From: Paenibacillus humicola
GTDB taxonomy: Bacteria > Bacillota > Bacilli > Paenibacillales > Paenibacillaceae
Assembly: GCF_028826105.1 (NCBI RefSeq)
Contig: NZ_JAQGPL010000001.1
Coordinates: 1,266,501-1,330,500, forward strand
Direction of reading: 5' to 3'
DNA: 64,000 bases
In this document: positions 1 to 64,000 of the stretch, piece by piece
Position numbering within the stretch: position 1 is the stretch's first letter
Layout of the letters: each line of letters begins with the position of its first letter
Translations under genes and position numbers: made by a program
Notes under the pieces: generated by a model
Databases searched by the model: none
Told to the model about the DNA's origin: nothing
What the model saw: only the letters and a program-made list of their open reading frames with translations

Positions 1-3000
1 TCGGCGGTCACGTCGCCGAAGCTGGCCGACCAGTCGGTCTCCACAATCAAGCTGGTCGACCATGCGGTAACCTCCTCGAAAATCGCCGACCAAAGCATCA
101 TCGGCGCCAAGCTGGCGGACGAGGCGGTATTTACCCGGCACATCGCGCCGCAAAGCGTTACGGCCGAGAAAATCGCCGGCGGCAGCGTGAACGAGTCCCA
201 TCTCGCCGAGAAGGCGGTCGGCACCAAGCAGCTCGCGGACGGGAGCGTGCGGACCGCGAAGCTGGCCGACGGTTCCGTTACGACGCAGAAGCTGGCCAAA
301 GGCGCGGTCGAGCAGGCGCATATCGTGGCCGCCTCGGTCGGTACCGAGCAGCTGGCGGATGGAGCGGTTACGGCGGCGAAGCTGGCGGGCGGCAGCGTCG
401 GCTCCGCCCAGATCGCCAAAAAGGCCGTCGGGCTGCGCCATCTGGCCAATGAATCGGTCAGCTCCGATATTATACAGCCCGAAGCTGTCCGCGCTTTCCA
501 CCTGGCTGCCGGATCGGTAACGGCGGAGGCCGTCTCGGCCGAAGCCGTCGGCAAGCAGCATCTTCAGCCCGGCGCGGTCGAGCAGCACCATCTGGCGCCG
601 GATTCCGTCGACGCGGAAGCGCTGCGGGAAGGCTCGGTCAAGGCGGAGCATCTCACGTTCGGCGCCGTCAACGAGGCGCACCTCGCACCCGGAGCCGTTT
701 TCTCGCACCATTTGGCTGATCATGCCGTCAATTCGCTCAAGCTTTCGCCGGAAAGCGTGTCGACGGACAAATTGACCGACTGGGCGATTACGACCGGCAA
801 GCTGGCGGACGGAAGCGTCACGAAAGCAAAGCTGGCGAAGCATGCGGTAACCGGCGAGCAGCTGGCCCCGAAATCGGTCGGAGCGGAGCATCTGGCCATC
901 GACGCCGTCGAATCGAGACATCTCGCCGACGGTTCGGTCGAAGCGCACCATTTGGCATCGGGAGCGATTCGGTCGGACAGCATCGCAGGCGGGGCCATAT
1001 CCGGCTATAATCTGGCGGAAGGGGCGGTAACGGGGGTTCATCTGGCCGCCGAAGCCGTCGGCAGCAAGCATTTGGCGGAGCAGTCGGTTCTGGGCGTGCA
1101 CCTTGCGCAGGGCAGCGTGCGGGACCTCCATTTGAACGCCGGCTCGGTTACTTCGGAGAAGCTCGCCGAAGGCAGCGTCGGCACAGCTCATTTACAGATT
1201 GGAGCGGTCGGCCCGGGAACGATTCAGGCCGGCGCGGTTGACCGGGAGCATCTCGCGAACTTTGCCGTCAGCGCGGAGCATCTGGCAGCCGACTCGGTGG
1301 GCAGCGCGCAGCTGCGCGAAGGAAGCATTTTGCAAAAGCACTTGTCGGATGCGTCGGTCGGCTCCGCCCAGCTGGCGGACGGTTCGGTGACCGGCGCCAA
1401 AATATCGCCGCTCGCGGTCAGCGGTGAGCATATCGCGCTAGAGACGATTGCCGGCAAGCATATGAAAGCAGAGGCCATTCAGGGCTATCACATCCGCAAA
1501 GGCTCGATTTCGCAAGCGCATTTGGCCGGCGAATTGTTCTTGTTCGATAAAGCGCCGGACGGGAGTCTGACAGGCGAGAAAATCAAGCCCGGGTCGATCG
1601 GAGCGGCACAGCTTGCGCCCGGAGGCGTGGGAACGGAGCAGCTGCTCGACGGCGCGGTGACCGGCGAGAAGATGGCCGGCGGCGCGGTATCAAGCGAAAA
1701 GCTGGCTGCGGGTGCGGTCGGCGCGGAAGCACTGGCGAACGAGTCGGTAACCGGCGCGAAGCTGGCTGCAGGTGCGGTCGGCGCGGAAGCACTGGCGAAC
1801 GGGTCGGTGACGAGCGCGAAGCTGGCGCCAGGCGCGGTCGGCAGAGATGAGCTGGCGGACGGATCGGTAACCGGCGCGAAGCTGGCGGCAGGTGCGGTCA
1901 GTACCGAAGCGCTGGCGGGAGGAACGGTGACGAGCACGAAGCTGGCGGACGGCGCGGTCGGCGAAACGGCGCTGGCGGACGGCGCGGTGACGGCCGAGAA
2001 GCTGGCCGCAGGCGCCGTCATTGAAGAAGCGCTGAGCGATGGCGCGGTCACGTCGCCGAAGCTGGCGGCCGGCGCCGTAGGCCCGGAAGCGCTGAGGTAC
2101 GGCGCGGTGACGGCCGGGAAGCTGGCCGCCGGCGCGGTAAGCGAAGAAGCGCTGCGGGATGGCGTGGTGACGGCCGAGAAGCTGGCGGCCAGCTCCGTCG
2201 GATCGGAAGCGCTGAGCCAAGGCGCGGTAACGGCCGATAAGCTGGCTGCAGGCTCCGTAGACGAGGTAGCGCTTAGCCACGGCGCGGTAACGAGCGCGAA
2301 GCTGGCGGCCGGTGCAGTGAGTACGGAAGCGCTGGGTGACGGCGCAGTAACGAGCGCGAAGCTGGCGGCAGGTGCGGTGAGCACCAGAGCGCTGAGCGAC
2401 GGCGCGGTAACGAGCACGAAACTGGCTGCAGGCGCAGTAAGCGAAGAAGCGCTGAGCCACGGGGCAGTGACAAGTGCAAAGCTGGCCGCTGGCGCAGTGA
2501 GTGAAGAAGCGCTGAGCGACGGGTCGGTAACGAGCGCGAAGCTGGCGGCCGGCGCAGTGAGCGAAGAAGCGCTGAGCGACGGTGCGGTGACGAGCGCGAA
2601 GCTGGCCGCTGGTGCTGTTAGTGAAGAAGCGCTGAGCGACGGGTTGGTAACGAGCGCGAAGCTGGCGGTTGGCGCGGTAAGCGAAGAAGCGCTGGGCGAC
2701 GGGTCGGTAACGAGCGCGAAGCTGGCGTTTGGCGCGGTAAGCGAAGAAGCGCTGAGTGACGGGGCGGTAACAAGCACGAAGCTGGCCGCAGGCGTGGTAA
2801 GCGAAGAAGCGCTGAGCGATGGCGCGGTAACGAGCGCGAAACTGGCCGAAGGCGCAGTGAGCACGGAAGCACTGAGCGACGGCGCTGTAACCGGTGCGAA
2901 GCTGGCCGTAGGCGCAATAAGCGGAGAAGTGCTGAGTGATGGGTCAGTAACGAGCGCGAAACTGGCCGCAGGCGCAGTGAGCGAAGAAGCGCTGGGCGAC

Positions 3001-5316
3001 GGGTCGGTAACGAGCGCGAAGCTGGCGGACGGCGCGGTAAGCGAAGAAGCGCTGAGCGACGGGTCGGTAACGAGCGCGAAGCTGGCGTTTGGCGCGGTAA
3101 GCGAAGAAGCGCTGGGCGACGGGTCGGTAACGAGCGCGAAGCTGGCGTTTGGCGCGGTAAGCGAAGAAGCGCTGAGTGACGGGTCGGTAACGAGCGCGAA
3201 GCTGGCCGCAGGCGCGGTAAGCGAAGAAGCGCTGAGCGATGGCGCGGTAACGAGCGCGAAACTGGCCGAAGGCGCAGTGAGCACGGAAGCACTGAGCGAC
3301 GGCGCAGTAACCGGTGCGAAGCTGGCCGTAGGTGCAATAAGCGGAGAAGTTCTGAGTGATGGGTCAGTAACGAGCGCGAAGCTGGCCGAAGGTGCAGTGA
3401 GTGAAGAAGCGCTGAGCGACGGGTCGGTAACGAGCGCGAAGTTGGCCGCAGGCGCAGTAAGCGAAGAAGCGCTGAGTGACGGGTCGGTAACGAGCGCGAA
3501 GCTGGCGTTTGGCGCGGTAAGCGCGGAAGCGCTGAGCGACGGGTCGATAACGAGCGCGAAGCTGGCGTTTGGCGCGGTAAGCGCGGAAGCGCTGAGCGAC
3601 GGGTCGATAACGAGCGCGAAGCTGGCGTTTGGCGCGGTAAGCGCGGAAGCGCTGAGTGACGGGTCGGTAACGAGCGCGAAGTTGGCCGCAGGCGCAGTAA
3701 GCGAAGAAGCGCTGAGTGACGGGTCGGTAACGAGCGCGAAGTTGGCCGCAGGCGCAGTAAGCGAAGAAGCGCTGAGTGACGGGTCGGTAACGAGCGCGAA
3801 GCTGGCGTTTGGCGCGGTAAGCGCGGAAGCGCTGAGCGACGGGTCGATAACGAGCGCGAAGCTGGCGTTTGGCGCGGTAAGCGCGGAAGCGCTGAGTGAC
3901 GGGTCGGTAACGAGCGCGAAGTTGGCGTTTGGCGCGGTAAGTGCGGAAGCGCTGAGCGACGAGTCGGTGACGAGCGCGAAGCTGGCCGAAGGCGCAGTGA
4001 GCACGGAAGCGCTGAGCGACGGCGCAGTAACCGGTGCGAAGCTGGCTGCAGGTGCAATAAGCGGAGAAGTGCTGAGCGACGGGTCGGTAACGAGCGCGAA
4101 GTTGGCTGAAGGTGCAGTGAGCACGGAAGCGCTGAGCGACGGCTCAGTAACGAGCACGAAGCTGGCTGAAGGCGCAGTGAGCACGGAAGCGCTGAGCGAC
4201 GGTTCGGTAACGAGCGCGAAGCTGGCCGAAGGCGCGGTGAGCACGGAAGCGCTGAGCGACGGGTCGGTGACGAGCGCGAAGCTGGCCGAAGGCGCAGTGA
4301 GCACGGAAACGCTGAGCGACGGGGCAGTAACGAGCGCGAAACTGGCCGAAGGCTCAGTGAGCACGGAAGCGCTGAGCGACGGCGCGGTGACGAGCGCGAA
4401 GCTTGCCGCAGGCGCGGTAAGCGAAGAAACGCTGAGCGACGGGGCGGTAACGAGTGCGAAACTTGCCGCAGGCGCAGTGAGCGAAAAAGCGCTGAGCGAC
4501 GGAGCAGTAACCAGCGCGAAGCTGGCCGCAGGCGCAGTGAGCGAAGAAGCGCTGAGCGACGGAGCAGTAACCAGCGCGAAGCTGGCCGCAGGCGCAGTGA
4601 GCGAAGAAGCGCTGAGCGACGGAGCAGTAACCAGCACGAAGCTGGCCGCAGGCGCAGTAAGCGAAGAAGCGCTGAGCGACGGAGCAGTAACCAGCGCGAA
4701 GCTGGCCGCAGGTGCAGTAAGCGAAGAAGCACTCAGCGACGGAGCAGTAACAAGCTCGAAGCTGGCCGCAGGTGCAGTGGGCGCGGAAGCGCTGAGTGAC
4801 GGCGCGATTACGGCAGAAAAGCTGGCGCCGGGGCTTCTGACAGGGCTGCGGCTTGCGGAAAGCTGCCTCACGTCGGTGCAGCTTGCCGACGGAGCCGTGA
4901 CCGGGGCGAAAATTGCGCCCGGCGCCATCGTGGCGGAGCACCTCGCCGACGGAGTCGCCTCTGAGCTTCAAAACGAGCCGGTTGACGGGTCTCGGCTGCA
5001 GGACGGCACCGTCAGCGGCGCAAAGCTGGACTTTACGCCGATCGGTACGACAGGGCGAAATACCGGCGCATTCCAGCAGTTCGGATTGGCGCCGTACGAC
5101 TTTACCGCTCAAGGCGAACAGACGGATATTACCGTCGAGTTCGAAGAGCCGTTCGCCGGCGATAACTACGTCTTCGTCGCGACGACGGATCAGCCCTCCT
5201 GCTTCGCCGTCGTAAAGACGAAATCGAGGGAGGCGGTTCAGGTGACGATCGTCCGTACGCGGATCAGTCCCGAACCGAAAGGGCTGTTCAACTGGATTGC
5301 CATCGGCATCCGCTGA
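1..5316 (+). CDS. Giant decapeptide-repeat surface protein, 5'-truncated by window
   Basis: The reading frame is open from base 1, so the true start lies upstream; the GTG at 187 is not a convincing start because the same repeat continues before it. Almost the whole protein is a decapeptide repeat of the form G-(S/A)-V-T-x-x-K-L-A-x, paired into 20-residue units such as SVTSAKLAAGAVSEEALSDG. The DNA keeps a strict 30/60-bp phase for about 5 kb, roughly 165 decapeptides. The last ~100 residues are non-repetitive, Phe-rich and end in LFNWIAIGIR, resembling the C-terminal tail domain (WIAG-tail type) of long repetitive Paenibacillus proteins. No membrane anchor or LPXTG is visible at the C-terminus. 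A fibrous spore- or cell-surface protein, perhaps a glycan acceptor given the downstream transferases, is an inference. A good terminator follows. Confidence 0.85.
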   Translation, partial: SAVTSPKLADQSVSTIKLVDHAVTSSKIADQSIIGAKLADEAVFTRHIAPQSVTAEKIAGGSVNESHLAEKAVGTKQLADGSVRTAKLADGSVTTQKLAKGAVEQAHIVAASVGTEQLADGAVTAAKLAGGSVGSAQIAKKAVGLRHLANESVSSDIIQPEAVRAFHLAAGSVTAEAVSAEAVGKQHLQPGAVEQHHLAPDSVDAEALREGSVKAEHLTFGAVNEAHLAPGAVFSHHLADHAVNSLKLSPESVSTDKLTDWAITTGKLADGSVTKAKLAKHAVTGEQLAPKSVGAEHLAIDAVESRHLADGSVEAHHLASGAIRSDSIAGGAISGYNLAEGAVTGVHLAAEAVGSKHLAEQSVLGVHLAQGSVRDLHLNAGSVTSEKLAEGSVGTAHLQIGAVGPGTIQAGAVDREHLANFAVSAEHLAADSVGSAQLREGSILQKHLSDASVGSAQLADGSVTGAKISPLAVSGEHIALETIAGKHMKAEAIQGYHIRKGSISQAHLAGELFLFDKAPDGSLTGEKIKPGSIGAAQLAPGGVGTEQLLDGAVTGEKMAGGAVSSEKLAAGAVGAEALANESVTGAKLAAGAVGAEALANGSVTSAKLAPGAVGRDELADGSVTGAKLAAGAVSTEALAGGTVTSTKLADGAVGETALADGAVTAEKLAAGAVIEEALSDGAVTSPKLAAGAVGPEALRYGAVTAGKLAAGAVSEEALRDGVVTAEKLAASSVGSEALSQGAVTADKLAAGSVDEVALSHGAVTSAKLAAGAVSTEALGDGAVTSAKLAAGAVSTRALSDGAVTSTKLAAGAVSEEALSHGAVTSAKLAAGAVSEEALSDGSVTSAKLAAGAVSEEALSDGAVTSAKLAAGAVSEEALSDGLVTSAKLAVGAVSEEALGDGSVTSAKLAFGAVSEEALSDGAVTSTKLAAGVVSEEALSDGAVTSAKLAEGAVSTEALSDGAVTGAKLAVGAISGEVLSDGSVTSAKLAAGAVSEEALGDGSVTSAKLADGAVSEEALSDGSVTSAKLAFGAVSEEALGDGSVTSAKLAFGAVSEEALSDGSVTSAKLAAGAVSEEALSDGAVTSAKLAEGAVSTEALSDGAVTGAKLAVGAISGEVLSDGSVTSAKLAEGAVSEEALSDGSVTSAKLAAGAVSEEALSDGSVTSAKLAFGAVSAEALSDGSITSAKLAFGAVSAEALSDGSITSAKLAFGAVSAEALSDGSVTSAKLAAGAVSEEALSDGSVTSAKLAAGAVSEEALSDGSVTSAKLAFGAVSAEALSDGSITSAKLAFGAVSAEALSDGSVTSAKLAFGAVSAEALSDESVTSAKLAEGAVSTEALSDGAVTGAKLAAGAISGEVLSDGSVTSAKLAEGAVSTEALSDGSVTSTKLAEGAVSTEALSDGSVTSAKLAEGAVSTEALSDGSVTSAKLAEGAVSTETLSDGAVTSAKLAEGSVSTEALSDGAVTSAKLAAGAVSEETLSDGAVTSAKLAAGAVSEKALSDGAVTSAKLAAGAVSEEALSDGAVTSAKLAAGAVSEEALSDGAVTSTKLAAGAVSEEALSDGAVTSAKLAAGAVSEEALSDGAVTSSKLAAGAVGAEALSDGAITAEKLAPGLLTGLRLAESCLTSVQLADGAVTGAKIAPGAIVAEHLADGVASELQNEPVDGSRLQDGTVSGAKLDFTPIGTTGRNTGAFQQFGLAPYDFTAQGEQTDITVEFEEPFAGDNYVFVATTDQPSCFAVVKTKSREAVQVTIVRTRISPEPKGLFNWIAIGIR
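1681..4800 (+). repeat. 60-bp tandem coding repeats, 52 units
   Basis: Fifty-two consecutive 60-bp units, without a single insertion or deletion, encode near-identical 20-residue repeats. Neighbouring units from about 2460 to 4760 are often over 90% identical at the DNA level. A higher-order pattern is visible: the unit at 2821 is identical to the one at 3241, and their following units (2881 and 3301) differ at only three positions; a related pair recurs at 3961-4080. This indicates recent block duplication or gene conversion. Units before 1681 share the phase but are much more diverged. Confidence 0.9.
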
Positions 5317-5344
5317 ACAGACTGATCCATCGCACAACTGTCAA

Positions 5345-5374
5345 GGCTCCCGGAGAGGGGGCCTTTCTTTTTTT
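5345..5374 (+). terminator. Rho-independent terminator after repeat protein
   Basis: A 7-bp GC-rich stem (GGCTCCC / GGGGGCC with one G-T pair) with a GGAGA loop is followed by TTTCTTTTTTT. It starts 29 bases after the stop codon of the repeat protein. Confidence 0.8.
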
Positions 5375-5652
5375 CACGCATCACGGACAAGCACTCCTTT
5401 TTGCATCCCCTTTACGCTCCTGTCGATGAAGGCTTTTTCCATTCCGTTCTTCGGTTCCCCTTTCCGTCTGCTTGTCTTTCCGGCGAGTATGGCCCGTTTG
5501 CCTTGCCGGCGTGCGCCCGTTCCCGGATACGCGCGGTTCGGGAAGGCGATGGCCTTGACGTACATCTGCCGTTACGCTTCGTTCTACGTGTCCATACAAT
5601 GGATAGAAAATGTCAAGCATACGATCTCATTCCGGAACAAGAGGTGATCACG
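5375..5652 (+). other. Intergenic region before glycan genes; possible SigE-like -10
   Basis: No convincing gene is seen. CATACAAT at 5593-5600, about 53 bases before the next start, matches the sigma-E -10 consensus of Bacillus, but no good -35 element lies at the right distance, so promoter assignment is weak. The ribosome binding site AAGAGGTG at 5639-5646 decides the start of the next gene. Confidence 0.35.
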
Positions 5653-6684
5653 ATGCGCAAACCTGTTGGCGGCAGCCGGCCGAACCGGCGCGGTTCCTCC
5701 GCCCGGTTAAGCGGCCGCCCCGGCATCGGGCGGTCCGGGGCGGGCACTTCGGGAGGCCGAAACCGGAGGAAGGGCTCCGGTGCAAGGGCAGCCCGCGTGC
5801 CTTCCCGGATTTCCGCGCGCAAGTCGAGTCGCCGCACGTTATTCAGGAGGCCGGCTGCCGGTGCCGGGAGGGCGGGGAGGCCGGTCTCTTCGGCCGGCGG
5901 CTTTGGACTGCCGGAACAGCTTGAAAGGGCTGGAACGGAAAGGATGGAGGACGAACGGTCCGGGACGGATTCGCCAGCGGTATCCGTCATTATTCCGGTC
6001 ATGAACGAGCGGCGCCTGATCGGCCGTATCGTGCGCGAAAGCCGGAAAATCGGGCCGAGCGCAGAAGTGATCGTCGTCGCGAACGGTTCGACCGACGGCT
6101 CGGCGGCGATCGCAAGAAAGCACGGCGCGCGCGTCATCGAGTTTTCCGCGCCGCTCGGTCATGACGTCGGCCGCAGCGTCGGCGCAGCCGCGGCGCGCGG
6201 CGATGTGCTGCTGTTTATCGACGGCGACATGCTGCTTCCGGCTTCCGTGCTTCAAACGTTCGTCGATCGCGTCCGCATGGACGGTATCGACGTCGCCTTG
6301 AATAATTATTCCGGGCCGACAGCCAAAAAGATCGTTCACAACGTCGTCCTCGCCAAGCATGCCCTGAATGCGATGCTGAGGCGGCCGGATTTAATGGGCA
6401 CCTCGATGACGGCCGTTCCGCATGCGATCAGCCGCCGCGCGCTGGACGCGATCGGGGCGGAAGCGCTGTCCGTGCCTCCGCTTGCCCATGCCAAGGCGGT
6501 TCATTTCGGGCTGCGCGTCCATCCGGTGAGGAGAGTGAACGTCGGCAGGCTGAACCTGCCGAGGCTTCGCCGGGAGCGCACCAACCCGTTGGAAGTACTG
6601 ATCGTCGGCGATCATTTGGAAGCGATCGATTGGCTGAACGGACAAACGGACGGGCGCGGAGGAATGCGGAATGACGGGCGATAA
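5653..6684 (+). CDS. GT2-family glycosyltransferase with basic N-terminal leader
   Basis: 343 residues starting at ATG 5653 behind AAGAGGTG; the frame is open further upstream but without a better start. Residues 1 to ~80 are a low-complexity Arg/Gly/Ser/Ala region. A GT-A domain begins near residue 109 (SVIIPVMNERRL), with VVANGSTDGS for nucleotide binding and FIDGDM at about 189-193 as the metal-binding DxD. Family 2 enzymes transfer a sugar from a nucleotide sugar; the donor and acceptor cannot be read here. No signal peptide or membrane segment, so it should act in the cytoplasm (mother cell if sporulation-specific). It heads a tightly packed plus-strand operon and is paralogous to the next gene. 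Confidence 0.85.
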   Translation: MRKPVGGSRPNRRGSSARLSGRPGIGRSGAGTSGGRNRRKGSGARAARVPSRISARKSSRRTLFRRPAAGAGRAGRPVSSAGGFGLPEQLERAGTERMEDERSGTDSPAVSVIIPVMNERRLIGRIVRESRKIGPSAEVIVVANGSTDGSAAIARKHGARVIEFSAPLGHDVGRSVGAAAARGDVLLFIDGDMLLPASVLQTFVDRVRMDGIDVALNNYSGPTAKKIVHNVVLAKHALNAMLRRPDLMGTSMTAVPHAISRRALDAIGAEALSVPPLAHAKAVHFGLRVHPVRRVNVGRLNLPRLRRERTNPLEVLIVGDHLEAIDWLNGQTDGRGGMRNDGR

Positions 6685-8035
6685 TCGGGAACGGCGAGGT
6701 GAGTTCATGCGGACAAGAACGAAAATAATGCCGGGCAAAGCCGCCGGTCGTACTGTCCGGACGGCGGCAAGGGCCGGCAAAGAGCCAATCGCCCGGGTCG
6801 CGGTCATCAGCGGCATCGGCACGGGTACCCGGCCTGCTGCCCGGGGTACTTCTGCGAATGCGGCCGTCCGGACCGCTTCCGGCGGCAGCACGCGTAAGGC
6901 CGCCCGTCCGGCCGCACGGGCTGCGGCCCGGAGAACCTATCGGCCGGCGGCGGGTAATGCCGGCCGGAAGCGGCGTCCGTCGGCGGCTAGATCCGCCGGA
7001 CGGAAATTCACGCGCCGGCCGGCGCCGGGCGCCCGGCGGCTTCGCGGATCCGGGCGCGCGCTGCCGGCCGGGAAGAGCCCGGCCTTTTACGCGATGGGGC
7101 GTCGCGATGCGGCGGAGATGCTGAAGAACGGGACGCCTCCGGCCGATCCGGCGTCCTGGAAGCTTGCCATGAACCGGGGCTGGACGCAGCATGCGGGCCG
7201 TCTCCGGATGTCCGCCGCTTCCGGTGCCGCGCTTCAGGCGGGGCGTGCTTACGCAAACGGCTATGCCGAAGCGCTGCATATCCCGAGTCCCGGCTGGCTG
7301 CCGGTCGCGGTCGGCAAAACGGCTTCGGCCGTTGTCACGTGCAGCTCGGATCTTGATCCCGGCGCGCTCCGGGAAATGATGCGGCTGCCGCTGCAGGACG
7401 TTTTTGTCGTGCTGGAGGAGACCTCCGGTACGGCGGCCTTCCAGGCCGCCCGCTCGGTGCCCGGCGTTACGGTCGTCCATGCGGCGCAGCCGCTTGGGCC
7501 GAACGAGGGGCGCGCGGTCGGAGCGAGGCTGACGCAGACGGATATCGTGCTGTTTGCGGATGGCGGGGCGCGCTTCGCCGCGGAAGAGCTTGCGCCGTTT
7601 CTGGCGGCGGTGAATGGCGGCGCGGACATTGCGCTGGCCGACCGGACGGCGTCGCTCGGCACGTTCAACAGCTGGGATAACGTCTCGCGGGTCAAAGCTT
7701 TCGTCAACCTGTCGCTGGGACGTCCTGAACTGCAGGCGAATTCAGCCTCCGCGCTGCCGTGCGCCTGGTCGGGGAAAGCGATGGCCGCCGTGGGACGGGA
7801 TTCGATGTCCGTTCCGGCGATGGCTCATCAGTCTGCGCTTGCGCTCAGGCTGAAGCTTGCCCGGTGTCCGGTCCGGTACATCCGGACCGGACGGCAAAGC
7901 ACGGCGGCCGCGGCGGCGCGGGAAATCGGCGACCATATCGCCGCCTTAAGGGCGGCTATGGCGATTCAGGGAGGTAGGCTTGCGCTCCGGGACAAAGTCA
8001 GGCGGCGGATCGCCGCGGGAGGCGGCGGACAATGA
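6671..8035 (+). CDS. Degenerate GT2-like protein with long basic leader
   Basis: 454 residues from ATG 6671 (GGAGGA seven bases upstream, overlapping the previous gene by 14 bp); ATG 6707 behind GAGGTGAG is an alternative start. Residues 1 to ~135 are extremely rich in Arg, Ala and Gly. A short aromatic/Gly stretch follows (SPAFYAMGRRDAAEML). From about residue 210 the protein aligns by eye with the GT domain of the preceding gene, including the late motifs (GRPEL, SVPAMAHQSALALRLK versus SVPPLAHAKAVHFGLR). The DGD metal site of the paralog is DGG here (about 297-299) and the NGSTDGS motif is missing. It is therefore probably a non-catalytic paralog, perhaps a partner of the upstream transferase. 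It overlaps the next gene by ATGA. Confidence 0.75.
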   Translation: MTGDNRERRGEFMRTRTKIMPGKAAGRTVRTAARAGKEPIARVAVISGIGTGTRPAARGTSANAAVRTASGGSTRKAARPAARAAARRTYRPAAGNAGRKRRPSAARSAGRKFTRRPAPGARRLRGSGRALPAGKSPAFYAMGRRDAAEMLKNGTPPADPASWKLAMNRGWTQHAGRLRMSAASGAALQAGRAYANGYAEALHIPSPGWLPVAVGKTASAVVTCSSDLDPGALREMMRLPLQDVFVVLEETSGTAAFQAARSVPGVTVVHAAQPLGPNEGRAVGARLTQTDIVLFADGGARFAAEELAPFLAAVNGGADIALADRTASLGTFNSWDNVSRVKAFVNLSLGRPELQANSASALPCAWSGKAMAAVGRDSMSVPAMAHQSALALRLKLARCPVRYIRTGRQSTAAAAAREIGDHIAALRAAMAIQGGRLALRDKVRRRIAAGGGGQ

Positions 8036-8778
8036 AGCTGACGAGCATTATTATACCGACCTATAATGCGCTGGAGCTGGTAAAGCGGACGGTCGAAGCG
8101 GTTCGGCAGCATACCGATGAGACAGAGACCCCGTACGAGCTGATCGTTGTTGACAACGGCTCAACTGACGGAACGGACGAATGGTGCGCCGGCGAGCGGG
8201 TGCATCTGCTGTCGCTGCCTCGCAACACCGGATTTCCGGCCGCCTGCAATGTCGGCCTGCGGTACGCCCGCGGCGACGGTCTGCTGCTGCTGAACAACGA
8301 TGTCACGGTCATGCCGGGGTGGCTGTCGGGCCTGACGGCCGCCTTGACCGGCATTCCGGATGCCGGCATCGCCGGGCCGGTCACCAACTACTGCAGCGGC
8401 AGGCAGCAGATCGACGTTTCATTTGCGGACATGGCCGATTTTCAGCGCATCGCGGCGGAGCGGAGGGGACGACCCGATCTCGCTCCGGTGCAGGTGCAGC
8501 GGCTGATCGGATTTTGCATGCTGTTCAAACGGGAGCTGTACGAGCGGATCGGCGATCTGGACGAACGGTTTTCCCCGGGCCATTACGAGGATGACGATTA
8601 CTGCCTGCGGGCCCGGATGAGCGGCTTTGGCCTGCTTATGTGTCCGGATGTTCTCGTTCACCATGAAGGAAGCGTCAGCTTCAAACGGTCCGATCCGGGC
8701 CAGCTGCAGCGGCTGGTGAAGACGAACCGGCGGCGGTTTATCGAAAAATGGCGGATCGATCCGTCGACTTTCATGTAG
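8032..8778 (+). CDS. GT2-family glycosyltransferase (rhamnosyltransferase-like)
   Basis: 248 residues, just a GT-A catalytic domain. SIIIPTYNALELVKRT opens the fold, VVDNGSTDGT is the nucleotide-binding motif, LLLNNDV (about 86-91) carries the DxD equivalent and YEDDDYCLRAR is the late acidic motif seen in rhamnosyl/N-acetylglucosaminyl transferases of this class. ATGA overlap with the preceding gene implies translational coupling. It is most similar within the window to the GT2 domain of the gene at 10777 (shared GPVTNY-SG-QQI). No leader and no membrane segment. Donor sugar unknown. Confidence 0.88.
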   Translation: MKLTSIIIPTYNALELVKRTVEAVRQHTDETETPYELIVVDNGSTDGTDEWCAGERVHLLSLPRNTGFPAACNVGLRYARGDGLLLLNNDVTVMPGWLSGLTAALTGIPDAGIAGPVTNYCSGRQQIDVSFADMADFQRIAAERRGRPDLAPVQVQRLIGFCMLFKRELYERIGDLDERFSPGHYEDDDYCLRARMSGFGLLMCPDVLVHHEGSVSFKRSDPGQLQRLVKTNRRRFIEKWRIDPSTFM

Positions 8779-8811
8779 AGGGCCGATTGCGGCGAAGAGG
8801 AGTGTGTTCAA

Positions 8812-9534
8812 GTGAAAGCTGTGATCTTGGCCGGCGGCACCGGCACGAGGCTGCTGCCGTTAACCAGAATCCTGAATAAGCATCTTCTGCCTGTCGGCAG
8901 GCTTCCCATGATTAGCTACAGCCTGGAGAAGCTGAAGGAAGCGGGAATTACCGATATCCTGATCGTGACCAGCAAGGAAGCGGCGGGCATGTTTGCGGAA
9001 TTTCTCGGAAGCGGGCGCGAATTCGGCGTCCTGCTCACCTACCGCATCCAGGAGGACGCAGGCGGAATCGCGCAGGCGCTGGAGCTGGCGGAGTCTTTTG
9101 TCGGCGGCGAGCGAAAATTTATCGTCCTGCTCGGCGACAATTTGTTCGAGGAGCCGCTGGCCGGTCATCTCGCAGCATTCGAGAAGCAGCCGGAAGGGGC
9201 GATGGTGCTGCTGAAGCGGGTACCGGATCCGCACCGTTACGGCGTCCCCGTCTTCGGCCCTGACGGACGGATCGAGCGGATCGAGGAAAAGCCGCCGCAG
9301 CCGCAGACGGATTTCTGCGTAACCGGCATTTATCTGTTCGACGAAACGGTATTCCGTCTCATCGCACGGCAGGAGCCGTCCAAACGGGGCGAGCTGGAAA
9401 TTACCGACGTCAACAACGCGTATGCCTCCGCCGGACTGCTTGCGCACCGGACGATGGAGGGCTGGTTGATCGATGCGGGAACGTTCGAATCGCTGCAGGA
9501 AGCGTCGGCAAGGATGATGGAGGGAGCGCCATGA
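8812..9534 (+). CDS. Sugar-1-phosphate nucleotidyltransferase (RmlA/SpsI-like)
   Basis: 240 residues, starting at GTG 8812 behind GAGGAG. The N-terminal signature AGGTGTRLLPLTRILNKHLLPV is that of glucose-1-phosphate thymidylyltransferases, and LLGDNLFEEPL, EEKPPQPQTDFCVTGIYLFD and ELEITDVNNAY are the usual later motifs. The protein is the short form (~240 residues), as in SpsI of the Bacillus subtilis spore-coat polysaccharide operon, rather than the ~290-residue RmlA. It would activate a sugar-1-phosphate as dTDP- (or UDP-) sugar in the cytoplasm. No RmlB/C/D partners are in the window, so the final sugar is unknown. Overlaps the next gene by ATGA. Confidence 0.88.
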   Translation: MKAVILAGGTGTRLLPLTRILNKHLLPVGRLPMISYSLEKLKEAGITDILIVTSKEAAGMFAEFLGSGREFGVLLTYRIQEDAGGIAQALELAESFVGGERKFIVLLGDNLFEEPLAGHLAAFEKQPEGAMVLLKRVPDPHRYGVPVFGPDGRIERIEEKPPQPQTDFCVTGIYLFDETVFRLIARQEPSKRGELEITDVNNAYASAGLLAHRTMEGWLIDAGTFESLQEASARMMEGAP

Positions 9535-10616
9535 ACGGACGGGGAAACGACAAGCCGGTTTCCGCCTCGTCAGCGCCGGCATTTACCGGGCGAGCGGATC
9601 GGGCAAAAGCGGTTATCGCCGCCGTCAAGACGGGATCCGCACGGCCTGCCCGCAAAAGACGGGCCCGCGCGGGAAGCGGCTCCCGCGTCAAACGCTCGGC
9701 GCGCAAATGGCCCCGCGCCGGCCGGAAGCTCCGGATCACCGGCCCTGCCCGGAAAACGGCGAAAAAGGAGCCGAGGGGCGGACACGGCCCTGAAGAACTC
9801 CAATCCGCATACGAGCTCGGTAAATATGAAGGGGGAGAAATGCTGCTGGAGCAGTGTTTGCCCCCGAATCTGCTGCTCCCGGAGGTAAGCCTCGGGCAGA
9901 TCGTCGCCGCCGGCGTTCAGGCGTACCTGCCGCAATGTTATCCGCTGCTGGACGTAAACGGCGTTTTCGCGGAAATGAACAGCGCCATCGCCGAAGAACG
10001 GCCCTGCTCGGTCGTCCGGCTTGGCGACGGGGAGCTGCTCGCGCTGGCGCAAGGCGTCGTTTACGATGCCGCGACCATTGAGCGGGAAGGGCGCTTTCTG
10101 CCGTATGCCGGCGTCGTGCCGCCCGATCTGGCCGCGCGGGATCAGCTGGCGCAGGCGATCCGGCACTCGCAGATCGTCGGCGTGCCGCAGTCCAGGAAGA
10201 AGCATTTTCAGCCGCTGCTTTATCCGGCGCTGCGCGGTCACGGCATCGATCCGGGCTCGCTTCGCATGACGGTCTCGACGATCAACTACAGCCTGTATCA
10301 GGCCGGACTGCTCATGCCGCTGCTGAGGGGCAGGCGCCTGCTTCTTATCGGCAATGCCGCGCCTCAGCTCGCGCGCGTGCTGACGGATGCAGGCTGTGCC
10401 ATATCCGGCGTCATCAGCCCCGTGCGGGGCTTTCCGGATATCGACCGGGTGATGCGCGAAGCGCGTAATGCCCCGTTCGATCTGGCACTCGTATCCGCGG
10501 GCATACCCGCCGTCGTCATTTGCTGGCGTATTGCGGCGGAAAGAGGAAAGACGGCGCTCGATTTCGGCCATATGGCGGATACGATCGTCAAAGGCGAGAT
10601 TTCGCTGCTCCATTGA
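9531..10616 (+). CDS. GT-D fold glycosyltransferase with basic leader
   Basis: 361 residues. Residues 1 to ~85 form an Arg/Lys/Ala/Gly-rich leader, then AYELGKYEGGEMLLEQC resembles the Gly/aromatic motif after other leaders in this cluster. From about residue 145 the sequence shows the GT-D (DUF1792) hallmarks: SVVRLGDGELLAL with the metal-binding DGE, a Rossmann-like LLLIGNAA segment, and a C-terminal ALDFGHMADTI. GT-D enzymes are known from serine-rich adhesin glycosylation in streptococci, where they add glucose. Here the neighbourhood points to a spore-surface glycan. ATGA overlap upstream; a ~160-bp gap with a duplicated 46-bp sequence follows. Confidence 0.82.
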   Translation: MNGRGNDKPVSASSAPAFTGRADRAKAVIAAVKTGSARPARKRRARAGSGSRVKRSARKWPRAGRKLRITGPARKTAKKEPRGGHGPEELQSAYELGKYEGGEMLLEQCLPPNLLLPEVSLGQIVAAGVQAYLPQCYPLLDVNGVFAEMNSAIAEERPCSVVRLGDGELLALAQGVVYDAATIEREGRFLPYAGVVPPDLAARDQLAQAIRHSQIVGVPQSRKKHFQPLLYPALRGHGIDPGSLRMTVSTINYSLYQAGLLMPLLRGRRLLLIGNAAPQLARVLTDAGCAISGVISPVRGFPDIDRVMREARNAPFDLALVSAGIPAVVICWRIAAERGKTALDFGHMADTIVKGEISLLH

Positions 10617-10730
10617 CGCCGAGCCTTTCCGCAATTGGACGGCGGCACGTTTTATCCGAACGCATGTGGTTGACCACCGTCATGTGACGCCGAGCCTCGC
10701 ACCCATCGGACGAGGGAGCATTTTATCCGA
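10614..10730 (+). repeat. Imperfect 46-bp direct repeat, two copies
   Basis: Copy 1 (10614-10659) begins at the stop codon of the GT-D gene and copy 2 is at 10685-10730. Both begin TGACGCCGAGCCT and end TTTTATCCGA; 35 of 46 positions agree and there is no length difference. The 25-bp spacer contains GTGGTTGACCAC, a short palindrome. Function unknown; the second copy ends 46 bases before the next start codon. Confidence 0.7.
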
Positions 10731-10776
10731 TCGGCGGCTTTCGGGAATCGAATGCGAACATAGGAGGGGGAGAGCG

Positions 10777-12138
10777 ATGAAACGGAAGAAGCCTGCGGTT
10801 CGCCGCGTCAAACGGCGGGCTGCCCGGCCGGCAGCCGTCAGTCCGTCCGGATTTCGCGCCGGCTTCCAGGCCGGTTACCAGGAAGGGCTGCGCTCCGGCT
10901 CCGAAAGCTACGGCACGCGTTTCAACGGCACGAGTATCATTATTCCAAGCTATAATCAGGTCCATTATTTGAGGCAGTGCATCGACAGCATTAACCGGTA
11001 TACCGGGCCCGCTTATGAAATCATCGTGGTCGATAACGCCTCGAAGGACGGGACGGCCGATTATTTGCGCCGCGCCGGCGGCAAGGTGCGCTACCGGATT
11101 CTCGAGACGAACCGGGGCTTCTCCGGCGCCGTGAATGTCGGGCTGATGATGGCCAAAGGAACGACGATGCTGGTGCTCAACAACGATACGGTCGTCACCG
11201 CACGCTGGCTCGACAATCTGCTGCTGTGCCTGTCGAGCGATCCGGCGATCGGCATGGTCGGACCGGTGACCAATTACATCAGCGGCGATCAGCAAATCCA
11301 AGTGCCTTATACCAAAATCGAAGATATGCAGGCTTTTGCCGCGAAGCATAACGTTTCCGACAGCTCCAAATGGAAGCGAATCGACCGGCTGGCAGGCGTC
11401 TGCCTCTTGTTCCGCCGGGAATTGTGGGAGCAAACCGGTTATTTTGACGAAGGCTTCGCGCTTGGCAATTTCGAGGACGACGATTACAATATCCGCGTCC
11501 GGCTGCAGGGCCGTTCGCTTGTCATTGCCGGCGATACGTTCATTCATCATTACGGCAGCATCAGCATAAGGGCGCTTGGGAGTCACTTGGCTGAAGTGAA
11601 CCAGCGCAACCAGCAGTTTTACCAGGAAAAGTGGGGCAATCCGCATTCGCTGGTCCATATGGTCAAAGAAATGATCCGCCTGCCGGGCGGTGTCGAAAGC
11701 ATCGGTCAGCCTCCGGCGCTCAGCGAAACGTCTTTTTTCCCGGAAGGCATCGCCGTCAAAGGAACAACGAATACGGCTTACTGGATCGAAAGCGGCACGA
11801 GACGGCCGATCGCGGGCGAGGCGAACATCCCGGTCGTCCGTATATCGCAAACGGACATGCGGAGATGGCCGGTCGCCGAGACGATCGCCGCGGAAGAGGC
11901 GCATGCGCGCTGGCACGGCGGGACCGGGAATATGGGGGACGGTTATATGGTGACCGGGCCGGACAATATCCATTACGTCCTTGAAAAAGGCACGCGGAGG
12001 CGCATTGCCAGCAGGAACGCGCTGGAACGGTGGGGACTTCAGCATAAGCCGCAGGTACCGTTGACGGCAGAGCAGATCGGTATGCTCCCGGAAGGCCTGC
12101 CGGTCATAGCGCCCGCAATCGTAGGAGAGCGGCTGTAA
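10777..12138 (+). CDS. GT2 glycosyltransferase with basic leader and C-terminal hairpin repeats
   Basis: 453 residues from ATG 10777 behind TAGGAGGGGG; upstream in-frame starts are not supported. Residues 1-24 are strongly basic (KRKKPAVRRVKRR), followed by GFRAGFQAGYQEGLRSG, the Gly/aromatic motif of this cluster. GT2 domain about 50-300: SIIIPSYNQ, VVDNASKDGT, LVLNNDT and FEDDDYNIRV. The C-terminal ~120 residues contain two related segments, NTAYWIESGTRRPIA (near 333) and NIHYVLEKGTRRRIA (near 397), which look like repeated beta-hairpins of a binding module. First gene of a short transcription block that continues into the small proteins. Substrates unknown. Confidence 0.85.
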   Translation: MKRKKPAVRRVKRRAARPAAVSPSGFRAGFQAGYQEGLRSGSESYGTRFNGTSIIIPSYNQVHYLRQCIDSINRYTGPAYEIIVVDNASKDGTADYLRRAGGKVRYRILETNRGFSGAVNVGLMMAKGTTMLVLNNDTVVTARWLDNLLLCLSSDPAIGMVGPVTNYISGDQQIQVPYTKIEDMQAFAAKHNVSDSSKWKRIDRLAGVCLLFRRELWEQTGYFDEGFALGNFEDDDYNIRVRLQGRSLVIAGDTFIHHYGSISIRALGSHLAEVNQRNQQFYQEKWGNPHSLVHMVKEMIRLPGGVESIGQPPALSETSFFPEGIAVKGTTNTAYWIESGTRRPIAGEANIPVVRISQTDMRRWPVAETIAAEEAHARWHGGTGNMGDGYMVTGPDNIHYVLEKGTRRRIASRNALERWGLQHKPQVPLTAEQIGMLPEGLPVIAPAIVGERL

Positions 12139-12287
12139 CGGGCCGTCAAGGGTGAGAAGCAGTCCGGCGATGCAGCATGGCAGGCCGCTCGAACGCTTGA
12201 CGTTTTGATGCCGCGAACGGCTTATCCCGGCAGTATCACACGCTTCCCGCGAGCATATTCTGGTAAAGGAACAGGAGGGACAGCGGC

Positions 12288-12581
12288 ATGCAACAGCATA
12301 CGGTGACGGAGCTGATCGAGCATATTTCCCAATCTCACCAACATATGGTTCGCGTGCTGGAATCGGAGCGGCATGTTGCGGTGCGGATGGCGCATATGGT
12401 GCACGCGCTGCCGGACCGGCATCCCGATTTCGGCGGCATGGACGGACTGCTGCAAAGTTCCGGGGCAGTGACGAAAAGCGTGGTTGCCTATTTAAACACG
12501 ATCGCCGAGCTTCAGGAATCGATGGCGACGACCATCGGCTCCGTCATGAAAGAGCTTGACGGCGATAATGAAGAGGAATAG
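12288..12581 (+). CDS. Small helical protein, duplicated Q-x-x-hA motif (first of three)
   Basis: 97 residues, ATG 12288 behind GGAGGGA. I do not recognise a named family. It is predicted all-helical by composition, with no signal peptide, and ends in an acidic tail (KELDGDNEEE). It contains two similar helical stretches, HISQSHQHMVRVLESERHV and TIAELQESMATTIGSVMKEL. The same pattern occurs twice in each of the next two genes, so the three are likely diverged paralogs. Position between glycosyltransferases and a basic small protein suggests a structural or scaffold role at the same surface, which is inference. Confidence 0.75.
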   Translation: MQQHTVTELIEHISQSHQHMVRVLESERHVAVRMAHMVHALPDRHPDFGGMDGLLQSSGAVTKSVVAYLNTIAELQESMATTIGSVMKELDGDNEEE

Positions 12582-12601
12582 TGCGGAGGAAGGGATAAGC
12601 C

Positions 12602-12937
12602 ATGGTTCGGGAAACGGCATATTCGCGCATACTGGATGCCTCCGCTAAAATGCAGGGGAATATCGCGATTATTTTGGAAGCGAAGGCGATCGAGGCGGAG
12701 AAGGTTCGCAGCTGGCTGTGCAATCATATGACGCCGGAAGCCTTTGAGGAGCAGGAAGAGCACTTGAAAGAAACCCTGCTTGTTCACGAGCAGCTCGTCG
12801 AGGTGATCGACGGATTGACCCGGCTGAACCAGGGGATGGCGAACGTGCTGAAGGCGGCGCTGCGGCAGGATCAGGACGGGGGAGGCATCGGCGGTCTGCT
12901 GAACGGCGGCTATGACTCGGGAGATCGATCGGAATGA
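12602..12937 (+). CDS. Small helical protein (second of three paralogs)
   Basis: 111 residues, ATG 12602 with GGAGGAAGGG upstream. Two helical repeats are visible: ASAKMQGNIAIILEAKAIEA near the N-terminus and GLTRLNQGMANVLKAALRQD near residue 75. The middle contains one Cys (SWLCNHM) and the C-terminus is Gly/Asp-rich (DGGGIGGLLNGGYDSGDRSE). No recognised domain. The stop overlaps the next start (ATGA), so the two are co-translated. Confidence 0.75.
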   Translation: MVRETAYSRILDASAKMQGNIAIILEAKAIEAEKVRSWLCNHMTPEAFEEQEEHLKETLLVHEQLVEVIDGLTRLNQGMANVLKAALRQDQDGGGIGGLLNGGYDSGDRSE

Positions 12938-13230
12938 GTCTGCTTGTAAAAGAATGGGAGGCGCGAATCGAGCTGCTCCGTTCGATTGCGAACAGCCAGC
13001 GGGCGATCGCGCGCATTCTGGACAGCGTCGCCGACGTTTCCGGGCATTCGCCCGGCATGGCCAAATCGATTCGCGAAAATATCCGCTCCTTGACCGCCAT
13101 GCAGCTGACGATGGCGGAATCGGCCGTCGGCGTCAAGCTCCGCCGGCCGAAGTGCGGAAGGCCGGCACGGCCGTGGCTGCACGAAGCGGTTTCCGCGCCA
13201 TCGGGCCGGCATAAGCATCGCCAGAAGTGA
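12934..13230 (+). CDS. Small helical protein with basic tail (third of three paralogs)
   Basis: 98 residues, ATG 12934 in an ATGA overlap. Helical repeats SIANSQRAIARILDSVADVS and NIRSLTAMQLTMAESAV match those of the two preceding genes. Unlike them it ends in a basic Arg/Lys/Pro/His tail from about residue 68 (KLRRPKCGRPARP..., ...GRHKHRQK), which echoes the basic leaders of the neighbouring enzymes. No known family recognised; the overlap and spacing show it is a real gene. Confidence 0.75.
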   Translation: MSLLVKEWEARIELLRSIANSQRAIARILDSVADVSGHSPGMAKSIRENIRSLTAMQLTMAESAVGVKLRRPKCGRPARPWLHEAVSAPSGRHKHRQK

Positions 13231-13245
13231 CGGGAGGAACGACAC

Positions 13246-13539
13246 ATGAAGGGGCATGCACCACACGCGAGACGGCGTTCGGCTTCGGCGCGCAAACGCG
13301 CCGGAGGACGGACGCTTCGGAGCGCAGCGGCAAAGCCGTCCGCGAGGCGCCGGCGCCCTGCGCTGCGGGGCAGGGCAGCGGCGCCCCGCAGACGGAAGCG
13401 CGCCGCGGGGATCAGACGGCGCCCGGCCGTAAAGGGGCGCTCGGCTTCGTTTTATAAGGCGTATAACGAAGGCTTTAACGCCGGCTTTGCCAAAGGGTTC
13501 GAGGACGGCCATCAAATCGCTTACGAACAGCAGCCGTAA
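13246..13539 (+). CDS. Very basic small protein with Gly/aromatic motif
   Basis: 97 residues, ATG 13246 behind GGGAGGAACG. Residues 1-66 are almost entirely Arg, Ala, Lys, Gly, Ser and Pro. The rest is FYKAYNEGFNAGFAKGFEDG plus a short tail, a three-fold G-F-x-x-G motif. This is a stand-alone version of the leader plus motif found at the N-termini of the enzymes at 9531, 10777 and 25388. It could be a spore-coat building block or a DNA/polyanion binding protein; the repeated Gly/aromatic motif favours a structural or targeting role. No family is recognised. Confidence 0.75.
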   Translation: MKGHAPHARRRSASARKRAGGRTLRSAAAKPSARRRRPALRGRAAAPRRRKRAAGIRRRPAVKGRSASFYKAYNEGFNAGFAKGFEDGHQIAYEQQP

Positions 13540-13918
13540 CGGGGGCGGCCAGCTCAGGAAAGCGGCAGGCTTACGCAGCAGCCGGCTCAGGAAAGCGGGC
13601 GGCTCCTTCATGGAGCCGGCTGCTTGGTTTGCGATGGCCGCCGTTCCCAGCTTGTACTCGCCCATAGAACCGGAATTTACCGCTCGTCGCCAGCATGGCG
13701 AACAGACTTCGCGTCCTCCCTGTTCGTTTGCCGGTTTGGCGCGTTCGCCAGCCGGGTAAACTGAATATGCACCGTTTTCCGGCAAAATCTTTTCCTTGTC
13801 GCACAAGATGTGCAGCCGCTTTTTGAAAATGATCGGCTTGAAGGCTTCTCCCGCCGAAGTTTTATTTGTTATGATTACATGAGGAAGTTCCGAACCGAGG
13901 GCAGGGAGTGTTGAGGCG
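13540..13918. other. Gene-free gap with overlapping hairpins
   Basis: No convincing gene on either strand. A perfect 12-bp inverted repeat (AGCAGCCGGCTC at 13577-13588, GAGCCGGCTGCT at 13613-13624) competes with a smaller hairpin CGGCTCC/GGAGCCG at 13600-13618. No clear T-tract follows (TTGGTTTGC), so it is only a possible terminator of the preceding operon. TATGAT at 13870-13875 may be a -10 for the GntR gene. Confidence 0.4.
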
Positions 13919-14602
13919 TTGACGATTGAAGAAGGTCGCTATGTCAAGGGCACGATGAGGGATTACGTACGCGATACGCTGAAAAAGCAGATCATGGAGC
14001 TGAAACTCGAGCCGGGCCGTTTTATATCCGAGAAGGAAATTATGGAAATGCTGCAGGTGAGCCGGACGCCGATCCGCGAGGCGCTGGTGCAGCTGGCGCA
14101 GGAGGGGCTGATCGAAACGATCCCGCAGAAAGGCTCGTTTATCTCGCCCATCGATCTGGGGCACGTCGAGGAGTCGCGGTTCATCCGGGAGACGCTGGAG
14201 GCGGCGGTCGTCCGCGAGGCGTGCGGCAAGCTGAATGCGGAGCAGCTGCTGGAGCTGCAAAATTTGATCGCGATGCAGGAGCTGTGCGTGCAGGAAGGCA
14301 ATTTCGCCCGGCTGTTCGACCTCGACGAAGATTTTCACCGCACGATGATCAACGCCTGCGGCCGTCCGCGCACCTGGCTGCTGCTGCAGCAGATGAACAC
14401 CCATTACAACCGGCTCCGGCTGCTTCGCCTGGCCGACAACTACGCCTGGCAGCTGATCGTGGCCCAGCATCAGGAGATCGCGGATGCGATCAGAGGCAAC
14501 CGGCCGGACGAGGCGGAACGGGTGCTGCGCGCGCATTTGAGCCGCGTTGAAGACGAGAAGGAAGAACTGAAATTGAAATACCCGGCTTATTTCAGACGCT
14601 GA
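13919..14602 (+). CDS. GntR-family regulator (FadR/FCD subfamily)
   Basis: 227 residues from TTG 13919; ATG 13955 (residue 13) is a plausible alternative start. The N-terminal winged helix shows ISEKEIMEMLQVSRTPIREALVQLAQEGLIE, the classic GntR helix-turn-helix, with SRTPIREAL. The C-terminal ~150 residues are an FCD-type all-helical effector domain with DEDFHRTMINACG and the late His in VAQHQEIADAI that usually bind metal or a carboxylate. Such proteins repress metabolic genes until a small acid binds. It lies 87 bases upstream of map, likely one transcript, though a functional link is not evident. Confidence 0.9.
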   Translation: MTIEEGRYVKGTMRDYVRDTLKKQIMELKLEPGRFISEKEIMEMLQVSRTPIREALVQLAQEGLIETIPQKGSFISPIDLGHVEESRFIRETLEAAVVREACGKLNAEQLLELQNLIAMQELCVQEGNFARLFDLDEDFHRTMINACGRPRTWLLLQQMNTHYNRLRLLRLADNYAWQLIVAQHQEIADAIRGNRPDEAERVLRAHLSRVEDEKEELKLKYPAYFRR

Positions 14603-14689
14603 CGCCGGACAAGCCGGTTTCGCACACGGCTGCACGCCTTTTTGCCGGCTTGAACGGGCAGCGAGCATCCGGGAAAGGAGATTCAAACG

Positions 14690-15436
14690 ATGATCACACT
14701 GAAGACGCGGGACGAAATCGAGCACTTGCGCAAAGCCGGGCAAATCGTGGCGGAGTTCCACCGCGAAATCGCCCGTATGATCCGGCCCGGCATATCTACG
14801 ATGGAGATTGAGGAATTTGCGGACCGGTTTCTTGAGGAGCGGGGCGCCGGCGCGTATACGAAGGGTTACAAAGGCTATCCGTACGCCACCTGCGCCTCCG
14901 TCAACGACGTCATCGCCCACGGTTTTCCAAGCCGCGCGCCGCTGAAAGAGGGCGACATCGTCAAGATCGACATCGTCGCGGAGCTGGACGGATGGATCGG
15001 CGATTCCGCGTGGTGCTACGCGGTCGGCGGCATATCCGAAGAAGCGCGGAAGCTGATGGACGTGACGAAGGAGTGCCTGTATATCGGCATCGGGAAAGCC
15101 GTTGCCGGCGCGCGGCTCGGCGATGTCATGCACGAGGTGCAGACCCATGCGCAGCTAAACGGCTTCTCCGTCGTGCGCGATTTGCTCGGCCACGGCGTCG
15201 GGCGCGAGCTGCATGAGGAGCCGAACTTTGCGCACGTCGGAACGCCCGGCAAAGGCGTCCGGCTGAAGGAAGGCATGGTCATCACGATCGAGCCGATGAT
15301 CAACGCCGGGAGCCCTCATATGACAATCGACGCCGACGGCTGGACCTGCCGGACGGCCGACGGTTCGTTATCCGCGCAGTTCGAGCATACCATCGCCATC
15401 ACGGCGGACGGCCCGGTCATCTTGACGGAGCAGTAA
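14690..15436 (+). CDS. map: Methionine aminopeptidase, type I
   Basis: 248 residues, ATG 14690 behind AAAGGAG. It removes the initiator methionine from nascent proteins in the cytoplasm. The metal ligands are all present: the two Asp of KIDIVAELDGWIGDSAW, His of GHGVGRELHEEPN, Glu of TIEPM and Glu of QFEHT; the substrate His is in VIAHGFP. Length is normal for the family. It lacks the zinc-finger N-terminus of longer forms. As the gene is away from the ribosomal-protein cluster it is probably a secondary MAP of the organism. A GC-rich perfect palindrome (15440-15455) follows the stop and may help terminate. Confidence 0.95.
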   Translation: MITLKTRDEIEHLRKAGQIVAEFHREIARMIRPGISTMEIEEFADRFLEERGAGAYTKGYKGYPYATCASVNDVIAHGFPSRAPLKEGDIVKIDIVAELDGWIGDSAWCYAVGGISEEARKLMDVTKECLYIGIGKAVAGARLGDVMHEVQTHAQLNGFSVVRDLLGHGVGRELHEEPNFAHVGTPGKGVRLKEGMVITIEPMINAGSPHMTIDADGWTCRTADGSLSAQFEHTIAITADGPVILTEQ

Positions 15437-16831
15437 CGCGCGCCGCCGGCGGCGCTCCTGGGCCGCGAGACGTCCCGGGAGCGGCGGCCCGCCAAGCGGC
15501 GTGTGGCGCGCGGCGCATCTGCGGCGTACCGGCTCGAAAGCGGCTAGCCTAAGCCAGCTGTCGATCAGCTGCTCGCGCCTCGGCCCGATGGAAATCCAGC
15601 GGACGGGTACTCCGATCCGCTCCTCGATGAAATCGACGTAGCGCCTGGCGTTCGCCGGCAGCTCGCCGTAACGCCGGATGCCGGAAATATCCGTTTTCCA
15701 GCCGGAAAGCCGCTTCCAGACGGGCGAAGCCGCCTCAAGCAGGGCGGGGGCCGGGAAGCGGTCCGTTTCTTGTCCGCCGATGCGGTAGGCCGTGCATACC
15801 GGGATGTCCGCCAAATACCCGAGGACGTCCAGATTGGTCAGCGCGACCTCGGTCGCGCCCTGCAGCAAACAGCCGTAGGCTGCCGCCACCGCATCGAACC
15901 AGCCGACTCGCCGCGGACGGCCGGTTACGACGCCGAATTCGCCTGCGTCGCCGCCTCGCCGGCGCAGCTCGTCGGCCTCCCGGCCCGTCAGCTCCGCGAC
16001 GAGCGGCCCTTCGCCGACGGCGCTCGTATACGCCTTGGTCACCGCGACGATGCGCGTAATCGCCTGCGGCGGCACGCCGGCCCCGGCGGCGGCATATCCC
16101 GCAAGCGTCGATACGGACGTCGTGAACGGGAAGATGCCGTGATCGACGTCGCGCAGCGCGCCGAGCTGCCCTTCGGCGAGCACGCGCTTCCCCGCCTTCA
16201 GCGCCTCGTTCAGCAGCGTCGTCGTGTCGCCCAGATAAGGCGCGAGCCGCTGCGCCTTCGCATGCAGCTCCGCCGCGATTCGTGCAGCGTCCAGCGTTTT
16301 CTCCCCGTACAGATGGTGCAGCAGCAGGTTTTTGCTTTTGAGCGCCGCCTGCAGCCTCTCTTCGAGCCGGCCGGGTCGCATCAAATCGGCGGCCTGAACC
16401 CCGATTTTCAGCGCCTTGTCCGCATAGAAGGGCGCGATACCCGACCGTGTCGAACCGAATCGGCGCGCGCCGAGCCGCTCCTCCTCCAGGGCGTCGAGAA
16501 GCTTATGGTACGGCAGGACGATTTGAGCCCGTTCGGAGATACGCAGGTCGGGCGCGGGAACGCCGCGTTCCGCAAGCCCGTCCAGCTCGCGGAAGAGATC
16601 GTCCGGGTTCAGCGCGACCGCCGGCCCGATCACGTTCACGACGCCCTGCCGGAAGACGCCGGACGGCAGGAGACGCAGCCCGAATTTTCCCCATTCGTTC
16701 AAAATCGTATGCCCCGCATTGCTTCCGCCCTGAAACCGGACGACCATGTCCGCTACCGCCGCCAGCGCGTCGGTCATTTTGCCCTTGCCTTCATCGCCCC
16801 AGCCCGCACCTACAACAGCCGTTACGCTCAT
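15368..16831 (-). CDS. purA: Adenylosuccinate synthetase-like protein, C-terminally extended
   Basis: 487 residues from ATG 16831; GTG 16843 is too close to the ribosome binding site AAGGGAG. The N-terminus VVGAGWGDEGKGKMTD is the PurA P-loop, and GGSNAGHT, RISERAQIVLPYHKLLD, ERLGARRFGSTRSGIAPFYADKA, EGQLGALRDVDHGIFPFTTSVST and TAYRIGGQETDRFP match the IMP/GTP-binding motifs. PurA converts IMP, Asp and GTP to adenylosuccinate. The family normally ends close to ISIGPRREQLI (about residue 425); the further ~60 Arg-rich residues run antisense into the end of map and are unlike any PurA. A frameshift or lost stop is likely. Divergence from the norm (GAGWGDEGKGK for GTQWGDEGKGK) suggests a secondary paralog. 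Divergent from the LysR gene. Confidence 0.8.
   Translation of the reverse strand: MSVTAVVGAGWGDEGKGKMTDALAAVADMVVRFQGGSNAGHTILNEWGKFGLRLLPSGVFRQGVVNVIGPAVALNPDDLFRELDGLAERGVPAPDLRISERAQIVLPYHKLLDALEEERLGARRFGSTRSGIAPFYADKALKIGVQAADLMRPGRLEERLQAALKSKNLLLHHLYGEKTLDAARIAAELHAKAQRLAPYLGDTTTLLNEALKAGKRVLAEGQLGALRDVDHGIFPFTTSVSTLAGYAAAGAGVPPQAITRIVAVTKAYTSAVGEGPLVAELTGREADELRRRGGDAGEFGVVTGRPRRVGWFDAVAAAYGCLLQGATEVALTNLDVLGYLADIPVCTAYRIGGQETDRFPAPALLEAASPVWKRLSGWKTDISGIRRYGELPANARRYVDFIEERIGVPVRWISIGPRREQLIDSWLRLAAFEPVRRRCAARHTPLGGPPLPGRLAAQERRRRRALLLRQDDRAVRRDGDGMLELRG
15440..15455. terminator. GC-rich palindrome after map
   Basis: GCGCCGCCGGCGGCGC is a perfect 16-base palindrome four bases after the map stop. 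There is no T-tract, so terminator function is only possible. It lies inside the antisense 3' extension of the purA-like gene. Confidence 0.3.
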
Positions 16832-16943
16832 CGATCCGATCACTCCCTTGATTGATCATGGCTTTCGAAACCGATTATAATGAAACGATAGTCATAAATA
16901 AAATGAATCTTATTAATATTTGTCATAAAAGGAGTTAATGGTT

Positions 16944-17855
16944 ATGGTCGAAAACATCGAATGGTACCGGGCGTTCTATTATGCCGCCAAGACAGGGAGC
17001 CTGACCGGTGCGGCGGCGGAGCTGTTCGTCACGCAGCCGGCTGTGACGCACGCGGTCAGACAGCTCGAGAACCGCCTCGGCGGGCCGCTGTTCGTCCGGA
17101 CGTCCAAAGGGGTGCGGCTGACGCCGGAAGGAGCGGAGCTGTACGGCCATATCGAGGCGGCGTTCCGCCTGATCCGCAGCGGCGAGCGGAAAATCGCGGA
17201 GATGCGCGACCTGCTGGCCGGCGAAATCCGCATCGGCGCCGGCGATACGCTGTGCAGGCATTACCTGCTGCCGCATATGAAAGCTTTTCACGAGCGGTAT
17301 CCGAACGTTAAATTCCGGGTCACGAACCGGACGTCGCTCGAAACGATGGAGCTGCTCGGGAAAGGCGAAATCGATCTCGGCATCGTCAACCTGCCGCTGG
17401 CGGACAAGCGGGCGGATATCGTGGAGGCGGTCACGCTGCAGGACTGCCTGGCCGCCGGCGCCGCCTACAGGCACCTTGCCGAAACCGGTCTGACGCCGGC
17501 CGGTCTGACCGGCGGCCTGCTGCTCATTTTGCTCGAACGCGGCAGCAGCACACGAGCCGCCTTCGACGCGTTCGCGGCGGCGCACGGCGTTGACGCGAGG
17601 CCGGAAATCGAGCTGGGCAGCATCGATCTGCTCGTGGAATTCGCCCGCTCCGGCTTTGGCATCGCCTGCGTCGTCCGGGATTTTATCGGGGAGGAGCTCG
17701 CCCGCGGAGAGCTGTTCGAGGTGAAGCTGGAGCCCCCCCTGCCGCCTCGGAGCGTCGGGATCGCCACGCTGCGCGGCGCGCCGCTGCCCGCGGCGGCGGA
17801 ACGGTTCATCCGCCGGCTGCTCGCGCCGGCCGGACAAGACGGAGGGGACGATTGA
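16944..17855 (+). CDS. LysR-family transcriptional regulator
   Basis: 303 residues. ATG 16944 is nine bases after AAAGGAG; ATG 16938 is too close. N-terminal helix-turn-helix: FYYAAKTGSLTGAAAELFVTQPAVTHAVRQLENRLGGPLFVRTSKGVRLTPEG. The effector domain begins near residue 90 (EIRIGAGDTLCRHYLLPHMKAFHERYPNV). It is transcribed divergently from the purA-like gene with about 110 bases between starts, the usual arrangement for a LysR regulator and its target, and that AT-rich gap carries the likely shared promoters. The inducer is unknown. Confidence 0.9.
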   Translation: MVENIEWYRAFYYAAKTGSLTGAAAELFVTQPAVTHAVRQLENRLGGPLFVRTSKGVRLTPEGAELYGHIEAAFRLIRSGERKIAEMRDLLAGEIRIGAGDTLCRHYLLPHMKAFHERYPNVKFRVTNRTSLETMELLGKGEIDLGIVNLPLADKRADIVEAVTLQDCLAAGAAYRHLAETGLTPAGLTGGLLLILLERGSSTRAAFDAFAAAHGVDARPEIELGSIDLLVEFARSGFGIACVVRDFIGEELARGELFEVKLEPPLPPRSVGIATLRGAPLPAAAERFIRRLLAPAGQDGGDD

Positions 17856-17997
17856 CGAGCCGTTCCGGACGGTGCTATCATGAAAATATTCCTACCTGCG
17901 CAATCGGAAAAACGACATCATGGGATGCAGCTGAGACGTCGGCCGGTGCCGCGTCTTTTTAGTTCTGAAATACATTCCTTAAAGGAGATGAACGACG

Positions 17998-18837
17998 ATG
18001 AGCCTTTTGGCGGATTGGGTGCATTATGGCGACGATGGGAAATACCGGGGGTACCTGGCAAGACCGGATCATGTAAAGGAGCCGCTGCCGGCCGTTATCG
18101 TGCTGCAGGAAATTTGGGGCGTGGACGAGCATATCCGGGATGTGACGAGGCGGATCGCACAGGCGGGGTACGTGGCGTTCGCGCCCGATTTGTTTGCCGG
18201 AAACCGCGAAGTGGCGGATGTCCTTGCGGAGGATCGGGTCAAGGAAGCAAAGCAATTTCTGAATTCGATTCCGCCGGCACACTGGCGCGACGCGGAGCAG
18301 CAGAAAAGCGCGCTCGCCGCTCTCCCGGAAGCAAAAGGCAGGGCCATCGCTGAGACGCTCGGCGAGCTGTTTAACCATGGGGGACGGATGCCGGGCTATA
18401 TCCAGCAAATCATGGCGGCTTCGGCCTGGCTGCGGGACGGCTTCGAGCACAGCCGGGGCTGCGGCGTCGCATCCGTCGGCTTCTGCATGGGAGGCGCGCT
18501 GTCCGGCATGCTGGCGGCGAGGGATCCCAAGCTGAGCGGCGCGGTCATTTTCTACGGGAGCGCGCCGTCCGCGGATCTGATCCCGGAGATCGGCTGTCCG
18601 GTGCTCGGGCTTTACGGCGAACTGGACAAACGGATCACGGACGAGGTCCCCGCGTTCGCCGAAGCGCTGCGCGCGGCCGGCAAAACGTTTGAATACCGCA
18701 TTTATGACGGCGCGCAGCACGCCTTCTTCAACGATACGCGCCCCTCGTTCCAGATGGCCGCGTCCCGCGACGCCTTCACCCGGACGCTCGCGTTCCTGCA
18801 GCGGACGCTGACGGCCGGCGAGCCGGCCGTGGTTTAA
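17998..18837 (+). CDS. Dienelactone hydrolase family protein
   Basis: 279 residues, ATG 17998 behind AAAGGAGATG. Alpha/beta hydrolase fold: LPAVIVLQEIWGVDEHIRDVTRRIAQAGYVAFAPDLF is the typical DLH beginning; the nucleophile Cys is in GFCMGG, Asp in GELDKRIT and His in GAQHAFFND. The family hydrolyses lactones or esters such as dienelactone or carboxymethylenebutenolide in the cytoplasm. An inserted ~50-residue segment (about 85-135) enlarges the cap. Monocistronic, ended by a strong terminator. True substrate unknown. Confidence 0.9.
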   Translation: MSLLADWVHYGDDGKYRGYLARPDHVKEPLPAVIVLQEIWGVDEHIRDVTRRIAQAGYVAFAPDLFAGNREVADVLAEDRVKEAKQFLNSIPPAHWRDAEQQKSALAALPEAKGRAIAETLGELFNHGGRMPGYIQQIMAASAWLRDGFEHSRGCGVASVGFCMGGALSGMLAARDPKLSGAVIFYGSAPSADLIPEIGCPVLGLYGELDKRITDEVPAFAEALRAAGKTFEYRIYDGAQHAFFNDTRPSFQMAASRDAFTRTLAFLQRTLTAGEPAVV

Positions 18838-18882
18838 GCAGCGTAGACGCCCGGCTGCATTGAAAATCCCGTGTGTGAAAAG

Positions 18883-18930
18883 ACCGCCCAATGAAGTGCC
18901 GCTGTCGGCGCCTCATTGGGCGGTTTTTTT
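18883..18930 (+). terminator. Strong bidirectional-type terminator
   Basis: A perfect 12-bp stem (ACCGCCCAATGA / TCATTGGGCGGT) is followed by TTTTTT on the plus strand. On the minus strand the stem is followed by CTTTTC, so it can also serve thrS coming from the other side. Confidence 0.85.
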
Positions 18931-19073
18931 GCGAATACGCGGATGGATGCTTATTCTCCGGAGGCGTCGCGCCGCAGGCTTTCCGCGATTACGTGCGCAC
19001 CCGCAAGCTAGCGGCGGATCACAAGCGGCTTGCGCGATTACGGATGCGCATCCGGAAGCGGCACCGCTCCGCC

Positions 19074-20993
19074 TTAAGTCCGCGATTCCATTTCACCCTT
19101 CAGCCTGGCAATCAGTTCATGCAGCTTAACGGCACCGATATCGCCTTCGCCGCGTCCCCGCACGGACACCGTTCCCGCGCTTCGTTCGTTTTCGCCGAGA
19201 ATCAGCATGTACGGCACTTTCTCTAGCCGGGCCTGGCGTATTTTGTAGCCGAGCTTCTCGCCGCTGCCGTCGATTTCGCAGCGGATGCCGGCCTGCAGCA
19301 GCTGCCGCTCGACGTCCTCGGCGTACTCGTTCTGCGGCTGCGATACCGGAAGCAGCTTCGCCTGCACCGGGGCGAGCCAGAGCGGGAACGCGCCCGCGTA
19401 ATGCTCGGTCAGAATGCCGACGAACCGGTCGATCGAGCCGTATACGGCGCGGTGTATGACGACCGGGCGATGCTTGCGGTTATCCTCGCCGATGTACGAC
19501 AGCCCGAACTTCTCCGGCATTTGAAAATCGAGCTGAATCGTTGCGCACTGCCAGCTTCGCTTCAAGGCGTCGCGGATATGATAATCGATCTTCGGTCCGT
19601 AAAAGGCGCCGTCGCCTTCATTGAGCCGGTATGCGGTGCCGCTCCTCTCCAGCACGCGGCGCAGCGCGTTCTCGGCTTCCTCCCAAACCGCAAGCTCGCC
19701 CATATAATCCGCGGGCCGCGTCGACAGCTCGACCGTATAGTCGAAGCCGAATACGCCGTAAATCCGGTCGATCAGCTCCATCACCCGCCCGATTTCGTCC
19801 TCAATCTGGTCGGGACGGACGAACAGGTGCGCGTCGTCCTGGCAAAACGTGCGGACCCGCATCATGCCGTTCAAAGCGCCGGAAAACTCGTGCCGGTGCA
19901 CCTGGCCGAATTCGGCGATGCGAAGCGGAAGCTCGCGATAAGAACGGAGGCGGCTGCGGTAAATAAGCATATGGCCGGGGCAGTTCATCGGCTTCAGCGC
20001 ATGGCGGGCGTTGTCCGCTTCGGTGAAGTACATATTTTCGCTGTAATGATCCCAGTGGCCCGATTCCTCCCACAGCCTCTGGTTCATGATGAGCGGCGTC
20101 CGCACCTCTTCGTAGCCGTTCAGGAGCTGAAGTCCGCGGGAGAACTGCTCCAGCTCCGAGCGGACGACCGTTCCCTTGGGCAAATAAAACGGCATGCCCG
20201 GCGCTTCCTCGGAAAACATAAACAGCTCCAGTTCCCGGCCGAGCTTGCGGTGATCGCGCTTCCGCGCTTCCTCCAGCAGGCGCAGATGCTCTTCCAGCAT
20301 GCTTGGCTTCGGGAACGCCGTGCCATAGATGCGCTGCAGCATCTTGTTGCTTGCATCCCCGCGCCAGTAAGCGCCCGCGACGCTCAACAGCTTGAATGCC
20401 CTGAGCCGTCCCGTCGACGGCACATGCGGCCCGCGGCACAGGTCGACGAATTCGCCCTGCTCGTAGAGGGAAATGACGGCATCCTCCGGCAGGCCGCGAA
20501 TGAGCTCGAGCTTCAGCGGGTCCTGCAGCCGTTCGAACGTCCGAAGCGCTTCCTCGCGGCCGACCTCGCGCCTGACGATCCGCAAATCCTCGGCGACGGC
20601 AGCCTCCATTTCCCGCTCGATCGATGCGAGATCGGATTCCGAGAGCGGCTTCTCCACATCGATGTCGTAGTAGAAGCCGTCTTCGATAACCGGGCCGACG
20701 CCGAGCTTGACGGCCGTCTCTCCGTACAGCCTCCGGATCGCCTGCGCCATCAGATGCGCCGTGCTGTGCCTGTACACCTGAAGCCCCTCGGCACTGCCTT
20801 CCGCCACGATTTCGACGGCAGCGTCCGCCTCGATCGGCCGGCTCAGGTCTGTGAGGCGCCCGTCGATTTTGCAGGCGACGGCGCTTCGCGCGAGTCCCGT
20901 TCCGATCGCTTCGGCGATATCCGCGCCCGTCGTTCCGCGCGTGAACTCCTTTACATCCCCGTTTGGCAGCGTAATTCGAATCTGCTTTGACAT
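19074..20993 (-). CDS. thrS: Threonyl-tRNA synthetase
   Basis: 639 residues from ATG 20993 behind GGAGGT. Charges tRNA-Thr. Domains in order: TGS (about 1-65, IRITLPNGDVKEFTRGTTGADIAEAI), editing/SAD domain (HSTAHLMAQAIRRLYGE, and SLYEQGEFVDLCRGPHVPSTG), class II catalytic core (motif 2 in RIAEFGQVHRHEFSGALNGMMRVRTFCQDDAH, zinc Cys in MNCPGHMLIYRSRLRSYRELPLR, motif 3 in HRAVYGSIDRFVGILTEHYAGAFPLWLAPVQ) and an anticodon-binding domain at the end. Full length. The leader has a T-box and its own sigma-A type promoter, so expression rises when tRNA-Thr is uncharged. Confidence 0.97.
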   Translation of the reverse strand: MSKQIRITLPNGDVKEFTRGTTGADIAEAIGTGLARSAVACKIDGRLTDLSRPIEADAAVEIVAEGSAEGLQVYRHSTAHLMAQAIRRLYGETAVKLGVGPVIEDGFYYDIDVEKPLSESDLASIEREMEAAVAEDLRIVRREVGREEALRTFERLQDPLKLELIRGLPEDAVISLYEQGEFVDLCRGPHVPSTGRLRAFKLLSVAGAYWRGDASNKMLQRIYGTAFPKPSMLEEHLRLLEEARKRDHRKLGRELELFMFSEEAPGMPFYLPKGTVVRSELEQFSRGLQLLNGYEEVRTPLIMNQRLWEESGHWDHYSENMYFTEADNARHALKPMNCPGHMLIYRSRLRSYRELPLRIAEFGQVHRHEFSGALNGMMRVRTFCQDDAHLFVRPDQIEDEIGRVMELIDRIYGVFGFDYTVELSTRPADYMGELAVWEEAENALRRVLERSGTAYRLNEGDGAFYGPKIDYHIRDALKRSWQCATIQLDFQMPEKFGLSYIGEDNRKHRPVVIHRAVYGSIDRFVGILTEHYAGAFPLWLAPVQAKLLPVSQPQNEYAEDVERQLLQAGIRCEIDGSGEKLGYKIRQARLEKVPYMLILGENERSAGTVSVRGRGEGDIGAVKLHELIARLKGEMESRT

Positions 20994-21029
20994 GGCCGAT
21001 ACCTCCGATTGCAAGATGGATTTGAACGC

Positions 21030-21345
21030 AAAAAAACGCACTTGTCGCCCTGAAGGGACGAGTGCGTTCGGCTCGTGGTTCCACCCTCGTTCGACCCCCG
21101 GCAGCGGCGCCCGTGCGAAATGCCGGCCGGCGTGCGGAGGTCCTCGTTTGCGAATCCGGTAACGGGGATGAATCGTTTCCGCTTACTTCCTCGCACCGGC
21201 TCGTGCCGGAGGAGGGTTCAACGAAACGGCTGCAAAGGGGTAATTCCGCCCCGGGAGCTGAAGGAGCTTGCAGCCGAGACTCCTCTCTCTGGGCAGTCCG
21301 GCGGCGGAATCGTATCTTTGGTACTCGCCATTTTATGGTATTGGT
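21030..21345 (-). promoter_or_regulatory. T-box leader of thrS
   Basis: The conserved T-box sequence AGGGTGGAACCACG is on the minus strand at 21087-21074. It is followed by a terminator hairpin (AACGCACTCGTC-like arms at 21068-21057 and 21046-21035, one G-T pair) and a run of seven T at 21036-21030. Uncharged tRNA would favour the antiterminator and thrS transcription. A GAATTACC stretch (21246-21239) could hold the Thr specifier ACC, but I could not fold stem I to prove it. Confidence 0.88.
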
Positions 21346-21350
21346 TCAAG

Positions 21351-21380
21351 ATTATAGCGCGGGAATGTTGTAGAAGTCAA
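21351..21380 (-). promoter_or_regulatory. Sigma-A type promoter of thrS
   Basis: TTGACT (21380-21375) and TATAAT (21356-21351) are separated by 18 bases on the minus strand, just ahead of the T-box leader. The -35 box overlaps the last codon of the DinB gene. Confidence 0.75.
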
Positions 21381-21904
21381 GAGGGCGGAAGCGGAAAATA
21401 CCGTTCCTTCAGCACGTTCCAGTGGTGCCGTTCGTGACCGGCGATGACGCACGCGGCGGCAAGCGCGGACAGCGGCTCGCCGTACATCCAGCCTTTCCGG
21501 GCCCAAGCTTCGTCCGGAAGCCCCTTCAGCAGCAAAATCGTGGAACGCCGGACCATGGCGAACTCCTCCAGCAGGTCCTTGAACGGCAGACGGTCGAACC
21601 GAGCCGTCCGGACGTAATCGTCCTGCTCGTAGCCCGGGTACGAATAGCCGTCCCCGCGGGCCGCGCGCAGCAGCCGGTACGCCCAGATCCGCTCGTTGTC
21701 GGTCACGTGCCCGAGCACGTCCTTGACGCTCCATTTTCCTTCGGCGTAGCAGAAACCGGCCTGCTCCTCCGTGACCGGCTCCAGCAGCGCAAGCATGGCG
21801 GACCGCTGCGTTTCCAAAATCGCGGTCAGACTGCCCTCGGGCACAAGCGAAATATACCGTTCCAAATAAGGGGCGTATGCGCCCGCCTGCGGACGTAATT
21901 CCAT
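21377..21904 (-). CDS. DinB-family protein
   Basis: 175 residues, ATG 21904 behind AAGGAGGAG. Four-helix DinB/YfiT-like fold: the three metal-binding His are likely those of GHVTDNERIWAYRLL and of AGHERHHWNVLKERY. ALLEPVTEEQAGFCYAEGKWSVKDVLGHV is the standard DinB opening. Members include bacillithiol or mycothiol-dependent transferases and hydrolases; the exact reaction is unknown. It precedes the thrS promoter on the same strand without an evident terminator. Confidence 0.85.
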   Translation of the reverse strand: MELRPQAGAYAPYLERYISLVPEGSLTAILETQRSAMLALLEPVTEEQAGFCYAEGKWSVKDVLGHVTDNERIWAYRLLRAARGDGYSYPGYEQDDYVRTARFDRLPFKDLLEEFAMVRRSTILLLKGLPDEAWARKGWMYGEPLSALAAACVIAGHERHHWNVLKERYFPLPPS

Positions 21905-22033
21905 TGCGATGCTCCTCCTTCAGCGGCCTGAAATACCGCAAATCGCTCTCCTCCGGAAGCCAATTTGCGGTACACGAGTGCCTGAATATTTTCACCATCC
22001 TAAACGCTGCGCTTGGCAAGACAAATCTGCTTA

Positions 22034-22057
22034 GAGTCGTTATGTCTTGAACGACTC
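22034..22057 (-). terminator. Hairpin after serC
   Basis: GAGTCGTT / AACGACTC form a perfect 8-bp stem with an 8-base loop, 14 bases downstream of the serC stop. The following minus-strand sequence TAAGCAGATTTGTCTT is only moderately T-rich, so termination is plausible but not certain. Confidence 0.5.
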
Positions 22058-22070
22058 CCGCCCGGGCTCG

Positions 22071-23162
22071 TCATCCGTTCCGGCGCCGAAAATCGTCCAT
22101 AAAATCGGCCAGCGCCCTGCATGCCTCGAGCGGAACGGCGTTATAGGCCGATGCCCGCAGGCCGCCGACGCTGCGGTGGCCCGCCAGTCCCTCGAACCCT
22201 GCGCACTCCGATTCCCGGACGAACCGGCGCTCCAGCTCTTCGCTCGCCATGCGCCATGTGATGTTCATATCCGAGCGGTCCGATTTGCGTGCGAAGCCGG
22301 TGTAAAATCCGCCGCTCCGGTCGATCGCGTCGTACACGAGCTTCGCTTTGGCGCGATTCAGCTTCTCCATTGCGGCTGCTCCGCCCTGCGCGGCCGTCCA
22401 ATCGAGCACCAGGCGCATCATGTACAGCGCATGAACGGGGGGCGTGTTGTACAGCGATCCGTTCTGCGCAAACGTCTCGTACCGCCAAATGAGCGGAATG
22501 CTCTTGGACGCCCGTTCGAGAAGCTCCTCGCGTATGATTACGGCCGTAATTCCGGCGGGTCCCAGGTTCTTTTGCGCACCGGCATAAATGAGCGAGAACC
22601 GGCTGCAGTCGAGCCGCCGGCCGAGCAGGTCGCTCGTCATGTCGGCGATGAGCGGCACATCGCCGGTATCCGGGAACTCGTCAAAGCGTGTGCCCTCGAT
22701 CGTATTGTTCGTCGTCATATGCACATAGGCCGAATCACCGGGAACGGCAAGACCCCGCATGTCCGGAACGGAGCGCCAGCCGTCAGGCTTCGTGCTGGCC
22801 GCGATCCGGGTGCGACCGAGATAACCCGCCTCGCTCCACGCTTTCTCCGCAAAGCTGCCGGAGAGCACGTAATCCGCCGTCTTCTCCGGCGGCAAAAAAT
22901 TGAGCGCCGCCAACGCGAACTGCGCGCTCGCGCCGCCGCCCATAAAGAGCGCGCGGTAATCGGCGCCGAGTCCGGCCGCCTCGAGCAGCAGCCGCTGCGT
23001 TTCCGCGGCAAGCTCCTCCACCACCGCGCCGCGGTGCGACATTTCCATAATCGACATGCCGCCTCCGGCCTGCAGCTCGACAAGCGTTTCTTTGGCATGC
23101 TCCAGCACCGGAAGCGGCAGCGCCGCCGGCCCCGGATTGAAGTTGTACCGTCTTTCGTTCAT
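22071..23162 (-). CDS. serC: Phosphoserine aminotransferase
   Basis: 363 residues; ATG 23162 behind GGGAGGAG. Catalyses 3-phosphohydroxypyruvate + Glu to O-phosphoserine in serine biosynthesis, and a similar step for pyridoxal phosphate. The start NFNPGPAALPLPVLE, MEMSHRGAVVEELA, GGGASAQFALAALNFL, IADMTSDLLGRRLD and the PLP-lysine in YAGAQKNLGPAGIT are diagnostic; LRASAYNAVPLEACRALADFM closes the protein. Full length. Controlled by the T-box upstream. Confidence 0.96.
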   Translation of the reverse strand: MNERRYNFNPGPAALPLPVLEHAKETLVELQAGGGMSIMEMSHRGAVVEELAAETQRLLLEAAGLGADYRALFMGGGASAQFALAALNFLPPEKTADYVLSGSFAEKAWSEAGYLGRTRIAASTKPDGWRSVPDMRGLAVPGDSAYVHMTTNNTIEGTRFDEFPDTGDVPLIADMTSDLLGRRLDCSRFSLIYAGAQKNLGPAGITAVIIREELLERASKSIPLIWRYETFAQNGSLYNTPPVHALYMMRLVLDWTAAQGGAAAMEKLNRAKAKLVYDAIDRSGGFYTGFARKSDRSDMNITWRMASEELERRFVRESECAGFEGLAGHRSVGGLRASAYNAVPLEACRALADFMDDFRRRNG

Positions 23163-23186
23163 ACGTTCTCCTCCCGATCGGTAAAA

Positions 23187-23411
23187 TAAAAACAGCGCTT
23201 CTCGTATTGGGACGAGGAGCGCTGCTCGCGGTGCCACCCAAATTCGGGGAACGTCTCGCAGCCATTCCCCCTCTTGGTTCCGCGGTAACGGGCGGGCCCG
23301 GTTAACTTAGAACGGCGTGCCTGATGACAACGGCGTGCCTGACGTTCTTGGCGAAAACGCCTCCGAGTCGGATACTCTTCATCGGCATGTTTTCCGTATT
23401 CTTGTTATTGA
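23187..23411 (-). promoter_or_regulatory. T-box leader of serC
   Basis: GGGTGGCACCGCG, a T-box sequence, lies on the minus strand at 23239-23227. The terminator arms CAGCGCTCCTCGT-type (23224-23212) and ACGAGAAGCGCTG (23205-23193) are followed by a T-rich tail. The leader begins with GATGAAGAGTA, typical for stem I. A serine specifier is expected from the downstream gene but was not proven by folding. Confidence 0.85.
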
Positions 23412-23416
23412 TCCTG

Positions 23417-23445
23417 ATTATAGGACGCGCCGGAGGCGGCGTCAA
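23417..23445 (-). promoter_or_regulatory. Sigma-A type promoter of serC
   Basis: TTGACG (23445-23440) and TATAAT (23422-23417), spaced by 17 bases, stand directly ahead of the T-box leader on the minus strand. Confidence 0.82.
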
Positions 23446-23544
23446 TCCATTTTTCGCGAATATTTCGCGGAAATGAGAGGTGCGCAAGACGGGGAACTCG
23501 GATATACTATACCATTGAGAACGAAAAGGAAGGGGAGTGGGAAG

Positions 23545-23625
23545 ATGAGACAGCGCTGCGAGCGTTTCGCGTTGTTTCTCGCTGCTTCCCATTCGCCCCG
23601 TCATTCGGACGCCGAAGCATGTTGA
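23545..23625 (+). CDS. Possible 26-residue leader peptide ahead of pyrH-like gene
   Basis: MRQRCERFALFLAASHSPRH (then SDAEAC) starts at ATG 23545 behind GGGGAGTGGGAAG and stops at 23623-23625, inside the loop of the terminator-like hairpin at 23608-23637. A TATACT at 23503-23508 could be the -10 of its promoter. The layout resembles an attenuator where a ribosome reaching the stop codon would open the hairpin. There is no obvious run of one codon type, so the signal, if any, is unknown. Confidence 0.35.
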   Translation: MRQRCERFALFLAASHSPRHSDAEAC

Positions 23626-23646
23626 TGCTTTGGCGTTATTTATTTT
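23608..23646 (+). terminator. Terminator/attenuator hairpin before pyrH-like gene
   Basis: Thirteen-base arms GACGCCGAAGCAT and ATGCTTTGGCGTT pair with two G-T wobbles, followed by ATTTATTTTT. It ends some 20 bases before the pyrH-like start codon, so read-through is needed for expression unless another promoter exists. Confidence 0.6.
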
Positions 23647-23665
23647 TAAGGGAGGCGCAGCGGAC

Positions 23666-24406
23666 ATGCGGTACAAACGGATCCTGATCAAGCTGAGCGG
23701 CGGCGCGGTCGCCGGCGGCGAATCGTACGGCTTCGACCCGGAACGGCTGAACCATATCGCAAGCGAAATTATTTCGGTGGCCGAGCTTGGGGCCGAAGTT
23801 GCGGTCGTCATCGGGGGAGGCAATATTTTTCGCGGCAATATGGCGGAGAGCTGGGGCATCGAGCGGGCAGAGGCGGACAATATCGGAACGCTGGCCACGG
23901 TCGTCAACAGCCTGATGCTGCGCGGCGTGCTGAAAGCCCGCTCCTCGCGCGAGGTGCGCGTCATGACCGCGATTCCGCTCGCTTCGGTAGCGGAGCCGTA
24001 CATCCGGCTGCGGGCCATTCACCACCTGGAAAAGGGCTACATCGTTATTTTCGCCGGCGGCAACGGACAGCCTTACGTCACGACGGACTATCCGTCCGCG
24101 CAGCGGGCGATCGAGGTGAAATGCGACGCGCTCCTGGTCGCCAAGCAGGGCGTCGACGGGGTGTTCGAGCACGATCCGAAGCACCGGCGCGACGCGCGTA
24201 AATTCAAATCGCTCCACTACGACGACGTACTGGCGCGCGGGCTGACGGTCATGGACCAGTCCGCTTTTATTCTGGCCCGGGATTATCATTTGCCGATCCA
24301 TGTGTTCAACTTCGACCGGCAGGGCGCGATGAGGGAAATCGTCGAAGGAAAGGATGCCGGCACGCTGGTGAGCCGCGATTCGGTGCTGGCGTATGCGGAA
24401 GAGTGA
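23666..24406 (+). CDS. pyrH: UMP kinase-like protein (amino-acid kinase family)
   Basis: 246 residues; ATG 23666 with GGGAGG ten bases upstream. Whole-length match to bacterial UMP kinase: YKRILIKLSGGAVAGGESYGF, VVIGGGNIFRG, ADNIGTLATVVNSLMLRGVL, IFAGGNGQPYVTTDYPSAQRAIE, AKQGVDGVFEHDPKHRRDARKF and TVMDQSAFILARDYHLPIHVFNF. It would phosphorylate UMP to UDP in the cytoplasm. Motifs differ from the norm: KLSGE becomes KLSGG and the FAGGTGNP(F/Y)FTTD segment is altered. It also lacks the usual tsf/frr neighbours, so it is probably a secondary PyrH. Preceded by an attenuator-like hairpin. Confidence 0.8.
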   Translation: MRYKRILIKLSGGAVAGGESYGFDPERLNHIASEIISVAELGAEVAVVIGGGNIFRGNMAESWGIERAEADNIGTLATVVNSLMLRGVLKARSSREVRVMTAIPLASVAEPYIRLRAIHHLEKGYIVIFAGGNGQPYVTTDYPSAQRAIEVKCDALLVAKQGVDGVFEHDPKHRRDARKFKSLHYDDVLARGLTVMDQSAFILARDYHLPIHVFNFDRQGAMREIVEGKDAGTLVSRDSVLAYAEE

Positions 24407-24624
24407 CTGCGCCGCTCAGCCCGAATCGACATTCCGTTTCGGGCATCCCGTACATTTTCACCCATTCCATCGAATGTAAGGTTTAGTTAATAGTTTCGTT
24501 AAGATTTGAAAATAGTTTTTGTTTATGATGGATTCCAGGAGCCGGGCTTATCGCCCGGGCGGCGAGCGGCCGGGTGCCGCTTCGGATGCCGCGTAAATTC
24601 CGACATTTAAAGGAGGGAATTAAG

Positions 24625-25152
24625 ATGAAATCGGAAACGGGTGCCGGGCAAAAAATCGAAGCGATCGGTGCGAAAGGATTGTTTGCCGCGCTGGCGATCG
24701 TTTACATCTGGATCGGCGGCATGAAATTCACGGCCTACGAGGCGGGAGGCATAGAGCCGCTCGTCAGCAACAGTCCGCTGCTCGGGTGGCTTTACGACGT
24801 ATTTTCCGTCCGCACGTTCTCATCGCTCCTCGGCGTACTGGAAATCCTGGTCGGTCTGCTTTTGCTCGGTCGCTTTGTGTCCTCCAGGCTGTCGGCCGTC
24901 GGGGCGGGGCTTTCCATCATTCTGTTTCTCACCACGTTAAGCTTCATGTTCTCGACGCCGGGCGTCATTGAGCCGAGCCTGGGATTTCCGGCGATTTCGG
25001 CTTCTCCGGGCCAATTTCTGCTGAAGGATCTCGTGCTGCTGTTCGCATCCGTGTATGCGTTGGGCGAGTCGATCCATTCGGCCCGTATCGCCGGTATTCG
25101 GCGCAATTCCGAAGCTGCCGCTCCAAACGGCGGCATGAATCCGTTCAATTGA
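24625..25152 (+). CDS. DUF417/YkgB-family membrane protein
   Basis: 175 residues; ATG 24625 behind AAAGGAGGG. Four hydrophobic segments are visible: LFAALAIVYIWIGGMKF, SLLGVLEILVGLLLLG, VGAGLSIILFLTTLSFMF and LLKDLVLLFASVYALG. The sequence FTAYEAGGIEPLVSNSPL and MFSTPGVIEPSLGFPAIS-PGQFLLKD are typical of YkgB (DUF417) proteins, an inner-membrane family with no established role, sometimes linked to oxidative or chlorine stress. Monocistronic, ended by a clear terminator. Confidence 0.88.
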   Translation: MKSETGAGQKIEAIGAKGLFAALAIVYIWIGGMKFTAYEAGGIEPLVSNSPLLGWLYDVFSVRTFSSLLGVLEILVGLLLLGRFVSSRLSAVGAGLSIILFLTTLSFMFSTPGVIEPSLGFPAISASPGQFLLKDLVLLFASVYALGESIHSARIAGIRRNSEAAAPNGGMNPFN

Positions 25153-25189
25153 CGCTTCCGGGCGCCGGGAGTTTCCGGAGGCGTACGCC

Positions 25190-25229
25190 AAAGCCCCCTG
25201 TCTTGCCGTAACGGCAGGCCGGGGGTTTT
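25190..25229 (+). terminator. Terminator after DUF417 gene
   Basis: AAGCCCCC pairs with GGGGGTTTT around an inner hairpin TTGCCG-TAA-CGGCA, ending in TTTT. Confidence 0.75.
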
Positions 25230-25387
25230 GGCATGCGGCCATTCTGCACCGGAATTGGCAGCGGGGTCAGCCTTGCGGGATAATAGCCCGTTTTTGAAGC
25301 GCGGCGGACAAGAGACCAAGAGCCCGGCCGTACATCCGCATATACATGATGGACAGATAGGATGCCATTAAAGGAGGAGCGAGGCAG

Positions 25388-26512
25388 GTGAGAGCATCAT
25401 CGCGTAAACGGTACCCTGCGCCGCGGCCGCGTATAGCGCGCGACCGGAAGTCGGGCTACCGGCTCGGCTTCGACCACGGCTATTGGTTCGGGCAGTGCGA
25501 ATCGGTGTTGAAGCGGACGGCCGTTCAGATCGGAATCAAGCCCGTACACGTACTGTTTGTCGCAACGGGCAAAGGCTACCCGTATGCGCCGCTGGACGAG
25601 GCGATTGCCGCTACACTGCGCAGAAATGTCGGCCAATTGACCGTTACCGACGCGGGTCAGCCCGTCGGCGAAATCGCGGCCCGGATCCGGCCGGACGTCG
25701 TCATCGTGCTTGACGGACTCCAGTTCGATACGGCGAAGGCGGACGAGGTCCGCAGGGCGGGCATCCGGATCGCCGTCTGGTTCACGGACGATCCTTACTA
25801 TACGGATATGACGGCTAAGCTTGCCCTGCATTACGACGATGTTTTTACGCTGGAGCTGAACTGTGTCGAATTTTACCGCCGCCTGGGGTGCGAAAGCGTC
25901 CATTATTTGCCGCTCGGCGTTTACCAGGACGAATTTCGGCCGCGCAATCCGGAGCTCAACAAGCGTCACGACATCCTCTTCATCGGCTCGGCCTTTTGGC
26001 GGAGGGTTGAATTTTTCGATCAAATTACGGATTATTTGGCATCCCGCGATACGCACATTTCGGGCATTTGGTGGGAGAGGCTGAAGCGGTACAACCGGCT
26101 GAAGGGCAAAATCGCGCTCGGCCGCTGGATGGGACCCCGGGAAACGGCGGGCATGTACAGCGGCGCGAAAATCGTCATTAACATGCACCGGGCGCCCGAG
26201 GACGATACCTTTAACAGCAACAGCGCAGGCATTACGGCGGTGTCCCCCAACCCGAGAACGTTCGAAGTCTCGGCCTGCGCCGCACTGCAGCTTACCGATA
26301 TCCGGGACGATCTGGCGTCTTTCTATAAGCCCGGGTCGGAAATCGTCACGTACTCCTCCCCTTCGGATATGGTCGAGAAAATCGAATATTATTTAACCCA
26401 TGAGGAGGAGCGCAGGCGGATCGCCATGCAGGGTATGGCCCGCACGATGCGGGAACACACGTATGATCATCGGCTCCGCACGATGCTCTCCATATTATTT
26501 CCGGACAGGTAG
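25388..26512 (+). CDS. cgeB: CgeB-family spore-surface glycosyltransferase with basic leader
   Basis: 374 residues; GTG 25388 behind GGAGGAG. Residues 1-22 are basic (RASSRKRYPAPRPRIARDRK), then GYRLGFDHGYWFGQCES matches the Gly/aromatic motif of this cluster. From about 55 on it is a CgeB-type GT-B protein: VLFVATGKGYPYAPLDEAI, RPDVVIVLDGLQF, AVWFTDDPYYTD, YLPLGVYQDEFRP, DILFIGSAFWRRVEF and the C-terminal half EVSACAALQLTDIRDDLASFYKPGSEIVTYSS with YLTHEEERRRIAMQG. In B. subtilis cgeAB affects the outermost spore layer and is made late under SigK/GerE. Next to germination genes here. Confidence 0.88.
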   Translation: MRASSRKRYPAPRPRIARDRKSGYRLGFDHGYWFGQCESVLKRTAVQIGIKPVHVLFVATGKGYPYAPLDEAIAATLRRNVGQLTVTDAGQPVGEIAARIRPDVVIVLDGLQFDTAKADEVRRAGIRIAVWFTDDPYYTDMTAKLALHYDDVFTLELNCVEFYRRLGCESVHYLPLGVYQDEFRPRNPELNKRHDILFIGSAFWRRVEFFDQITDYLASRDTHISGIWWERLKRYNRLKGKIALGRWMGPRETAGMYSGAKIVINMHRAPEDDTFNSNSAGITAVSPNPRTFEVSACAALQLTDIRDDLASFYKPGSEIVTYSSPSDMVEKIEYYLTHEEERRRIAMQGMARTMREHTYDHRLRTMLSILFPDR

Positions 26513-26543
26513 CATTTACTTGGACAACGGCGGCAGGTACCGG

Positions 26544-26557
26544 CACCGAATTCGGTG
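26544..26557. repeat. Perfect 14-bp palindrome between cgeB and gerB
   Basis: CACCGAATTCGGTG is perfectly self-complementary and lies 32 bases after cgeB. No T-tract follows. Could be an operator or weak terminator; no further support. Confidence 0.35.
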
Positions 26558-26634
26558 TCTGCGGAATGGTATGGACTTCCAAAATTACGGAAAACCTAGG
26601 AACAAAGTCATCTTCCGCAGACGAGGAGAGCCGA

Positions 26635-27732
26635 ATGAAAGTAACCGAACGGATTACCGGCACCCAGCTTGGCATGCTGCTGTTTTCCTTTGTGTTTCCC
26701 GCGCTGGTCATTCCCGCTCCGGGCATCATGGCCGCATTCGCCAAGCAGAACGCCTGGATATCGGTGTTTCCCGGCGCCCTGCTCGGCGTGACCAACATTT
26801 GGGTCATGACGGCGCTATCGAATCGCTATCCCGGGCTGACGATTCTGGAATACACCGAAAAAATCGTAGGCAAATGGCTCGGAAAAGCGCTGAGCCTTTA
26901 TTTTTTCTATTACTGGTATTCGCTTGTCACGGTCGTCATTAACGAGCATTCGCGTTTTCTCAATACGTTCCTGCTGCCGCGGACGCCGACCATAGTCGGG
27001 GGGCTGACGATCGTCGTGCTCAGCGCGCTCGCCGTTTATGCGGGAATCGAAGTGATCGGGAGATGCAACAGCTTTCTGACGGTGCTCATTATCATGTTTC
27101 TTTTGCCGCTCTTTGTTCTCGCGCTTCAAGATACGGATATCAAGCATTTGATGCCCGTGCTTGGTGAAGGGATCGTTCCGGTGCTGCAGGGGTCCTTTCC
27201 CGTGTCGGCCAATATCAATCAGGTGTTTCTGCTCGGCTGGCTGATCCCGTTTCTGAAGCAGCGCCAGAAAGCGCGCAGGGCCGGCATGATTGCGCTGTTC
27301 GGCATCGTAACGCTGATCGTAACGGTCAATTTGCTCACGGTCATGATCTTCGGCCCGATTACGGGAAAGCTGACGTATTCGTTTCTGTCGCTCATTCAAT
27401 ATATCGGGATTCAGGGCTCCTTCGAACGGCTGGAGGCCATTGCCGTTGCGATCTGGGTTTTCGGCATTTTCGTAAAGGTCTCGGTCGGCCTGTTTATGCT
27501 GTCCCTTTGCTTGTCCCATGTATTCGGCATTCGCAATTACCGGGACATTGTCGCTCCGCTCGCGCTGCTCGCGCTTGTCGGCGCGGTCTGGTCATTCACG
27601 ACGAAGTCGGATTACCAGCAGTTTGAAACGTTCACCTACCCCTTATGGGCGATCGTGACGCAAAATCTGCTGCCTGCGGTTCTCCTTGCCGCCGATGCGA
27701 TCAAGCGAAAAGCAAGCGGCTCACTTCTTTAG
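26635..27732 (+). CDS. GerB-family germination receptor permease subunit
   Basis: 365 residues; ATG 26635 behind GAGGAGAG (earlier in-frame starts lack a site). APC-superfamily fold with about ten membrane segments; ITGTQLGMLLFSFVFPALVIPAPGIM and YPGLTILEYTEKIVGKWLGKALSLYFFYYW are typical of GerAB/GerKB. B subunits sit in the spore inner membrane and bind germinant. The gene points toward the gerA-gerC-small protein genes on the other strand and its last 12 bases overlap the end of the small gene. The intact locus therefore has all receptor parts but on two transcripts. Confidence 0.92.
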   Translation: MKVTERITGTQLGMLLFSFVFPALVIPAPGIMAAFAKQNAWISVFPGALLGVTNIWVMTALSNRYPGLTILEYTEKIVGKWLGKALSLYFFYYWYSLVTVVINEHSRFLNTFLLPRTPTIVGGLTIVVLSALAVYAGIEVIGRCNSFLTVLIIMFLLPLFVLALQDTDIKHLMPVLGEGIVPVLQGSFPVSANINQVFLLGWLIPFLKQRQKARRAGMIALFGIVTLIVTVNLLTVMIFGPITGKLTYSFLSLIQYIGIQGSFERLEAIAVAIWVFGIFVKVSVGLFMLSLCLSHVFGIRNYRDIVAPLALLALVGAVWSFTTKSDYQQFETFTYPLWAIVTQNLLPAVLLAADAIKRKASGSLL

Positions 27733-27948
27733 CAGCGACCTGCCGAGCTGTTTGAAAACGGCTTCGGCCGGCGCATTGAAGCTCGGCACCTTCACCTTGG
27801 CGATCAGCAGGGAGCCGACGACGAGGCTGATGAGCATCAATACGCCGTACAGGAAGGCCGCCGGGTGCTGCCGGCTGGCTGCAAGGGAATGGACCCGGAC
27901 ATACGACCAGACGGCAAGCAGCACGATATAACCTCCGATTTGCAGCAT
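27721..27948 (-). CDS. Small two-TM germination protein (D-subunit-like)
   Basis: 75 residues; ATG 27948 directly after the gerC stop (TAATG), with AAAGGAGATT upstream. Two hydrophobic helices: GGYIVLLAVWSYVRVH and AAFLYGVLMLISLVVGSLLIA, then a basic amphipathic end (AVFKQLGRSLLKK). Small two-helix D subunits accompany some ger operons in Bacillus and adjust the germination rate; size, topology and position fit this class. Sequence similarity alone would not identify it. Confidence 0.75.
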   Translation of the reverse strand: MLQIGGYIVLLAVWSYVRVHSLAASRQHPAAFLYGVLMLISLVVGSLLIAKVKVPSFNAPAEAVFKQLGRSLLKK

Positions 27949-29114
27949 TATTTGACAATCTCCTTTTCCTTTAATTGCAGCGGCGGGCCCGATACCCCGG
28001 TTTCACGCAAATTCAGCTTGACCGAAACCGATATTTCCGCTTCGGGAAACAGCTTGTCCCATTTCTTCTGGATTTGTTTCCATTTGCGGGGATGGTTTCG
28101 GAACAGGACGCCCCCGAACCCAGCGACATCCGATTTATACTCCTTCTGGATCTTGTACAAACATTCCTTCGCTTGCTTTGCGACCGTATCCTCCAGCGCT
28201 TTCTCCGCCATTTTAAGATTCGGCATTCGGGTAATATCAAGCGGCGAATTATTCTCCAGCAGGTCTCCATTTCCCCTCAGCCGGATGTGGAACTTGACCT
28301 TGTCTCCGTTAACCTCGGACGTAATTTTGCTGCTGGCGGTGACTAGGACCATGCCGATGCTTCCGTACCCTTTCGGAAGGGCGGCGACAATGCGGCCTTG
28401 CTTCTTGCGGCCGGTAATCCAGAGCAGTCCGTCCGTCTCCTTCTCGTTCAAAAATCCGGCCAATTTGAGCTCCTTGAAAACGGCCGCGCCCGAAAAACGA
28501 AAAAGGTCTTTTTTGCTTTTCCCTGAAGAGATTTCGGGCGTTATGGCGGCCGCTACCGGATTCCCGCCTTCGCTTGACGATGCGATAAAGAAATCCCGCA
28601 GCGTAACCGACAAATGGTCGCCCAGGATCTCCATTTCTTTCACGGCCTCGGTTGGAGCTTCTTCGAAAGGATACTGAACCTCCACGATTTTCTCCGGATC
28701 ACCGCCCCTGACGACCATAATAAACGTTCTCAGGCGGTTGTGGGGATCGTGGGTAAAAATGTCGAGGATGTCGCCGAGTCCGCGCCTGGCCAGCCGTTCG
28801 CTGATGAAAATCACGCTGCGGTGCGACGTGAACAGCCGCCGGGATAATTTATTTTGCAGCCGCTGGATCGCTTCCATATTGTTCTGCCCGGCAGCGCTCA
28901 AAACGAAAAACTTTTCTTTCCGCCCGCTCCCGTCCGACGTCCCCGCCTGCTGGGGGAGCGCAATCTGGACGGTGCCCTTGACTTCTCCCTTCTTCGTCAC
29001 ATCGAGCGCGGTGCCCATAACGATCGCAAGATCGTTGACTTCCGTCCGGTCCCAGCAGCCGGTTGTGAGCACTAAAGCGGCAATCAGAATCATGCATAAG
29101 AACGGTCTGGCCAT
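27948..29114 (-). CDS. GerC-family germination lipoprotein
   Basis: 388 residues; ATG 29114 behind AAAGGAGG. N-terminal lipoprotein signal peptide MARPFLCMILIAALVLTTGC with lipobox LTTGC; CWDRTEVNDLAIVMG is the typical mature start of Ger(x)C proteins. Later AKQAKECLYKIQKEYKSDVAGFG and FRNHPRKWKQIQKKWDKLFPEAEISVSV match the family C-terminus. C subunits are anchored on the outer face of the spore inner membrane and are needed for receptor function. Middle gene of a minus-strand gerA-gerC-small TM operon. Confidence 0.94.
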   Translation of the reverse strand: MARPFLCMILIAALVLTTGCWDRTEVNDLAIVMGTALDVTKKGEVKGTVQIALPQQAGTSDGSGRKEKFFVLSAAGQNNMEAIQRLQNKLSRRLFTSHRSVIFISERLARRGLGDILDIFTHDPHNRLRTFIMVVRGGDPEKIVEVQYPFEEAPTEAVKEMEILGDHLSVTLRDFFIASSSEGGNPVAAAITPEISSGKSKKDLFRFSGAAVFKELKLAGFLNEKETDGLLWITGRKKQGRIVAALPKGYGSIGMVLVTASSKITSEVNGDKVKFHIRLRGNGDLLENNSPLDITRMPNLKMAEKALEDTVAKQAKECLYKIQKEYKSDVAGFGGVLFRNHPRKWKQIQKKWDKLFPEAEISVSVKLNLRETGVSGPPLQLKEKEIVK

Positions 29115-29139
29115 GACGCTTCCTCCTTTCTTCCGCTGT

Positions 29140-30648
29140 TTACTTTGCTCCCTGCCCCCCGGATTCCGCGGAAGGCGGGCGGCGGCTTTTGTTCCACACC
29201 GGAACGCGGACCAGAATGTCCTTCAAATTCCGCACCGAGATCGGGGCTGCCGGGGCGAAATAAGGAACCCCGAACGAACGCAGGGAGCAGACGTGCAGCA
29301 AAATGCCCAGGAACCCGAGCGCGATGCCGTACAGCCCGAGCGTTCCCGCCAGGAACAGGATCGGGAACCGCAGCAGCCGGACGCCGTTGGCAAAGCTGTA
29401 GCGCGGAATCGTAAACGAGGCGATCCCCGTAATCGAAACGATAATGACGACCGGGGCCGAAATGATGCCCGCCTGCACGGCCGCCTGGCCGATAACGAGC
29501 GCTCCGACGATGCTGATCGCTTGACCGATCTGCTTGGGCAGCCGGATTCCGGCTTCGCGCAGCGCTTCGAAAATGATTTCCATCAGCAGCGCTTCGATCA
29601 GCGCCGGGAAGGGAACCGGCTCCCTGGAGCCCGCAATGCTCAGCAGCAGGCTGGTCGGAATCATCTCCTGATGATAGGTGGTAATGGCCACGTACAGGGG
29701 CGGGGCGAATATCGCGATGATCAGAAAAATGAGCCGGATCCACCGGACGAAGGTGGCGATCGGCCACCGGACATTGTAATCCTCGCTTGCCTGCAAACCG
29801 GCCCAGAAGGTCATTGGCAGCAGGAGCACGAAGGGCGTCGAATCGACCAGCAGCGCGACATTGCCCCCGAGCAGTCCGGCCGCGATGACGTCCGGCCGCT
29901 CCGTGCTCTGGATTTGCGGGAACGGGGAATAGGCATCGTCTTCGATAAATTCCTCGATATTGTTCGAGTCGAGAATGCCGTCGATGCGAATCTTTCGGAT
30001 CCGCCTGCGGACCTCTTCCACAACCGAGGCGTCGGCAACGCCGTCGATATAGGTCAGGGCAACCTCGGTTTGGGTCAGATCGCCGACGGTAAACGTTTCG
30101 ATTTTGAGCCGGGACGTTTTCAGCCTGCTGCGGATGAGCCCGATATTGGTCGAATTGTTCTCGATAAATCCGTCTCTCGGCCCGCGGATGACCGGCTCGG
30201 AGGAAGGCTCCTCCAGGCTGCGCTGCGCTTTGCCGCTGACCGAAACGGCCATCGCCCGCCGCTCGCCCGCCGCCAGAATGACGGCGTTGCCGTTCAGCAC
30301 GTAGCGCACGAGCTCGGAAATGCGGCCGACGAGCGAAATTTCGCCGATCGAAATGAGCAGGTCGTCAAGCGCTTCGATCCCGCCGCTCAGGCTTGCATCC
30401 TTGGCGGAACGATGAGCGATCATCGGGTTCAGGACATGCTCGTCGAGCATTTTTTTATCGACCAGCGACGAAATATAGACAACGATCCACTGCACGTTCC
30501 CGCCGACCCGGATTCGGCGAAAGACGACGTCGGAGCAGTTTCGAAAGATTGATTTTAGATGGGCTTCGTTAAATTCGAGATCGGGGACCAGCTCCCCGCG
30601 GTCTTCCTCTTCGAATTGGAACGTATCCCGGTTTCTGCCCTTTTTCAC
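29140..30648 (-). CDS. GerA-family germination receptor subunit
   Basis: 502 residues. I chose GTG 30648, five bases after AGGTGA, giving KKGRNRDTFQFEEEDRG at the N-terminus; GTG 30657 is an alternative and an upstream extension to 30813 is unlikely. N-terminal soluble domain of about 270 residues (NCSDVVFRRIRVGG, DGFIENNSTNIGLIRSRLK, RIRIDGILDSNNIEEFIEDD, PFPQIQSTERPD), then five to six membrane segments with PLYVAITTYHQEMIP and EIIFEALREAGIRLPKQIG, the GerA signature. It forms the receptor channel with B and C subunits in the spore inner membrane. Confidence 0.93.
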   Translation of the reverse strand: MKKGRNRDTFQFEEEDRGELVPDLEFNEAHLKSIFRNCSDVVFRRIRVGGNVQWIVVYISSLVDKKMLDEHVLNPMIAHRSAKDASLSGGIEALDDLLISIGEISLVGRISELVRYVLNGNAVILAAGERRAMAVSVSGKAQRSLEEPSSEPVIRGPRDGFIENNSTNIGLIRSRLKTSRLKIETFTVGDLTQTEVALTYIDGVADASVVEEVRRRIRKIRIDGILDSNNIEEFIEDDAYSPFPQIQSTERPDVIAAGLLGGNVALLVDSTPFVLLLPMTFWAGLQASEDYNVRWPIATFVRWIRLIFLIIAIFAPPLYVAITTYHQEMIPTSLLLSIAGSREPVPFPALIEALLMEIIFEALREAGIRLPKQIGQAISIVGALVIGQAAVQAGIISAPVVIIVSITGIASFTIPRYSFANGVRLLRFPILFLAGTLGLYGIALGFLGILLHVCSLRSFGVPYFAPAAPISVRNLKDILVRVPVWNKSRRPPSAESGGQGAK

Positions 30649-30867
30649 GATCGTCACCTCAGACCTTGTGCGGATGAAGTTATTTTTCCAAATTCCGTCA
30701 CTTGTATTCTGCGGATAGTTTACGAAAAACGGCCCAGCTCGTTCCAAGGGAGACGAACGCCGGCATCCGGCCATTTTCGCCTGCCGGCGGCCTGCTTTCG
30801 CAGCTTTGTCCAATCGTCGAACGCTTCGTTTTCATAGATTGTAAAAAAGGGGAGGTGCAGCCGAAAG

Positions 30868-31791
30868 ATGAAAGCGGTCATTACGGGAGGAGCGGGGTTC
30901 ATCGGCTCCCGCTTGGCGTCGGCGCTTGCGAAGGCCGGCTGGGAGACGGTCATCGTCGACGATTTGTCGGCTGGCGCCATGGAAGACGTGCCGAGCGCGG
31001 CGCGGTTTATTTGCATGAGCGTGACCGACCCGGAATTCACGCGTCTGCTTGCGGACGAGCGTCCGGAGGTCGTGTACCATTTTGCGTCGCGAGTCGACGA
31101 AGACCGAGGCGGTCCGTTCATTGCCGCCGATCAGACGACCAATATTGTCGGTACGCTGAAAGTGCTCGAGGGCTGCCGGAAGGCAAAGCCGGCGAAGCTG
31201 ATTCTGGCCTCAACGGCTGCCGTTTTCGGAACTGCGCCGTATGCCGCCCCGAACGAAAAAACGCCGTTGTCGCCGGCAACCCCTTACGGGCTCGCGAAAA
31301 GAACGGCGGAGAAATATACCCAGTGGCATTCGCGCATGCAGGGCATTCCGTTCACGATTCTCCGTTTCGCGAACGTATACGGGCCGGGCCAGCGTCCGAG
31401 AGGCGAAGGGGGCGTCGTCGCGGTGTTTCTCGACAACATCCGGACCGGCCGGCCGCTCACCATTTACGGCGACGGCAGCCAGGAGCGCGATTTCGTCCAC
31501 GTGGAGGACGTCGTGCGGGCCTGCCTGGCGTCGGCCGAAAAAGGCAGCGGCGAAATCATCCATATCGGCACCGGCGAATCGTGGTCCGTCGGGTTCGTGG
31601 CGCGCGAGCTTGCCGTCCTGCACAGCCGGCCGCTCGCGATTCGTTATGCGGACAAGCGTCCGGCCGATCCGGCACGGAGCGTGCTGCCGGCGGACAAAGC
31701 GGCCGCCGTGCTCGGATGGAGCCCGGCCGTCCGGTTTCCCGACGGGCTGCGGGCTGTCTACTCCGCCTCGTTCGGCGGCGCCGGGCCGTAA
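30868..31791 (+). CDS. NAD-dependent nucleotide-sugar epimerase/dehydratase
   Basis: 307 residues; ATG 30868 behind GGGGAGGTG. Extended short-chain dehydrogenase: VITGGAGFIGSRLASAL (NAD-binding GxxGxxG), LILASTAAVFG, YGLAKRTAEK (catalytic Tyr-Lys) and RFANVYGPGQRPRGEGGVVAVF. Best fit is UDP-glucose 4-epimerase-like (GalE family), used to make UDP-galactose or a related donor. A paralog with the same architecture lies at 39576. It opens the main glycan island and is divergent from gerA. Confidence 0.88.
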   Translation: MKAVITGGAGFIGSRLASALAKAGWETVIVDDLSAGAMEDVPSAARFICMSVTDPEFTRLLADERPEVVYHFASRVDEDRGGPFIAADQTTNIVGTLKVLEGCRKAKPAKLILASTAAVFGTAPYAAPNEKTPLSPATPYGLAKRTAEKYTQWHSRMQGIPFTILRFANVYGPGQRPRGEGGVVAVFLDNIRTGRPLTIYGDGSQERDFVHVEDVVRACLASAEKGSGEIIHIGTGESWSVGFVARELAVLHSRPLAIRYADKRPADPARSVLPADKAAAVLGWSPAVRFPDGLRAVYSASFGGAGP

Positions 31792-31877
31792 TAACGGCAT
31801 GCAGGACGCCGCGGCCCGGCGCGGGTGTCCGCCCTTCACCGTCTCCGAGTCTATCCGTTCCTCCTTTGTACCGAAAT

Positions 31878-31894
31878 TTAGTACCAGATACTAA
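31878..31894. promoter_or_regulatory. FapR-type operator upstream of manC
   Basis: TTAGTACCAGATACTAA, the inverted-repeat form expected for the malonyl-CoA-responsive repressor FapR. It is the exact reverse complement of the operator in front of fabH at 60506. It lies 85 bases before manC. A sigma-A promoter around it is not obvious (TTTGTA with an 18-base spacer to TACTAA is possible). Confidence 0.7.
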
Positions 31895-31978
31895 TCAAGA
31901 AACTGCGCCTGTTGTGTAGGTGTCCACGCCCCCGGCACGCTTTCGTCATATGCTACATGAAGGCAGGAGGGGATTGGA

Positions 31979-33013
31979 TTGAAAGTCGTCATTATGGCAG
32001 GAGGGAAGGGCGCCCGATTTTGGCCGAAAAGCACGGATTCCAAACCGAAACAGTTCTTGAACCTGGTCTCGTCCGATGAGACGATGCTTCAGCAGTCTTA
32101 TCGTCGGTATAGAAAATATTTAGAGCCGGAAGACGTTTATGTATTGACCTGTTCGGGCTACGCGGCTGCCGTCAGGAAACAGCTGCCGGAGCTGGAAAGC
32201 GATCGTTTGATCATCGAGCCGGCGCAGAGAGATACCGGTCCCTGCGTTGCCTTGATGGCGCACTACTTTCTCTGCCGGCATCTCGACGAGGTTCTGGTGA
32301 CGGTCCCTTCGGACCAATATATGGCGGACGAAGCCGACCTGCACGACGTCCTGCTGACGGCGGAACAGGCGGCACGCAGCGAAGGCGTCGTCGTGACGCT
32401 CGGCATTGTGCCGACCCGGCCCGAAACGGGGTACGGCTACATTCGGACCGAATACGGCATGAGCGGACTGCAGCCCGTCGTTTCCTTTATCGAGAAACCG
32501 ACCAAGACCAAAGCGGAGGCGCTGATCCGGCAGCCGAACGTCTATTGGAACAGCGGTATTTTTGTGTGGAGACCGTCCACCATCGCATCTTATATGAAGC
32601 TATACCGCCCCGAAATTTGGCAGGCGGTCGACGTCCCCGAAGAGCAGCTTCGGGACACATACGCAAGCCTCCATAAAATATCCGTCGACTACGCCATTAT
32701 TGAAAAGGTGGAAAAGCTGCTGATGATCCCGATTTCGTTCCATTGGGACGACGTTGGCAGCTGGCGGTCGCTCGAAAGGATATTTCCCGCGGATGACCAA
32801 GGAAACGTGATCAGGGGCGATGTCTATGGGGAAGACATCCGGAATTGCATCATTCATGCCGAAAAACGAAACGTCGTTGTGATCGGGGCGGAAAATCTGA
32901 TCGTCGTCTCCACCGACGAAGGCGTTCTGGTCTGCCACAAATCCGCGGAACAGCACATCAAGCATGCGGTTCAATGGATAGCCGACAAGCGCGGCGACCG
33001 GCAATCTCCTTGA
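31979..33013 (+). CDS. manC: Mannose-1-phosphate guanylyltransferase
   Basis: 344 residues; TTG 31979 behind GGAGGGGA, no ATG nearby. VVIMAGGKGARFWPKSTDSKPKQFL is the GDP-mannose pyrophosphorylase signature; VTVPSDQYM, TLGIVPTRPETGYGYIRTE, FIEKPTKTKAEALI, YWNSGIFVWRPSTI and SFHWDDVGSWRSLERIF follow in order. It joins GTP and mannose-1-phosphate to GDP-mannose. No phosphomannose isomerase domain is fused (that form is ~470 residues). It supplies the GDP-mannose used by Gmd and Fcl nearby. A FapR-type box precedes it. Confidence 0.94.
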   Translation: MKVVIMAGGKGARFWPKSTDSKPKQFLNLVSSDETMLQQSYRRYRKYLEPEDVYVLTCSGYAAAVRKQLPELESDRLIIEPAQRDTGPCVALMAHYFLCRHLDEVLVTVPSDQYMADEADLHDVLLTAEQAARSEGVVVTLGIVPTRPETGYGYIRTEYGMSGLQPVVSFIEKPTKTKAEALIRQPNVYWNSGIFVWRPSTIASYMKLYRPEIWQAVDVPEEQLRDTYASLHKISVDYAIIEKVEKLLMIPISFHWDDVGSWRSLERIFPADDQGNVIRGDVYGEDIRNCIIHAEKRNVVVIGAENLIVVSTDEGVLVCHKSAEQHIKHAVQWIADKRGDRQSP

Positions 33014-33127
33014 ACGCCGCAGCCGGAAGGTCTCATCCTTCCATTAATCTATTCCTCATTGGTTGTACGCGGATAAGGATACCTGCCCAATCAGGCAAAA
33101 AAAACGCGGCCGCTTCACGATGGATAA

Positions 33128-34123
<996 letters not shown>

Positions 34124-34447
34124 AGCCGCTCCTGCGGCGGCAATCGTCCGATAGCCCTCACCTTGACCACAAGCTGAGGGCTATTTGCCGCTTCACCCGC
34201 TGTCGCTGCTCCAGCTGCCGCTTCCCCCTCTCCTTCTCCAGTAGCCGCTTGCAAAGGGCTAAAGCCCGCGATCGGCTTTTCCCGCCGGTTTGCCCGGTTC
34301 AATCCGACAGGGCATTCGTTGGAATTGTGGGTGATCGTTACCAAATTGGTTCATCCGACTATAGCGGCCGACCGGGCATAATCATAGGGTAACTTAAATG
34401 GAAAAGGATATGGAGGAGGGCCACTTCATCGGGAGGGGAGAGAAGCG
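34124..34447 (+). other. Intergenic region with hairpin and SigK-like -10
   Basis: No gene is seen. A 10-bp perfect stem ATAGCCCTCA/TGAGGGCTAT (34151-34184) is followed by TTTGCCGCTT, a weak terminator for fcl. CATAGGGTA at 34383-34391, 57 bases before the next start, matches the SigK -10 form CATAnnnTA, but the expected AC at -35 is missing at normal spacing. Confidence 0.4.
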
Positions 34448-35635
34448 ATGGGCGATCCATACCTGACCGTTATCGTACCGGTACACGAAGACGTCAGCGA
34501 AATAGCGGAAACGATAGATAGTATATTAACCCAGGATTACCCATGGATTGAGCTGCTCGCCGTTGATTGCTCCGTGCACGGGAATCCGGACTTGCTGACG
34601 GCGCTTGACCGCTACGGAGGGAAACGGCTGCGAATCGTGCGCGAGCGGGGATTGACGCGGACGGCGGCCTTCAATCAAGGGATTTCCTTGGCCGAAGGCG
34701 GTCTGCTCGGCTGGTTAAACCCCGGAGACCGCTATCTCCCGGGCGCGGTCCGCACAGCCGTCCAGGCTTTGGAGGCCAACCGGAGCTGGGCGATGCTGTA
34801 CGGCGGAGCCTGTTATCGGAACGAGCGCGGCGATTTGACCGCTCCTTATCCGACGCGCCCGTTTGATCCGGATGCCCTCATGGAGGACTGCTTTCTGTGC
34901 CAGCCAGCCGTTTTCTTTCATAAAGAAGCGGCTATCGCCGCCGGAAAGGCCGACGAATCGCTGGAGCTGTGCGCAAATTACGATTTATGGATCCGGATTT
35001 CAAAATCGTTCCCGGTCGGGTACATCCAGCAATGTTTGGCGACGACGCGCCTATACGACGACGAGAATGCGAAGAGGCTTTGGAAAGAGAAGGGGCTTAG
35101 CGAAGTCTTCCGGCTGTCGCGGAAAAACTACGGTACCGTCGCCTGGAAATGGGCTGCGGAATATGCGGAATGCTACAAGTCCAACGAGGTTTCAAGGCTG
35201 TTCGAACAATTGAAGGCCCATGGTATTTTCAAGCCGTCCGCCATTATTTTGAGCAGCGACCGGTACCCGGATAACTGGCTGCCGTACCACGCGAACATTA
35301 CGCTCCAAATGGACCCGGCCGACCCCGTACACGTTCTGCGGATTAAAGGCAGTCACGATTTCCTTTCGAGGTTCAAAAAACTGCATTTTACCGCTCGCGT
35401 CAACGGATTCCAGGTCGGGAGCTATGAGGCGGCGGGCGATTCCTTCGTCATCGAGATTCCCATTCGCTGCAGCCTTGTTTATTGCAACGTGGAGCTTCAT
35501 ACGCATGAGCGATTCAATCCGGCGGAGCAGCTCGGCACCTCCGATTTCCGGGATCTCGGATTCGTTGCGGAGGATATAACTGCGCTTACGGCCGAGGAAT
35601 ATCGGTTTTATCAAACGGTTCAACGGGGTCTTTAG
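34448..35635 (+). CDS. GT2-like protein with altered catalytic motifs and C-terminal beta domain
   Basis: 395 residues, ATG 34448 behind GGAGGGGAG. Full-length paralog of the genes at 35714 and 52817: GT2 domain (about 1-255) plus a ~130-residue C-terminal domain with LTLQMDPADPVHVLRIKG, VNGFQVGSYEAAGDSFVIEI and LGFVAEDITALTAEEYRFY. The motifs VDGGSTDGT and WLNSDDTY of the paralogs are VDCSVHGNP and WLNPGDRY here, so the nucleotide- and metal-binding sites are damaged. Late motif NYDLWIRISK is retained. It may be a non-catalytic partner or have changed specificity. Confidence 0.8.
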   Translation: MGDPYLTVIVPVHEDVSEIAETIDSILTQDYPWIELLAVDCSVHGNPDLLTALDRYGGKRLRIVRERGLTRTAAFNQGISLAEGGLLGWLNPGDRYLPGAVRTAVQALEANRSWAMLYGGACYRNERGDLTAPYPTRPFDPDALMEDCFLCQPAVFFHKEAAIAAGKADESLELCANYDLWIRISKSFPVGYIQQCLATTRLYDDENAKRLWKEKGLSEVFRLSRKNYGTVAWKWAAEYAECYKSNEVSRLFEQLKAHGIFKPSAIILSSDRYPDNWLPYHANITLQMDPADPVHVLRIKGSHDFLSRFKKLHFTARVNGFQVGSYEAAGDSFVIEIPIRCSLVYCNVELHTHERFNPAEQLGTSDFRDLGFVAEDITALTAEEYRFYQTVQRGL

Positions 35636-35713
35636 GCAATCCCGAACCGGCGGCCGGCTTACGGCAAGCGGAAGGCGGGAACAACCGAAGCTTAACGAAA
35701 GGGGAGGCGATGG

Positions 35714-37144
35714 ATGAACCGTTTGAAGGCGAAAGTCCGGACGAAACCTTCCGCCAATCGGTTGAAGCGCAGGGGAGCGGCGAAAAGAACGGCTAAAAAA
35801 TCAGGTACGCGAAGGCTCATCCGGCCCGGTCCGCGGCGCAAACGAACGCTGGGGCGGAAGCGGCTTGGCCGCAGGCGGCTTGCGGCCCGCCGCTCCTCGC
35901 AGCGGCATTCCGCCGCGAGCCTCCCTTTGGTCAGCGTCATCATGCCGTCCTACAATCAGGCAACCTATATCCGGCAGTCGATCGACAGCGTCATCGGCCA
36001 GAACTATCCCCGGCTCGAGCTTATTGTCGTAGACGGAGGCTCCACGGATGGAACCGTGGATATCCTGAAAAGCTACGAGCGGCTAGGGGCGGAGAGGTTT
36101 CGGTTCATATCCGAACCGGACCGCGGGCAGGCACATGCGCTGAACAAGGGCATCTCGATGGCCGGAGGGACGCTCCTCGGCTGGTTGAACTCGGACGATA
36201 CGTATCGTCCGGGAGCGGTCAATCGGGCGGTACGGGCGCTGTCCGATCACCCGAATTGGGCGGGCGTTTACGGCCATGCGGATTATATCGATGAAGCGGG
36301 GGCCGTCCTGTATCCTTACCCGACGAAACCGTTCGATCCCGGTCTTCTGCCCGAGGAGTGCTTTATTTGCCAGCCGGCTGCTTTTCTAAGGAAAGACGCC
36401 GTCCTGCAGGCGGGGGGATGGGACGAATCGTTCAGGTTTTGCATGGACTACGATTTATGGATCAGACTTTCGAAGCATCGTCCGATGGGATTCGTCCAAG
36501 AGCGGCTGGCCAATTCGAGACTGCATAAAGAAAGCAAAACCGTCACGATTTGGACCGAAACGGGACTTCCCGAAGTGTTCCGCTTAAGCCTGAACAATTA
36601 TGGCCGAATCGCGAACAAATGGGTGGCCGAGTACGCCCATCACCATTGGCCCAAAGGCGCCCTTTGGCTGCTCGAGCAGTTCAACGCCCATCGCGTGTTC
36701 GGCGATTCTCCGGCGGTCGCGGCCGTCAATCAATACGAAGATTCGTGGTGGCCGCCTAGTGCCGAATTGACGCTCCGACCGGCCGGCACCGGCAAACCGG
36801 TCCATACCCTGCTGATCGAAGGCCGCGGCGCGGCTTCGTATTTTGACCGGCTGCATTTCACCGCATTCGTCAACGGCAGCCCGGTTCAAGCTTATGAGGT
36901 ACCGCCGGATTCGTTCGTATTGGAAATTCCCGTACACAGCGACCGGGAGACGATTTCCGTCGAGCTCCGTCTTGAAGAACGATTTTGTCCTGCGGAACGC
37001 GGCCTGTCTTCCGACGATCGAACGCTGGGGTTTGCAGGAGTCCGGGTTATTCCGCTCACGCCGAAGGAATACGACTTTTACAGCGCATATAAAGCCAATC
37101 CTTCCCATATCCCGAGCTGGCTGCTGCATTTTGACCGGGCTTAG
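35714..37144 (+). CDS. GT2 glycosyltransferase with basic leader and C-terminal beta domain
   Basis: 476 residues; ATG 35714 behind AAAGGGGAGG. Residues 1 to ~66 are an Arg/Lys-rich leader with no Gly/aromatic motif. GT2 domain about 70-330: SVIMPSYNQATYIRQSIDSV, LIVVDGGSTDGTVDIL, GWLNSDDTY (SDD near 159-161), PAAFLRKDAV and CMDYDLWIRLSK. The C-terminal domain, about 345-476, is shared with 34448 and 52817 and ends with LGFAGVRVIPLTPKEYDFYSA. Catalytic residues appear intact. It sits between the damaged paralog and gmd, in one probable operon. Confidence 0.87.
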   Translation: MNRLKAKVRTKPSANRLKRRGAAKRTAKKSGTRRLIRPGPRRKRTLGRKRLGRRRLAARRSSQRHSAASLPLVSVIMPSYNQATYIRQSIDSVIGQNYPRLELIVVDGGSTDGTVDILKSYERLGAERFRFISEPDRGQAHALNKGISMAGGTLLGWLNSDDTYRPGAVNRAVRALSDHPNWAGVYGHADYIDEAGAVLYPYPTKPFDPGLLPEECFICQPAAFLRKDAVLQAGGWDESFRFCMDYDLWIRLSKHRPMGFVQERLANSRLHKESKTVTIWTETGLPEVFRLSLNNYGRIANKWVAEYAHHHWPKGALWLLEQFNAHRVFGDSPAVAAVNQYEDSWWPPSAELTLRPAGTGKPVHTLLIEGRGAASYFDRLHFTAFVNGSPVQAYEVPPDSFVLEIPVHSDRETISVELRLEERFCPAERGLSSDDRTLGFAGVRVIPLTPKEYDFYSAYKANPSHIPSWLLHFDRA

Positions 37145-37201
37145 GCGGCAGAAGTCCCAAGGAAGAGCGAAAACAAATCCAAACGTCACGGGAGGAAAAC
37201 A

Positions 37202-38152
37202 ATGAAAGCACTGGTTACCGGTATTTCCGGTTTTGTCGGCAGTCATATGGCGGAATATCTGCTCGGGAACAACGTGGAGGTTTTCGGCACGACGCGCCAT
37301 CGAAGCCGGATGGATCATATCCGCCATCTGACGAAGGATCTGAACCTGGTGGAATGCGAGCTGCGGGATCCGTTCTCGGTCGAAAATTTGATCAAAAGCG
37401 CGAAGCCGGATTTGATCTTCCATCTTGCGGCGCAAAGCTTCGTGCCCACGTCGTGGAATTCGCCGATGGATACGATCTCCAACAATATTTCGGGCCAAAT
37501 CAACATCTTCGAAGCGGTCAGGAAGCTGGATTTGGACTGCAAAATCCAGGTCGCCTGCTCAAGCGAGGAATACGGCCACGTCGAGCCCCACGAAGTCCCG
37601 ATCAAAGAAACGAACCCGCTCCGGCCGCTCAGCCCGTACGCCGTCAGTAAAGTCGCGCAGGATTATTTGGGGTACCAATACCATCAAAGCTACGGGCTTC
37701 ATGCCGTCATCACCCGTACGTTCAATCATACCGGCCCCCGGCGTGGCGAAAACTTCGTCACGTCCAACTTCTCCAAGCAAATCGCGCAAATCGAGAAAGG
37801 GCTGCAGCCTCCGGTCTTGTACGTGGGCAATCTGAGCGCCAAAAGGGACTTTACCGACGTCCGCGATGTAGTCAAAGCCTACTGGCTGGCACTGGAAAAA
37901 GGCGAGCCGGGCGTATCCTACAATATTGCCTCCGGATTTTGCGTGACGATCAAGGAAATGCTTGATTTGCTTCTGTCCTACAGCCAAGTCGAGATCGAGG
38001 TCAAAACGGATCCGAGCCGGCTGAGACCGTCCGACGTGGAAATTCTTCTCGGGGACTACCAGAAATTCCATCAGCAGACAGGCTGGAAGCCGGAAATTCC
38101 GTTCGAGCAGACGATGGAGGATCTTCTGAACTATTGGAGAGCGCGTGTTTGA
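37202..38152 (+). CDS. gmd: GDP-mannose 4,6-dehydratase
   Basis: 316 residues; ATG 37202 behind ACGGGAGG. Extended SDR with ALVTGISGFVGSHMAEYLL, DLIFHLAAQSFVPTSWNSPMDT, CSSEEYGHVEPHEVPIKETNPLRPLSPYAVSK (catalytic Ser, Glu, Tyr, Lys), ITRTFNHTGPRRGENFVTSNFSKQIAQIE and GNLSAKRDFTDVRDVVKAY. Makes GDP-4-keto-6-deoxy-D-mannose. The length is nearer to the short Gmd/Rmd forms; Rmd (a reductase giving GDP-rhamnose) is the alternative, but Fcl in the same operon needs a dehydratase, which favours Gmd. Confidence 0.88.
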   Translation: MKALVTGISGFVGSHMAEYLLGNNVEVFGTTRHRSRMDHIRHLTKDLNLVECELRDPFSVENLIKSAKPDLIFHLAAQSFVPTSWNSPMDTISNNISGQINIFEAVRKLDLDCKIQVACSSEEYGHVEPHEVPIKETNPLRPLSPYAVSKVAQDYLGYQYHQSYGLHAVITRTFNHTGPRRGENFVTSNFSKQIAQIEKGLQPPVLYVGNLSAKRDFTDVRDVVKAYWLALEKGEPGVSYNIASGFCVTIKEMLDLLLSYSQVEIEVKTDPSRLRPSDVEILLGDYQKFHQQTGWKPEIPFEQTMEDLLNYWRARV

Positions 38153-38170
38153 CAGATGGGAGTGTAAACC

Positions 38171-39505
38171 ATGGCCAAACTGGCAGTAAAACCCTCCAGA
38201 AGAAAGTCCGTCAGAAGACGGAAAATACGCGCGGCCTTACCGAAAAGCAGGTCTCGCAAACGAATGAAAGTCAAGAAAAAAATCATCATCATCAAAAAGA
38301 CGAAGATCGTAAAAGGAAAGAAAATACGGGTGATCGTGCGCAGGGTCCGAGGTAAAGGAAAGAAAAAGGGCGGCGCACACGCAGCGTCCCCGCAGGTAAC
38401 CAAGGGGATCAATCTATTCGGATTTACGCGGGCGGAAATGGGAATCGGCGAGTCCGGCCGTTTGGCCGCCCGGTCGTTGGAGACGACCGGCATTCCGTTC
38501 GGCATTTTGAATTATACGGAAACGAACCACCGGATGGACGATCTGACATGGCGGCACAAAGAGATGAACGAGGCCAGGTACAGCATCAATCTGTACCATT
38601 TGAACGCCGACAATATGCGAGGAGCCCGGCGTTTCTTCGGCGAAAATGTTTTTATGGCTCCGAACCGGTACCGGATCGGCTATTGGCACTGGGAGCTTCC
38701 GGATTTCCCGGAGGATTCCGCCGCCCAGTTCTGGCTCGTGAACGAGGTTTGGGTCCCGACCAACTTCGTACTCGACAGCATTTCCAAAAAAGCGACGGTT
38801 CCCGTCGTCAAAATTCCTCATGGCATCGAGGTAAACGTCGCTCCCGAATATAACCGGGCTTCGTTTGGTCTTCCCGACGATCGCTTCCTGTTCTTTTCGA
38901 TGTACGACACTCAAAGCTTTCGCGAACGAAAAAATCCTCAAGCTGTCATCGAAGCATTCAAAATGGCCTTCGAACGAAACGATCCTTCCGTCGGACTCGT
39001 GCTGAAGCTGAACAATCCCAACATTCATCCGAACGATGCGGAAGTGCTGCGGCAGCTGAAGGAAGGCTACGACAATATTTATTTGATTTCCAGCATCCTC
39101 CCGAAACGCGTCGTCAATGCCTTGACGAATTGTACCGACTGCTTCGTGTCGCTGCACAGGTCCGAAGGCTTCGGCCTCGGCCTCGCGGAAGCGATGTATC
39201 TGGGCAAGCCGGTCATCGGGACGGACTGGTCCGGCAATACGGATTTCATGAACAGCACCAATTCATGCCCCGTCAGCTACGGCATCGTCCAAGTGGGCGG
39301 CAACTACGGTCCCTACAAAGCGCACCAGTTCTGGGCGAATCCCGACGTCAGGCATGCCGCGGGCTACATGCTCAAGCTTGTCCGGGAGCCCGAATACCGC
39401 AGGCAAATCGCGGAGGCGGGCCAGAGGACGATCCGCAGCGAATATTCGCCGCAGGTCGTAGGCGAAATGATGAAGCAGCGGCTGCTGCGGCTCGGCCTGT
39501 TATAG
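38171..39505 (+). CDS. GT4-family glycosyltransferase with Lys/Arg-rich leader
   Basis: 444 residues; ATG 38171 behind GGGAGTG. Residues 1-72 are the most Lys-rich leader in the window (KVKKKIIIIKKTKIVKGKK). A GT-B fold follows from about 80: GINLFGFTRAEMGIGESGRL, YWHWELPDFPEDSAAQFWLVNEVWVPTNFVLDSI, VKIPHGIEV, FFSMYDTQSFRERKNPQAVIEAF and the GT4 donor motif HRSEGFGLGLAEAMYLGKPVIGTDWSGNTDF. Retaining transferase, often mannosyl or glucosyl. AT-rich codons in the leader stand out from neighbours. Lies between gmd and an epimerase. Confidence 0.9.
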   Translation: MAKLAVKPSRRKSVRRRKIRAALPKSRSRKRMKVKKKIIIIKKTKIVKGKKIRVIVRRVRGKGKKKGGAHAASPQVTKGINLFGFTRAEMGIGESGRLAARSLETTGIPFGILNYTETNHRMDDLTWRHKEMNEARYSINLYHLNADNMRGARRFFGENVFMAPNRYRIGYWHWELPDFPEDSAAQFWLVNEVWVPTNFVLDSISKKATVPVVKIPHGIEVNVAPEYNRASFGLPDDRFLFFSMYDTQSFRERKNPQAVIEAFKMAFERNDPSVGLVLKLNNPNIHPNDAEVLRQLKEGYDNIYLISSILPKRVVNALTNCTDCFVSLHRSEGFGLGLAEAMYLGKPVIGTDWSGNTDFMNSTNSCPVSYGIVQVGGNYGPYKAHQFWANPDVRHAAGYMLKLVREPEYRRQIAEAGQRTIRSEYSPQVVGEMMKQRLLRLGLL

Positions 39506-39575
39506 AAGGGCTGCCGCTTCGGCAGCCCGCTTCCGCTGCAGCGAACGATTTACGGAGTACGGGAGAGGATCGAAA

Positions 39576-40499
39576 ATGAAAGTGGCGGTAACGGGCGGGG
39601 CCGGATTTATCGGCTCTCATATCGTAGAGCTGCTGACGGCCGAGGGACATGAGCCCGTCGTGATCGATAATTTCAGCACGGGCCGGCGGGCCAATGTGCC
39701 TTCCGGTGTCCGGCTGCATGAAATCGATGTCTCCTCGTCCGGGCTCGAAGACGTGTTTAGGCGCGAGCGATTCGATTCGGTCATTCACCAGGCGGCGCAG
39801 GTGAAAGTGCCCGAGTCGATTCGAAACCCTTATGCGGACGCGCGCAGCAACATATTGGGATCCGTTAACGTTCTGGCCTGCTGCCGGACATTCGCGGTCA
39901 AAAAACTCGTATACGCATCGTCCTGCGCCGTTTACGGAGATCCGGGAGACGTAAGCATCGAGGAATCGGTGTCTGTCCACCCGCTCTCCTTTTACGGGTT
40001 GTCCAAAAATGTCCCGGAACATTATATGAAGCTTTTCGGCGAGCTGTGCGGCCTTTCGTATACGATCTTACGATATGCGAACGTTTACGGCCCGCGGCAG
40101 TCCTCCGGGGGCGAAGGGGGAGTCGTCTCGATTTTTGCCGAGCGCTTAATCGGCGGAGAGGCGCCGGCGATTTACGGGACCGGAAACCAGGTCCGCGATT
40201 TCGTCTATGTCAAGGACGTCGCGAAAGCTAATGTGCTGGCTTTGGCGGACACCGGCAGCCATGTGCTGAATATCGGAAGAAACGAGCGAACGAGCATTAA
40301 CGAGCTGTTCGCCTTGATGGCATCGCTGAACGGTACACCTGTCGTTCCGCGTTATTTGCCGCCCCGCGAGGGGGATATCGAATTCAGCAGGCTGGACAAT
40401 ACGGCGGCGCGGCGGGTTTTGGGCTGGAAGCCGGCCTATGATTTGGAGGACGGCTTGAAAGAAACGCTGGACTATTTTCGCAGCCGCATCAGTCCGTGA
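39576..40499 (+). CDS. UDP-glucose 4-epimerase-like SDR protein
   Basis: 307 residues; ATG 39576 behind GGGAGAGG. VAVTGGAGFIGSHIVELL, VVIDNFSTGRRANVPSGV, VIHQAAQVKVPESIRNPYADARSNILGSVNVL, YASSCAVYGDPGDVSIEE, FYGLSKNVPEHYMKLF (Tyr-Lys) and LRYANVYGPRQSSGGEGGVVSIFAERL. This is the Gram-positive GalE-like class of about 310 residues. Same size and order of motifs as 30868. Would interconvert UDP-Glc/Gal or UDP-GlcNAc/GalNAc; which is not readable. Last plus-strand gene before a convergent DUF4214 gene. Confidence 0.9.
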   Translation: MKVAVTGGAGFIGSHIVELLTAEGHEPVVIDNFSTGRRANVPSGVRLHEIDVSSSGLEDVFRRERFDSVIHQAAQVKVPESIRNPYADARSNILGSVNVLACCRTFAVKKLVYASSCAVYGDPGDVSIEESVSVHPLSFYGLSKNVPEHYMKLFGELCGLSYTILRYANVYGPRQSSGGEGGVVSIFAERLIGGEAPAIYGTGNQVRDFVYVKDVAKANVLALADTGSHVLNIGRNERTSINELFALMASLNGTPVVPRYLPPREGDIEFSRLDNTAARRVLGWKPAYDLEDGLKETLDYFRSRISP

Positions 40500-40508
40500 A
40501 TACAAGAA

Positions 40509-40536
40509 GCCGTCCCGCCTCTTCTGGCGGGACAGC
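40509..40536. terminator. Hairpin between convergent genes
   Basis: GTCCCGCC / GGCGGGAC (40512-40519 and 40526-40533) with a TCTTCT loop and an outer GC pair. T-tracts are poor on both sides (GCCGTTTTAT further on for plus). Confidence 0.5.
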
Positions 40537-40548
40537 CCCGGCGCCGTT

Positions 40549-41037
40549 TTATAGCGTGCTTAAGAAGTGATGGAGAATTTTTCTCGCAATAAAATTGCGA
40601 TCCGATTGAATCAGCTCAAGCCACTCGTCGGATTGAAGGAAATTGGTCAGCAAGACGATTTTCGATTCTCCCTGCTGCAGGCGCATGACGTGGCCCTCGA
40701 ATCCTTCCTGGTCAGGCGCTCTGCACAGCACCTCAACGTATAAGTGGTGGACGTAATGGTCCGGCGGCAGGGCCATGAGCCGCTGCAGCTTGCCGATTAC
40801 GGTTTCCTGAGCGTCCGGCGGAAGCGAAAGCGGCCCTTGCATGATCATGGAGGCTTCGGCGCTGTTTAAGATCCCGATGATCACATCGTTCTTGGTAACG
40901 CCGGATGCCATCAATTGCAGATGATCCTGCACATCCTGCGCACTCGCTTCACGGTTAAGCGCCGTCTTGAACATTTCTTTCACGAAATCGTCCGGGTTGT
41001 ATTGGTACGCCCGGTGCAGAAGCTGGGCAATTCTCAT
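40549..41037 (-). CDS. DUF4214-type protein, two modules
   Basis: 162 residues; ATG 41037 behind GGAGGG. Two DUF4214-like modules: QLLHRAYQYNPDDFVKEMFKTALNREAS... with ...SGVTKNDVIIGILNSAEAS, and KLQRLMALPPDHYVHHLYVEVLCRAPDQEGF... with ...LLTNFLQSDEWLELI. This helical module of unknown function (R-x-P-D/A, then a NS-D/A-E segment) is often attached to surface or glycan enzymes. It ends with FIARKILHHFLSTL. It closely matches the gene at 49069 in length and order, and single modules occur in 42860, 43099 and 44416. Role unknown. Confidence 0.8.
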   Translation of the reverse strand: MRIAQLLHRAYQYNPDDFVKEMFKTALNREASAQDVQDHLQLMASGVTKNDVIIGILNSAEASMIMQGPLSLPPDAQETVIGKLQRLMALPPDHYVHHLYVEVLCRAPDQEGFEGHVMRLQQGESKIVLLTNFLQSDEWLELIQSDRNFIARKILHHFLSTL

Positions 41038-41164
41038 CCTTTTTCCCTCCTGTCGGCTTCATAAGTGAAGGTGAGTTAATAAAGCATATGTTACCGGCCT
41101 TAATTGGTTTGGGCATATTAGCGGCGCTTTCGCAAGACGCGGGTTAAAAGGAGGTCAGACAAAC

Positions 41165-41998
41165 ATGTCCATTCCGATCGTGTTTATTCACCAGGGAGAC
41201 AGCTTTTACTTGAAATACGCGCTGCTTCAAGCCAAACTATCGAATCCGCACTGCAAAGTATTTCTGATCGGCGACGAGGCGAACCGTAAATATAACAGCT
41301 CTTACGTCGAACACGCCATGATTTCGGATTACGACGAGGATGTCGGGCTGTTTGCCTCGCTGTATCAGCATATCGGGCCGAATTCGCCGGCCTTCGAAGC
41401 GTTCTGCATTCAGCGGCTGTTCATTCTGCGCAACTTCATGGCCCGAAATGAGCTGATGCACTGCTGCTGCCAGGATTCCGACGTGCTGCTGTTTATGGAC
41501 GTCAGCGAGCGGAATTTTCAGGAATGCGACATTATTTTCAATCACCGCGGCATGAACAATCTGGATACGCTCCGGCAATTCTGCTCGATGATCCTCGATC
41601 ATTACAGCGAGCGCGCTTTGTTTGAACGTATCGAGCATTTTCTTCCCTCTACGGGGTGCCCGGGTATTTCCGATATGGTGCTGATGGATTACTACAACAC
41701 GATTTTCCCGAATGAGATGCACATGCTGGCAAGCCGCATCGACCGCGCTTATTTCTGCGGCAACATTAATATTGCGGAAGATTTCGAAACGATCTACGAC
41801 CGGAAAAAAGTGTACCGCATCGACGGCAATTTGTACTGCAAGCATATGCCGTCCGGAGCGTGGGTCCGAATGAATTCCTTTCATTTTCAAGGGGCCGACA
41901 AAATGTACATGGAGCCGTTTTTTCTCCATAATTTTCACTATCGCCATCAAGATGTCTATTATTTCGATTATGCATCCGCGCTCTGGCAGCCGGTTTAG
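41165..41998 (+). CDS. Putative GT-A-like protein (MSIPIVFIH family, copy 1)
   Basis: 277 residues; ATG 41165 behind AAAAGGAGG. I do not recognise a named family. IPIVFIHQGDSFYLKYALLQAK, NPHCKVFLIGDEAN and CQDSDVLLFMDV look like a GT-A fold with a DSD metal site near residue 107, and FNHRG, PGISDMVLMDYY and FHFQGADKMYMEP are shared with copy 2 at 42017. No signal peptide. Together with DUF4214 proteins around it, a nucleotide-sugar transferase is a reasonable guess. CATATGTTA at 41085 is a possible SigK -10. Confidence 0.75.
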   Translation: MSIPIVFIHQGDSFYLKYALLQAKLSNPHCKVFLIGDEANRKYNSSYVEHAMISDYDEDVGLFASLYQHIGPNSPAFEAFCIQRLFILRNFMARNELMHCCCQDSDVLLFMDVSERNFQECDIIFNHRGMNNLDTLRQFCSMILDHYSERALFERIEHFLPSTGCPGISDMVLMDYYNTIFPNEMHMLASRIDRAYFCGNINIAEDFETIYDRKKVYRIDGNLYCKHMPSGAWVRMNSFHFQGADKMYMEPFFLHNFHYRHQDVYYFDYASALWQPV

Positions 41999-42016
41999 CC
42001 GCAGGAGGTGCCCGAA

Positions 42017-42856
42017 TTGTCCATTCCGATCGTGTTCATTCATTACGGGAGCTGCGAATTTCTGGTATACAGCCTGATGCAGGCGAAAGCAACCAATCCG
42101 GATGCGGAGGTTTACGTGATCGGCGATGACGACAGCTGGACGGATGTGATCGGCGATGTCCATTTCATTCCTTTGGAGCAATTTGCGGGCCGGTCCGGTT
42201 TTGCCGGAAGATACAGGCATGACAGCCCGAATCCCGTCGAATACGAATGGTTTTGTTTCGAACGCTTTTTTATGTTAAAGGATTTTATGATTCACAGCGG
42301 ATTGCGGAAATGCTGGTACCTGGATTCGGATATTCTGCTCTATATGGGCGAGAAAGAAAGGAAGCCGCTGAAATCGGATATTGTGTTCAATCATTACCGT
42401 TTTCGGGATTTAAGCGCATTGGCGCATTTTTGCGATTTTATCATGGAGTGCTACGAGAACGAGGCGTCTTATGGGCAGGTACTGGATTTTCATCAGACGC
42501 TCCCGTATTATACCGGCATATCCGACATGGTTCTTCTGGAATACTTCCGGTATTTGTTTCCCGAGGAAGCGGGGATGCTTGCCGAAGAAGCCCGCTCCTC
42601 GTTTATTTGCATCAATATTAATATCCCGGAAGAGCTGGAAGAGGCGGACGGAAAGAAAAAGGTTTATTTGAAAAACGGGGTTCCGCATGGCAGACACGCC
42701 CAAACAAAACGCTGGGTCCGTTTAGGTCTGCTGCATTTCCAGGGGACGGCGAAAATGTACATGGAACCGCTCGTTCAATACTTTATCCCGGATTCAACGG
42801 ACGGGATCCTTTATCTTGATTATGAATCGGGCTTATGGCTCCAAGGGGGAGATTGA
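42017..42856 (+). CDS. Putative GT-A-like protein (MSIPIVFIH family, copy 2)
   Basis: 279 residues. I place the start at TTG 42017, six to seven bases after GGAGGTG, because the product then begins with SIPIVFIHYGS exactly as in the preceding paralog; GTG 42008 lies inside the ribosome binding site. Shared features: NPDAEVYVIGDDDSW, YLDSDILLYMGE (DSD near 104), FNHYRF, YYTGISDMVLLEYFRYLFPEEAGML, HFQGTAKMYMEPLVQYF, and the ending LYLDYESGLWLQ versus YYFDYASALWQP. Two tandem copies imply two related transfer steps or a heteromer. Confidence 0.75.
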   Translation: MSIPIVFIHYGSCEFLVYSLMQAKATNPDAEVYVIGDDDSWTDVIGDVHFIPLEQFAGRSGFAGRYRHDSPNPVEYEWFCFERFFMLKDFMIHSGLRKCWYLDSDILLYMGEKERKPLKSDIVFNHYRFRDLSALAHFCDFIMECYENEASYGQVLDFHQTLPYYTGISDMVLLEYFRYLFPEEAGMLAEEARSSFICININIPEELEEADGKKKVYLKNGVPHGRHAQTKRWVRLGLLHFQGTAKMYMEPLVQYFIPDSTDGILYLDYESGLWLQGGD

Positions 42857-42859
42857 GGG

Positions 42860-43072
42860 ATGTCGATTTCACATAAACTGCAGCGGCTGTTCCAGCTGGA
42901 AGACGACGAATTCGTTATCGAGGCGTTCAAGCAGTTTCTGAACCGGGAGCCGGAACCGGAAGCGCTGAGCGGCCACCTGGAGCTGCTGCATGCCGGTGTG
43001 CCGAGAATTAACATCGTACTCGGGATTATGCTCGGCGCGGAGGCGGACTACTTGTATCACCTGCCTTACTAA
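42860..43072 (+). CDS. Single-module DUF4214-type small protein
   Basis: 70 residues; ATG 42860 behind GGGGGAGATTGAGGG, three bases after the preceding stop. One DUF4214-like module: KLQRLFQLEDDEFVIEAFKQ, FLNREPEPEALSGHLELLHA and RINIVLGIMLGAEADYLY. This same arrangement is the N-terminus of the next gene, and it also matches module 1 of 40549 and 49069. Function unknown; a stand-alone docking domain is a possibility. Confidence 0.8.
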   Translation: MSISHKLQRLFQLEDDEFVIEAFKQFLNREPEPEALSGHLELLHAGVPRINIVLGIMLGAEADYLYHLPY

Positions 43073-43098
43073 CCCCAGCGAATGGAAAGGAGAGGTCC

Positions 43099-44400
43099 AT
43101 GGTGACCATCGCCCGGGCGCTGCAGCGGCTCGTAAACTTGGATGGATACGAGTTTATAACCGAACTGTATAAGGAGCTTCTGTCAAGAGAGCCTCATGCG
43201 GCGGAATTTGACTACTGCGCCAATATGCTGGACTTCGGCACGCCGAAGCTGACGCTGGTCGCGGAGCTGCTGCAAAGCGAGGAATCCGCACTGCACAACG
43301 TGCTGCGGAATACGGACGCTCCGAAAGGCGCTTATTGGTCGACTCTGGAATGGTTTCATACTTTCCGTGCCCAATTTCCGAACTCGGGTGCGGTGTATAT
43401 GCCGCTCCCGTCGGACGACAGCGCGATCTCGTTTGATCAGCCGGGTCTACCGTTTTTGTTCGACCCCGGAATGCCTCCGCAGCAGTTCGTGGCCGTGGTT
43501 CCCGAAGGCCGGGTGGCCGGTCCGTCAGGGAGCGTCATTTCTCCCGACAATATGCTGCTGTGGGATGTGGGAATCGAATTCAACAAGCCGGCCGAGCCTC
43601 AATACCACTCCGTTTTTTCGGAATGGAGCTATCTGGAGGCGGCGTCCACGAGAGAGACCGTCGGCGTTCTGACATCGCCGGGGAGCTACAATTATTACCA
43701 CTGGATGTTCGATGTGCTTCCCCGCATTGAAATGATGCGGCAGAGCGGACTGCAGGTGGACCGATACGTCGTCAATCGGGCGGGCGGGCATGCCTTTCAA
43801 CAGGAGACACTGGAGATGTTCGGGATCTCCGAGGAACAGCTGATCGAGTGCGGCGAGCACCTGCACCTGAAAGCGAGAAGGCTCGTCGTCCCTTCAATGG
43901 CCGGTTTTTCCGGCCATATGCCGAAACTTGCCTGCGTGCTGCTTCGGCAGGCAATGCTGACGAAAGGACGAAGGCCGGCACATGTTCAGAGCCGCCGCAT
44001 CTACATCAGCCGCTCGCTTGCGGAGAATCGGCGGATCCTGAACGAGCACGAAGTGATCGAGCACCTGCAGAGGTTCGGATTCCAGCCGTTGACGCTGGAA
44101 ACGATGAGCGTCGCGGAGCAAATCGCCGTTTTTGCAGATGCGGAAGCCGTTGTCGCTCCTCACGGAGCGGGTCTGGCCAATCTGGTGTTTTGCCGGCCGG
44201 GCACGAAAATCGTCGAGCTGTACCATCCGGGCAGCGTCAACCCGTGCTACCTGGCGCTTTGCCAAAAAGTCGGCCTGGTTCACCGCGGTATCGTCGGCGA
44301 GGAGCATCCTTCGCATCCGGACCGGCCCTGCCGGCCGGGCGATATGGATGTCGATATCGGGCGGTTGAACGTTGAACTGCAGTACCATGCGATCCTATAG
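43099..44400 (+). CDS. GT61-family glycosyltransferase with N-terminal DUF4214 module
   Basis: 433 residues; ATG 43099 behind AAAGGAGAGG. Residues 1 to ~70 are a DUF4214-like module (ALQRLVNLDGYEFITELYKE, LLSREPHAAEF, LVAELLQSEESALHN). The rest is a GT61 (DUF563) transferase: SPGSYNYYHWMFDVLPRIEMM, SRRIYISRSLAENRRILNEHEVI, AVVAPHGAGLANLVFCRPGTKIVELY. GT61 enzymes transfer xylose or N-acetylglucosamine-type sugars; the UDP-xylose pathway at 55612-57938 would fit, though this is inference. Upstream of a methyltransferase with a C-terminal module of the same kind. Confidence 0.88.
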   Translation: MVTIARALQRLVNLDGYEFITELYKELLSREPHAAEFDYCANMLDFGTPKLTLVAELLQSEESALHNVLRNTDAPKGAYWSTLEWFHTFRAQFPNSGAVYMPLPSDDSAISFDQPGLPFLFDPGMPPQQFVAVVPEGRVAGPSGSVISPDNMLLWDVGIEFNKPAEPQYHSVFSEWSYLEAASTRETVGVLTSPGSYNYYHWMFDVLPRIEMMRQSGLQVDRYVVNRAGGHAFQQETLEMFGISEEQLIECGEHLHLKARRLVVPSMAGFSGHMPKLACVLLRQAMLTKGRRPAHVQSRRIYISRSLAENRRILNEHEVIEHLQRFGFQPLTLETMSVAEQIAVFADAEAVVAPHGAGLANLVFCRPGTKIVELYHPGSVNPCYLALCQKVGLVHRGIVGEEHPSHPDRPCRPGDMDVDIGRLNVELQYHAIL

Positions 44401-44415
44401 AGATGGAGAGGAGCA

Positions 44416-45234
44416 ATGACGATGCTGCACGATCGTTTCGCGGAGATTGAGCAAATGACCGCTTCCATTCAAGGCTGGGTATCGGACAAAGCGGGCATGC
44501 GATTATACGAGCTGGCACGCTTTCACGCTCCGACCGGCATTGTAGCGGAGCTGGGTTCCTGGAAGGGCCGGTCTACCTTATGGCTGGCGCACGGGATTCT
44601 GGATCGCGGCGAGGGCACCGTATTCGCGGTCGATACGTGGAGAGGAACCGAGACCGAGCCCGGACATGCGGAGCTGCTGGTCGGCTACGAAGAGAACCAG
44701 CTGTTTGAAGAGTTTAAGGATAATCTCGGAAAAGCGGGTGTTCTGCACCTGGTCCATCCGATCGTCGGCGATACGGTCCAGACGGCTCGAAATTTCCAAC
44801 CGGATTTGCCGATCGGGCTGTTATTCATTGACGCCTGCCATGATTACGAAGCGGTCAAAGCCGATTTCGAACATTGGAGCCCGCTCGTCGCGGACAATGG
44901 CTACATTGTGTTCGACGATGTGCCCGCATGGCCCGGACCGACTCGGCTGGTGTTCGAGCTTCCGCCGGGCTATATGATCCGGTCGATCTGGGAAAGCAAC
45001 TGCGTCGTCAAAAAAATGCACCCTTCGGACATTACGATTGCGGACCGGCTGCGGCATCTGATGCAGCTGTCCATCCTGGATCGGGAGCATTTTATACGTC
45101 TTTTCTACTTGGAGGCGCTGAATCGCGAGCCGGCGGAGCAGGAAAAGGCTGCCGGGCTTCAAACGCTCGCCGGAGCCGAATTGACGGAATGGATCGCCCG
45201 AATGTTAACGAGCCCGGAAGTATTCGGCGGTTAA
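44416..45234 (+). CDS. Class I methyltransferase with C-terminal DUF4214-like module
   Basis: 272 residues; ATG 44416 behind GGAGAGGAG. SAM domain of the Methyltransf_24 class: GIVAELGSWKGRSTLWLAHG, VFAVDTWRGTE, LLFIDACHDYEAVKADFEHWSPLVADNGYIVFDDV. Proteins of this class methylate sugar hydroxyls, often to cap a chain. Residues ~210-272 (REHFIRLFYLEALNREPAEQEKA and WIARMLTSPEVFGG) look like the first or second DUF4214 module of neighbours. Last plus-strand gene before a 17-bp perfect hairpin. Confidence 0.85.
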   Translation: MTMLHDRFAEIEQMTASIQGWVSDKAGMRLYELARFHAPTGIVAELGSWKGRSTLWLAHGILDRGEGTVFAVDTWRGTETEPGHAELLVGYEENQLFEEFKDNLGKAGVLHLVHPIVGDTVQTARNFQPDLPIGLLFIDACHDYEAVKADFEHWSPLVADNGYIVFDDVPAWPGPTRLVFELPPGYMIRSIWESNCVVKKMHPSDITIADRLRHLMQLSILDREHFIRLFYLEALNREPAEQEKAAGLQTLAGAELTEWIARMLTSPEVFGG

Positions 45235-45238
45235 TAGC

Positions 45239-45278
45239 GCGAGCCCTTGGATGAACGAAATTTCATCCAAGGGCTCGC
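45239..45278. terminator. Perfect 17-bp inverted repeat between convergent genes
   Basis: GCGAGCCCTTGGATGAA and its exact complement flank a CGAAAT-type loop. It lies between the plus-strand methyltransferase and the minus-strand FkbM gene, so it probably terminates both, although T-tracts are short. Confidence 0.75.
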
Positions 45279-45294
45279 TTCAATAGAGGGGCGT

Positions 45295-45990
45295 TCATCC
45301 GGACAGGCCTCGCAAAAAGATCCCGTTCACCTCCAGCACTTCCCCCGTGCCGGGATCGGTAAAGTTGCTTTCATAACAAAATAAGGTGAAGCCCAGTTGC
45401 TTCAAGCAGGCGATCATCTCGTCGTAAAGCATCTGGCCTTCATACAGTTGAGCGAACGCGAGCTCGATTTCGATGGCCGTTGTCCGTTCCAAAATGCGGC
45501 GGGCGCCTCTCATGACGGCCATTTCATTCCCTTGGACGTCCAGTTTCAAATAAATGCTCTGCTCTCCCGGCAGTAGTCCGGCGCAAACCGTATCGAGCCG
45601 CTTGACGCGTACGATTTCGGTTCCCGTATACTGCGATTCGGGAGCGCTGGCCAAATGCCGGTCAAGCATGGGGAGCAGGGAGCTGCTTTCCGAATTGCCG
45701 GCCAAATAAAAACGGGCGACGCCTTCTTCGGCGCCAAGCGCGACCTGGCGGCACACCCAGTTCGGATCGCGCGAGGCAAGATGAGATAACTGGGCGAATT
45801 CGGCGGATGCGGGCTCGAAGGAAATCATGGTCCCGCCGTATCCGGAATGCCGGATATAGTTGGCGAATGCGCCGGTATTTGCGCCGCAGTCCAAAAAGGC
45901 CGTAATGCCGCCGCTGCTTAAAATCTCCATTCTGAATTGATGGAATTGCTCCGGTTCGCAGTAATATCCGTCCAGCGTTTGATGAATCAT
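45295..45990 (-). CDS. FkbM-family methyltransferase
   Basis: 231 residues from ATG 45990 (AAGGCGGAG upstream); GTG 46008, overlapping the previous stop, is an alternative. AFLDCGANTGAFANYIRHSG is the SAM-binding motif, ISFEPASAEFAQLSH and LKLDVQGNEMAVMRGARRIL with IEIELAFAQLYEGQMLYDEMIACL identify FkbM. Such enzymes O-methylate sugars or polyketides. C-terminal end SNFTDPGTGEVLEVNGIFLR is normal. Together with the GT2 gene before it, it forms a minus-strand pair inside the otherwise plus-strand island. Confidence 0.9.
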   Translation of the reverse strand: MIHQTLDGYYCEPEQFHQFRMEILSSGGITAFLDCGANTGAFANYIRHSGYGGTMISFEPASAEFAQLSHLASRDPNWVCRQVALGAEEGVARFYLAGNSESSSLLPMLDRHLASAPESQYTGTEIVRVKRLDTVCAGLLPGEQSIYLKLDVQGNEMAVMRGARRILERTTAIEIELAFAQLYEGQMLYDEMIACLKQLGFTLFCYESNFTDPGTGEVLEVNGIFLRGLSG

Positions 45991-46004
45991 CTCTCCGCCT
46001 TCTT

Positions 46005-47231
46005 TCACACCGCGAACAGGTGCCGGATCGCCTCCAGCACGGCATCGTCGCGTATCGATTTCGACACTCGTATCGCATGAATATTAAACAGCCGCATAAG
46101 GGCTCTGCATTCCGCCCGGCCAAGATCATCAGGCGAAAGCAAGTAGTCCAGCCCGCCCTCGACATAGGGATCGGTCAATTGAAGGCCGCCTCTCTCCATC
46201 CGCATCGTATACATTCGATTCTCGGTTCCGTATGGGTACGCAGCGCGATCGGTGTTTTCCGCTTCGGGGACGAAAACCAAAAGGCCTTTCCTCCGAGGGG
46301 GGCGGCGGGCTTCGACCGCGCTTCTGAGCACGCTCCGGATCGGCCGGATCGGATCATCGTCCAAAAAAACTTGAATGCCGGCAAACAGCTCCGGATACCG
46401 GTTGGCCCATTTGACCACGTTTTCTTCAATCCGCTCGTCTCGGCTCTTTTCCGAGTGCAAGTCAAAGCTTGCGCCGAGCTTATGATAGACGTACAAATTG
46501 GGGATCAGCACATTTTTATAGCCCGCCGTTTTGGCCCGGAAACACCAGTCGCCTTCTTCGCAGTACCCTTTTCCGTAGGTCTCGTCGTCAAACACGCCGA
46601 TCCGGTCGATCACGTTCCGGTTCATCGCCATGCAAAAACCGATGGCTGTCGGCAGCTCGATCGCCTCGCCGGAACCATACAATCGAAAAATAGCGTCCAC
46701 TTCATCGACGGACATCTGCTCCGGCAGCTCATGCCCCTCGTTTGAAATTGAAGGAAACGAGCAGATCCAGGCATTGTTGGAAAACGGCGATACGGAAGCG
46801 ATCCCGGGATCGAGCAGTATCGGGCTGATTAAACGGCCGATCCAATTTTTGGGGACGACCGTATCGGAATTGAGCAAAATCGCGTGATTGAATGACATTC
46901 CCATGCCCAGGTTTGCATTTTTCACAAATCCATAATTATGTTCATTGTGGATGACGACCAGCTTCGTTAAATGCTCGGATTTCGCGTGCCGGTGCAAACG
47001 GTCCAAATACGGCTTCATTCTCGGATCCGTACTGCAGTCGTTGATGAGATAGAGATGATAGGGAGATTCCGAGTTTCGAAGTACGGCCTCGATGCACCGC
47101 TTGACATAATCGAAAGAATTGTAGATCGGGATAATAACATCGACGGTTTCGTTTGGGACTGCGGCAGCCATGCCGGACGCGCCTTTCATGACCGCGTGCA
47201 GGCGTTCATTGATCCGGTTGTCGTGAACCAA
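46005..47231 (-). CDS. GT2-family glycosyltransferase
   Basis: 408 residues. Start placed at TTG 47231, preceded by AGGGGGGAA; the frame extends upstream without a ribosome binding site. GT2 domain about 25-270: VDVIIPIYNSFDYVKRCIEAV, LYLINDCSTDPRM, NYGFVKNANLGMGMSFNHAILLNSDTVVPKNW and CEEGDWCFRAKTAGYKNVLIPN. An additional C-terminal ~130 residues (LLVFVPEAENTDRAAYPYGTENRMY...) resembles the start of a second glycosyltransferase or a partial binding domain. Immediately upstream of the FkbM gene, whose GTG overlaps its stop. Confidence 0.85.
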   Translation of the reverse strand: MVHDNRINERLHAVMKGASGMAAAVPNETVDVIIPIYNSFDYVKRCIEAVLRNSESPYHLYLINDCSTDPRMKPYLDRLHRHAKSEHLTKLVVIHNEHNYGFVKNANLGMGMSFNHAILLNSDTVVPKNWIGRLISPILLDPGIASVSPFSNNAWICSFPSISNEGHELPEQMSVDEVDAIFRLYGSGEAIELPTAIGFCMAMNRNVIDRIGVFDDETYGKGYCEEGDWCFRAKTAGYKNVLIPNLYVYHKLGASFDLHSEKSRDERIEENVVKWANRYPELFAGIQVFLDDDPIRPIRSVLRSAVEARRPPRRKGLLVFVPEAENTDRAAYPYGTENRMYTMRMERGGLQLTDPYVEGGLDYLLSPDDLGRAECRALMRLFNIHAIRVSKSIRDDAVLEAIRHLFAV

Positions 47232-47455
47232 AGGATTCCCCCCTAAAACGCTGACGAAACGCTCTTTCGTATATCGTATGAATGCCGGCAAATCGCATGA
47301 AACAGTCACCCACCTATTTTTGTCCAAAGTCCGGCTGTATGCCTATAGGTAACCTACACCTCGCTTTCCGTCGATGCATATTCTGATCCCATGGACGAAG
47401 CCGGACTCCCGGCTGCGGGATCGGCCGCGGGAAATCAGGATGGGGGGAATCGCCA

Positions 47456-48184
47456 TTGGATTTGGAATTTACGGGGGAAAGAGTCGTTCCCGGAAAGGTG
47501 ACGCCCGATTTATTCCACGAGCATATCTCCCGGTATTATTTTGCGAAGCAGCTCACGAAGCCCCAGCATCATGCGATCGATCTGGGTTGCGGGGCGGGGT
47601 ACGGCACTTTTGAACTGGCACACGCTGCGGGTCATATAACGGGAATCGATCTATCGGATGAAGCGATCGCGTACGCAAAGGAGAGGTATGCCCGGCCGAA
47701 TTTGAAATTTATGCAAATGGATTGCTCGAACCTGACGTTCGCCCATGCGAAATTCGATCTTGCCGTTTCGTTTGAAGTGATCGAGCATGTGCCCGACGTC
47801 ATTGTCTATATGGAGCAAATCAAGCGGGTATTGAAGCGGGACGGCCTGTTTATCGTATCGACCCCGAATAAAAGAGTGTATACGGATCCGTACGGCTACA
47901 CCAATCCGTTTCATGTGACGGAGTTTTATTACGACGAGTTTCTCCGGTTTTTGAAGGCTTATTTTGTTCATGTGAACGTGTTTTTTCAGGGATATATGCA
48001 AGGGATTGCCATTAAGGGCTTAACGCCACAAGCCTCTGCGAGGCATATCCCGTTTGATCAGGGGAATACGGATCCGGAATCGGCCTCTTATTTTATTGCC
48101 GTATGCTCGGATGCGGAGAGTGGCAGCGTGCGGGAGATGCATTTTACGTTCGGCCATTCGCAGTACGTAGCCGATTACGGATGA
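47456..48184 (+). CDS. Class I SAM-dependent methyltransferase
   Basis: 242 residues; TTG 47456 behind ATGGGGGGA, giving DLEFTGERVVPGKVTPDLFHEH. SAM motifs: AIDLGCGAGYGTFELA, GIDLSDEAIAYAKERY, DLAVSFEVIEHVPDV and RVLKRDGLFIVSTPNKRVY. FTGER-VP starts are typical of methyltransferases in exopolysaccharide clusters. No membrane segments. It is followed closely by another methyltransferase, likely co-transcribed. Confidence 0.88.
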   Translation: MDLEFTGERVVPGKVTPDLFHEHISRYYFAKQLTKPQHHAIDLGCGAGYGTFELAHAAGHITGIDLSDEAIAYAKERYARPNLKFMQMDCSNLTFAHAKFDLAVSFEVIEHVPDVIVYMEQIKRVLKRDGLFIVSTPNKRVYTDPYGYTNPFHVTEFYYDEFLRFLKAYFVHVNVFFQGYMQGIAIKGLTPQASARHIPFDQGNTDPESASYFIAVCSDAESGSVREMHFTFGHSQYVADYG

Positions 48185-48197
48185 GGAGGCTTACCCT

Positions 48198-48968
48198 GTG
48201 GAGATCATTTGCTGCGAAGAATGTTACGTCTGCGGCGAGCTCGCCAGCTTCGTGATCGTGCCGGGCGCGACCCTGCTCCGGGAAGCCAACTGCCAGTATT
48301 GTACCGCGAGTATCCGATACTCCGATACGGCTAGAATCATAAGCGGAATTTTCAGCCGTCAAGACCGGCCGCTCGCGGAAAGCGTCGGCAGCCTGCATGG
48401 AATCGCGATCCTGGAATCGCAGTCCGACGGGCCGATTCACGAGGTTTTGCACGGGCTGCAGGGCTATACGTGCTTTGAGTATTTTGACGGCATAAAGCCC
48501 GGCGAATACAAAGACGGCATCCTATGCAACGATTTTCAGAACCTGTCCTTCGCAGACAATCAATTCGATCTCGTCATTTCGCAGGACGTCTTCGAGCATA
48601 TTGCCCGTCCCGACAAGGCATTCCGTGAAATTCACCGGGTGTTGAAGCCGGGAGGCTATCATGTGTTTACGGTGCCGGTCCACGAAGGACGAAGCAGCTT
48701 AAGCCGGGCCGGGCTTCCGCGTGTATATCACGGCGATCCGCTCCGCGAGGAAGGCGCATTGGTCCATACGGACTGGGGGGACGACATCGACTCGATTGCG
48801 GATGCATACGGAATGACGACGACGCGTTTCGATCTGCATTGCTTTCATTCGATTGACGAGATTACGAACGCGGACCGCACATATTCGGACTATCTTCAAA
48901 AGAAACCTATTGAATACTTTCAATATAATTCGGTCGTATTCGCCTCGAAGAAACGAACGGATACGTAA
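48198..48968 (+). CDS. Class I methyltransferase with N-terminal Cys cluster
   Basis: 256 residues; GTG 48198 behind GAGGAGG. Residues 1-35 contain CCEECYVCG and CQYC, a possible zinc site. DGILCNDFQNLSFADNQFDLVISQDVFEHIARPDKAFREIHRVLKPGGYHVFTVPV is the late half of a SAM methyltransferase, but the GxGxG motif I is weak or missing, so catalysis is uncertain. The end (YFQYNSVVFASKK) is usual for the family. Second gene of the 47456-48968 pair. Confidence 0.8.
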   Translation: MEIICCEECYVCGELASFVIVPGATLLREANCQYCTASIRYSDTARIISGIFSRQDRPLAESVGSLHGIAILESQSDGPIHEVLHGLQGYTCFEYFDGIKPGEYKDGILCNDFQNLSFADNQFDLVISQDVFEHIARPDKAFREIHRVLKPGGYHVFTVPVHEGRSSLSRAGLPRVYHGDPLREEGALVHTDWGDDIDSIADAYGMTTTRFDLHCFHSIDEITNADRTYSDYLQKKPIEYFQYNSVVFASKKRTDT

Positions 48969-48982
48969 CCATTCGCAAACGG

Positions 48983-49022
48983 GAAGGACTTGGATCTATC
49001 TCCTTTAGGTCAGGGGTCCTTC
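48983..49022. terminator. Weak terminator hairpin
   Basis: GAAGGAC / GTCCTTC form a 7-bp stem with a long loop, followed by TTTGTTTG on the plus strand, 15 bases after the preceding stop. It lies between convergent genes. Confidence 0.45.
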
Positions 49023-49068
49023 TTTGTTTGTCCCGCCGCCGCAAGACGGCGTCGGCCGCTTCTGCTTG

Positions 49069-49554
49069 TTACAGCCGGCTGTAAAATTCGGCCAGTATTT
49101 TTCGCGCGAAATAATAGCGGTCCGCATGAAATAATACGTTCCATTCATCGGATCTTAGAATAAGGTTGACAAGCGATAACGGAGAATGGCCTTCATTCAA
49201 CAGTCTAAGAAATGCCGGATAACCGTGTGCATCCGGATAACGGCACAATAATTCGGTATAAAAATTGTGGACCATATCTTCATGGTTCATTGCGAGAAGC
49301 CGGCTCATTTTGTCCGCTACCGTCGGCTGGCGTTCTTCGGAGAAGGAGGGGGCGGCGTAGATTTGAATCGCTTCGTCGCTGTTCAGGATACCGATGATCA
49401 ATTCCGTTCTGGGCATGCCCGAGCGCAAATAAGCCGCCTGCGCGGCGATTTCCGATTTGTCAGCGGCCCGATTTAACAGCTGAGCGTACAAGCTGCAAAC
49501 AAACGGTTCATCGTTCAACTGATTGGCCTGGTGCAGAAGCTGGATCACTTTCAC
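49069..49554 (-). CDS. DUF4214-type protein, two modules (paralog of 40549)
   Basis: 161 residues. Start taken at GTG 49554, behind CGGAGGGG, because the product KVIQLLHQANQLNDEPFV then lines up with MRIAQLLHRAYQYNPDDFV of the paralog at 40549; a longer frame to 49722 has no such support. Modules: SLYAQLLNRAADKSEI with ELIIGILNSDEAIQIY, and KMSRLLAMNHEDMVHNFYTE with LLCRYPDAHGY and LVNLILRSDEWNVLF. End YYFARKILAEFYSRL is shared. Function unknown. Divergent from the cupin gene. Confidence 0.8.
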   Translation of the reverse strand: MKVIQLLHQANQLNDEPFVCSLYAQLLNRAADKSEIAAQAAYLRSGMPRTELIIGILNSDEAIQIYAAPSFSEERQPTVADKMSRLLAMNHEDMVHNFYTELLCRYPDAHGYPAFLRLLNEGHSPLSLVNLILRSDEWNVLFHADRYYFARKILAEFYSRL

Positions 49555-49730
49555 TGGCTGCCCCTCCGATCGTCGTGCTTCTATGAGTAAGTATATGGCG
49601 ATTCTTCCGAACGGTTTGGACATCATCCGCGATTTTGCCGTAAAACGCATGCAATTGATGATCGAGTCTATGTCCACCATTTCCCGAGCCGCATACGGTA
49701 TAAGTAAAGAATAAGGAGGCATCCGATGCC

Positions 49731-50168
49731 ATGCTTCAACAAGTCGTCCATCAGGCGAAGCTGTACGCCATTATCGTATCGCGGCATTTTTCCGAGAATG
49801 GCGTGCATTTCGTAACGCCGTCCCACTTTTCGCAGCAGCTTGCCTTTATGAAGCACCCTGCGGGCAAAACGATTCAACCACATATTCATAATCTCGTCGA
49901 GCGCGAGGTGCATTACACGCAAGAAGTGCTGTTCATCAAGAAAGGCAGGCTGCGCGTCGATTTTTACGACGATTCGCAGCGTTATTTCGAAAGCTGCGTG
50001 CTGGAGGCGGGGGACACGATTCTGCTGGCATTCGGCGGCCATGGTTTCGAGGTGCTGGATGAGGTGGAAATGATTGAGGTGAAGCAGGGGCCGTACGCGG
50101 CGGATCAAGATAAAACCCGGTTTACGGGCATTGATGCGGATCAAGTCATTTTGAAGAATAAAACGTGA
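49731..50168 (+). CDS. Cupin-fold protein
   Basis: 145 residues; ATG 49731 behind AAGGAGG. A single cupin domain: KTIQPHIHNLVEREVHYTQEVLFIKKGRLRVDFYDD contains the two-His/Glu metal site, and CVLEAGDTILLAFGGHGFEVLDEVEMIEVKQGPY the second cupin motif. Could be a sugar isomerase/epimerase-like enzyme or a sugar-binding regulator; no closer family recognised. It starts a plus-strand run of cupin, methyltransferase, GT4, TIGR04325 and GT2 genes. CATACGGTA at 49692-49700 may be a SigK -10. Confidence 0.82.
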   Translation: MLQQVVHQAKLYAIIVSRHFSENGVHFVTPSHFSQQLAFMKHPAGKTIQPHIHNLVEREVHYTQEVLFIKKGRLRVDFYDDSQRYFESCVLEAGDTILLAFGGHGFEVLDEVEMIEVKQGPYAADQDKTRFTGIDADQVILKNKT

Positions 50169-50193
50169 TGAACGGAAAAGGAGCGCAGCGACG

Positions 50194-50949
50194 ATGACCG
50201 TTTTTGGACCTTCCTATTCCCGCTACTACGATTTGCTTTATAAAGACAAAGACTATGAAACGGAAGCCGGCTATATCGACCGCATCATTCAAAGCAGCCG
50301 GCCGGGGGCCGGGCGATTGCTTGAGATGGGCAGCGGAACCGGGAAGCATGCGGCATTGCTCGCCGCGCAGGGGTATTCGGTTTGCGGCATCGAGCAGAGC
50401 GGGGATATGCTTTCCATAGCGAAACAAAGGGAAGACGGGAGCAGCCTTCGTTTCATCCGTGGCGATATGCGCACCGTCCGGCTGGACGAACGTTTCGACG
50501 TTGTCTTCTCGCTGTTTCATGTCGTCAATTACTTGAACCGGAATGAGGATTTGCTTGAGGCGTTCCAAAACGCATCGGCGCATCTTGAAGAGGGCGGATT
50601 GTTTATCTTCGACAGCTGGTATGGACCGGCGGTGCTAACGGATCGTCCCGCGGTCCGGGTCAAGCGGTGGGAGGACGAGGAATCCCGCGTCATCCGGCTC
50701 GCGGAGCCGGTCATGTCGGTCAATCGCAATACGGTCGAGGTCAACTATCAGGTTCTGCTGCACGACAAGAAAAGCGGGCACATGGACGAATGGAAAGAAA
50801 CGCACCGCATGCGGTACCTGTTTACGCCCGAGATCGAAATGATGCTGGACCGGTCCGGCATGGAACTGGAAAGCTGCTGCGAATTTATGACGGGCCGCGA
50901 CCCGGGGGAACGTACCTGGAGCGTTCTGTATATAGGTCGGAAACGATGA
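50194..50949 (+). CDS. Class I SAM-dependent methyltransferase
   Basis: 251 residues; ATG 50194 behind AAAGGAGCG. GPSYSRYYDLLYKDKDYETEAGYIDRII is the typical start of this class; motif I is LLEMGSGTGKHAALLAAQGY, then GIEQSGDMLSIAKQR, FDVVFSLFHVVNYL and LEEGGLFIFDSWYGPAVL. A C-terminal beta-rich part (VNRNTVEVNYQVLLHDKKSGHMDEWKETHRMRYLF) is usual in small-molecule or sugar methyltransferases. ATGA overlap with the next GT4 gene. Confidence 0.9.
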   Translation: MTVFGPSYSRYYDLLYKDKDYETEAGYIDRIIQSSRPGAGRLLEMGSGTGKHAALLAAQGYSVCGIEQSGDMLSIAKQREDGSSLRFIRGDMRTVRLDERFDVVFSLFHVVNYLNRNEDLLEAFQNASAHLEEGGLFIFDSWYGPAVLTDRPAVRVKRWEDEESRVIRLAEPVMSVNRNTVEVNYQVLLHDKKSGHMDEWKETHRMRYLFTPEIEMMLDRSGMELESCCEFMTGRDPGERTWSVLYIGRKR

Positions 50950-52022
50950 AGCGGATCGGCTTGCTCCTCAGCAGCGACCCGAACTTCGGAGGGACGTTTC
51001 AATACAGCCTGAATATGCTTGATGCCATTGCGAGCCTTCCGGCAGCGCGCTATACACCGGTTATCGCGTATGTCGATCCGGTCTGGCGCAAGTACCTTGA
51101 GCCTTATTCCGGCATGGAAATCATCGATTTGAGCTGGTGGCAGGAGCCGTTTCCGTCCTGCGACTTATGGGTTTTTCCGGCGCAAGAGGGCTGGGATTTT
51201 CAGAAGAAGGTGCCCGTACTGACCGCCGTGCACGATTTGATGCACCGGTACGAGAGCGAATTTCCCGAGGTGTCCGAAGGCGAGCAGTACGACCTGAGAG
51301 AAGAGATTTATCGCAATATTTGCAAATGGAGCGCGGGAATATTGGTCGATTCGGCGACCGGCCGCAAGCATGTTCACGAATCGTACGGTTATCCGCTGGA
51401 AAACATTTATGTGCTGCCATACATTCCGCCGCAATACATCCACCATCCTTCACCCGGCGACTTCGACCGGAAATTCCGGCTTCCGAAGCGATTTATTTTT
51501 TATCCCGGCCATTTTTGGAAGCATAAAAACCATCTGCGCCTGATTGAGGCAGTCGCCTTGTTGTCCCGCGACCTGCCCGACATTCATCTTGTTTTTGCGG
51601 GACTGGAAAAGAACGGACTCGAGGAGCTGTGGCAGTCAGTCGAACAATTTCGGCTGGAGAACCGGGTTCATTTTCTGGGCTATGTTCCCGATCGTTATAT
51701 GCCCGAGTTGTATAAGCGGGCGCGCGCATTGGTAATGCCGACCTTCTTCGGACCGACGAACATTCCTCCTTTGGAAGCATTCGTTTTGGGTTGTCCGGTG
51801 GCGGTATCCAAAATTTACGGAATGCCGGAACAGACCGGCGATGCGGCCTTGCTGTTTGACCCGAATTCGGTGACGGAGATTGCAAAATGCGTAAGGCGTC
51901 TCTGGACGGACGACGGGCTGTGCAAGGACTTGATTCGAAAAGGAAAACAGCGGGCGGCCGATTGGGGGAAGAAGCAGTTTAATCAGCGGCTGCAGGACAT
52001 TATCGCTCAATTAACGTCCTGA
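50946..52022 (+). CDS. GT4-family glycosyltransferase
   Basis: 358 residues from ATG 50946 in an ATGA overlap; the frame is open upstream but antisupported by the overlapping gene. GT-B fold: IGLLLSSDPNFGGTFQYSLNMLDA, VPVLTAVHDLMHRYESEFPE, GILVDSATGRKHVHESYG, RFIFYPGHFWKHKNHLRLIEAVALL and the donor motif PTFFGPTNIPPLEAFVLGCPVAVSKIYGMPEQTGDAALLFDP. Retaining enzyme, often mannosyl- or rhamnosyltransferase. No leader. Donor could be GDP-mannose from the nearby pathway. Confidence 0.92.
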   Translation: MKRIGLLLSSDPNFGGTFQYSLNMLDAIASLPAARYTPVIAYVDPVWRKYLEPYSGMEIIDLSWWQEPFPSCDLWVFPAQEGWDFQKKVPVLTAVHDLMHRYESEFPEVSEGEQYDLREEIYRNICKWSAGILVDSATGRKHVHESYGYPLENIYVLPYIPPQYIHHPSPGDFDRKFRLPKRFIFYPGHFWKHKNHLRLIEAVALLSRDLPDIHLVFAGLEKNGLEELWQSVEQFRLENRVHFLGYVPDRYMPELYKRARALVMPTFFGPTNIPPLEAFVLGCPVAVSKIYGMPEQTGDAALLFDPNSVTEIAKCVRRLWTDDGLCKDLIRKGKQRAADWGKKQFNQRLQDIIAQLTS

Positions 52023-52046
52023 GCGGAAACAAGGAGGAGAGAGCCC

Positions 52047-52817
52047 ATGGATCGGGAGCACGGTCTTTTCGGCAGCTTTTCGTCTTGGTCCGAGGCGATG
52101 CAGTATTATGCCGGGGATCCGGATTACTTTTTGGAGAAAGTCAAAGAAGCCACGTTAAAAGTCAAATCCGGCGAAGCCGCGTTTGAACGGGATTCCGTCC
52201 TTTTCGACAAAATCCAGCATTCCTATCCGCTTCTGGCCTATCTGCTGATGATCGCGACGGAACACGGCAATAAATTGAACGTGTTGGACTTGGGCGGATC
52301 GCTGGGGTCTTCCTATTTCCAGTGCAGGGGCTTTCTGAAGCATTTGAACGAAATCAAATGGAACATTGTCGAGCAGGAGCATTATGTAGCCTGCGGCAGA
52401 AAATACATCCAAGACGAGATTTTGAAGTTTTATTATTCGATCGACGAATGCGTGGCCGCCGGGCGTCCCCACACCGCTATCCTGTCCGGCGTGCTGCTGG
52501 CGCTTGACGATCCGTACGCTTATTTGTACAAATTGATGGACAGCGGCTTCGACTACATCATCATCGACCGGACGCCTTTTCTCCCGGCTGAAGACAGGCT
52601 CACTTTATATGTGATCCCCCCGTACATCCATGAATCGATCACGCCGGTTTGGCTGCTGAGTCTGGAGCGGTTCCTGTCCGTCGTTGGCGAAAAGTACGAG
52701 GTCATGGACGATTTCGATTCTTTCGAATCTTACCCGCTCGAGGACGGGCTCGTGGCCCAGGCCAAAGGATTCCTTCTCCGGAAAATCCCGGCTGCGCCGA
52801 AAAGGAAAAAAACCTGA
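52047..52817 (+). CDS. TIGR04325-family putative methyltransferase
   Basis: 256 residues; ATG 52047 behind AAGGAGGAGAG. LNVLDLGGSLGSSYFQCRGFL, IKWNIVEQEHYVACGRKY and TAILSGVLLALDDPYAYLYKL with YIIIDRTPFLPAEDRLTLYVIPPYI are hallmarks of the TIGR04325 family found in surface-polysaccharide clusters, thought to be methyltransferases. The conserved W/F-x-S-W-xx-A start (FGSFSSWSEAM) is present. Overlaps the next gene by TGATG. Confidence 0.87.
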   Translation: MDREHGLFGSFSSWSEAMQYYAGDPDYFLEKVKEATLKVKSGEAAFERDSVLFDKIQHSYPLLAYLLMIATEHGNKLNVLDLGGSLGSSYFQCRGFLKHLNEIKWNIVEQEHYVACGRKYIQDEILKFYYSIDECVAAGRPHTAILSGVLLALDDPYAYLYKLMDSGFDYIIIDRTPFLPAEDRLTLYVIPPYIHESITPVWLLSLERFLSVVGEKYEVMDDFDSFESYPLEDGLVAQAKGFLLRKIPAAPKRKKT

Positions 52818-54025
52818 TGGCCGGGCGACAGCCGCCGCTCGTCAGCGTCATTACGCCGTCCTTTAATCAAGCCGCCTTTATTCAGGAAACGATCCAAAGC
52901 GTCTTGACGCAGGATTATCCTCATCTCGAGCATCTTGTCATCGACGGCGGGTCTACGGACGGGACGCTGGAGCTGCTGCAGCAGTACGCCGCATCGGACG
53001 GCCGGTTCCGGTTCATATCGGAGCCCGACCGGGGGCAATCGCACGCGCTCAACAAAGGCTTCGGGATGGCGAAAGGAAGCTTGATCGGATGGCTCAACTC
53101 CGACGATACGTATTTGCCCGGGGCGGTCTCGAAGGCGGTGAGCGCGCTGCAGAAGCATCCGGAGTGGGCGATGGTATACGGCAGAGCTTATTATATCGAC
53201 GAACATAGCGAAGTCATCAATTTTTACCCGGTGGAGTCCTTCGATCCGAAGCGGCTGTACCATATCAATACGATCTGCCAGCCGGCTGCTTTTTTTCGGA
53301 AACCGGTGATCGAGAAGCTGGGCGGAATCGACGAGCAATTATATTTTTGCATGGATTACGATTTATGGATTCGAATCGCCAAACAGTACCCGGTCGGCGA
53401 TATCGAAGACCCGCTTGCGAATGCAAGGCTGCATGCCGACAGCAAAAATGTAAAGGATTGGCTGGACCGGGGCATTTACGAGGCGTTTCAAACCAGCTTG
53501 AAATATTACGGCTCGGTCTCCGACTATTGGCTGATGGAGTTTATCGGCAGCCATTGGAATAAAGGCATCCCATGGCTGATGCAAAAAATAAAGGAATCCG
53601 CGATATCGGGCTCGTCCCCGTATGTCGTTTACTCGAATCAATATGAAGACGGCTGGGCTCCGCCGCGCTTCCGGTTCGTTGTCCGGTCGGAGACTTCCGC
53701 GCCGCTGCATACGGTTATTGTAAGGGGAACGCATCTAATGCCCGCGTATGTGGGGCAGGACGAACCTCTGCATCTATCGGTGCTTCTGAACGGAAAGCTT
53801 CTGTTGGAGCGTTATACGGCGGGACCGGGGGAATTCTCGTTGGAAATTCCGGCCGGATGCGGCAAGGCGGAATGCGAGATCCAGCTGGTGTCCGAAACCT
53901 CGTACGTTCCCCTGGAATACGGATTGAATGATGACAGCCGGCCGCTCAGCTTTATGGTAGGCGACATTATTCCGCTTTCTGCCAGGGAGTATGACGTATA
54001 CGCGATGTTCCGTCCTCTGCATTGA
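52817..54025 (+). CDS. GT2 glycosyltransferase with C-terminal beta domain
   Basis: 402 residues from ATG 52817 (TGATG overlap). No basic leader. GT2 domain about 8-265: SVITPSFNQAAFIQETIQSV, LVIDGGSTDGTLELL, GWLNSDDTYLPGAV and CMDYDLWIRIAK. C-terminal domain as in 34448 and 35714, ending LSFMVGDIIPLSAREYDVYA. Third member of this trio and catalytically intact. Adjacent to the TIGR04325 methyltransferase and the amidase-like gene. Confidence 0.9.
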   Translation: MAGRQPPLVSVITPSFNQAAFIQETIQSVLTQDYPHLEHLVIDGGSTDGTLELLQQYAASDGRFRFISEPDRGQSHALNKGFGMAKGSLIGWLNSDDTYLPGAVSKAVSALQKHPEWAMVYGRAYYIDEHSEVINFYPVESFDPKRLYHINTICQPAAFFRKPVIEKLGGIDEQLYFCMDYDLWIRIAKQYPVGDIEDPLANARLHADSKNVKDWLDRGIYEAFQTSLKYYGSVSDYWLMEFIGSHWNKGIPWLMQKIKESAISGSSPYVVYSNQYEDGWAPPRFRFVVRSETSAPLHTVIVRGTHLMPAYVGQDEPLHLSVLLNGKLLLERYTAGPGEFSLEIPAGCGKAECEIQLVSETSYVPLEYGLNDDSRPLSFMVGDIIPLSAREYDVYAMFRPLH

Positions 54026-54078
54026 CATGCGCTCTCGTGACGGACACGGACGATGTAAACCGAAAGGGAGGGAGACCG

Positions 54079-54609
54079 ATGACGCGGATCACTCGAATGG
54101 AAAACCTGAATCGCGGATCCTCCGGCCGAAAGGGCCGGGTTCCGTTTGTGATCGCCAACCATTTCAAGGCGCACGGCGGCAAAGGGCCGCCGGCTGCGCA
54201 TTTCAAGATTTTAAAATCCGGCGCCATCCTCCAATTCATCGATATCGAGCGCGCGGCTTACCCGGAGCCTCTTTTTGCGAGAACGTCGGCTCACGTCATC
54301 GAGGAAAATCGTGAGGTTCATCCGGCTTTATACAGCGTATCGATCCAATACGAAGAGACCGGCGGCGATTGGAACGATGAACAGCTTGCCGCCTCTTTGT
54401 GGCTGCATGAGCATATTCGGAACGCCATTGCGGTGAAATACGGCAGGTGGTTTCCTTTAAGCCGGTACCATGTCATTACGCTGGACGACCCTGCACACGA
54501 GAAACGTCATCCTTTTTACGAATCGCTCGTTCGAATCGACGACGAGCATGCGCTGGACGATCTGCTCGCAGCGCTGGAATCGCTCAATCGACAGGGAATG
54601 TTCATGTGA
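54079..54609 (+). CDS. Amidase_2/PGRP-like protein, zinc ligands doubtful
   Basis: 176 residues; ATG 54079 behind GGGAGGGAG (the in-frame 54022 start lies right at the previous stop without a site). The pattern AHFKILKSGAILQFIDIERAAY, then NREVHPALYSVSIQYEETGGDWNDEQLAASLWLHEHIRN, then LSRYHVITLDDPAHEKRHPFYE follows N-acetylmuramoyl-L-alanine amidase (PGRP fold): HF-x-G, IxIE, EQ--A---L and a GHxDxx-K-P region. Here the last motif reads ITLDDPAHEKRHP, so one zinc His and the Cys/Lys are changed. Remote similarity, medium confidence. No signal peptide. TGATG overlap with the GT2 gene. Confidence 0.6.
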   Translation: MTRITRMENLNRGSSGRKGRVPFVIANHFKAHGGKGPPAAHFKILKSGAILQFIDIERAAYPEPLFARTSAHVIEENREVHPALYSVSIQYEETGGDWNDEQLAASLWLHEHIRNAIAVKYGRWFPLSRYHVITLDDPAHEKRHPFYESLVRIDDEHALDDLLAALESLNRQGMFM

Positions 54610-55565
54610 TGCTTTCCCTGATCGTTCCAACCTTCAACCGGGCAGCATACGTTTCGAAGGCGCTGAAATCGTTTGTTAACCAGACGCTGGACCGCAGCAG
54701 GGTTGAAATCCTGATCATCGATAATAACAGCACCGACGGAACGAAACAGGCCGTCCAGACTGCGATGAGATCCGCACCATGCAGGTGGCGCTATATAAGG
54801 GAACCAAGACAAGGTCTTCATTATGCGCGAAACCGGGGGATTACCGAGGCACAGGGAGAAATTGTCGTCTTCGGGGACGATGATATCATCGCGGACCCCG
54901 CGTGGCTCTCCGGCCTGTTTCGCGAATTCGAGACGCATCCGTCAACCGGAATTGCAGGGGGCAAAATCGTGCCGATATGGGGCAGGGAGCCCGAGCCGTG
55001 GGTATTTGATTACGGCACCGCGGACCTGCATGCATGCTTCGCTTATCTGAATTATGGAGAAGAGCGGCTGGTCATGACGGACGGCTACGTGTTCGGCTGC
55101 AACTTTGCCATCCGGCGCCAGCTGGCTTTGGAGGTCGGCGGAAGCTTCCCGGATACTTTTCCCGCCAAATTCAAGCATTTGGCGGGAACCGGAGAATCCG
55201 GGATGATGGACGAGGGAAGGAGACTCGGATGGGACGCCGTCTATTTGCCGGACGCGGTCGTATATCATCATATCGATGCTTCCCGGATATCGCTGGCCTA
55301 TTTCGTGGACCGGTATGAGCGTTGGGCGGTGGAAGACGTCTATGAGGCGTTCCGGTCCATGAGTAAAAGCGACGCCGCTTCGCACCTGGTGCTGCTCGCT
55401 TCCGAAAGGCTGGCGTACGTCGATACGGATAGCCAAGGGAAAATCAATCCCGACTATTATCGAACCATTCGGCGCCACTGGGCTTACCAGGTCCTGAAAC
55501 AAACGTGCAGGGTGCTCGCCGAGCCATCGTTATACGAGCATATTACCCGAAAAAGCTATTTATAG
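54609..55565 (+). CDS. GT2-family glycosyltransferase
   Basis: 318 residues from ATG 54609 (TGATG overlap with the preceding gene). LSLIVPTFNRAAYVSKALKS, LIIDNNSTDGTKQAV, ARNRGITEAQGEIVVFGDDDIIADPAW (DDD metal site near 100) and YGYVFGCNFAIRR-type acceptor region (DGYVFGCNFAIRRQLAL), ending ITRKSYL. Similar to succinoglycan/hopanoid-type GT2 enzymes. Last gene of the 49731-55565 block; followed by a strong bidirectional hairpin. Confidence 0.9.
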   Translation: MLSLIVPTFNRAAYVSKALKSFVNQTLDRSRVEILIIDNNSTDGTKQAVQTAMRSAPCRWRYIREPRQGLHYARNRGITEAQGEIVVFGDDDIIADPAWLSGLFREFETHPSTGIAGGKIVPIWGREPEPWVFDYGTADLHACFAYLNYGEERLVMTDGYVFGCNFAIRRQLALEVGGSFPDTFPAKFKHLAGTGESGMMDEGRRLGWDAVYLPDAVVYHHIDASRISLAYFVDRYERWAVEDVYEAFRSMSKSDAASHLVLLASERLAYVDTDSQGKINPDYYRTIRRHWAYQVLKQTCRVLAEPSLYEHITRKSYL

Positions 55566-55570
55566 CGCAC

Positions 55571-55608
55571 GAAAGCCCGCATCTATGGCATAGTAGATGC
55601 GGGCTTTC
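55571..55608. terminator. Perfect 15-bp inverted repeat between convergent genes
   Basis: GAAAGCCCGCATCTA and TAGATGCGGGCTTTC flank an 8-base loop, between the plus-strand GT2 gene and the minus-strand ugd. A G-rich stem with T/A-rich edges on both sides fits a bidirectional terminator. Confidence 0.8.
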
Positions 55609-55611
55609 CGC

Positions 55612-56979
55612 TTAAATCCCGATTCCTTCATACCGGAAGCCGAGCGAACGCAGCTCCGGGCCGTTCAAATCGTTGCGCGTATCCAGTATATAAGGATTCC
55701 GCATCTCCCGGCCGATCGCTTTCCAGTCCAGGCTCCGAAACTCCTTCCAATGCGTGATCAAGACGAGCGCATCGGCGTGAACGGCCGTATCCTCCGCGCG
55801 GCTGCAGTAACGGACCGGCAGATCGGGATGAAGCTTCCGAAACATCTCCATTCCTTTCGGATCGTACGCCGAGATCGAAGCGCCAAGCTCCAGCAGCTTC
55901 TGGATGATGGACAATGCCTGGGTCTCGCGGACGTCGTCGGTATCCGGCTTGAATGTCAATCCCAATATCCCGATTCGCTTGCCGTTTAACGTACGGAGAG
56001 TCCGCTGCAGCTTCCCGGCGCAGTAGGACAGCATGCCCCGGTTCGCTTCCACGGCCGCTTCGATAACCGACAGCTTGCAGCCGTACAGCCGGCTCGCGGC
56101 CAATATTTCCGCCGTATCCTTCGGCAGGCAGCTGCCGCTCCACCCGCTGGACACCTGCAGGAATTTCCCGCCGATTCGCGAATCCGCACCCATCCCTTGG
56201 GCCACATCCAGCACGTTCGCTCCCAGCGCTTCGCAGAGCTGCGCCATTTCGTTGATGTAGCTGATTTTGACGGCAAGGAAGGCGTTCGAGGCGTATTTGA
56301 TCATTTCCGCGCTTTTCGGATCGGTCTCCAAATAAAGGGGGTTGGCGGACCGGAGCATCGCCGCGAAGGGAGAATCCTTCCACATTTCTTTATATCCGCT
56401 TCGTTCCGCAATGGTCCGGTACAATGCTTTGAGCCTGCTTCTAGCCTGAGCGCCGGCGGCTCCCACAACGATCCGGTCGGGGAAAAAGACATCCTGTACC
56501 GCAAAGCCTTCCCTCAGAAACTCGGGGTTGCTGACGACGGCAAATTGCTCCTCGGCCCGCAGCCCGGACGAATCTTCGATAATCGACGCAACGAGGTCCG
56601 CTGTGCCGACGGGGACGGTGGATTTGTTGACGATGACGGTAAACCGTTCGGGATGCAGGTGCCTGCCGATGCTTTCCGCGGCTTTCTTCACATACTGCAA
56701 ATCCGCCGAGCCGTTCGTCATGGACGGAGTGCCCACGCAAATAAACACGGCATCGGCTTCACGAACGGGCTGGAACGAGGTCGTCGCGGTCAGCAGGCGG
56801 CCGGCAAGCTGCTGGAGAAGCTCTTCCAAGCCGGGCTCGAAAATGGGGGACTTCCCGGCGTTGATCAGATCCGCCTTGTTCGGGTCGATATCGATGACGG
56901 TTGTGGAATGGCCGATTTTCGCGAAGGTGGCGGCGGTTACCGTTCCGACGTAGCCCGAGCCGATACAAACGACCTTCAT
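55612..56979 (-). CDS. UDP-glucose 6-dehydrogenase
   Basis: 455 residues; ATG 56979, which overlaps the end of the upstream gene by ATGA. KVVCIGSGYVGTVTAATFAKIGH binds NAD; FICVGTPSMTNGSADL, VNKSTVPVGTADLV, NPEFLREGFAVQDVFFPDRIVVG, EMIKYASNAFLAVKISYINEMAQLCE and the catalytic Cys in GWSGSCLPKDT follow in order, then GILGLTFKPDTDDVRETQAL. Oxidises UDP-glucose to UDP-glucuronate (TuaD-like). With the following gene on the same strand it makes a UDP-xylose pathway. Confidence 0.93.
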   Translation of the reverse strand: MKVVCIGSGYVGTVTAATFAKIGHSTTVIDIDPNKADLINAGKSPIFEPGLEELLQQLAGRLLTATTSFQPVREADAVFICVGTPSMTNGSADLQYVKKAAESIGRHLHPERFTVIVNKSTVPVGTADLVASIIEDSSGLRAEEQFAVVSNPEFLREGFAVQDVFFPDRIVVGAAGAQARSRLKALYRTIAERSGYKEMWKDSPFAAMLRSANPLYLETDPKSAEMIKYASNAFLAVKISYINEMAQLCEALGANVLDVAQGMGADSRIGGKFLQVSSGWSGSCLPKDTAEILAASRLYGCKLSVIEAAVEANRGMLSYCAGKLQRTLRTLNGKRIGILGLTFKPDTDDVRETQALSIIQKLLELGASISAYDPKGMEMFRKLHPDLPVRYCSRAEDTAVHADALVLITHWKEFRSLDWKAIGREMRNPYILDTRNDLNGPELRSLGFRYEGIGI

Positions 56980-57938
56980 GGCCGATCCGCTCCCCGAGAC
57001 CGGTAGCCGTGTATCGTCCGCCTCAGCCCTTCTTCCAAGGAAACGGCGGGCTCCCAGCCTAATAGGGTTTTCGCTTTCTCAATGGACGGCCGGCGGTGCT
57101 TCGGGTCATCCTGCGGAAGCGGGTGGAAGGTGATCGGACTGTCCGTTTCCGTCATTTGCTGAACGAGCCAGGCAAGCTCGAGCACCGTACGCTCTTCCGG
57201 GTTCCCGATATTGATGATCCGTCCGGTCGCCTGATCCGTCTCCATCATCAGGATCAGCGCGCTGACCGTATCGTCGACGTAGCAGAACGAGCGCTTTTGC
57301 GAGCCGTCTCCGTATACCGTAATGTCGCTGCCCGACAAAGCCTGGGTGACAAAATTGGAGATGACGCGGCCGTCGTCATTTCGCAGTCCGGCCGAGTACG
57401 TGTTGAAGATGCGGGCGACTTTGACCCTGGTCTGATACCGGCACCAATATTCGTAGCAAAATACTTCCCCGAGCCGCTTGGCTTCGTCGTAGCAGCCTCT
57501 CGGACCCCATGTATTGACATTCCCCCGGTATTCCTCGGTTTGCGGACTGATTTCCGGGTCGCCGTATGCTTCGCTCGTGCTGCAGAAAACCATCGCGGAC
57601 CGGTTAAGCCGGGCGAGCTCGAGCATATTTTTTGTGCCGATCGTGTTCGCGGCGATCGTTTCGAATGGCGCGGCTTGATAAAACTTCGGAGAAGCGGGAG
57701 AGGCCATATGGTAAATTTCTTCCACCTCAGAAAGCCCGGGAAGCTGAAGCACGCCCGGATCGCTGACGTCATATTCGATAAAACGAAAGCGGTCGCTGCC
57801 CAGCAGCTCGTTGATATGCTCCATTTTTCCCGAGGAGAGATTATCGATCCCGGTCAGATGATGCCCGCGCTGGAGCAGCTCCTTGGTCAAATGCGAGCCT
57901 AAGAATCCCGCTGCGCCCGTGACGAGAATTCTTTTCAT
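56976..57938 (-). CDS. UDP-glucuronate decarboxylase (UDP-xylose synthase)
   Basis: 320 residues; ATG 57938 behind CAAGGAGG. RILVTGAAGFLGSHLTKELL, IYHMASPASPKFYQAAPFETIAANTIGTKNMLELA, STSEAYGDPEISPQTEEYRGNVNTWGPRGCYDEAKRLGE (Tyr-Lys active site) and RIFNTYSAGLRNDDGRVISNFVTQAL are diagnostic of bacterial Uxs. It converts UDP-glucuronate to UDP-xylose with NAD+ as cofactor. The usual FNTYGPRM is FNTYSAGL here. Transcribed with ugd immediately downstream. Confidence 0.92.
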   Translation of the reverse strand: MKRILVTGAAGFLGSHLTKELLQRGHHLTGIDNLSSGKMEHINELLGSDRFRFIEYDVSDPGVLQLPGLSEVEEIYHMASPASPKFYQAAPFETIAANTIGTKNMLELARLNRSAMVFCSTSEAYGDPEISPQTEEYRGNVNTWGPRGCYDEAKRLGEVFCYEYWCRYQTRVKVARIFNTYSAGLRNDDGRVISNFVTQALSGSDITVYGDGSQKRSFCYVDDTVSALILMMETDQATGRIINIGNPEERTVLELAWLVQQMTETDSPITFHPLPQDDPKHRRPSIEKAKTLLGWEPAVSLEEGLRRTIHGYRSRGADRP

Positions 57939-58244
57939 CGAAAATGCGGCCTCCTTGGTTATGACCTAAGTATTCTCATTTTATGAACCGGCAGCGGATC
58001 CCGCTTGTATCGTTACCTAGGTCCATATCCGTTCATCCGTTCATTTTTTCCCGGTCGAAAATGGAGAGACCGTCACCTTACATATATATGTTTCGTCTGC
58101 CGTTTCGCATGGTTGAATGATTGGGGGCCGTATGCACATTTTAACGGGGTTGGTTCGCCGTCCATGTCCTTTCCCGGCCCTGGCGCATACCTTAAGTTGA
58201 ATGTCTTCATTTGCGGAAAGATTAGGGAATCGAGGGGGAAAGCC
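57939..58244. other. Divergent intergenic region
   Basis: No gene. Holds the promoters of the minus-strand uxs-ugd operon and the plus-strand aminotransferase. CATACCTTA at 58186-58194 has the SigK -10 form, but no AC was found at the proper distance. Confidence 0.35.
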
Positions 58245-59366
58245 ATGAAGCCGCCGATCCCGGTAAATGAGCCTTTATTGAACGGAAATGAAAAAAAGTA
58301 CGTAACGGAATGCATCGAATCGGGCTGGATTTCATCGGAAGGTCCGTTTGTCCGCAAATTCGAGGCGTCGATGGCCGATTACGCGAACAGAAAGCATGGC
58401 GTGGCCGTTTGTAACGGTACGGCCGCTCTGGAGCTGGCTGTTGCCGCTCTCGATCTTCCTCCCGGAAGCGAAGTGCTTGTGCCCAGTTTTACGATCATTT
58501 CCTGCGTACTGGCCATTGTCCGCCGCGGCTGCGTTCCGGTGCTCGTGGACAGCGACCCCGTCACGTGGAATATGGATGCCGCGCAGCTGGAAAGCAAAAT
58601 TACGCCAAGGACGAAAGCCGTGATGATTGTCCATATCTACGGTCTGCCTACAGATGTCGATCCGGTGCTCGAGATCGCCGGGCGATACGGACTGAAGGTC
58701 ATCGAGGATGCTTCGGAGATGATCGGGCAGTATTATAAAGATCGGCCCTGCGGCAGCTTTGGCGATATCAGCACGTTCAGCTTCTACGCCAACAAGCATG
58801 TGACAACGGGGGAAGGGGGCATGGTGCTGACCGATGACGATGCCCTGGCGGAGCGCTGCTCGCTCCTGCGAAATTTATTTTTTGTGCCGAACCGCCGGTA
58901 TGTTCACGACGAGCTGGGCTTCAATTTCCGGATGACCAACCTCCAGGCGGCGATCGGTCTGGCACAGATCGAGCGTCTTTCGGAATTAACGGAACGAAAA
59001 AGGGAGATCGGCCGGCATTATACGGAGCTGCTGTCCGATTTGCCGGAGCTTCAGCTGCCGTTAACGTCCGCGCCGTATGCCGATAACGTGTATTGGGTTT
59101 ATGGGATCGTCCTGCATGAAGAGGCGAATCTGGACGCTCCGGAGCTGCAGGCCAGGCTGGTGGATGAAGGCATTGCGACCCGCCCGTTTTTTTGGCCCAT
59201 GCACGAGCAGCCCGTTTTTGTCCGTGCGGGATTGTTCCGGGGAGAATCCTACCCCGTCGCGGAACGACTGGCCCGGAGGGGATTTTATATTCCGAGCGGA
59301 ATGGCGTTAACCGCCGAGCAGCGAATTCGGGTGGCGGAGACGCTGAGAAGCGCGATCAGGGCATAA
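58245..59366 (+). CDS. DegT/DnrJ/EryC1 aminotransferase, perosamine-synthase-like
   Basis: 373 residues; ATG 58245 behind CGAGGGGG; the frame is open upstream but lacks a site. PIPVNEPLLNGNEKKYVTECIESGWISSEGPFVRKFE is close to the start of GDP-perosamine synthases; VEDASE-type IEDASEMIGQYYKDRPCGSFGDISTFSFYANKHVTTGEGGM contains the PLP lysine, and FNFRMTNLQAAIGLAQIERL the family end part. GDP-4-keto-6-deoxymannose, available from Gmd, would be the substrate, but another 4-keto sugar cannot be excluded. Convergent with fabH, separated by a 9-bp hairpin. Confidence 0.85.
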   Translation: MKPPIPVNEPLLNGNEKKYVTECIESGWISSEGPFVRKFEASMADYANRKHGVAVCNGTAALELAVAALDLPPGSEVLVPSFTIISCVLAIVRRGCVPVLVDSDPVTWNMDAAQLESKITPRTKAVMIVHIYGLPTDVDPVLEIAGRYGLKVIEDASEMIGQYYKDRPCGSFGDISTFSFYANKHVTTGEGGMVLTDDDALAERCSLLRNLFFVPNRRYVHDELGFNFRMTNLQAAIGLAQIERLSELTERKREIGRHYTELLSDLPELQLPLTSAPYADNVYWVYGIVLHEEANLDAPELQARLVDEGIATRPFFWPMHEQPVFVRAGLFRGESYPVAERLARRGFYIPSGMALTAEQRIRVAETLRSAIRA

Positions 59367-59375
59367 AAGTGATGA

Positions 59376-59408
59376 ATCGGCTGAACGGGCGGATCCCGAT
59401 CAGCCGAT
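59376..59408. terminator. Hairpin between aminotransferase and fabH
   Basis: ATCGGCTGA / TCAGCCGAT form a perfect 9-bp stem with an AC-GGGCGGATCCCGA loop; T-tracts are weak on both sides. Confidence 0.45.
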
Positions 59409-59479
59409 GTTCATGTTAAGCTCTCCGATTTTACGGCTTGCAGCGCCGCTGCTGCGAAATTTATGGGGACAACCTTGGA

Positions 59480-60478
<999 letters not shown>

Positions 60479-60505
60479 GTTCATCCGCTCCCTAATGGCC
60501 AGGTA

Positions 60506-60522
60506 TTAGTATCTGGTACTAA
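60506..60522. promoter_or_regulatory. FapR-type operator at fabH promoter
   Basis: TTAGTATCTGGTACTAA, inside a longer near-palindrome (60502-60526), just downstream of the fabH -10. FapR represses lipid-synthesis genes by binding such sites and is released by malonyl-CoA. An exact reverse-complement copy is at 31878. Confidence 0.88.
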
Positions 60523-60526
60523 TACC

Positions 60527-60555
60527 AATGTAACCGATTGGAGGGGGGCTGTCAA
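60527..60555 (-). promoter_or_regulatory. Sigma-A type promoter of fabH
   Basis: TTGACA (60555-60550) and TACATT (60532-60527) with a 17-base spacer on the minus strand. The FapR-type box covers the start region, as in known FapR-controlled promoters. Confidence 0.82.
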
Positions 60556-60716
60556 ATCGTGATTTTTCAGCATGAGCTGTAAGGGTTTCAAAATAAGCTG
60601 TAGGTTTTGTTTCAGTAAAACCTCTATTCGATAAGATGCGTAATGATGCATCTCTACATCGTTACACGCTCGGCAGGATTTCGTCTGTAAAGTATTTTTT
60701 TCCCTGCAATGGCTAA

Positions 60717-60723
60717 AATACTA
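60717..60723 (+). promoter_or_regulatory. Possible forespore-sigma -10 of the gerA operon
   Basis: AATACTA resembles the SigG -10 (CATACTA) 35 bases before the gerA start; a poor -35 candidate (AAGTATT) is about 20 bases upstream. SigG control would be normal for germination receptors, but the match is weak. Confidence 0.3.
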
Positions 60724-60757
60724 CAAGCTAACTTACGCTCGAAAGAAGAGAAACCGC

Positions 60758-62209
60758 ATGAAAGTCGGCATTAGCATCGTTGAAAACGAGCAAATTTTAC
60801 GGAACAGGTTTCAAAACTGTTCCGACGTTATTTTTCGCGAGCTTCGTATTCAAGGGCAAACCAGCCTTTTATTTGTCTTCGTCGACGGAATGATCGATGC
60901 GGATACGATTGTTACGAACGTTCTCAAACCGTTCCTGTACGATGGTCTCCCCCAAGGTTTCGGAGCGATCGACGGCGTCGCTCAATGGTTCGAACAGGAG
61001 CGCGTTCCCGTTATGTCGACCAAGAAGCTTTCCGCCGTCGATGATATCGTCGACCATATCTTGAAGGGGAACGTCGCCATACTGGCCGAAGGGGAAAATA
61101 ATGCGCTTCTTGCCGATGTCGCGAAGTACAAGACCCGGGCCATCGAAGAGCCTTTTAACGAGGCGACCATCCGCGGGTCCAAGGAAGGGTTTACGGAGCT
61201 GCTCCGGACGAATACGACCTTGCTGCGCAGAATACTGGCGACGTCGAAGCTGAAATTCGAATCCATTACCGTCGGTAAAATTACCCGAACCGATATCGTC
61301 ATTGCCTATCTCGAGGATGTCGTATCGACGCCCGTTTTGAATGAAGTCCGTAAGCGAATCAAGCGGATTCGGATCGACGGCATTCTTGAATCCGGCTATA
61401 TCGAAGAATCCATCGAAGATACGCATCTTTCTCCTTTTCCGCAAATGATTAATACGGAGCGTCCGGATATTGTGGCGACCGGGCTGCTGGACGGAAAAGT
61501 GGCGATATTAATCAATGGAAGCTCATGCGCGCTTGTCGTTCCGATGACATTCTGGGACGGCCTTCAGGCTCCCGATGATAATTACGAACGCTTCTTGTTC
61601 GTCTCCATGATTCGATGGATTCGGTATCTGTTTGCGTTATTCTCGCTTTTGTTCCCTTCCGTTTACATTGCGTTAACGAATTATCACTTGGAGATGATAC
61701 CTCTTAAGCTGATGATGACGGTCGCGAGTCTGCGGGAGATGGCTCCGTTTCCGACGGTGATCGAAGTTATGATGATGGAGGTTATGTTCGAAGGCTTGCG
61801 GGAGGCGGGGATCCGCCTGCCGAAGCAGATCGGCCCTCTCGTCAGCATCGTCGGGGCATTGGTGCTCGGGGAAGCGGCCGTCCGTGCCGGCCTTATATCC
61901 GCGCCTATCGTCATTGTCGTATCGGCCGCCGGAATCTCGTCGTTCATCATCCCGAACTTTCGATTTGCGTTTCCGCTGCGCATGTTAAGATTTCCTTTAT
62001 TGATCCTGTCCGGAACCTTCGGCCTTTTTGGATTGGGGACTGGATTGATGGCCATCTTAATTCATCTCGTTCATCTGGCTCCGTTCGGTATGCCTTATTT
62101 AGCCCCGGTGGCTCCGCAAAACAGCCGCAAGCTGAAGGGCATATTCATTCGGCCGCCGCGAAAGCTTGTCGCACATACCGAATTTAACGACGAGGAGGCC
62201 CCCTCTTGA
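60758..62209 (+). CDS. GerA-family germination receptor subunit
   Basis: 483 residues; ATG 60758 behind AAAGAAGAG (weak). N-terminal soluble domain (NRFQNCSDVIFRELRIQGQ, KEGFTELLRTNTTLLRRIL, RIRIDGILESGYIEESIED, PFPQMINTERPDIVATGLL) then membrane segments with SVYIALTNYHLEMIP and MFEGLREAGIRLPKQIGPL, as in GerAA. First gene of a gerA-gerC-gerB operon with TTGA overlap to gerC. Shorter N-terminus than the GerA at 29140. Forms the spore inner-membrane receptor. Confidence 0.95.
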   Translation: MKVGISIVENEQILRNRFQNCSDVIFRELRIQGQTSLLFVFVDGMIDADTIVTNVLKPFLYDGLPQGFGAIDGVAQWFEQERVPVMSTKKLSAVDDIVDHILKGNVAILAEGENNALLADVAKYKTRAIEEPFNEATIRGSKEGFTELLRTNTTLLRRILATSKLKFESITVGKITRTDIVIAYLEDVVSTPVLNEVRKRIKRIRIDGILESGYIEESIEDTHLSPFPQMINTERPDIVATGLLDGKVAILINGSSCALVVPMTFWDGLQAPDDNYERFLFVSMIRWIRYLFALFSLLFPSVYIALTNYHLEMIPLKLMMTVASLREMAPFPTVIEVMMMEVMFEGLREAGIRLPKQIGPLVSIVGALVLGEAAVRAGLISAPIVIVVSAAGISSFIIPNFRFAFPLRMLRFPLLILSGTFGLFGLGTGLMAILIHLVHLAPFGMPYLAPVAPQNSRKLKGIFIRPPRKLVAHTEFNDEEAPS

Positions 62210-63357
62210 AGAAAATAGGCTCTTGTTTCGCGCTGCTCCTTATCGTGCCGTTCGCAACCGGCTGCTGGAATCAGAAGGAGCCGAATCAAGTCGCCTTCGT
62301 TATAGGAGGGGCGATGGATTTAACGAAAGACGGACGTTTAGAGGTCAGTAATCAAATCGCAATTCCTTCCGGTCTCGAAAGCGGACAAGACAGCGGGGGC
62401 GGATCGATGAAGAAAAGCTTCCGCGTCGTAAGCGCGACCGGGAAGAACTTATTCGATACGGCTCCGAATTTGCAGGTGCAGCTATCCCGCAGGCTGTTTG
62501 TCGGGCATCGCAGAGTCATTCTTGTCGGGCAGCGTCTGGCGGAGCATGGAATCGGAGATTTGCTCGACGAATTTATCCGCAACCCGCAATCGGAGCTTCG
62601 TTCAAGGATCTTTATCGCGAAAGGCGTCCAAGGAAAAAACCTCCTTTCCGCAAAGCCGGTTTTCGAGCCGCTAGCGGCCGAGTCGCTCACGAATGGACAA
62701 GCGGCCCTGGGTTTGAAGCCGTTTTATTTTCATGATTTTTTGTCCGATGTATTAAGCGAAGGCCTGCAGCCCGTTCTGCCGGCGTTCAGCCTGACGGCCT
62801 CCAACCAAATCGTGTTTGCCGGAATGGCGGCCATGAACAAAGACGATGGCCTGAAATTGGCGGGATTCCTGAATATAGAGGAGTCTTCGTATGCCAATTG
62901 GATCACGAACAGGCAAACCGGTTTTGAAATTACTTCTTTCGTCCCTGAAGGGAAAGGCAATGTTACCCTCAACCTTAAATCATTGGGCAGCCGTATTCGT
63001 GCGGAGACGGTGGGCGACCGAATCCGCATCCACGTTCGACTCACTGGCAAAGGAACCGTCGTCGAGAACAATACGAGTTTGAATCCGACCAAACGGGCGG
63101 ATCTTCGCATCATTCAAGATGAACTGGGGCGAGTCGCCCGGGAATCGGTGCAGCAGATGATCGAAAAAGTTCAAAAGCAGTACAAAACGGATATCTTCGG
63201 GTTCGGAGAACATGTACATTGGCAATATCCCCACCGGTGGAAAACCTTGAAGCGAAATTGGAACAAGACGTTCCCGAAGCTGGACGTTTCGGTCGACGTG
63301 AAGCTTTATGGCAAGGATCCCGGAGAAACCGGCTCTTCGGTCAAGCTCATGCCTTGA
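62206..63357 (+). CDS. GerC-family germination lipoprotein
   Basis: 383 residues; TTG 62206, overlapping the gerA stop by TTGA, with GACGAGGAGG upstream. Signal peptide KKIGSCFALLLIVPFATGC with lipobox FATGC; CWNQKEPNQVAFVIGGAMDL is the usual mature start. C-terminal FGFGEHVHWQYPHRWKTLKRNWNKTFPKLDVSVDV matches the family. Anchored on the spore inner membrane with GerA and GerB. Complete. Confidence 0.94.
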   Translation: MKKIGSCFALLLIVPFATGCWNQKEPNQVAFVIGGAMDLTKDGRLEVSNQIAIPSGLESGQDSGGGSMKKSFRVVSATGKNLFDTAPNLQVQLSRRLFVGHRRVILVGQRLAEHGIGDLLDEFIRNPQSELRSRIFIAKGVQGKNLLSAKPVFEPLAAESLTNGQAALGLKPFYFHDFLSDVLSEGLQPVLPAFSLTASNQIVFAGMAAMNKDDGLKLAGFLNIEESSYANWITNRQTGFEITSFVPEGKGNVTLNLKSLGSRIRAETVGDRIRIHVRLTGKGTVVENNTSLNPTKRADLRIIQDELGRVARESVQQMIEKVQKQYKTDIFGFGEHVHWQYPHRWKTLKRNWNKTFPKLDVSVDVKLYGKDPGETGSSVKLMP

Positions 63358-63401
63358 TCCGGATTCGCATGGCCTAACATCGAAAAGGGGCGGGAGCTAC
63401 T

Positions 63402-64000
63402 ATGAAGCTGTCAAGCGCGCAATTGGTTTGGATAATCGTAACGGAAGTTTGTGCGATAATCGGGGTTCGAATTTCGCCGGCAATCGCCATATCTCAACAA
63501 GACACGTGGATTTCGATGCTGGCGGCGGGTGTCATAGGCGCGGCTTTGACTTTGTTTACCGTTCACTTGAGCATGCTGAATCCCGGCCAAACGTTGACCC
63601 AATTCAGCAGGGCGCTGCTGGGCAAATGGTTCGGGCGAATAGTCGTCCTTCCGTACCTCGCGGCCTGGTATTCGTTCTGCACCGTTATACTTCGTGATTT
63701 CACCGGCTTTTTGCAGCCGATTCTGATCGACAGGACGCCCCTGTGGATCATGATGCTGATCATAATGGGCTTGATGATCTATTTGACTTCTACCGCAGGC
63801 ATAACGGGAATCGGACGTTTATGTCAAATCGTGGGACCCGTCATTATTATTACGTTGGTCATCAGTTTCGTTTTAAATGCGGGCCATGCGAAAGGGCACT
63901 ATTTGCTGCCCGTCTTTTCCGATACCGGATGGATCAGCATCGTGAAAGGATCGCTGGGTCCCGCCATTTGGCTCCCGGGACCTTATACCTTGCTGGTCGT
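63402..64000 (+). CDS. GerB-family permease subunit, cut by window end
   Basis: ATG 63402 with GGGAG seven bases upstream; the frame stays open to the last base (199 complete codons). SSAQLVWIIVTEVCAIIGVRI, QDTWISMLAAGVIGAALTLFTV, NPGQTLTQFSRALLGKWFGRIV, and AAWYSFCTVILRDFTGFLQPIL match GerAB-type transporters; five to six membrane segments are visible before the cut. Third gene of the operon after gerA and gerC. The rest lies beyond the window. Confidence 0.92.
   Translation, partial: MKLSSAQLVWIIVTEVCAIIGVRISPAIAISQQDTWISMLAAGVIGAALTLFTVHLSMLNPGQTLTQFSRALLGKWFGRIVVLPYLAAWYSFCTVILRDFTGFLQPILIDRTPLWIMMLIIMGLMIYLTSTAGITGIGRLCQIVGPVIIITLVISFVLNAGHAKGHYLLPVFSDTGWISIVKGSLGPAIWLPGPYTLLV

Follow-up and report, generated by a model that had tools for sequence, protein, structure and literature searches.

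The window analysed here is a stretch of 64,000 nucleotides from Paenibacillus humicola (contig NZ_JAQGPL010000001.1, positions 1,266,501 to 1,330,500). It carries a recurrent gene cluster composed of a giant repeat-fibre gene, glycosyltransferases (GTs), three small helical proteins (h1 to h3), CgeB-type GTs and a small protein called TAG hereafter. Its features are listed below in window coordinates, and genes are designated by their first position.

187..5316, + strand: LxxGxV-repeat fibre protein, with matches to PHROG tail-fibre repeats; gene family in 43 of 87 loci.
5653..6684, + strand: GT2 with an 83-residue basic leader (Pfam PF00535, 2e-18; leader score 43).
6671..8035, + strand: GT2-like protein with a long basic leader (score 64) and a weak motif-like stretch, AYANGYAEAL; the start may be at 6707.
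8032..8778, + strand: GT2 without leader or motif, a paralog control (in its class, leader in 1/56 and motif in 0/56).
8812..9534, + strand: nucleotidyltransferase without leader (leader in 0/61 of the gene family).
9531..10616, + strand: GT-D glycosyltransferase with a basic leader at about residues 1-85 (leader score 41).
9789..9857, + strand: motif helix of the GT-D protein, AYELGKYEGGE... (AF2 helix 87-109; alignment A1).
10777..12138, + strand: GT2 with a short basic leader (score 18) and the motif GFRAGFQAGYQEGLRSG at 10849-10899.
12237..12261, + strand: sigma-K-like promoter, CAC-N14-CATATTCT, 26 bases before the start codon at 12288.
12288..12581, + strand: h1, a small acidic helical protein (58 loci; mean net charge -9.0).
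12602..12937, + strand: h2, a small acidic helical protein (53 loci; mean net charge -7.2).
12934..13230, + strand: h3, a small helical protein (23 loci; mean net charge +4.3).
13246..13539, + strand: TAG, a stand-alone basic leader plus Gly/aromatic GX3 helix of 97 residues (net charge about +24).
13444..13527, + strand: GX3 helix of TAG, AYNEGFNAGFAKGFEDGHQIAYEQ and neighbours (AF2 helix 67-94; block pLDDT 67-90).
25388..26512, + strand: GT-B with a short basic leader (score 14) and the motif GYRLGFDHGYWFGQCE at 25454-25501; its Glyco_trans_1_2 (PF13524, 9.7e-35) and DUF3880 (PF12996, 2.4e-15) domains are ones that we take to mark CgeB-type enzymes.
35714..37144, + strand: GT2 with a 69-residue basic leader (score 47) and no motif.
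38171..39505, + strand: GT4 with a Lys/Arg-rich leader of about 75 residues (score 49) and no motif.

The fibre gene begins 1305 bases before the window, at an ATG with a good match to a ribosome-binding site (RBS; L239:15196), for a protein of about 2200 residues in total.

The sequence-only reading had described very basic N-terminal regions on seven enzymes (5653, 6671, 9531, 10777, 25388, 35714 and 38171), and all seven are present, with leader net charges of +9 to +33. As background we took 20 stretches (400 kb) of this genome, in which 282 proteins of 150 residues or more were called; their highest leader score at a called start was 13.9. Six of the leader genes lie above all 282, and 25388 is about equal to the top value. 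In charge, 10777 and 25388 stand out only modestly; their notable feature is the motif. By the same score, the neighbouring GT2 genes 8032 and 34448 have no leader. When we used the gene caller applied to relatives, which favours K/R-rich upstream extensions, the window genes scoring at least 14 were exactly these seven and TAG. The leaders are rich in Lys and Arg (mean 35% over 148 leaders), very low in Asp and Glu and of low hydrophobicity; Arg predominates in them (R 21-28%, K 7-16%, GT4 27%), and their R share follows GC content (r 0.45).

Since GC-rich frames are Arg-rich, the leaders could reflect misplaced start codons or the translation of GC-rich DNA that does not code for protein. 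False leaders scoring above 20 indeed appeared in 3 of the 282 background genes when any upstream start with a good RBS was permitted, and in 2 of 301 under the extension-friendly caller, while with a plain caller the starts of 5653 and 38171 fell further downstream (at 5944 and 38264). Nevertheless, Shine-Dalgarno-like matches of 4-7 bases precede all seven starts, the weakest being that of 38171. In addition, pN/pS in the leaders was below 1 in 32 of the 32 pairs shown (at most eight per class, pairs with silent divergence of at least 0.72 in both parts being dropped uncounted), TAGs are present also in loci with 43-46% GC, and none of 385 control genes acquired a leader by the same calling procedure. 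We therefore consider an artefact very improbable and reject it for the tested families. The longer forms of 5653 and 38171 are favoured because the leaders are conserved in relatives. Recent DNA duplication was likewise rejected as the source of the leaders, which share nothing at the DNA level beyond words of 9-14 bases.

How far orthologs keep the leaders differed from family to family. With an RBS-supported start, a leader was found in 49 of 65 GT-D relatives (six more have one at the called start without RBS support), 42 of 64 of the 5653 type and 32 of 45 of the 6671 type; for the 10777 type it was found in 21 of 51 at a score of 20 and in 35 of 51 at a score of 12. Loss of the leader in orthologs, which the sequence-only reading had named as counting against its idea, was observed for 35714, whose leader was present in none of 20 homologs; in two of these (L242 and L244) the similarity continues into the stretch that corresponds to the leader, yet it runs through in-frame stops there, and we rejected this gene as a conserved tagged enzyme. 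It was observed in part for 38171, whose leader is patchy among relatives and absent from three good homologs. In the AF2 model of 9531, residues 1-80 nearly all have pLDDT below 50 and the catalytic domain is mostly above 90. On the whole, the leaders are translated and fast-diverging, and the models give them no structure.

The leader observation is larger than was first reported, because the cluster also includes TAG, overlooked in the sequence-only reading, which consists of a leader and the Gly/aromatic motif only. Its glycines G76, G80, G84 and G88 are invariant across 24 sequences. The helix part is far more conserved than the tail, and many TAGs terminate in an HQLAYEQQ-like segment. 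Comparisons thus point to loose, mainly compositional selection on the tail and to strong conservation of the TAG helix. Across the order, the TAG profile found matches in 246 of 296 genomes. In several loci where the gene caller had missed genes, TAGs were read directly from the DNA. Relatives are named hypothetical or uncharacterised protein, FliH, flagellar assembly protein H and once L20, or are unnamed. A search of the whole genome with TAG profile A2 gave two matches at E<=10, the second being 10777 (E 3.4e-4; 150 of 159 candidates scored). Against PDB sequences nothing relevant was found (two matches, E 0.15 and 0.26), and phage records gave no match.

Within the window, the Gly/aromatic stretch that had been noted on four enzymes is visible in 9531, 10777 and 25388 and most weakly in 6671, although the TAG motif HMM at E<=10 reported only 10777 (E 0.22) and 25388 (E 3.9) among the window enzymes, and neither 9531 nor 6671. 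In relatives, this profile search for the motif recovered members of GT-D (16 of 65 of the 9531 type at E<=1), one GT2 family, CgeB (GT-B) and a further GT family, and no control family. In the CgeB family the motif lies within the first 60 residues in 64 of 85 members, and the N25 charge averages +3.3, no excess over the nucleotidyltransferase control (+3.6). A clean motif was found in 3 of 64 relatives of the 5653 type and 13 of 45 of the 6671 type; in h2 it was found by regular expression in 5 of 53 and by HMM in none. The single-chain models indicate that the motif is a conserved helix with a GX3 repeat (G-aromatic-x-x), resembling the repeats of FliH and Yae1-Lto1. The claim of a common module on different folds, which relatives throughout the order retain, is therefore upheld for the families of 9531, 10777 and 25388 by leader and motif profile, and for those of 5653 and 6671 by leader more than motif; 35714 and 38171 differ from these. 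Profiles and predicted structures together support one module common to GT-D, GT2 and CgeB-type GT-B members and to the TAG of the same cluster. As 135 genomes have a TAG match without a strong GT-D match, GT-D is not the sole partner of TAG.

These data bear on a rival explanation, electrostatic retention alone, by which the basic tail would bind to the surface of the forespore, through acidic phospholipid, an anionic polymer or a phosphorylated coat protein; the GX3 helix would merely extend or stabilise the catalytic domain, and TAG would be a structural coat protein of like composition. The K/R-rich composition of the tails fits this, as do 35714 and 38171, which have tails and no motif. 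However, in TAG the motif part is far better conserved than the tail, a motif common to several folds and TAG is not explained by a fold-specific stabiliser, and the GT2 at L211:8189 retains the motif behind next to no tail. We consider this explanation unlikely, if by no means negligible.

The repeat invites comparison with FliH/YscL, the flagellar/type III ATPase regulator. In FliH, Tyr and Phe make up more than 45% of x1 positions of GxxxG, GYxxGFxxG has twice its expected frequency, and soluble helix dimerisation is proposed as the role of the repeats (PMC2674601). TAG likewise has G[Y/F]xxG repeats, with the aromatic x1 on the helix. In contrast to FliH, no FliH C-terminal domain was found in TAG (24 TAG sequences matched nine families at E<=1, and PF02108 was none of them), a polybasic tail precedes the helix, and the module is attached to glycosyltransferases; moreover, we know of no ATPase partner. 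Outside the order, TAG-profile matches account for 38 of 44 phylum-level positives, at E 4e-8 or weaker; five were read by eye and three of those scanned, and all three were FliH, with PF02108 at 4e-23 to 5e-18. TAG was rejected as a FliH relative, the repeat alone being in common. The second comparison concerns Yae1_N (deca-GX3, PF09811), which gave a sub-threshold match in 23 of 24 TAGs (best E 1.8e-4); the TAG of the window scored 19.3 bits, below the Pfam gathering cut-off of 27.5 bits, and a precomputed PF09811 label was found on 1 of 69 TAG relatives, the weakest one. Unlike Yae1-Lto1, TAG is bacterial and has a polybasic tail, and to our knowledge it has no Fe-S or Rli1 connection. In the Yae1-Lto1 adaptor pair the GX3 motif is short and glycine substitutions weaken complex formation (PMC4523923).

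The genes h1, h2, h3 and TAG form an operon, often with a sigma-K-like promoter: such a promoter lies upstream of h1 in 21 of 58 loci, versus 0.46 expected. An exact match is absent in the other 37 of 58, and strict matches upstream of CgeB genes with a gap numbered 0 of 61. The link to sporulation suspected in the sequence-only reading gains support because these promoters precede the small-protein/TAG operon, and the cluster is probably a spore-surface cluster of Paenibacillus-type bacteria. A vegetative role, in which an S-layer or exopolysaccharide glycosylation cluster would use the tag to gather GTs at the membrane, is compatible with the nucleotidyltransferases, epimerases and many GTs, which fit any surface glycan; the promoters before h1 make it improbable, as do the CgeB-type GTs, which share their name with a spore gene of B. 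subtilis.

In Bacillus, CgeB and the crust/exosporium clusters (sps, cge, BclA-type) comprise GTs and nucleotidyltransferases, as here, that glycosylate spore-surface proteins. We know of no N-terminal tag or stand-alone tag protein in those clusters, and the repeats of the fibre here are of the LxxGxV kind, unlike collagen-like ones. Our search of the open-licence PubMed Central literature found no tag of this kind. The catalytic domain of 9531 matches known GT-D (DUF1792) (PF22882 3.6e-79, NCBIfam NF040628 1e-69, best Foldseek match 4pfx 1.5e-6), from which it differs by an extra tail and helix of about 110 residues ahead of the domain. Fibres also occur on Paenibacillus spores: F-ENA appendages were seen on a Paenibacillus isolate, their subunits are DUF4183 proteins, and in Bacillus a putative glycosyltransferase gene lies near F-BclA (PMC11952670). 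The fibre encoded next to our cluster has no DUF4183 match.

The tag on the enzymes and on a neighbouring small protein suggests a built-in means of gathering unrelated enzymes, and from the sequences we infer, as the sequence-only reading had, a targeting or scaffolding role for the leaders. Our leading reading, to which we give not quite an even chance on sequence, models and analogy, is that a GX3-helix and basic-tail assembly tag gathers late-sporulation GTs, with TAG as hub. The tag would be bipartite: first an unstructured tail rich in Arg and Lys, then a soluble GX3 helix. Like the GX3 helices of FliH and Yae1-Lto1, for which pairing has been proposed, the helix may pair with other copies of itself, enzyme to TAG or enzyme to enzyme. 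The polycation tail would tether the assembly to an acidic partner, for which the acidic neighbours h1 and h2 are candidates, on the surface of the developing spore, and the gathered enzymes would glycosylate a surface component, perhaps the adjoining repeat fibre, presumably late in sporulation and in the mother cell. Alternatively, Lys-rich tails and the Tyr/Gln-rich TAG end could be substrates of spore-coat cross-linking (transglutaminase or dityrosine) that builds the GTs into the coat; Bacillus has cross-linked coat proteins rich in K and Y, and the HQLAYEQQ-like end of many TAGs would suit this. Yet the leaders are mainly Arg, in a share that tracks GC, and Lys is not specifically kept, so we regard covalent anchoring as quite improbable. 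A bolder version of the assembly tag, conceivable though doubtful on the sequences and models, is a docking system of Paenibacillales devoted to glycosylation of the spore surface. In it, polybasic tail and GX3 helix would serve as an address tag for any GT fold, TAG, produced together with h1/h2 under sigma-K, would surround the forespore with a glycosylation condensate or scaffold, and the tails of 35714 and 38171 would be recent partial recruitments.

If the assembly-tag reading is true, it would represent a natural enzyme-gathering tag that suits several unrelated GT folds, comes with a hub protein of its own and is present in most of the genomes sampled from a large order of spore formers, and it might serve as a tool for enzyme co-localisation. 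It would also account for the organisation of sequential GTs while the spore surface is being assembled, and TAG, at 97 residues, offers a testable entry point into the Paenibacillus spore surface.

We recovered all seven basic leaders (Arg/Lys-rich N-terminal regions) claimed by the sequence-only reading, each preceded by a ribosome-binding match of 4-7 bases. The stand-alone leader protein at 13246-13539 (hereafter TAG) had been overlooked in that list. The genes, named by their start, and the promoter-like element are as follows.

5653, 10777 and 35714: GT2 glycosyltransferases (Pfam)
6671: GT2, weak match (Pfam)
9531: GT-D (Pfam), backed by NCBIfam, an AlphaFold model and Foldseek (4pfx, E 1.5e-6)
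25388: CgeB-type GT-B with Glyco_trans_1_2 and DUF3880 (Pfam)
38171: GT4-type domains (Pfam)
26 bases before 12288, the start of h1: sigma-K-like pattern

Scored with a single function, the leaders of 5653, 6671, 9531, 10777, 25388, 35714 and 38171 reached 43, 64, 41, 18, 14, 47 and 49; a plain gene caller picked later starts for 5653 and 38171. As background we took 20 stretches of this genome, with 282 called proteins no shorter than 150 aa: their top score at a called start was 13.9, and three exceeded 20 when upstream extensions were permitted. With the extension-friendly caller used on relatives, 2/301 background proteins exceeded 20, and the window genes scoring at least 14 were exactly the seven plus 13246. 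Net charge over the first 80 residues was +11 to +34 for the seven, versus a background maximum of +13. Sixteen of the 17 GT2-family (PF00535) genes found outside the window had no leader scoring at least 15 from a ribosome-binding-matched start, and the remaining one acquired its leader only via a long upstream GTG extension. At the DNA level the window's leaders have nothing in common beyond words of 9-14 bases.

TAG (97 aa) joins a basic tail to a Gly/aromatic GX3 helix (the motif). Its C-terminal 30 residues are the conserved part (AYNxGYNxGFAKGFEDGHQLAYEQQ); four glycines there, one at every fourth position, are invariant across 24 sequences, while the tail varies freely. In the AlphaFold model (mean pLDDT 67, pTM 0.29) residues 67-94 form a helix, and the tail has no secondary structure (block pLDDT 55-63). 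A search of 5.8 billion proteins returned 69 relatives, the named organisms being Paenibacillus, Cohnella and Gorillibacterium; many carried no label, and the others were called hypothetical or uncharacterised, FliH, flagellar assembly protein H or, once, L20. At E<=0.001 the TAG profile matched 246/296 genomes and 36/48 genera of the Paenibacillales. A TAG-type short ORF lay at the match position in all 18 stretches read, picked from the matches listed with the weakest excluded, one of these ORFs (L213) being acidic-starting as called. Across the phylum 44/398 genomes matched, six inside the order and the other 38 weakly; five out-of-order matches were read, and all three scanned were FliH. 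In three Cohnella stretches (L191, L178, L153) two stand-alone TAG genes lie in tandem at ~13.4-14.2 kb, possibly a heteromeric pair.

A GT-D search matched 151 of the 296 genomes of the order. A leader scoring at least 20 at the chosen start was found in 26 of the 29 best GT-D relatives (L087-L115; not in L094, L100 and L104). TAG matches occurred in 111/113 genomes with a strong GT-D hit versus 135/183 without one (Fisher p 2e-9, kinship ignored). A scan with the GT-D alignment matched 198 loci, of which the 80 best were used (Paenibacillus, Cohnella, Thermobacillus, Fontibacillus and one Paenibacillaceae isolate); adding the window and six further stretches made 87 loci with 1166 called genes. 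Here leaders scoring at least 20 were borne by 62/110 genes of the GT2a family (5653/6671), 22/110 of GT2b (8032/10777/46005), 47/65 GT-D, 8/12 GT4, 2/10 of a GT-B-like family (community 16) and 4/85 CgeB, and by none of 385 genes in 13 other families. Unclustered genes bore them in 46/389 cases, mostly stand-alone TAG; 39 short-ORF proteins (81-136 aa) in 37/87 loci are made up of nothing but basic tail and Gly/aromatic stretch.

The GT2b paralogs provide an internal control. Assigned by nearest paralog (one was nearest 46005 and two had no class), the 56 closest to 8032 had one leader, no motif and a mean charge over the first 40 residues of -0.3, versus 21/51 leaders (35/51 at score 12), 41/51 motifs and +9.0 for those closest to 10777. 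The two classes share the GT2 fold and mostly the same clusters, and the tag is on the 10777 class only.

Leader K+R averages 35%; the Arg share tracks GC (r 0.45) and total K+R does not rise with it (r -0.24). Uncorrected pN/pS of leaders was 0.13-0.91, versus 0.11-0.41 for enzyme bodies and 0.03-0.25 for the TAG motif part, in non-independent pairs (at most eight per class) picked by similarity, several near silent-site saturation. Because leader values lay below 1 in all 32 close pairs listed, leaders are translated and loosely constrained.

Among GT-D orthologs 49/65 keep a leader with a ribosome-binding-supported start, and six more show one at the called start but lack such support. The tail of 35714 was absent from 20/20 homologs (18 from 17 other genomes, two from this one). 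For 38171 the picture was mixed: two relatives in G022 and one in G024 have no tail, while those in G007, G023 and G032 carry it, and 9/12 members of its locus community have a supported tail start, the other three being fragments at a stretch end. Both genes have strong tails and no motif, and these tails look like lineage-specific gains or losses. Beside leader-bearing GT4 genes in G023 (L080:542-2728, combining GT2 and GT4 domains) and G007 (L053) lie ~730-aa glycosyltransferases with strong basic leaders, and beside a GT4 fragment at the end of G032 contig C115 lies a 270-aa protein with such a leader and no Pfam match (L082:18799-19611).

The recurrent gene order is fibre, GT2a, GT2a, GT2b, nucleotidyltransferase, GT-D, GT2b, h1, h2, h3, TAG, CgeB, CgeB, GT4-like, WecB-like, with members absent or relocated in many loci (21 listed, at least 15 examined); in the window CgeB lies 12 kb further along. 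The small helical proteins h1, h2 and h3 (12288-12581, 12602-12937, 12934-13230), next to TAG, resemble paralogs by eye; two are acidic, and none has a Pfam match above cut-off. The fibre protein (~2200 aa; 187-5316 plus 1305 bases upstream, L239:15196) has a short basic N-terminus and LxxGxV repeats matching phage tail-fibre families; its family adjoins the glycosyltransferase cluster in 43/87 loci, and it is possibly a surface fibre and glycosylation substrate. Elsewhere in the window, two gene sets (26566-30813, 60758-63357) look, on visual inspection, as if they encode subunits of GerA-type spore germination receptors, and proteins at 40549-41037, 42860-43072, 43099-44400 and 49069-49554, interspersed with surface-polysaccharide genes, open with similar, presumably DUF4214-like, helical segments bearing LLNRE-like motifs.

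A strict sigma-K-like pattern preceded h1 in 21/58 loci, versus a mean of 0.46 and a maximum of 3 in 200 dinucleotide shuffles. Against mononucleotide shuffles it preceded GT2a in 6/63 (versus 0.9) and the fibre gene in 2/5 (versus 0.0); in the locus set there were none upstream of CgeB, GT-D, h2 and h3, and one for each remaining family.

GX3 repeats with an aromatic x1 are described for FliH, which dimerises (PMC2674601), and for Yae1-Lto1, whose complex is weakened by glycine changes (PMC4523923). Membership of TAG in either family was ruled out, as no FliH domain was detected and its Yae1_N score fell below cut-off. By analogy, TAG probably acts as these proteins do, its helix pairing with helices of the tagged glycosyltransferases. 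Given opposite mean net charges (TAG +21.9 versus h1 -9.0 and h2 -7.2), its operon partners h1 and h2 are candidate acidic partners; a cation-pi (Arg-Tyr) condensate is also possible.

Our searches of open-licence papers showed no description of such a tag. The proposal of a common tag on unrelated folds does not extend in full to 35714 and 38171, and gains a stand-alone member in TAG. A tag common to unrelated glycosyltransferase folds of the main cluster is well supported, and the promoter patterns suggest that this system is linked to late sporulation.
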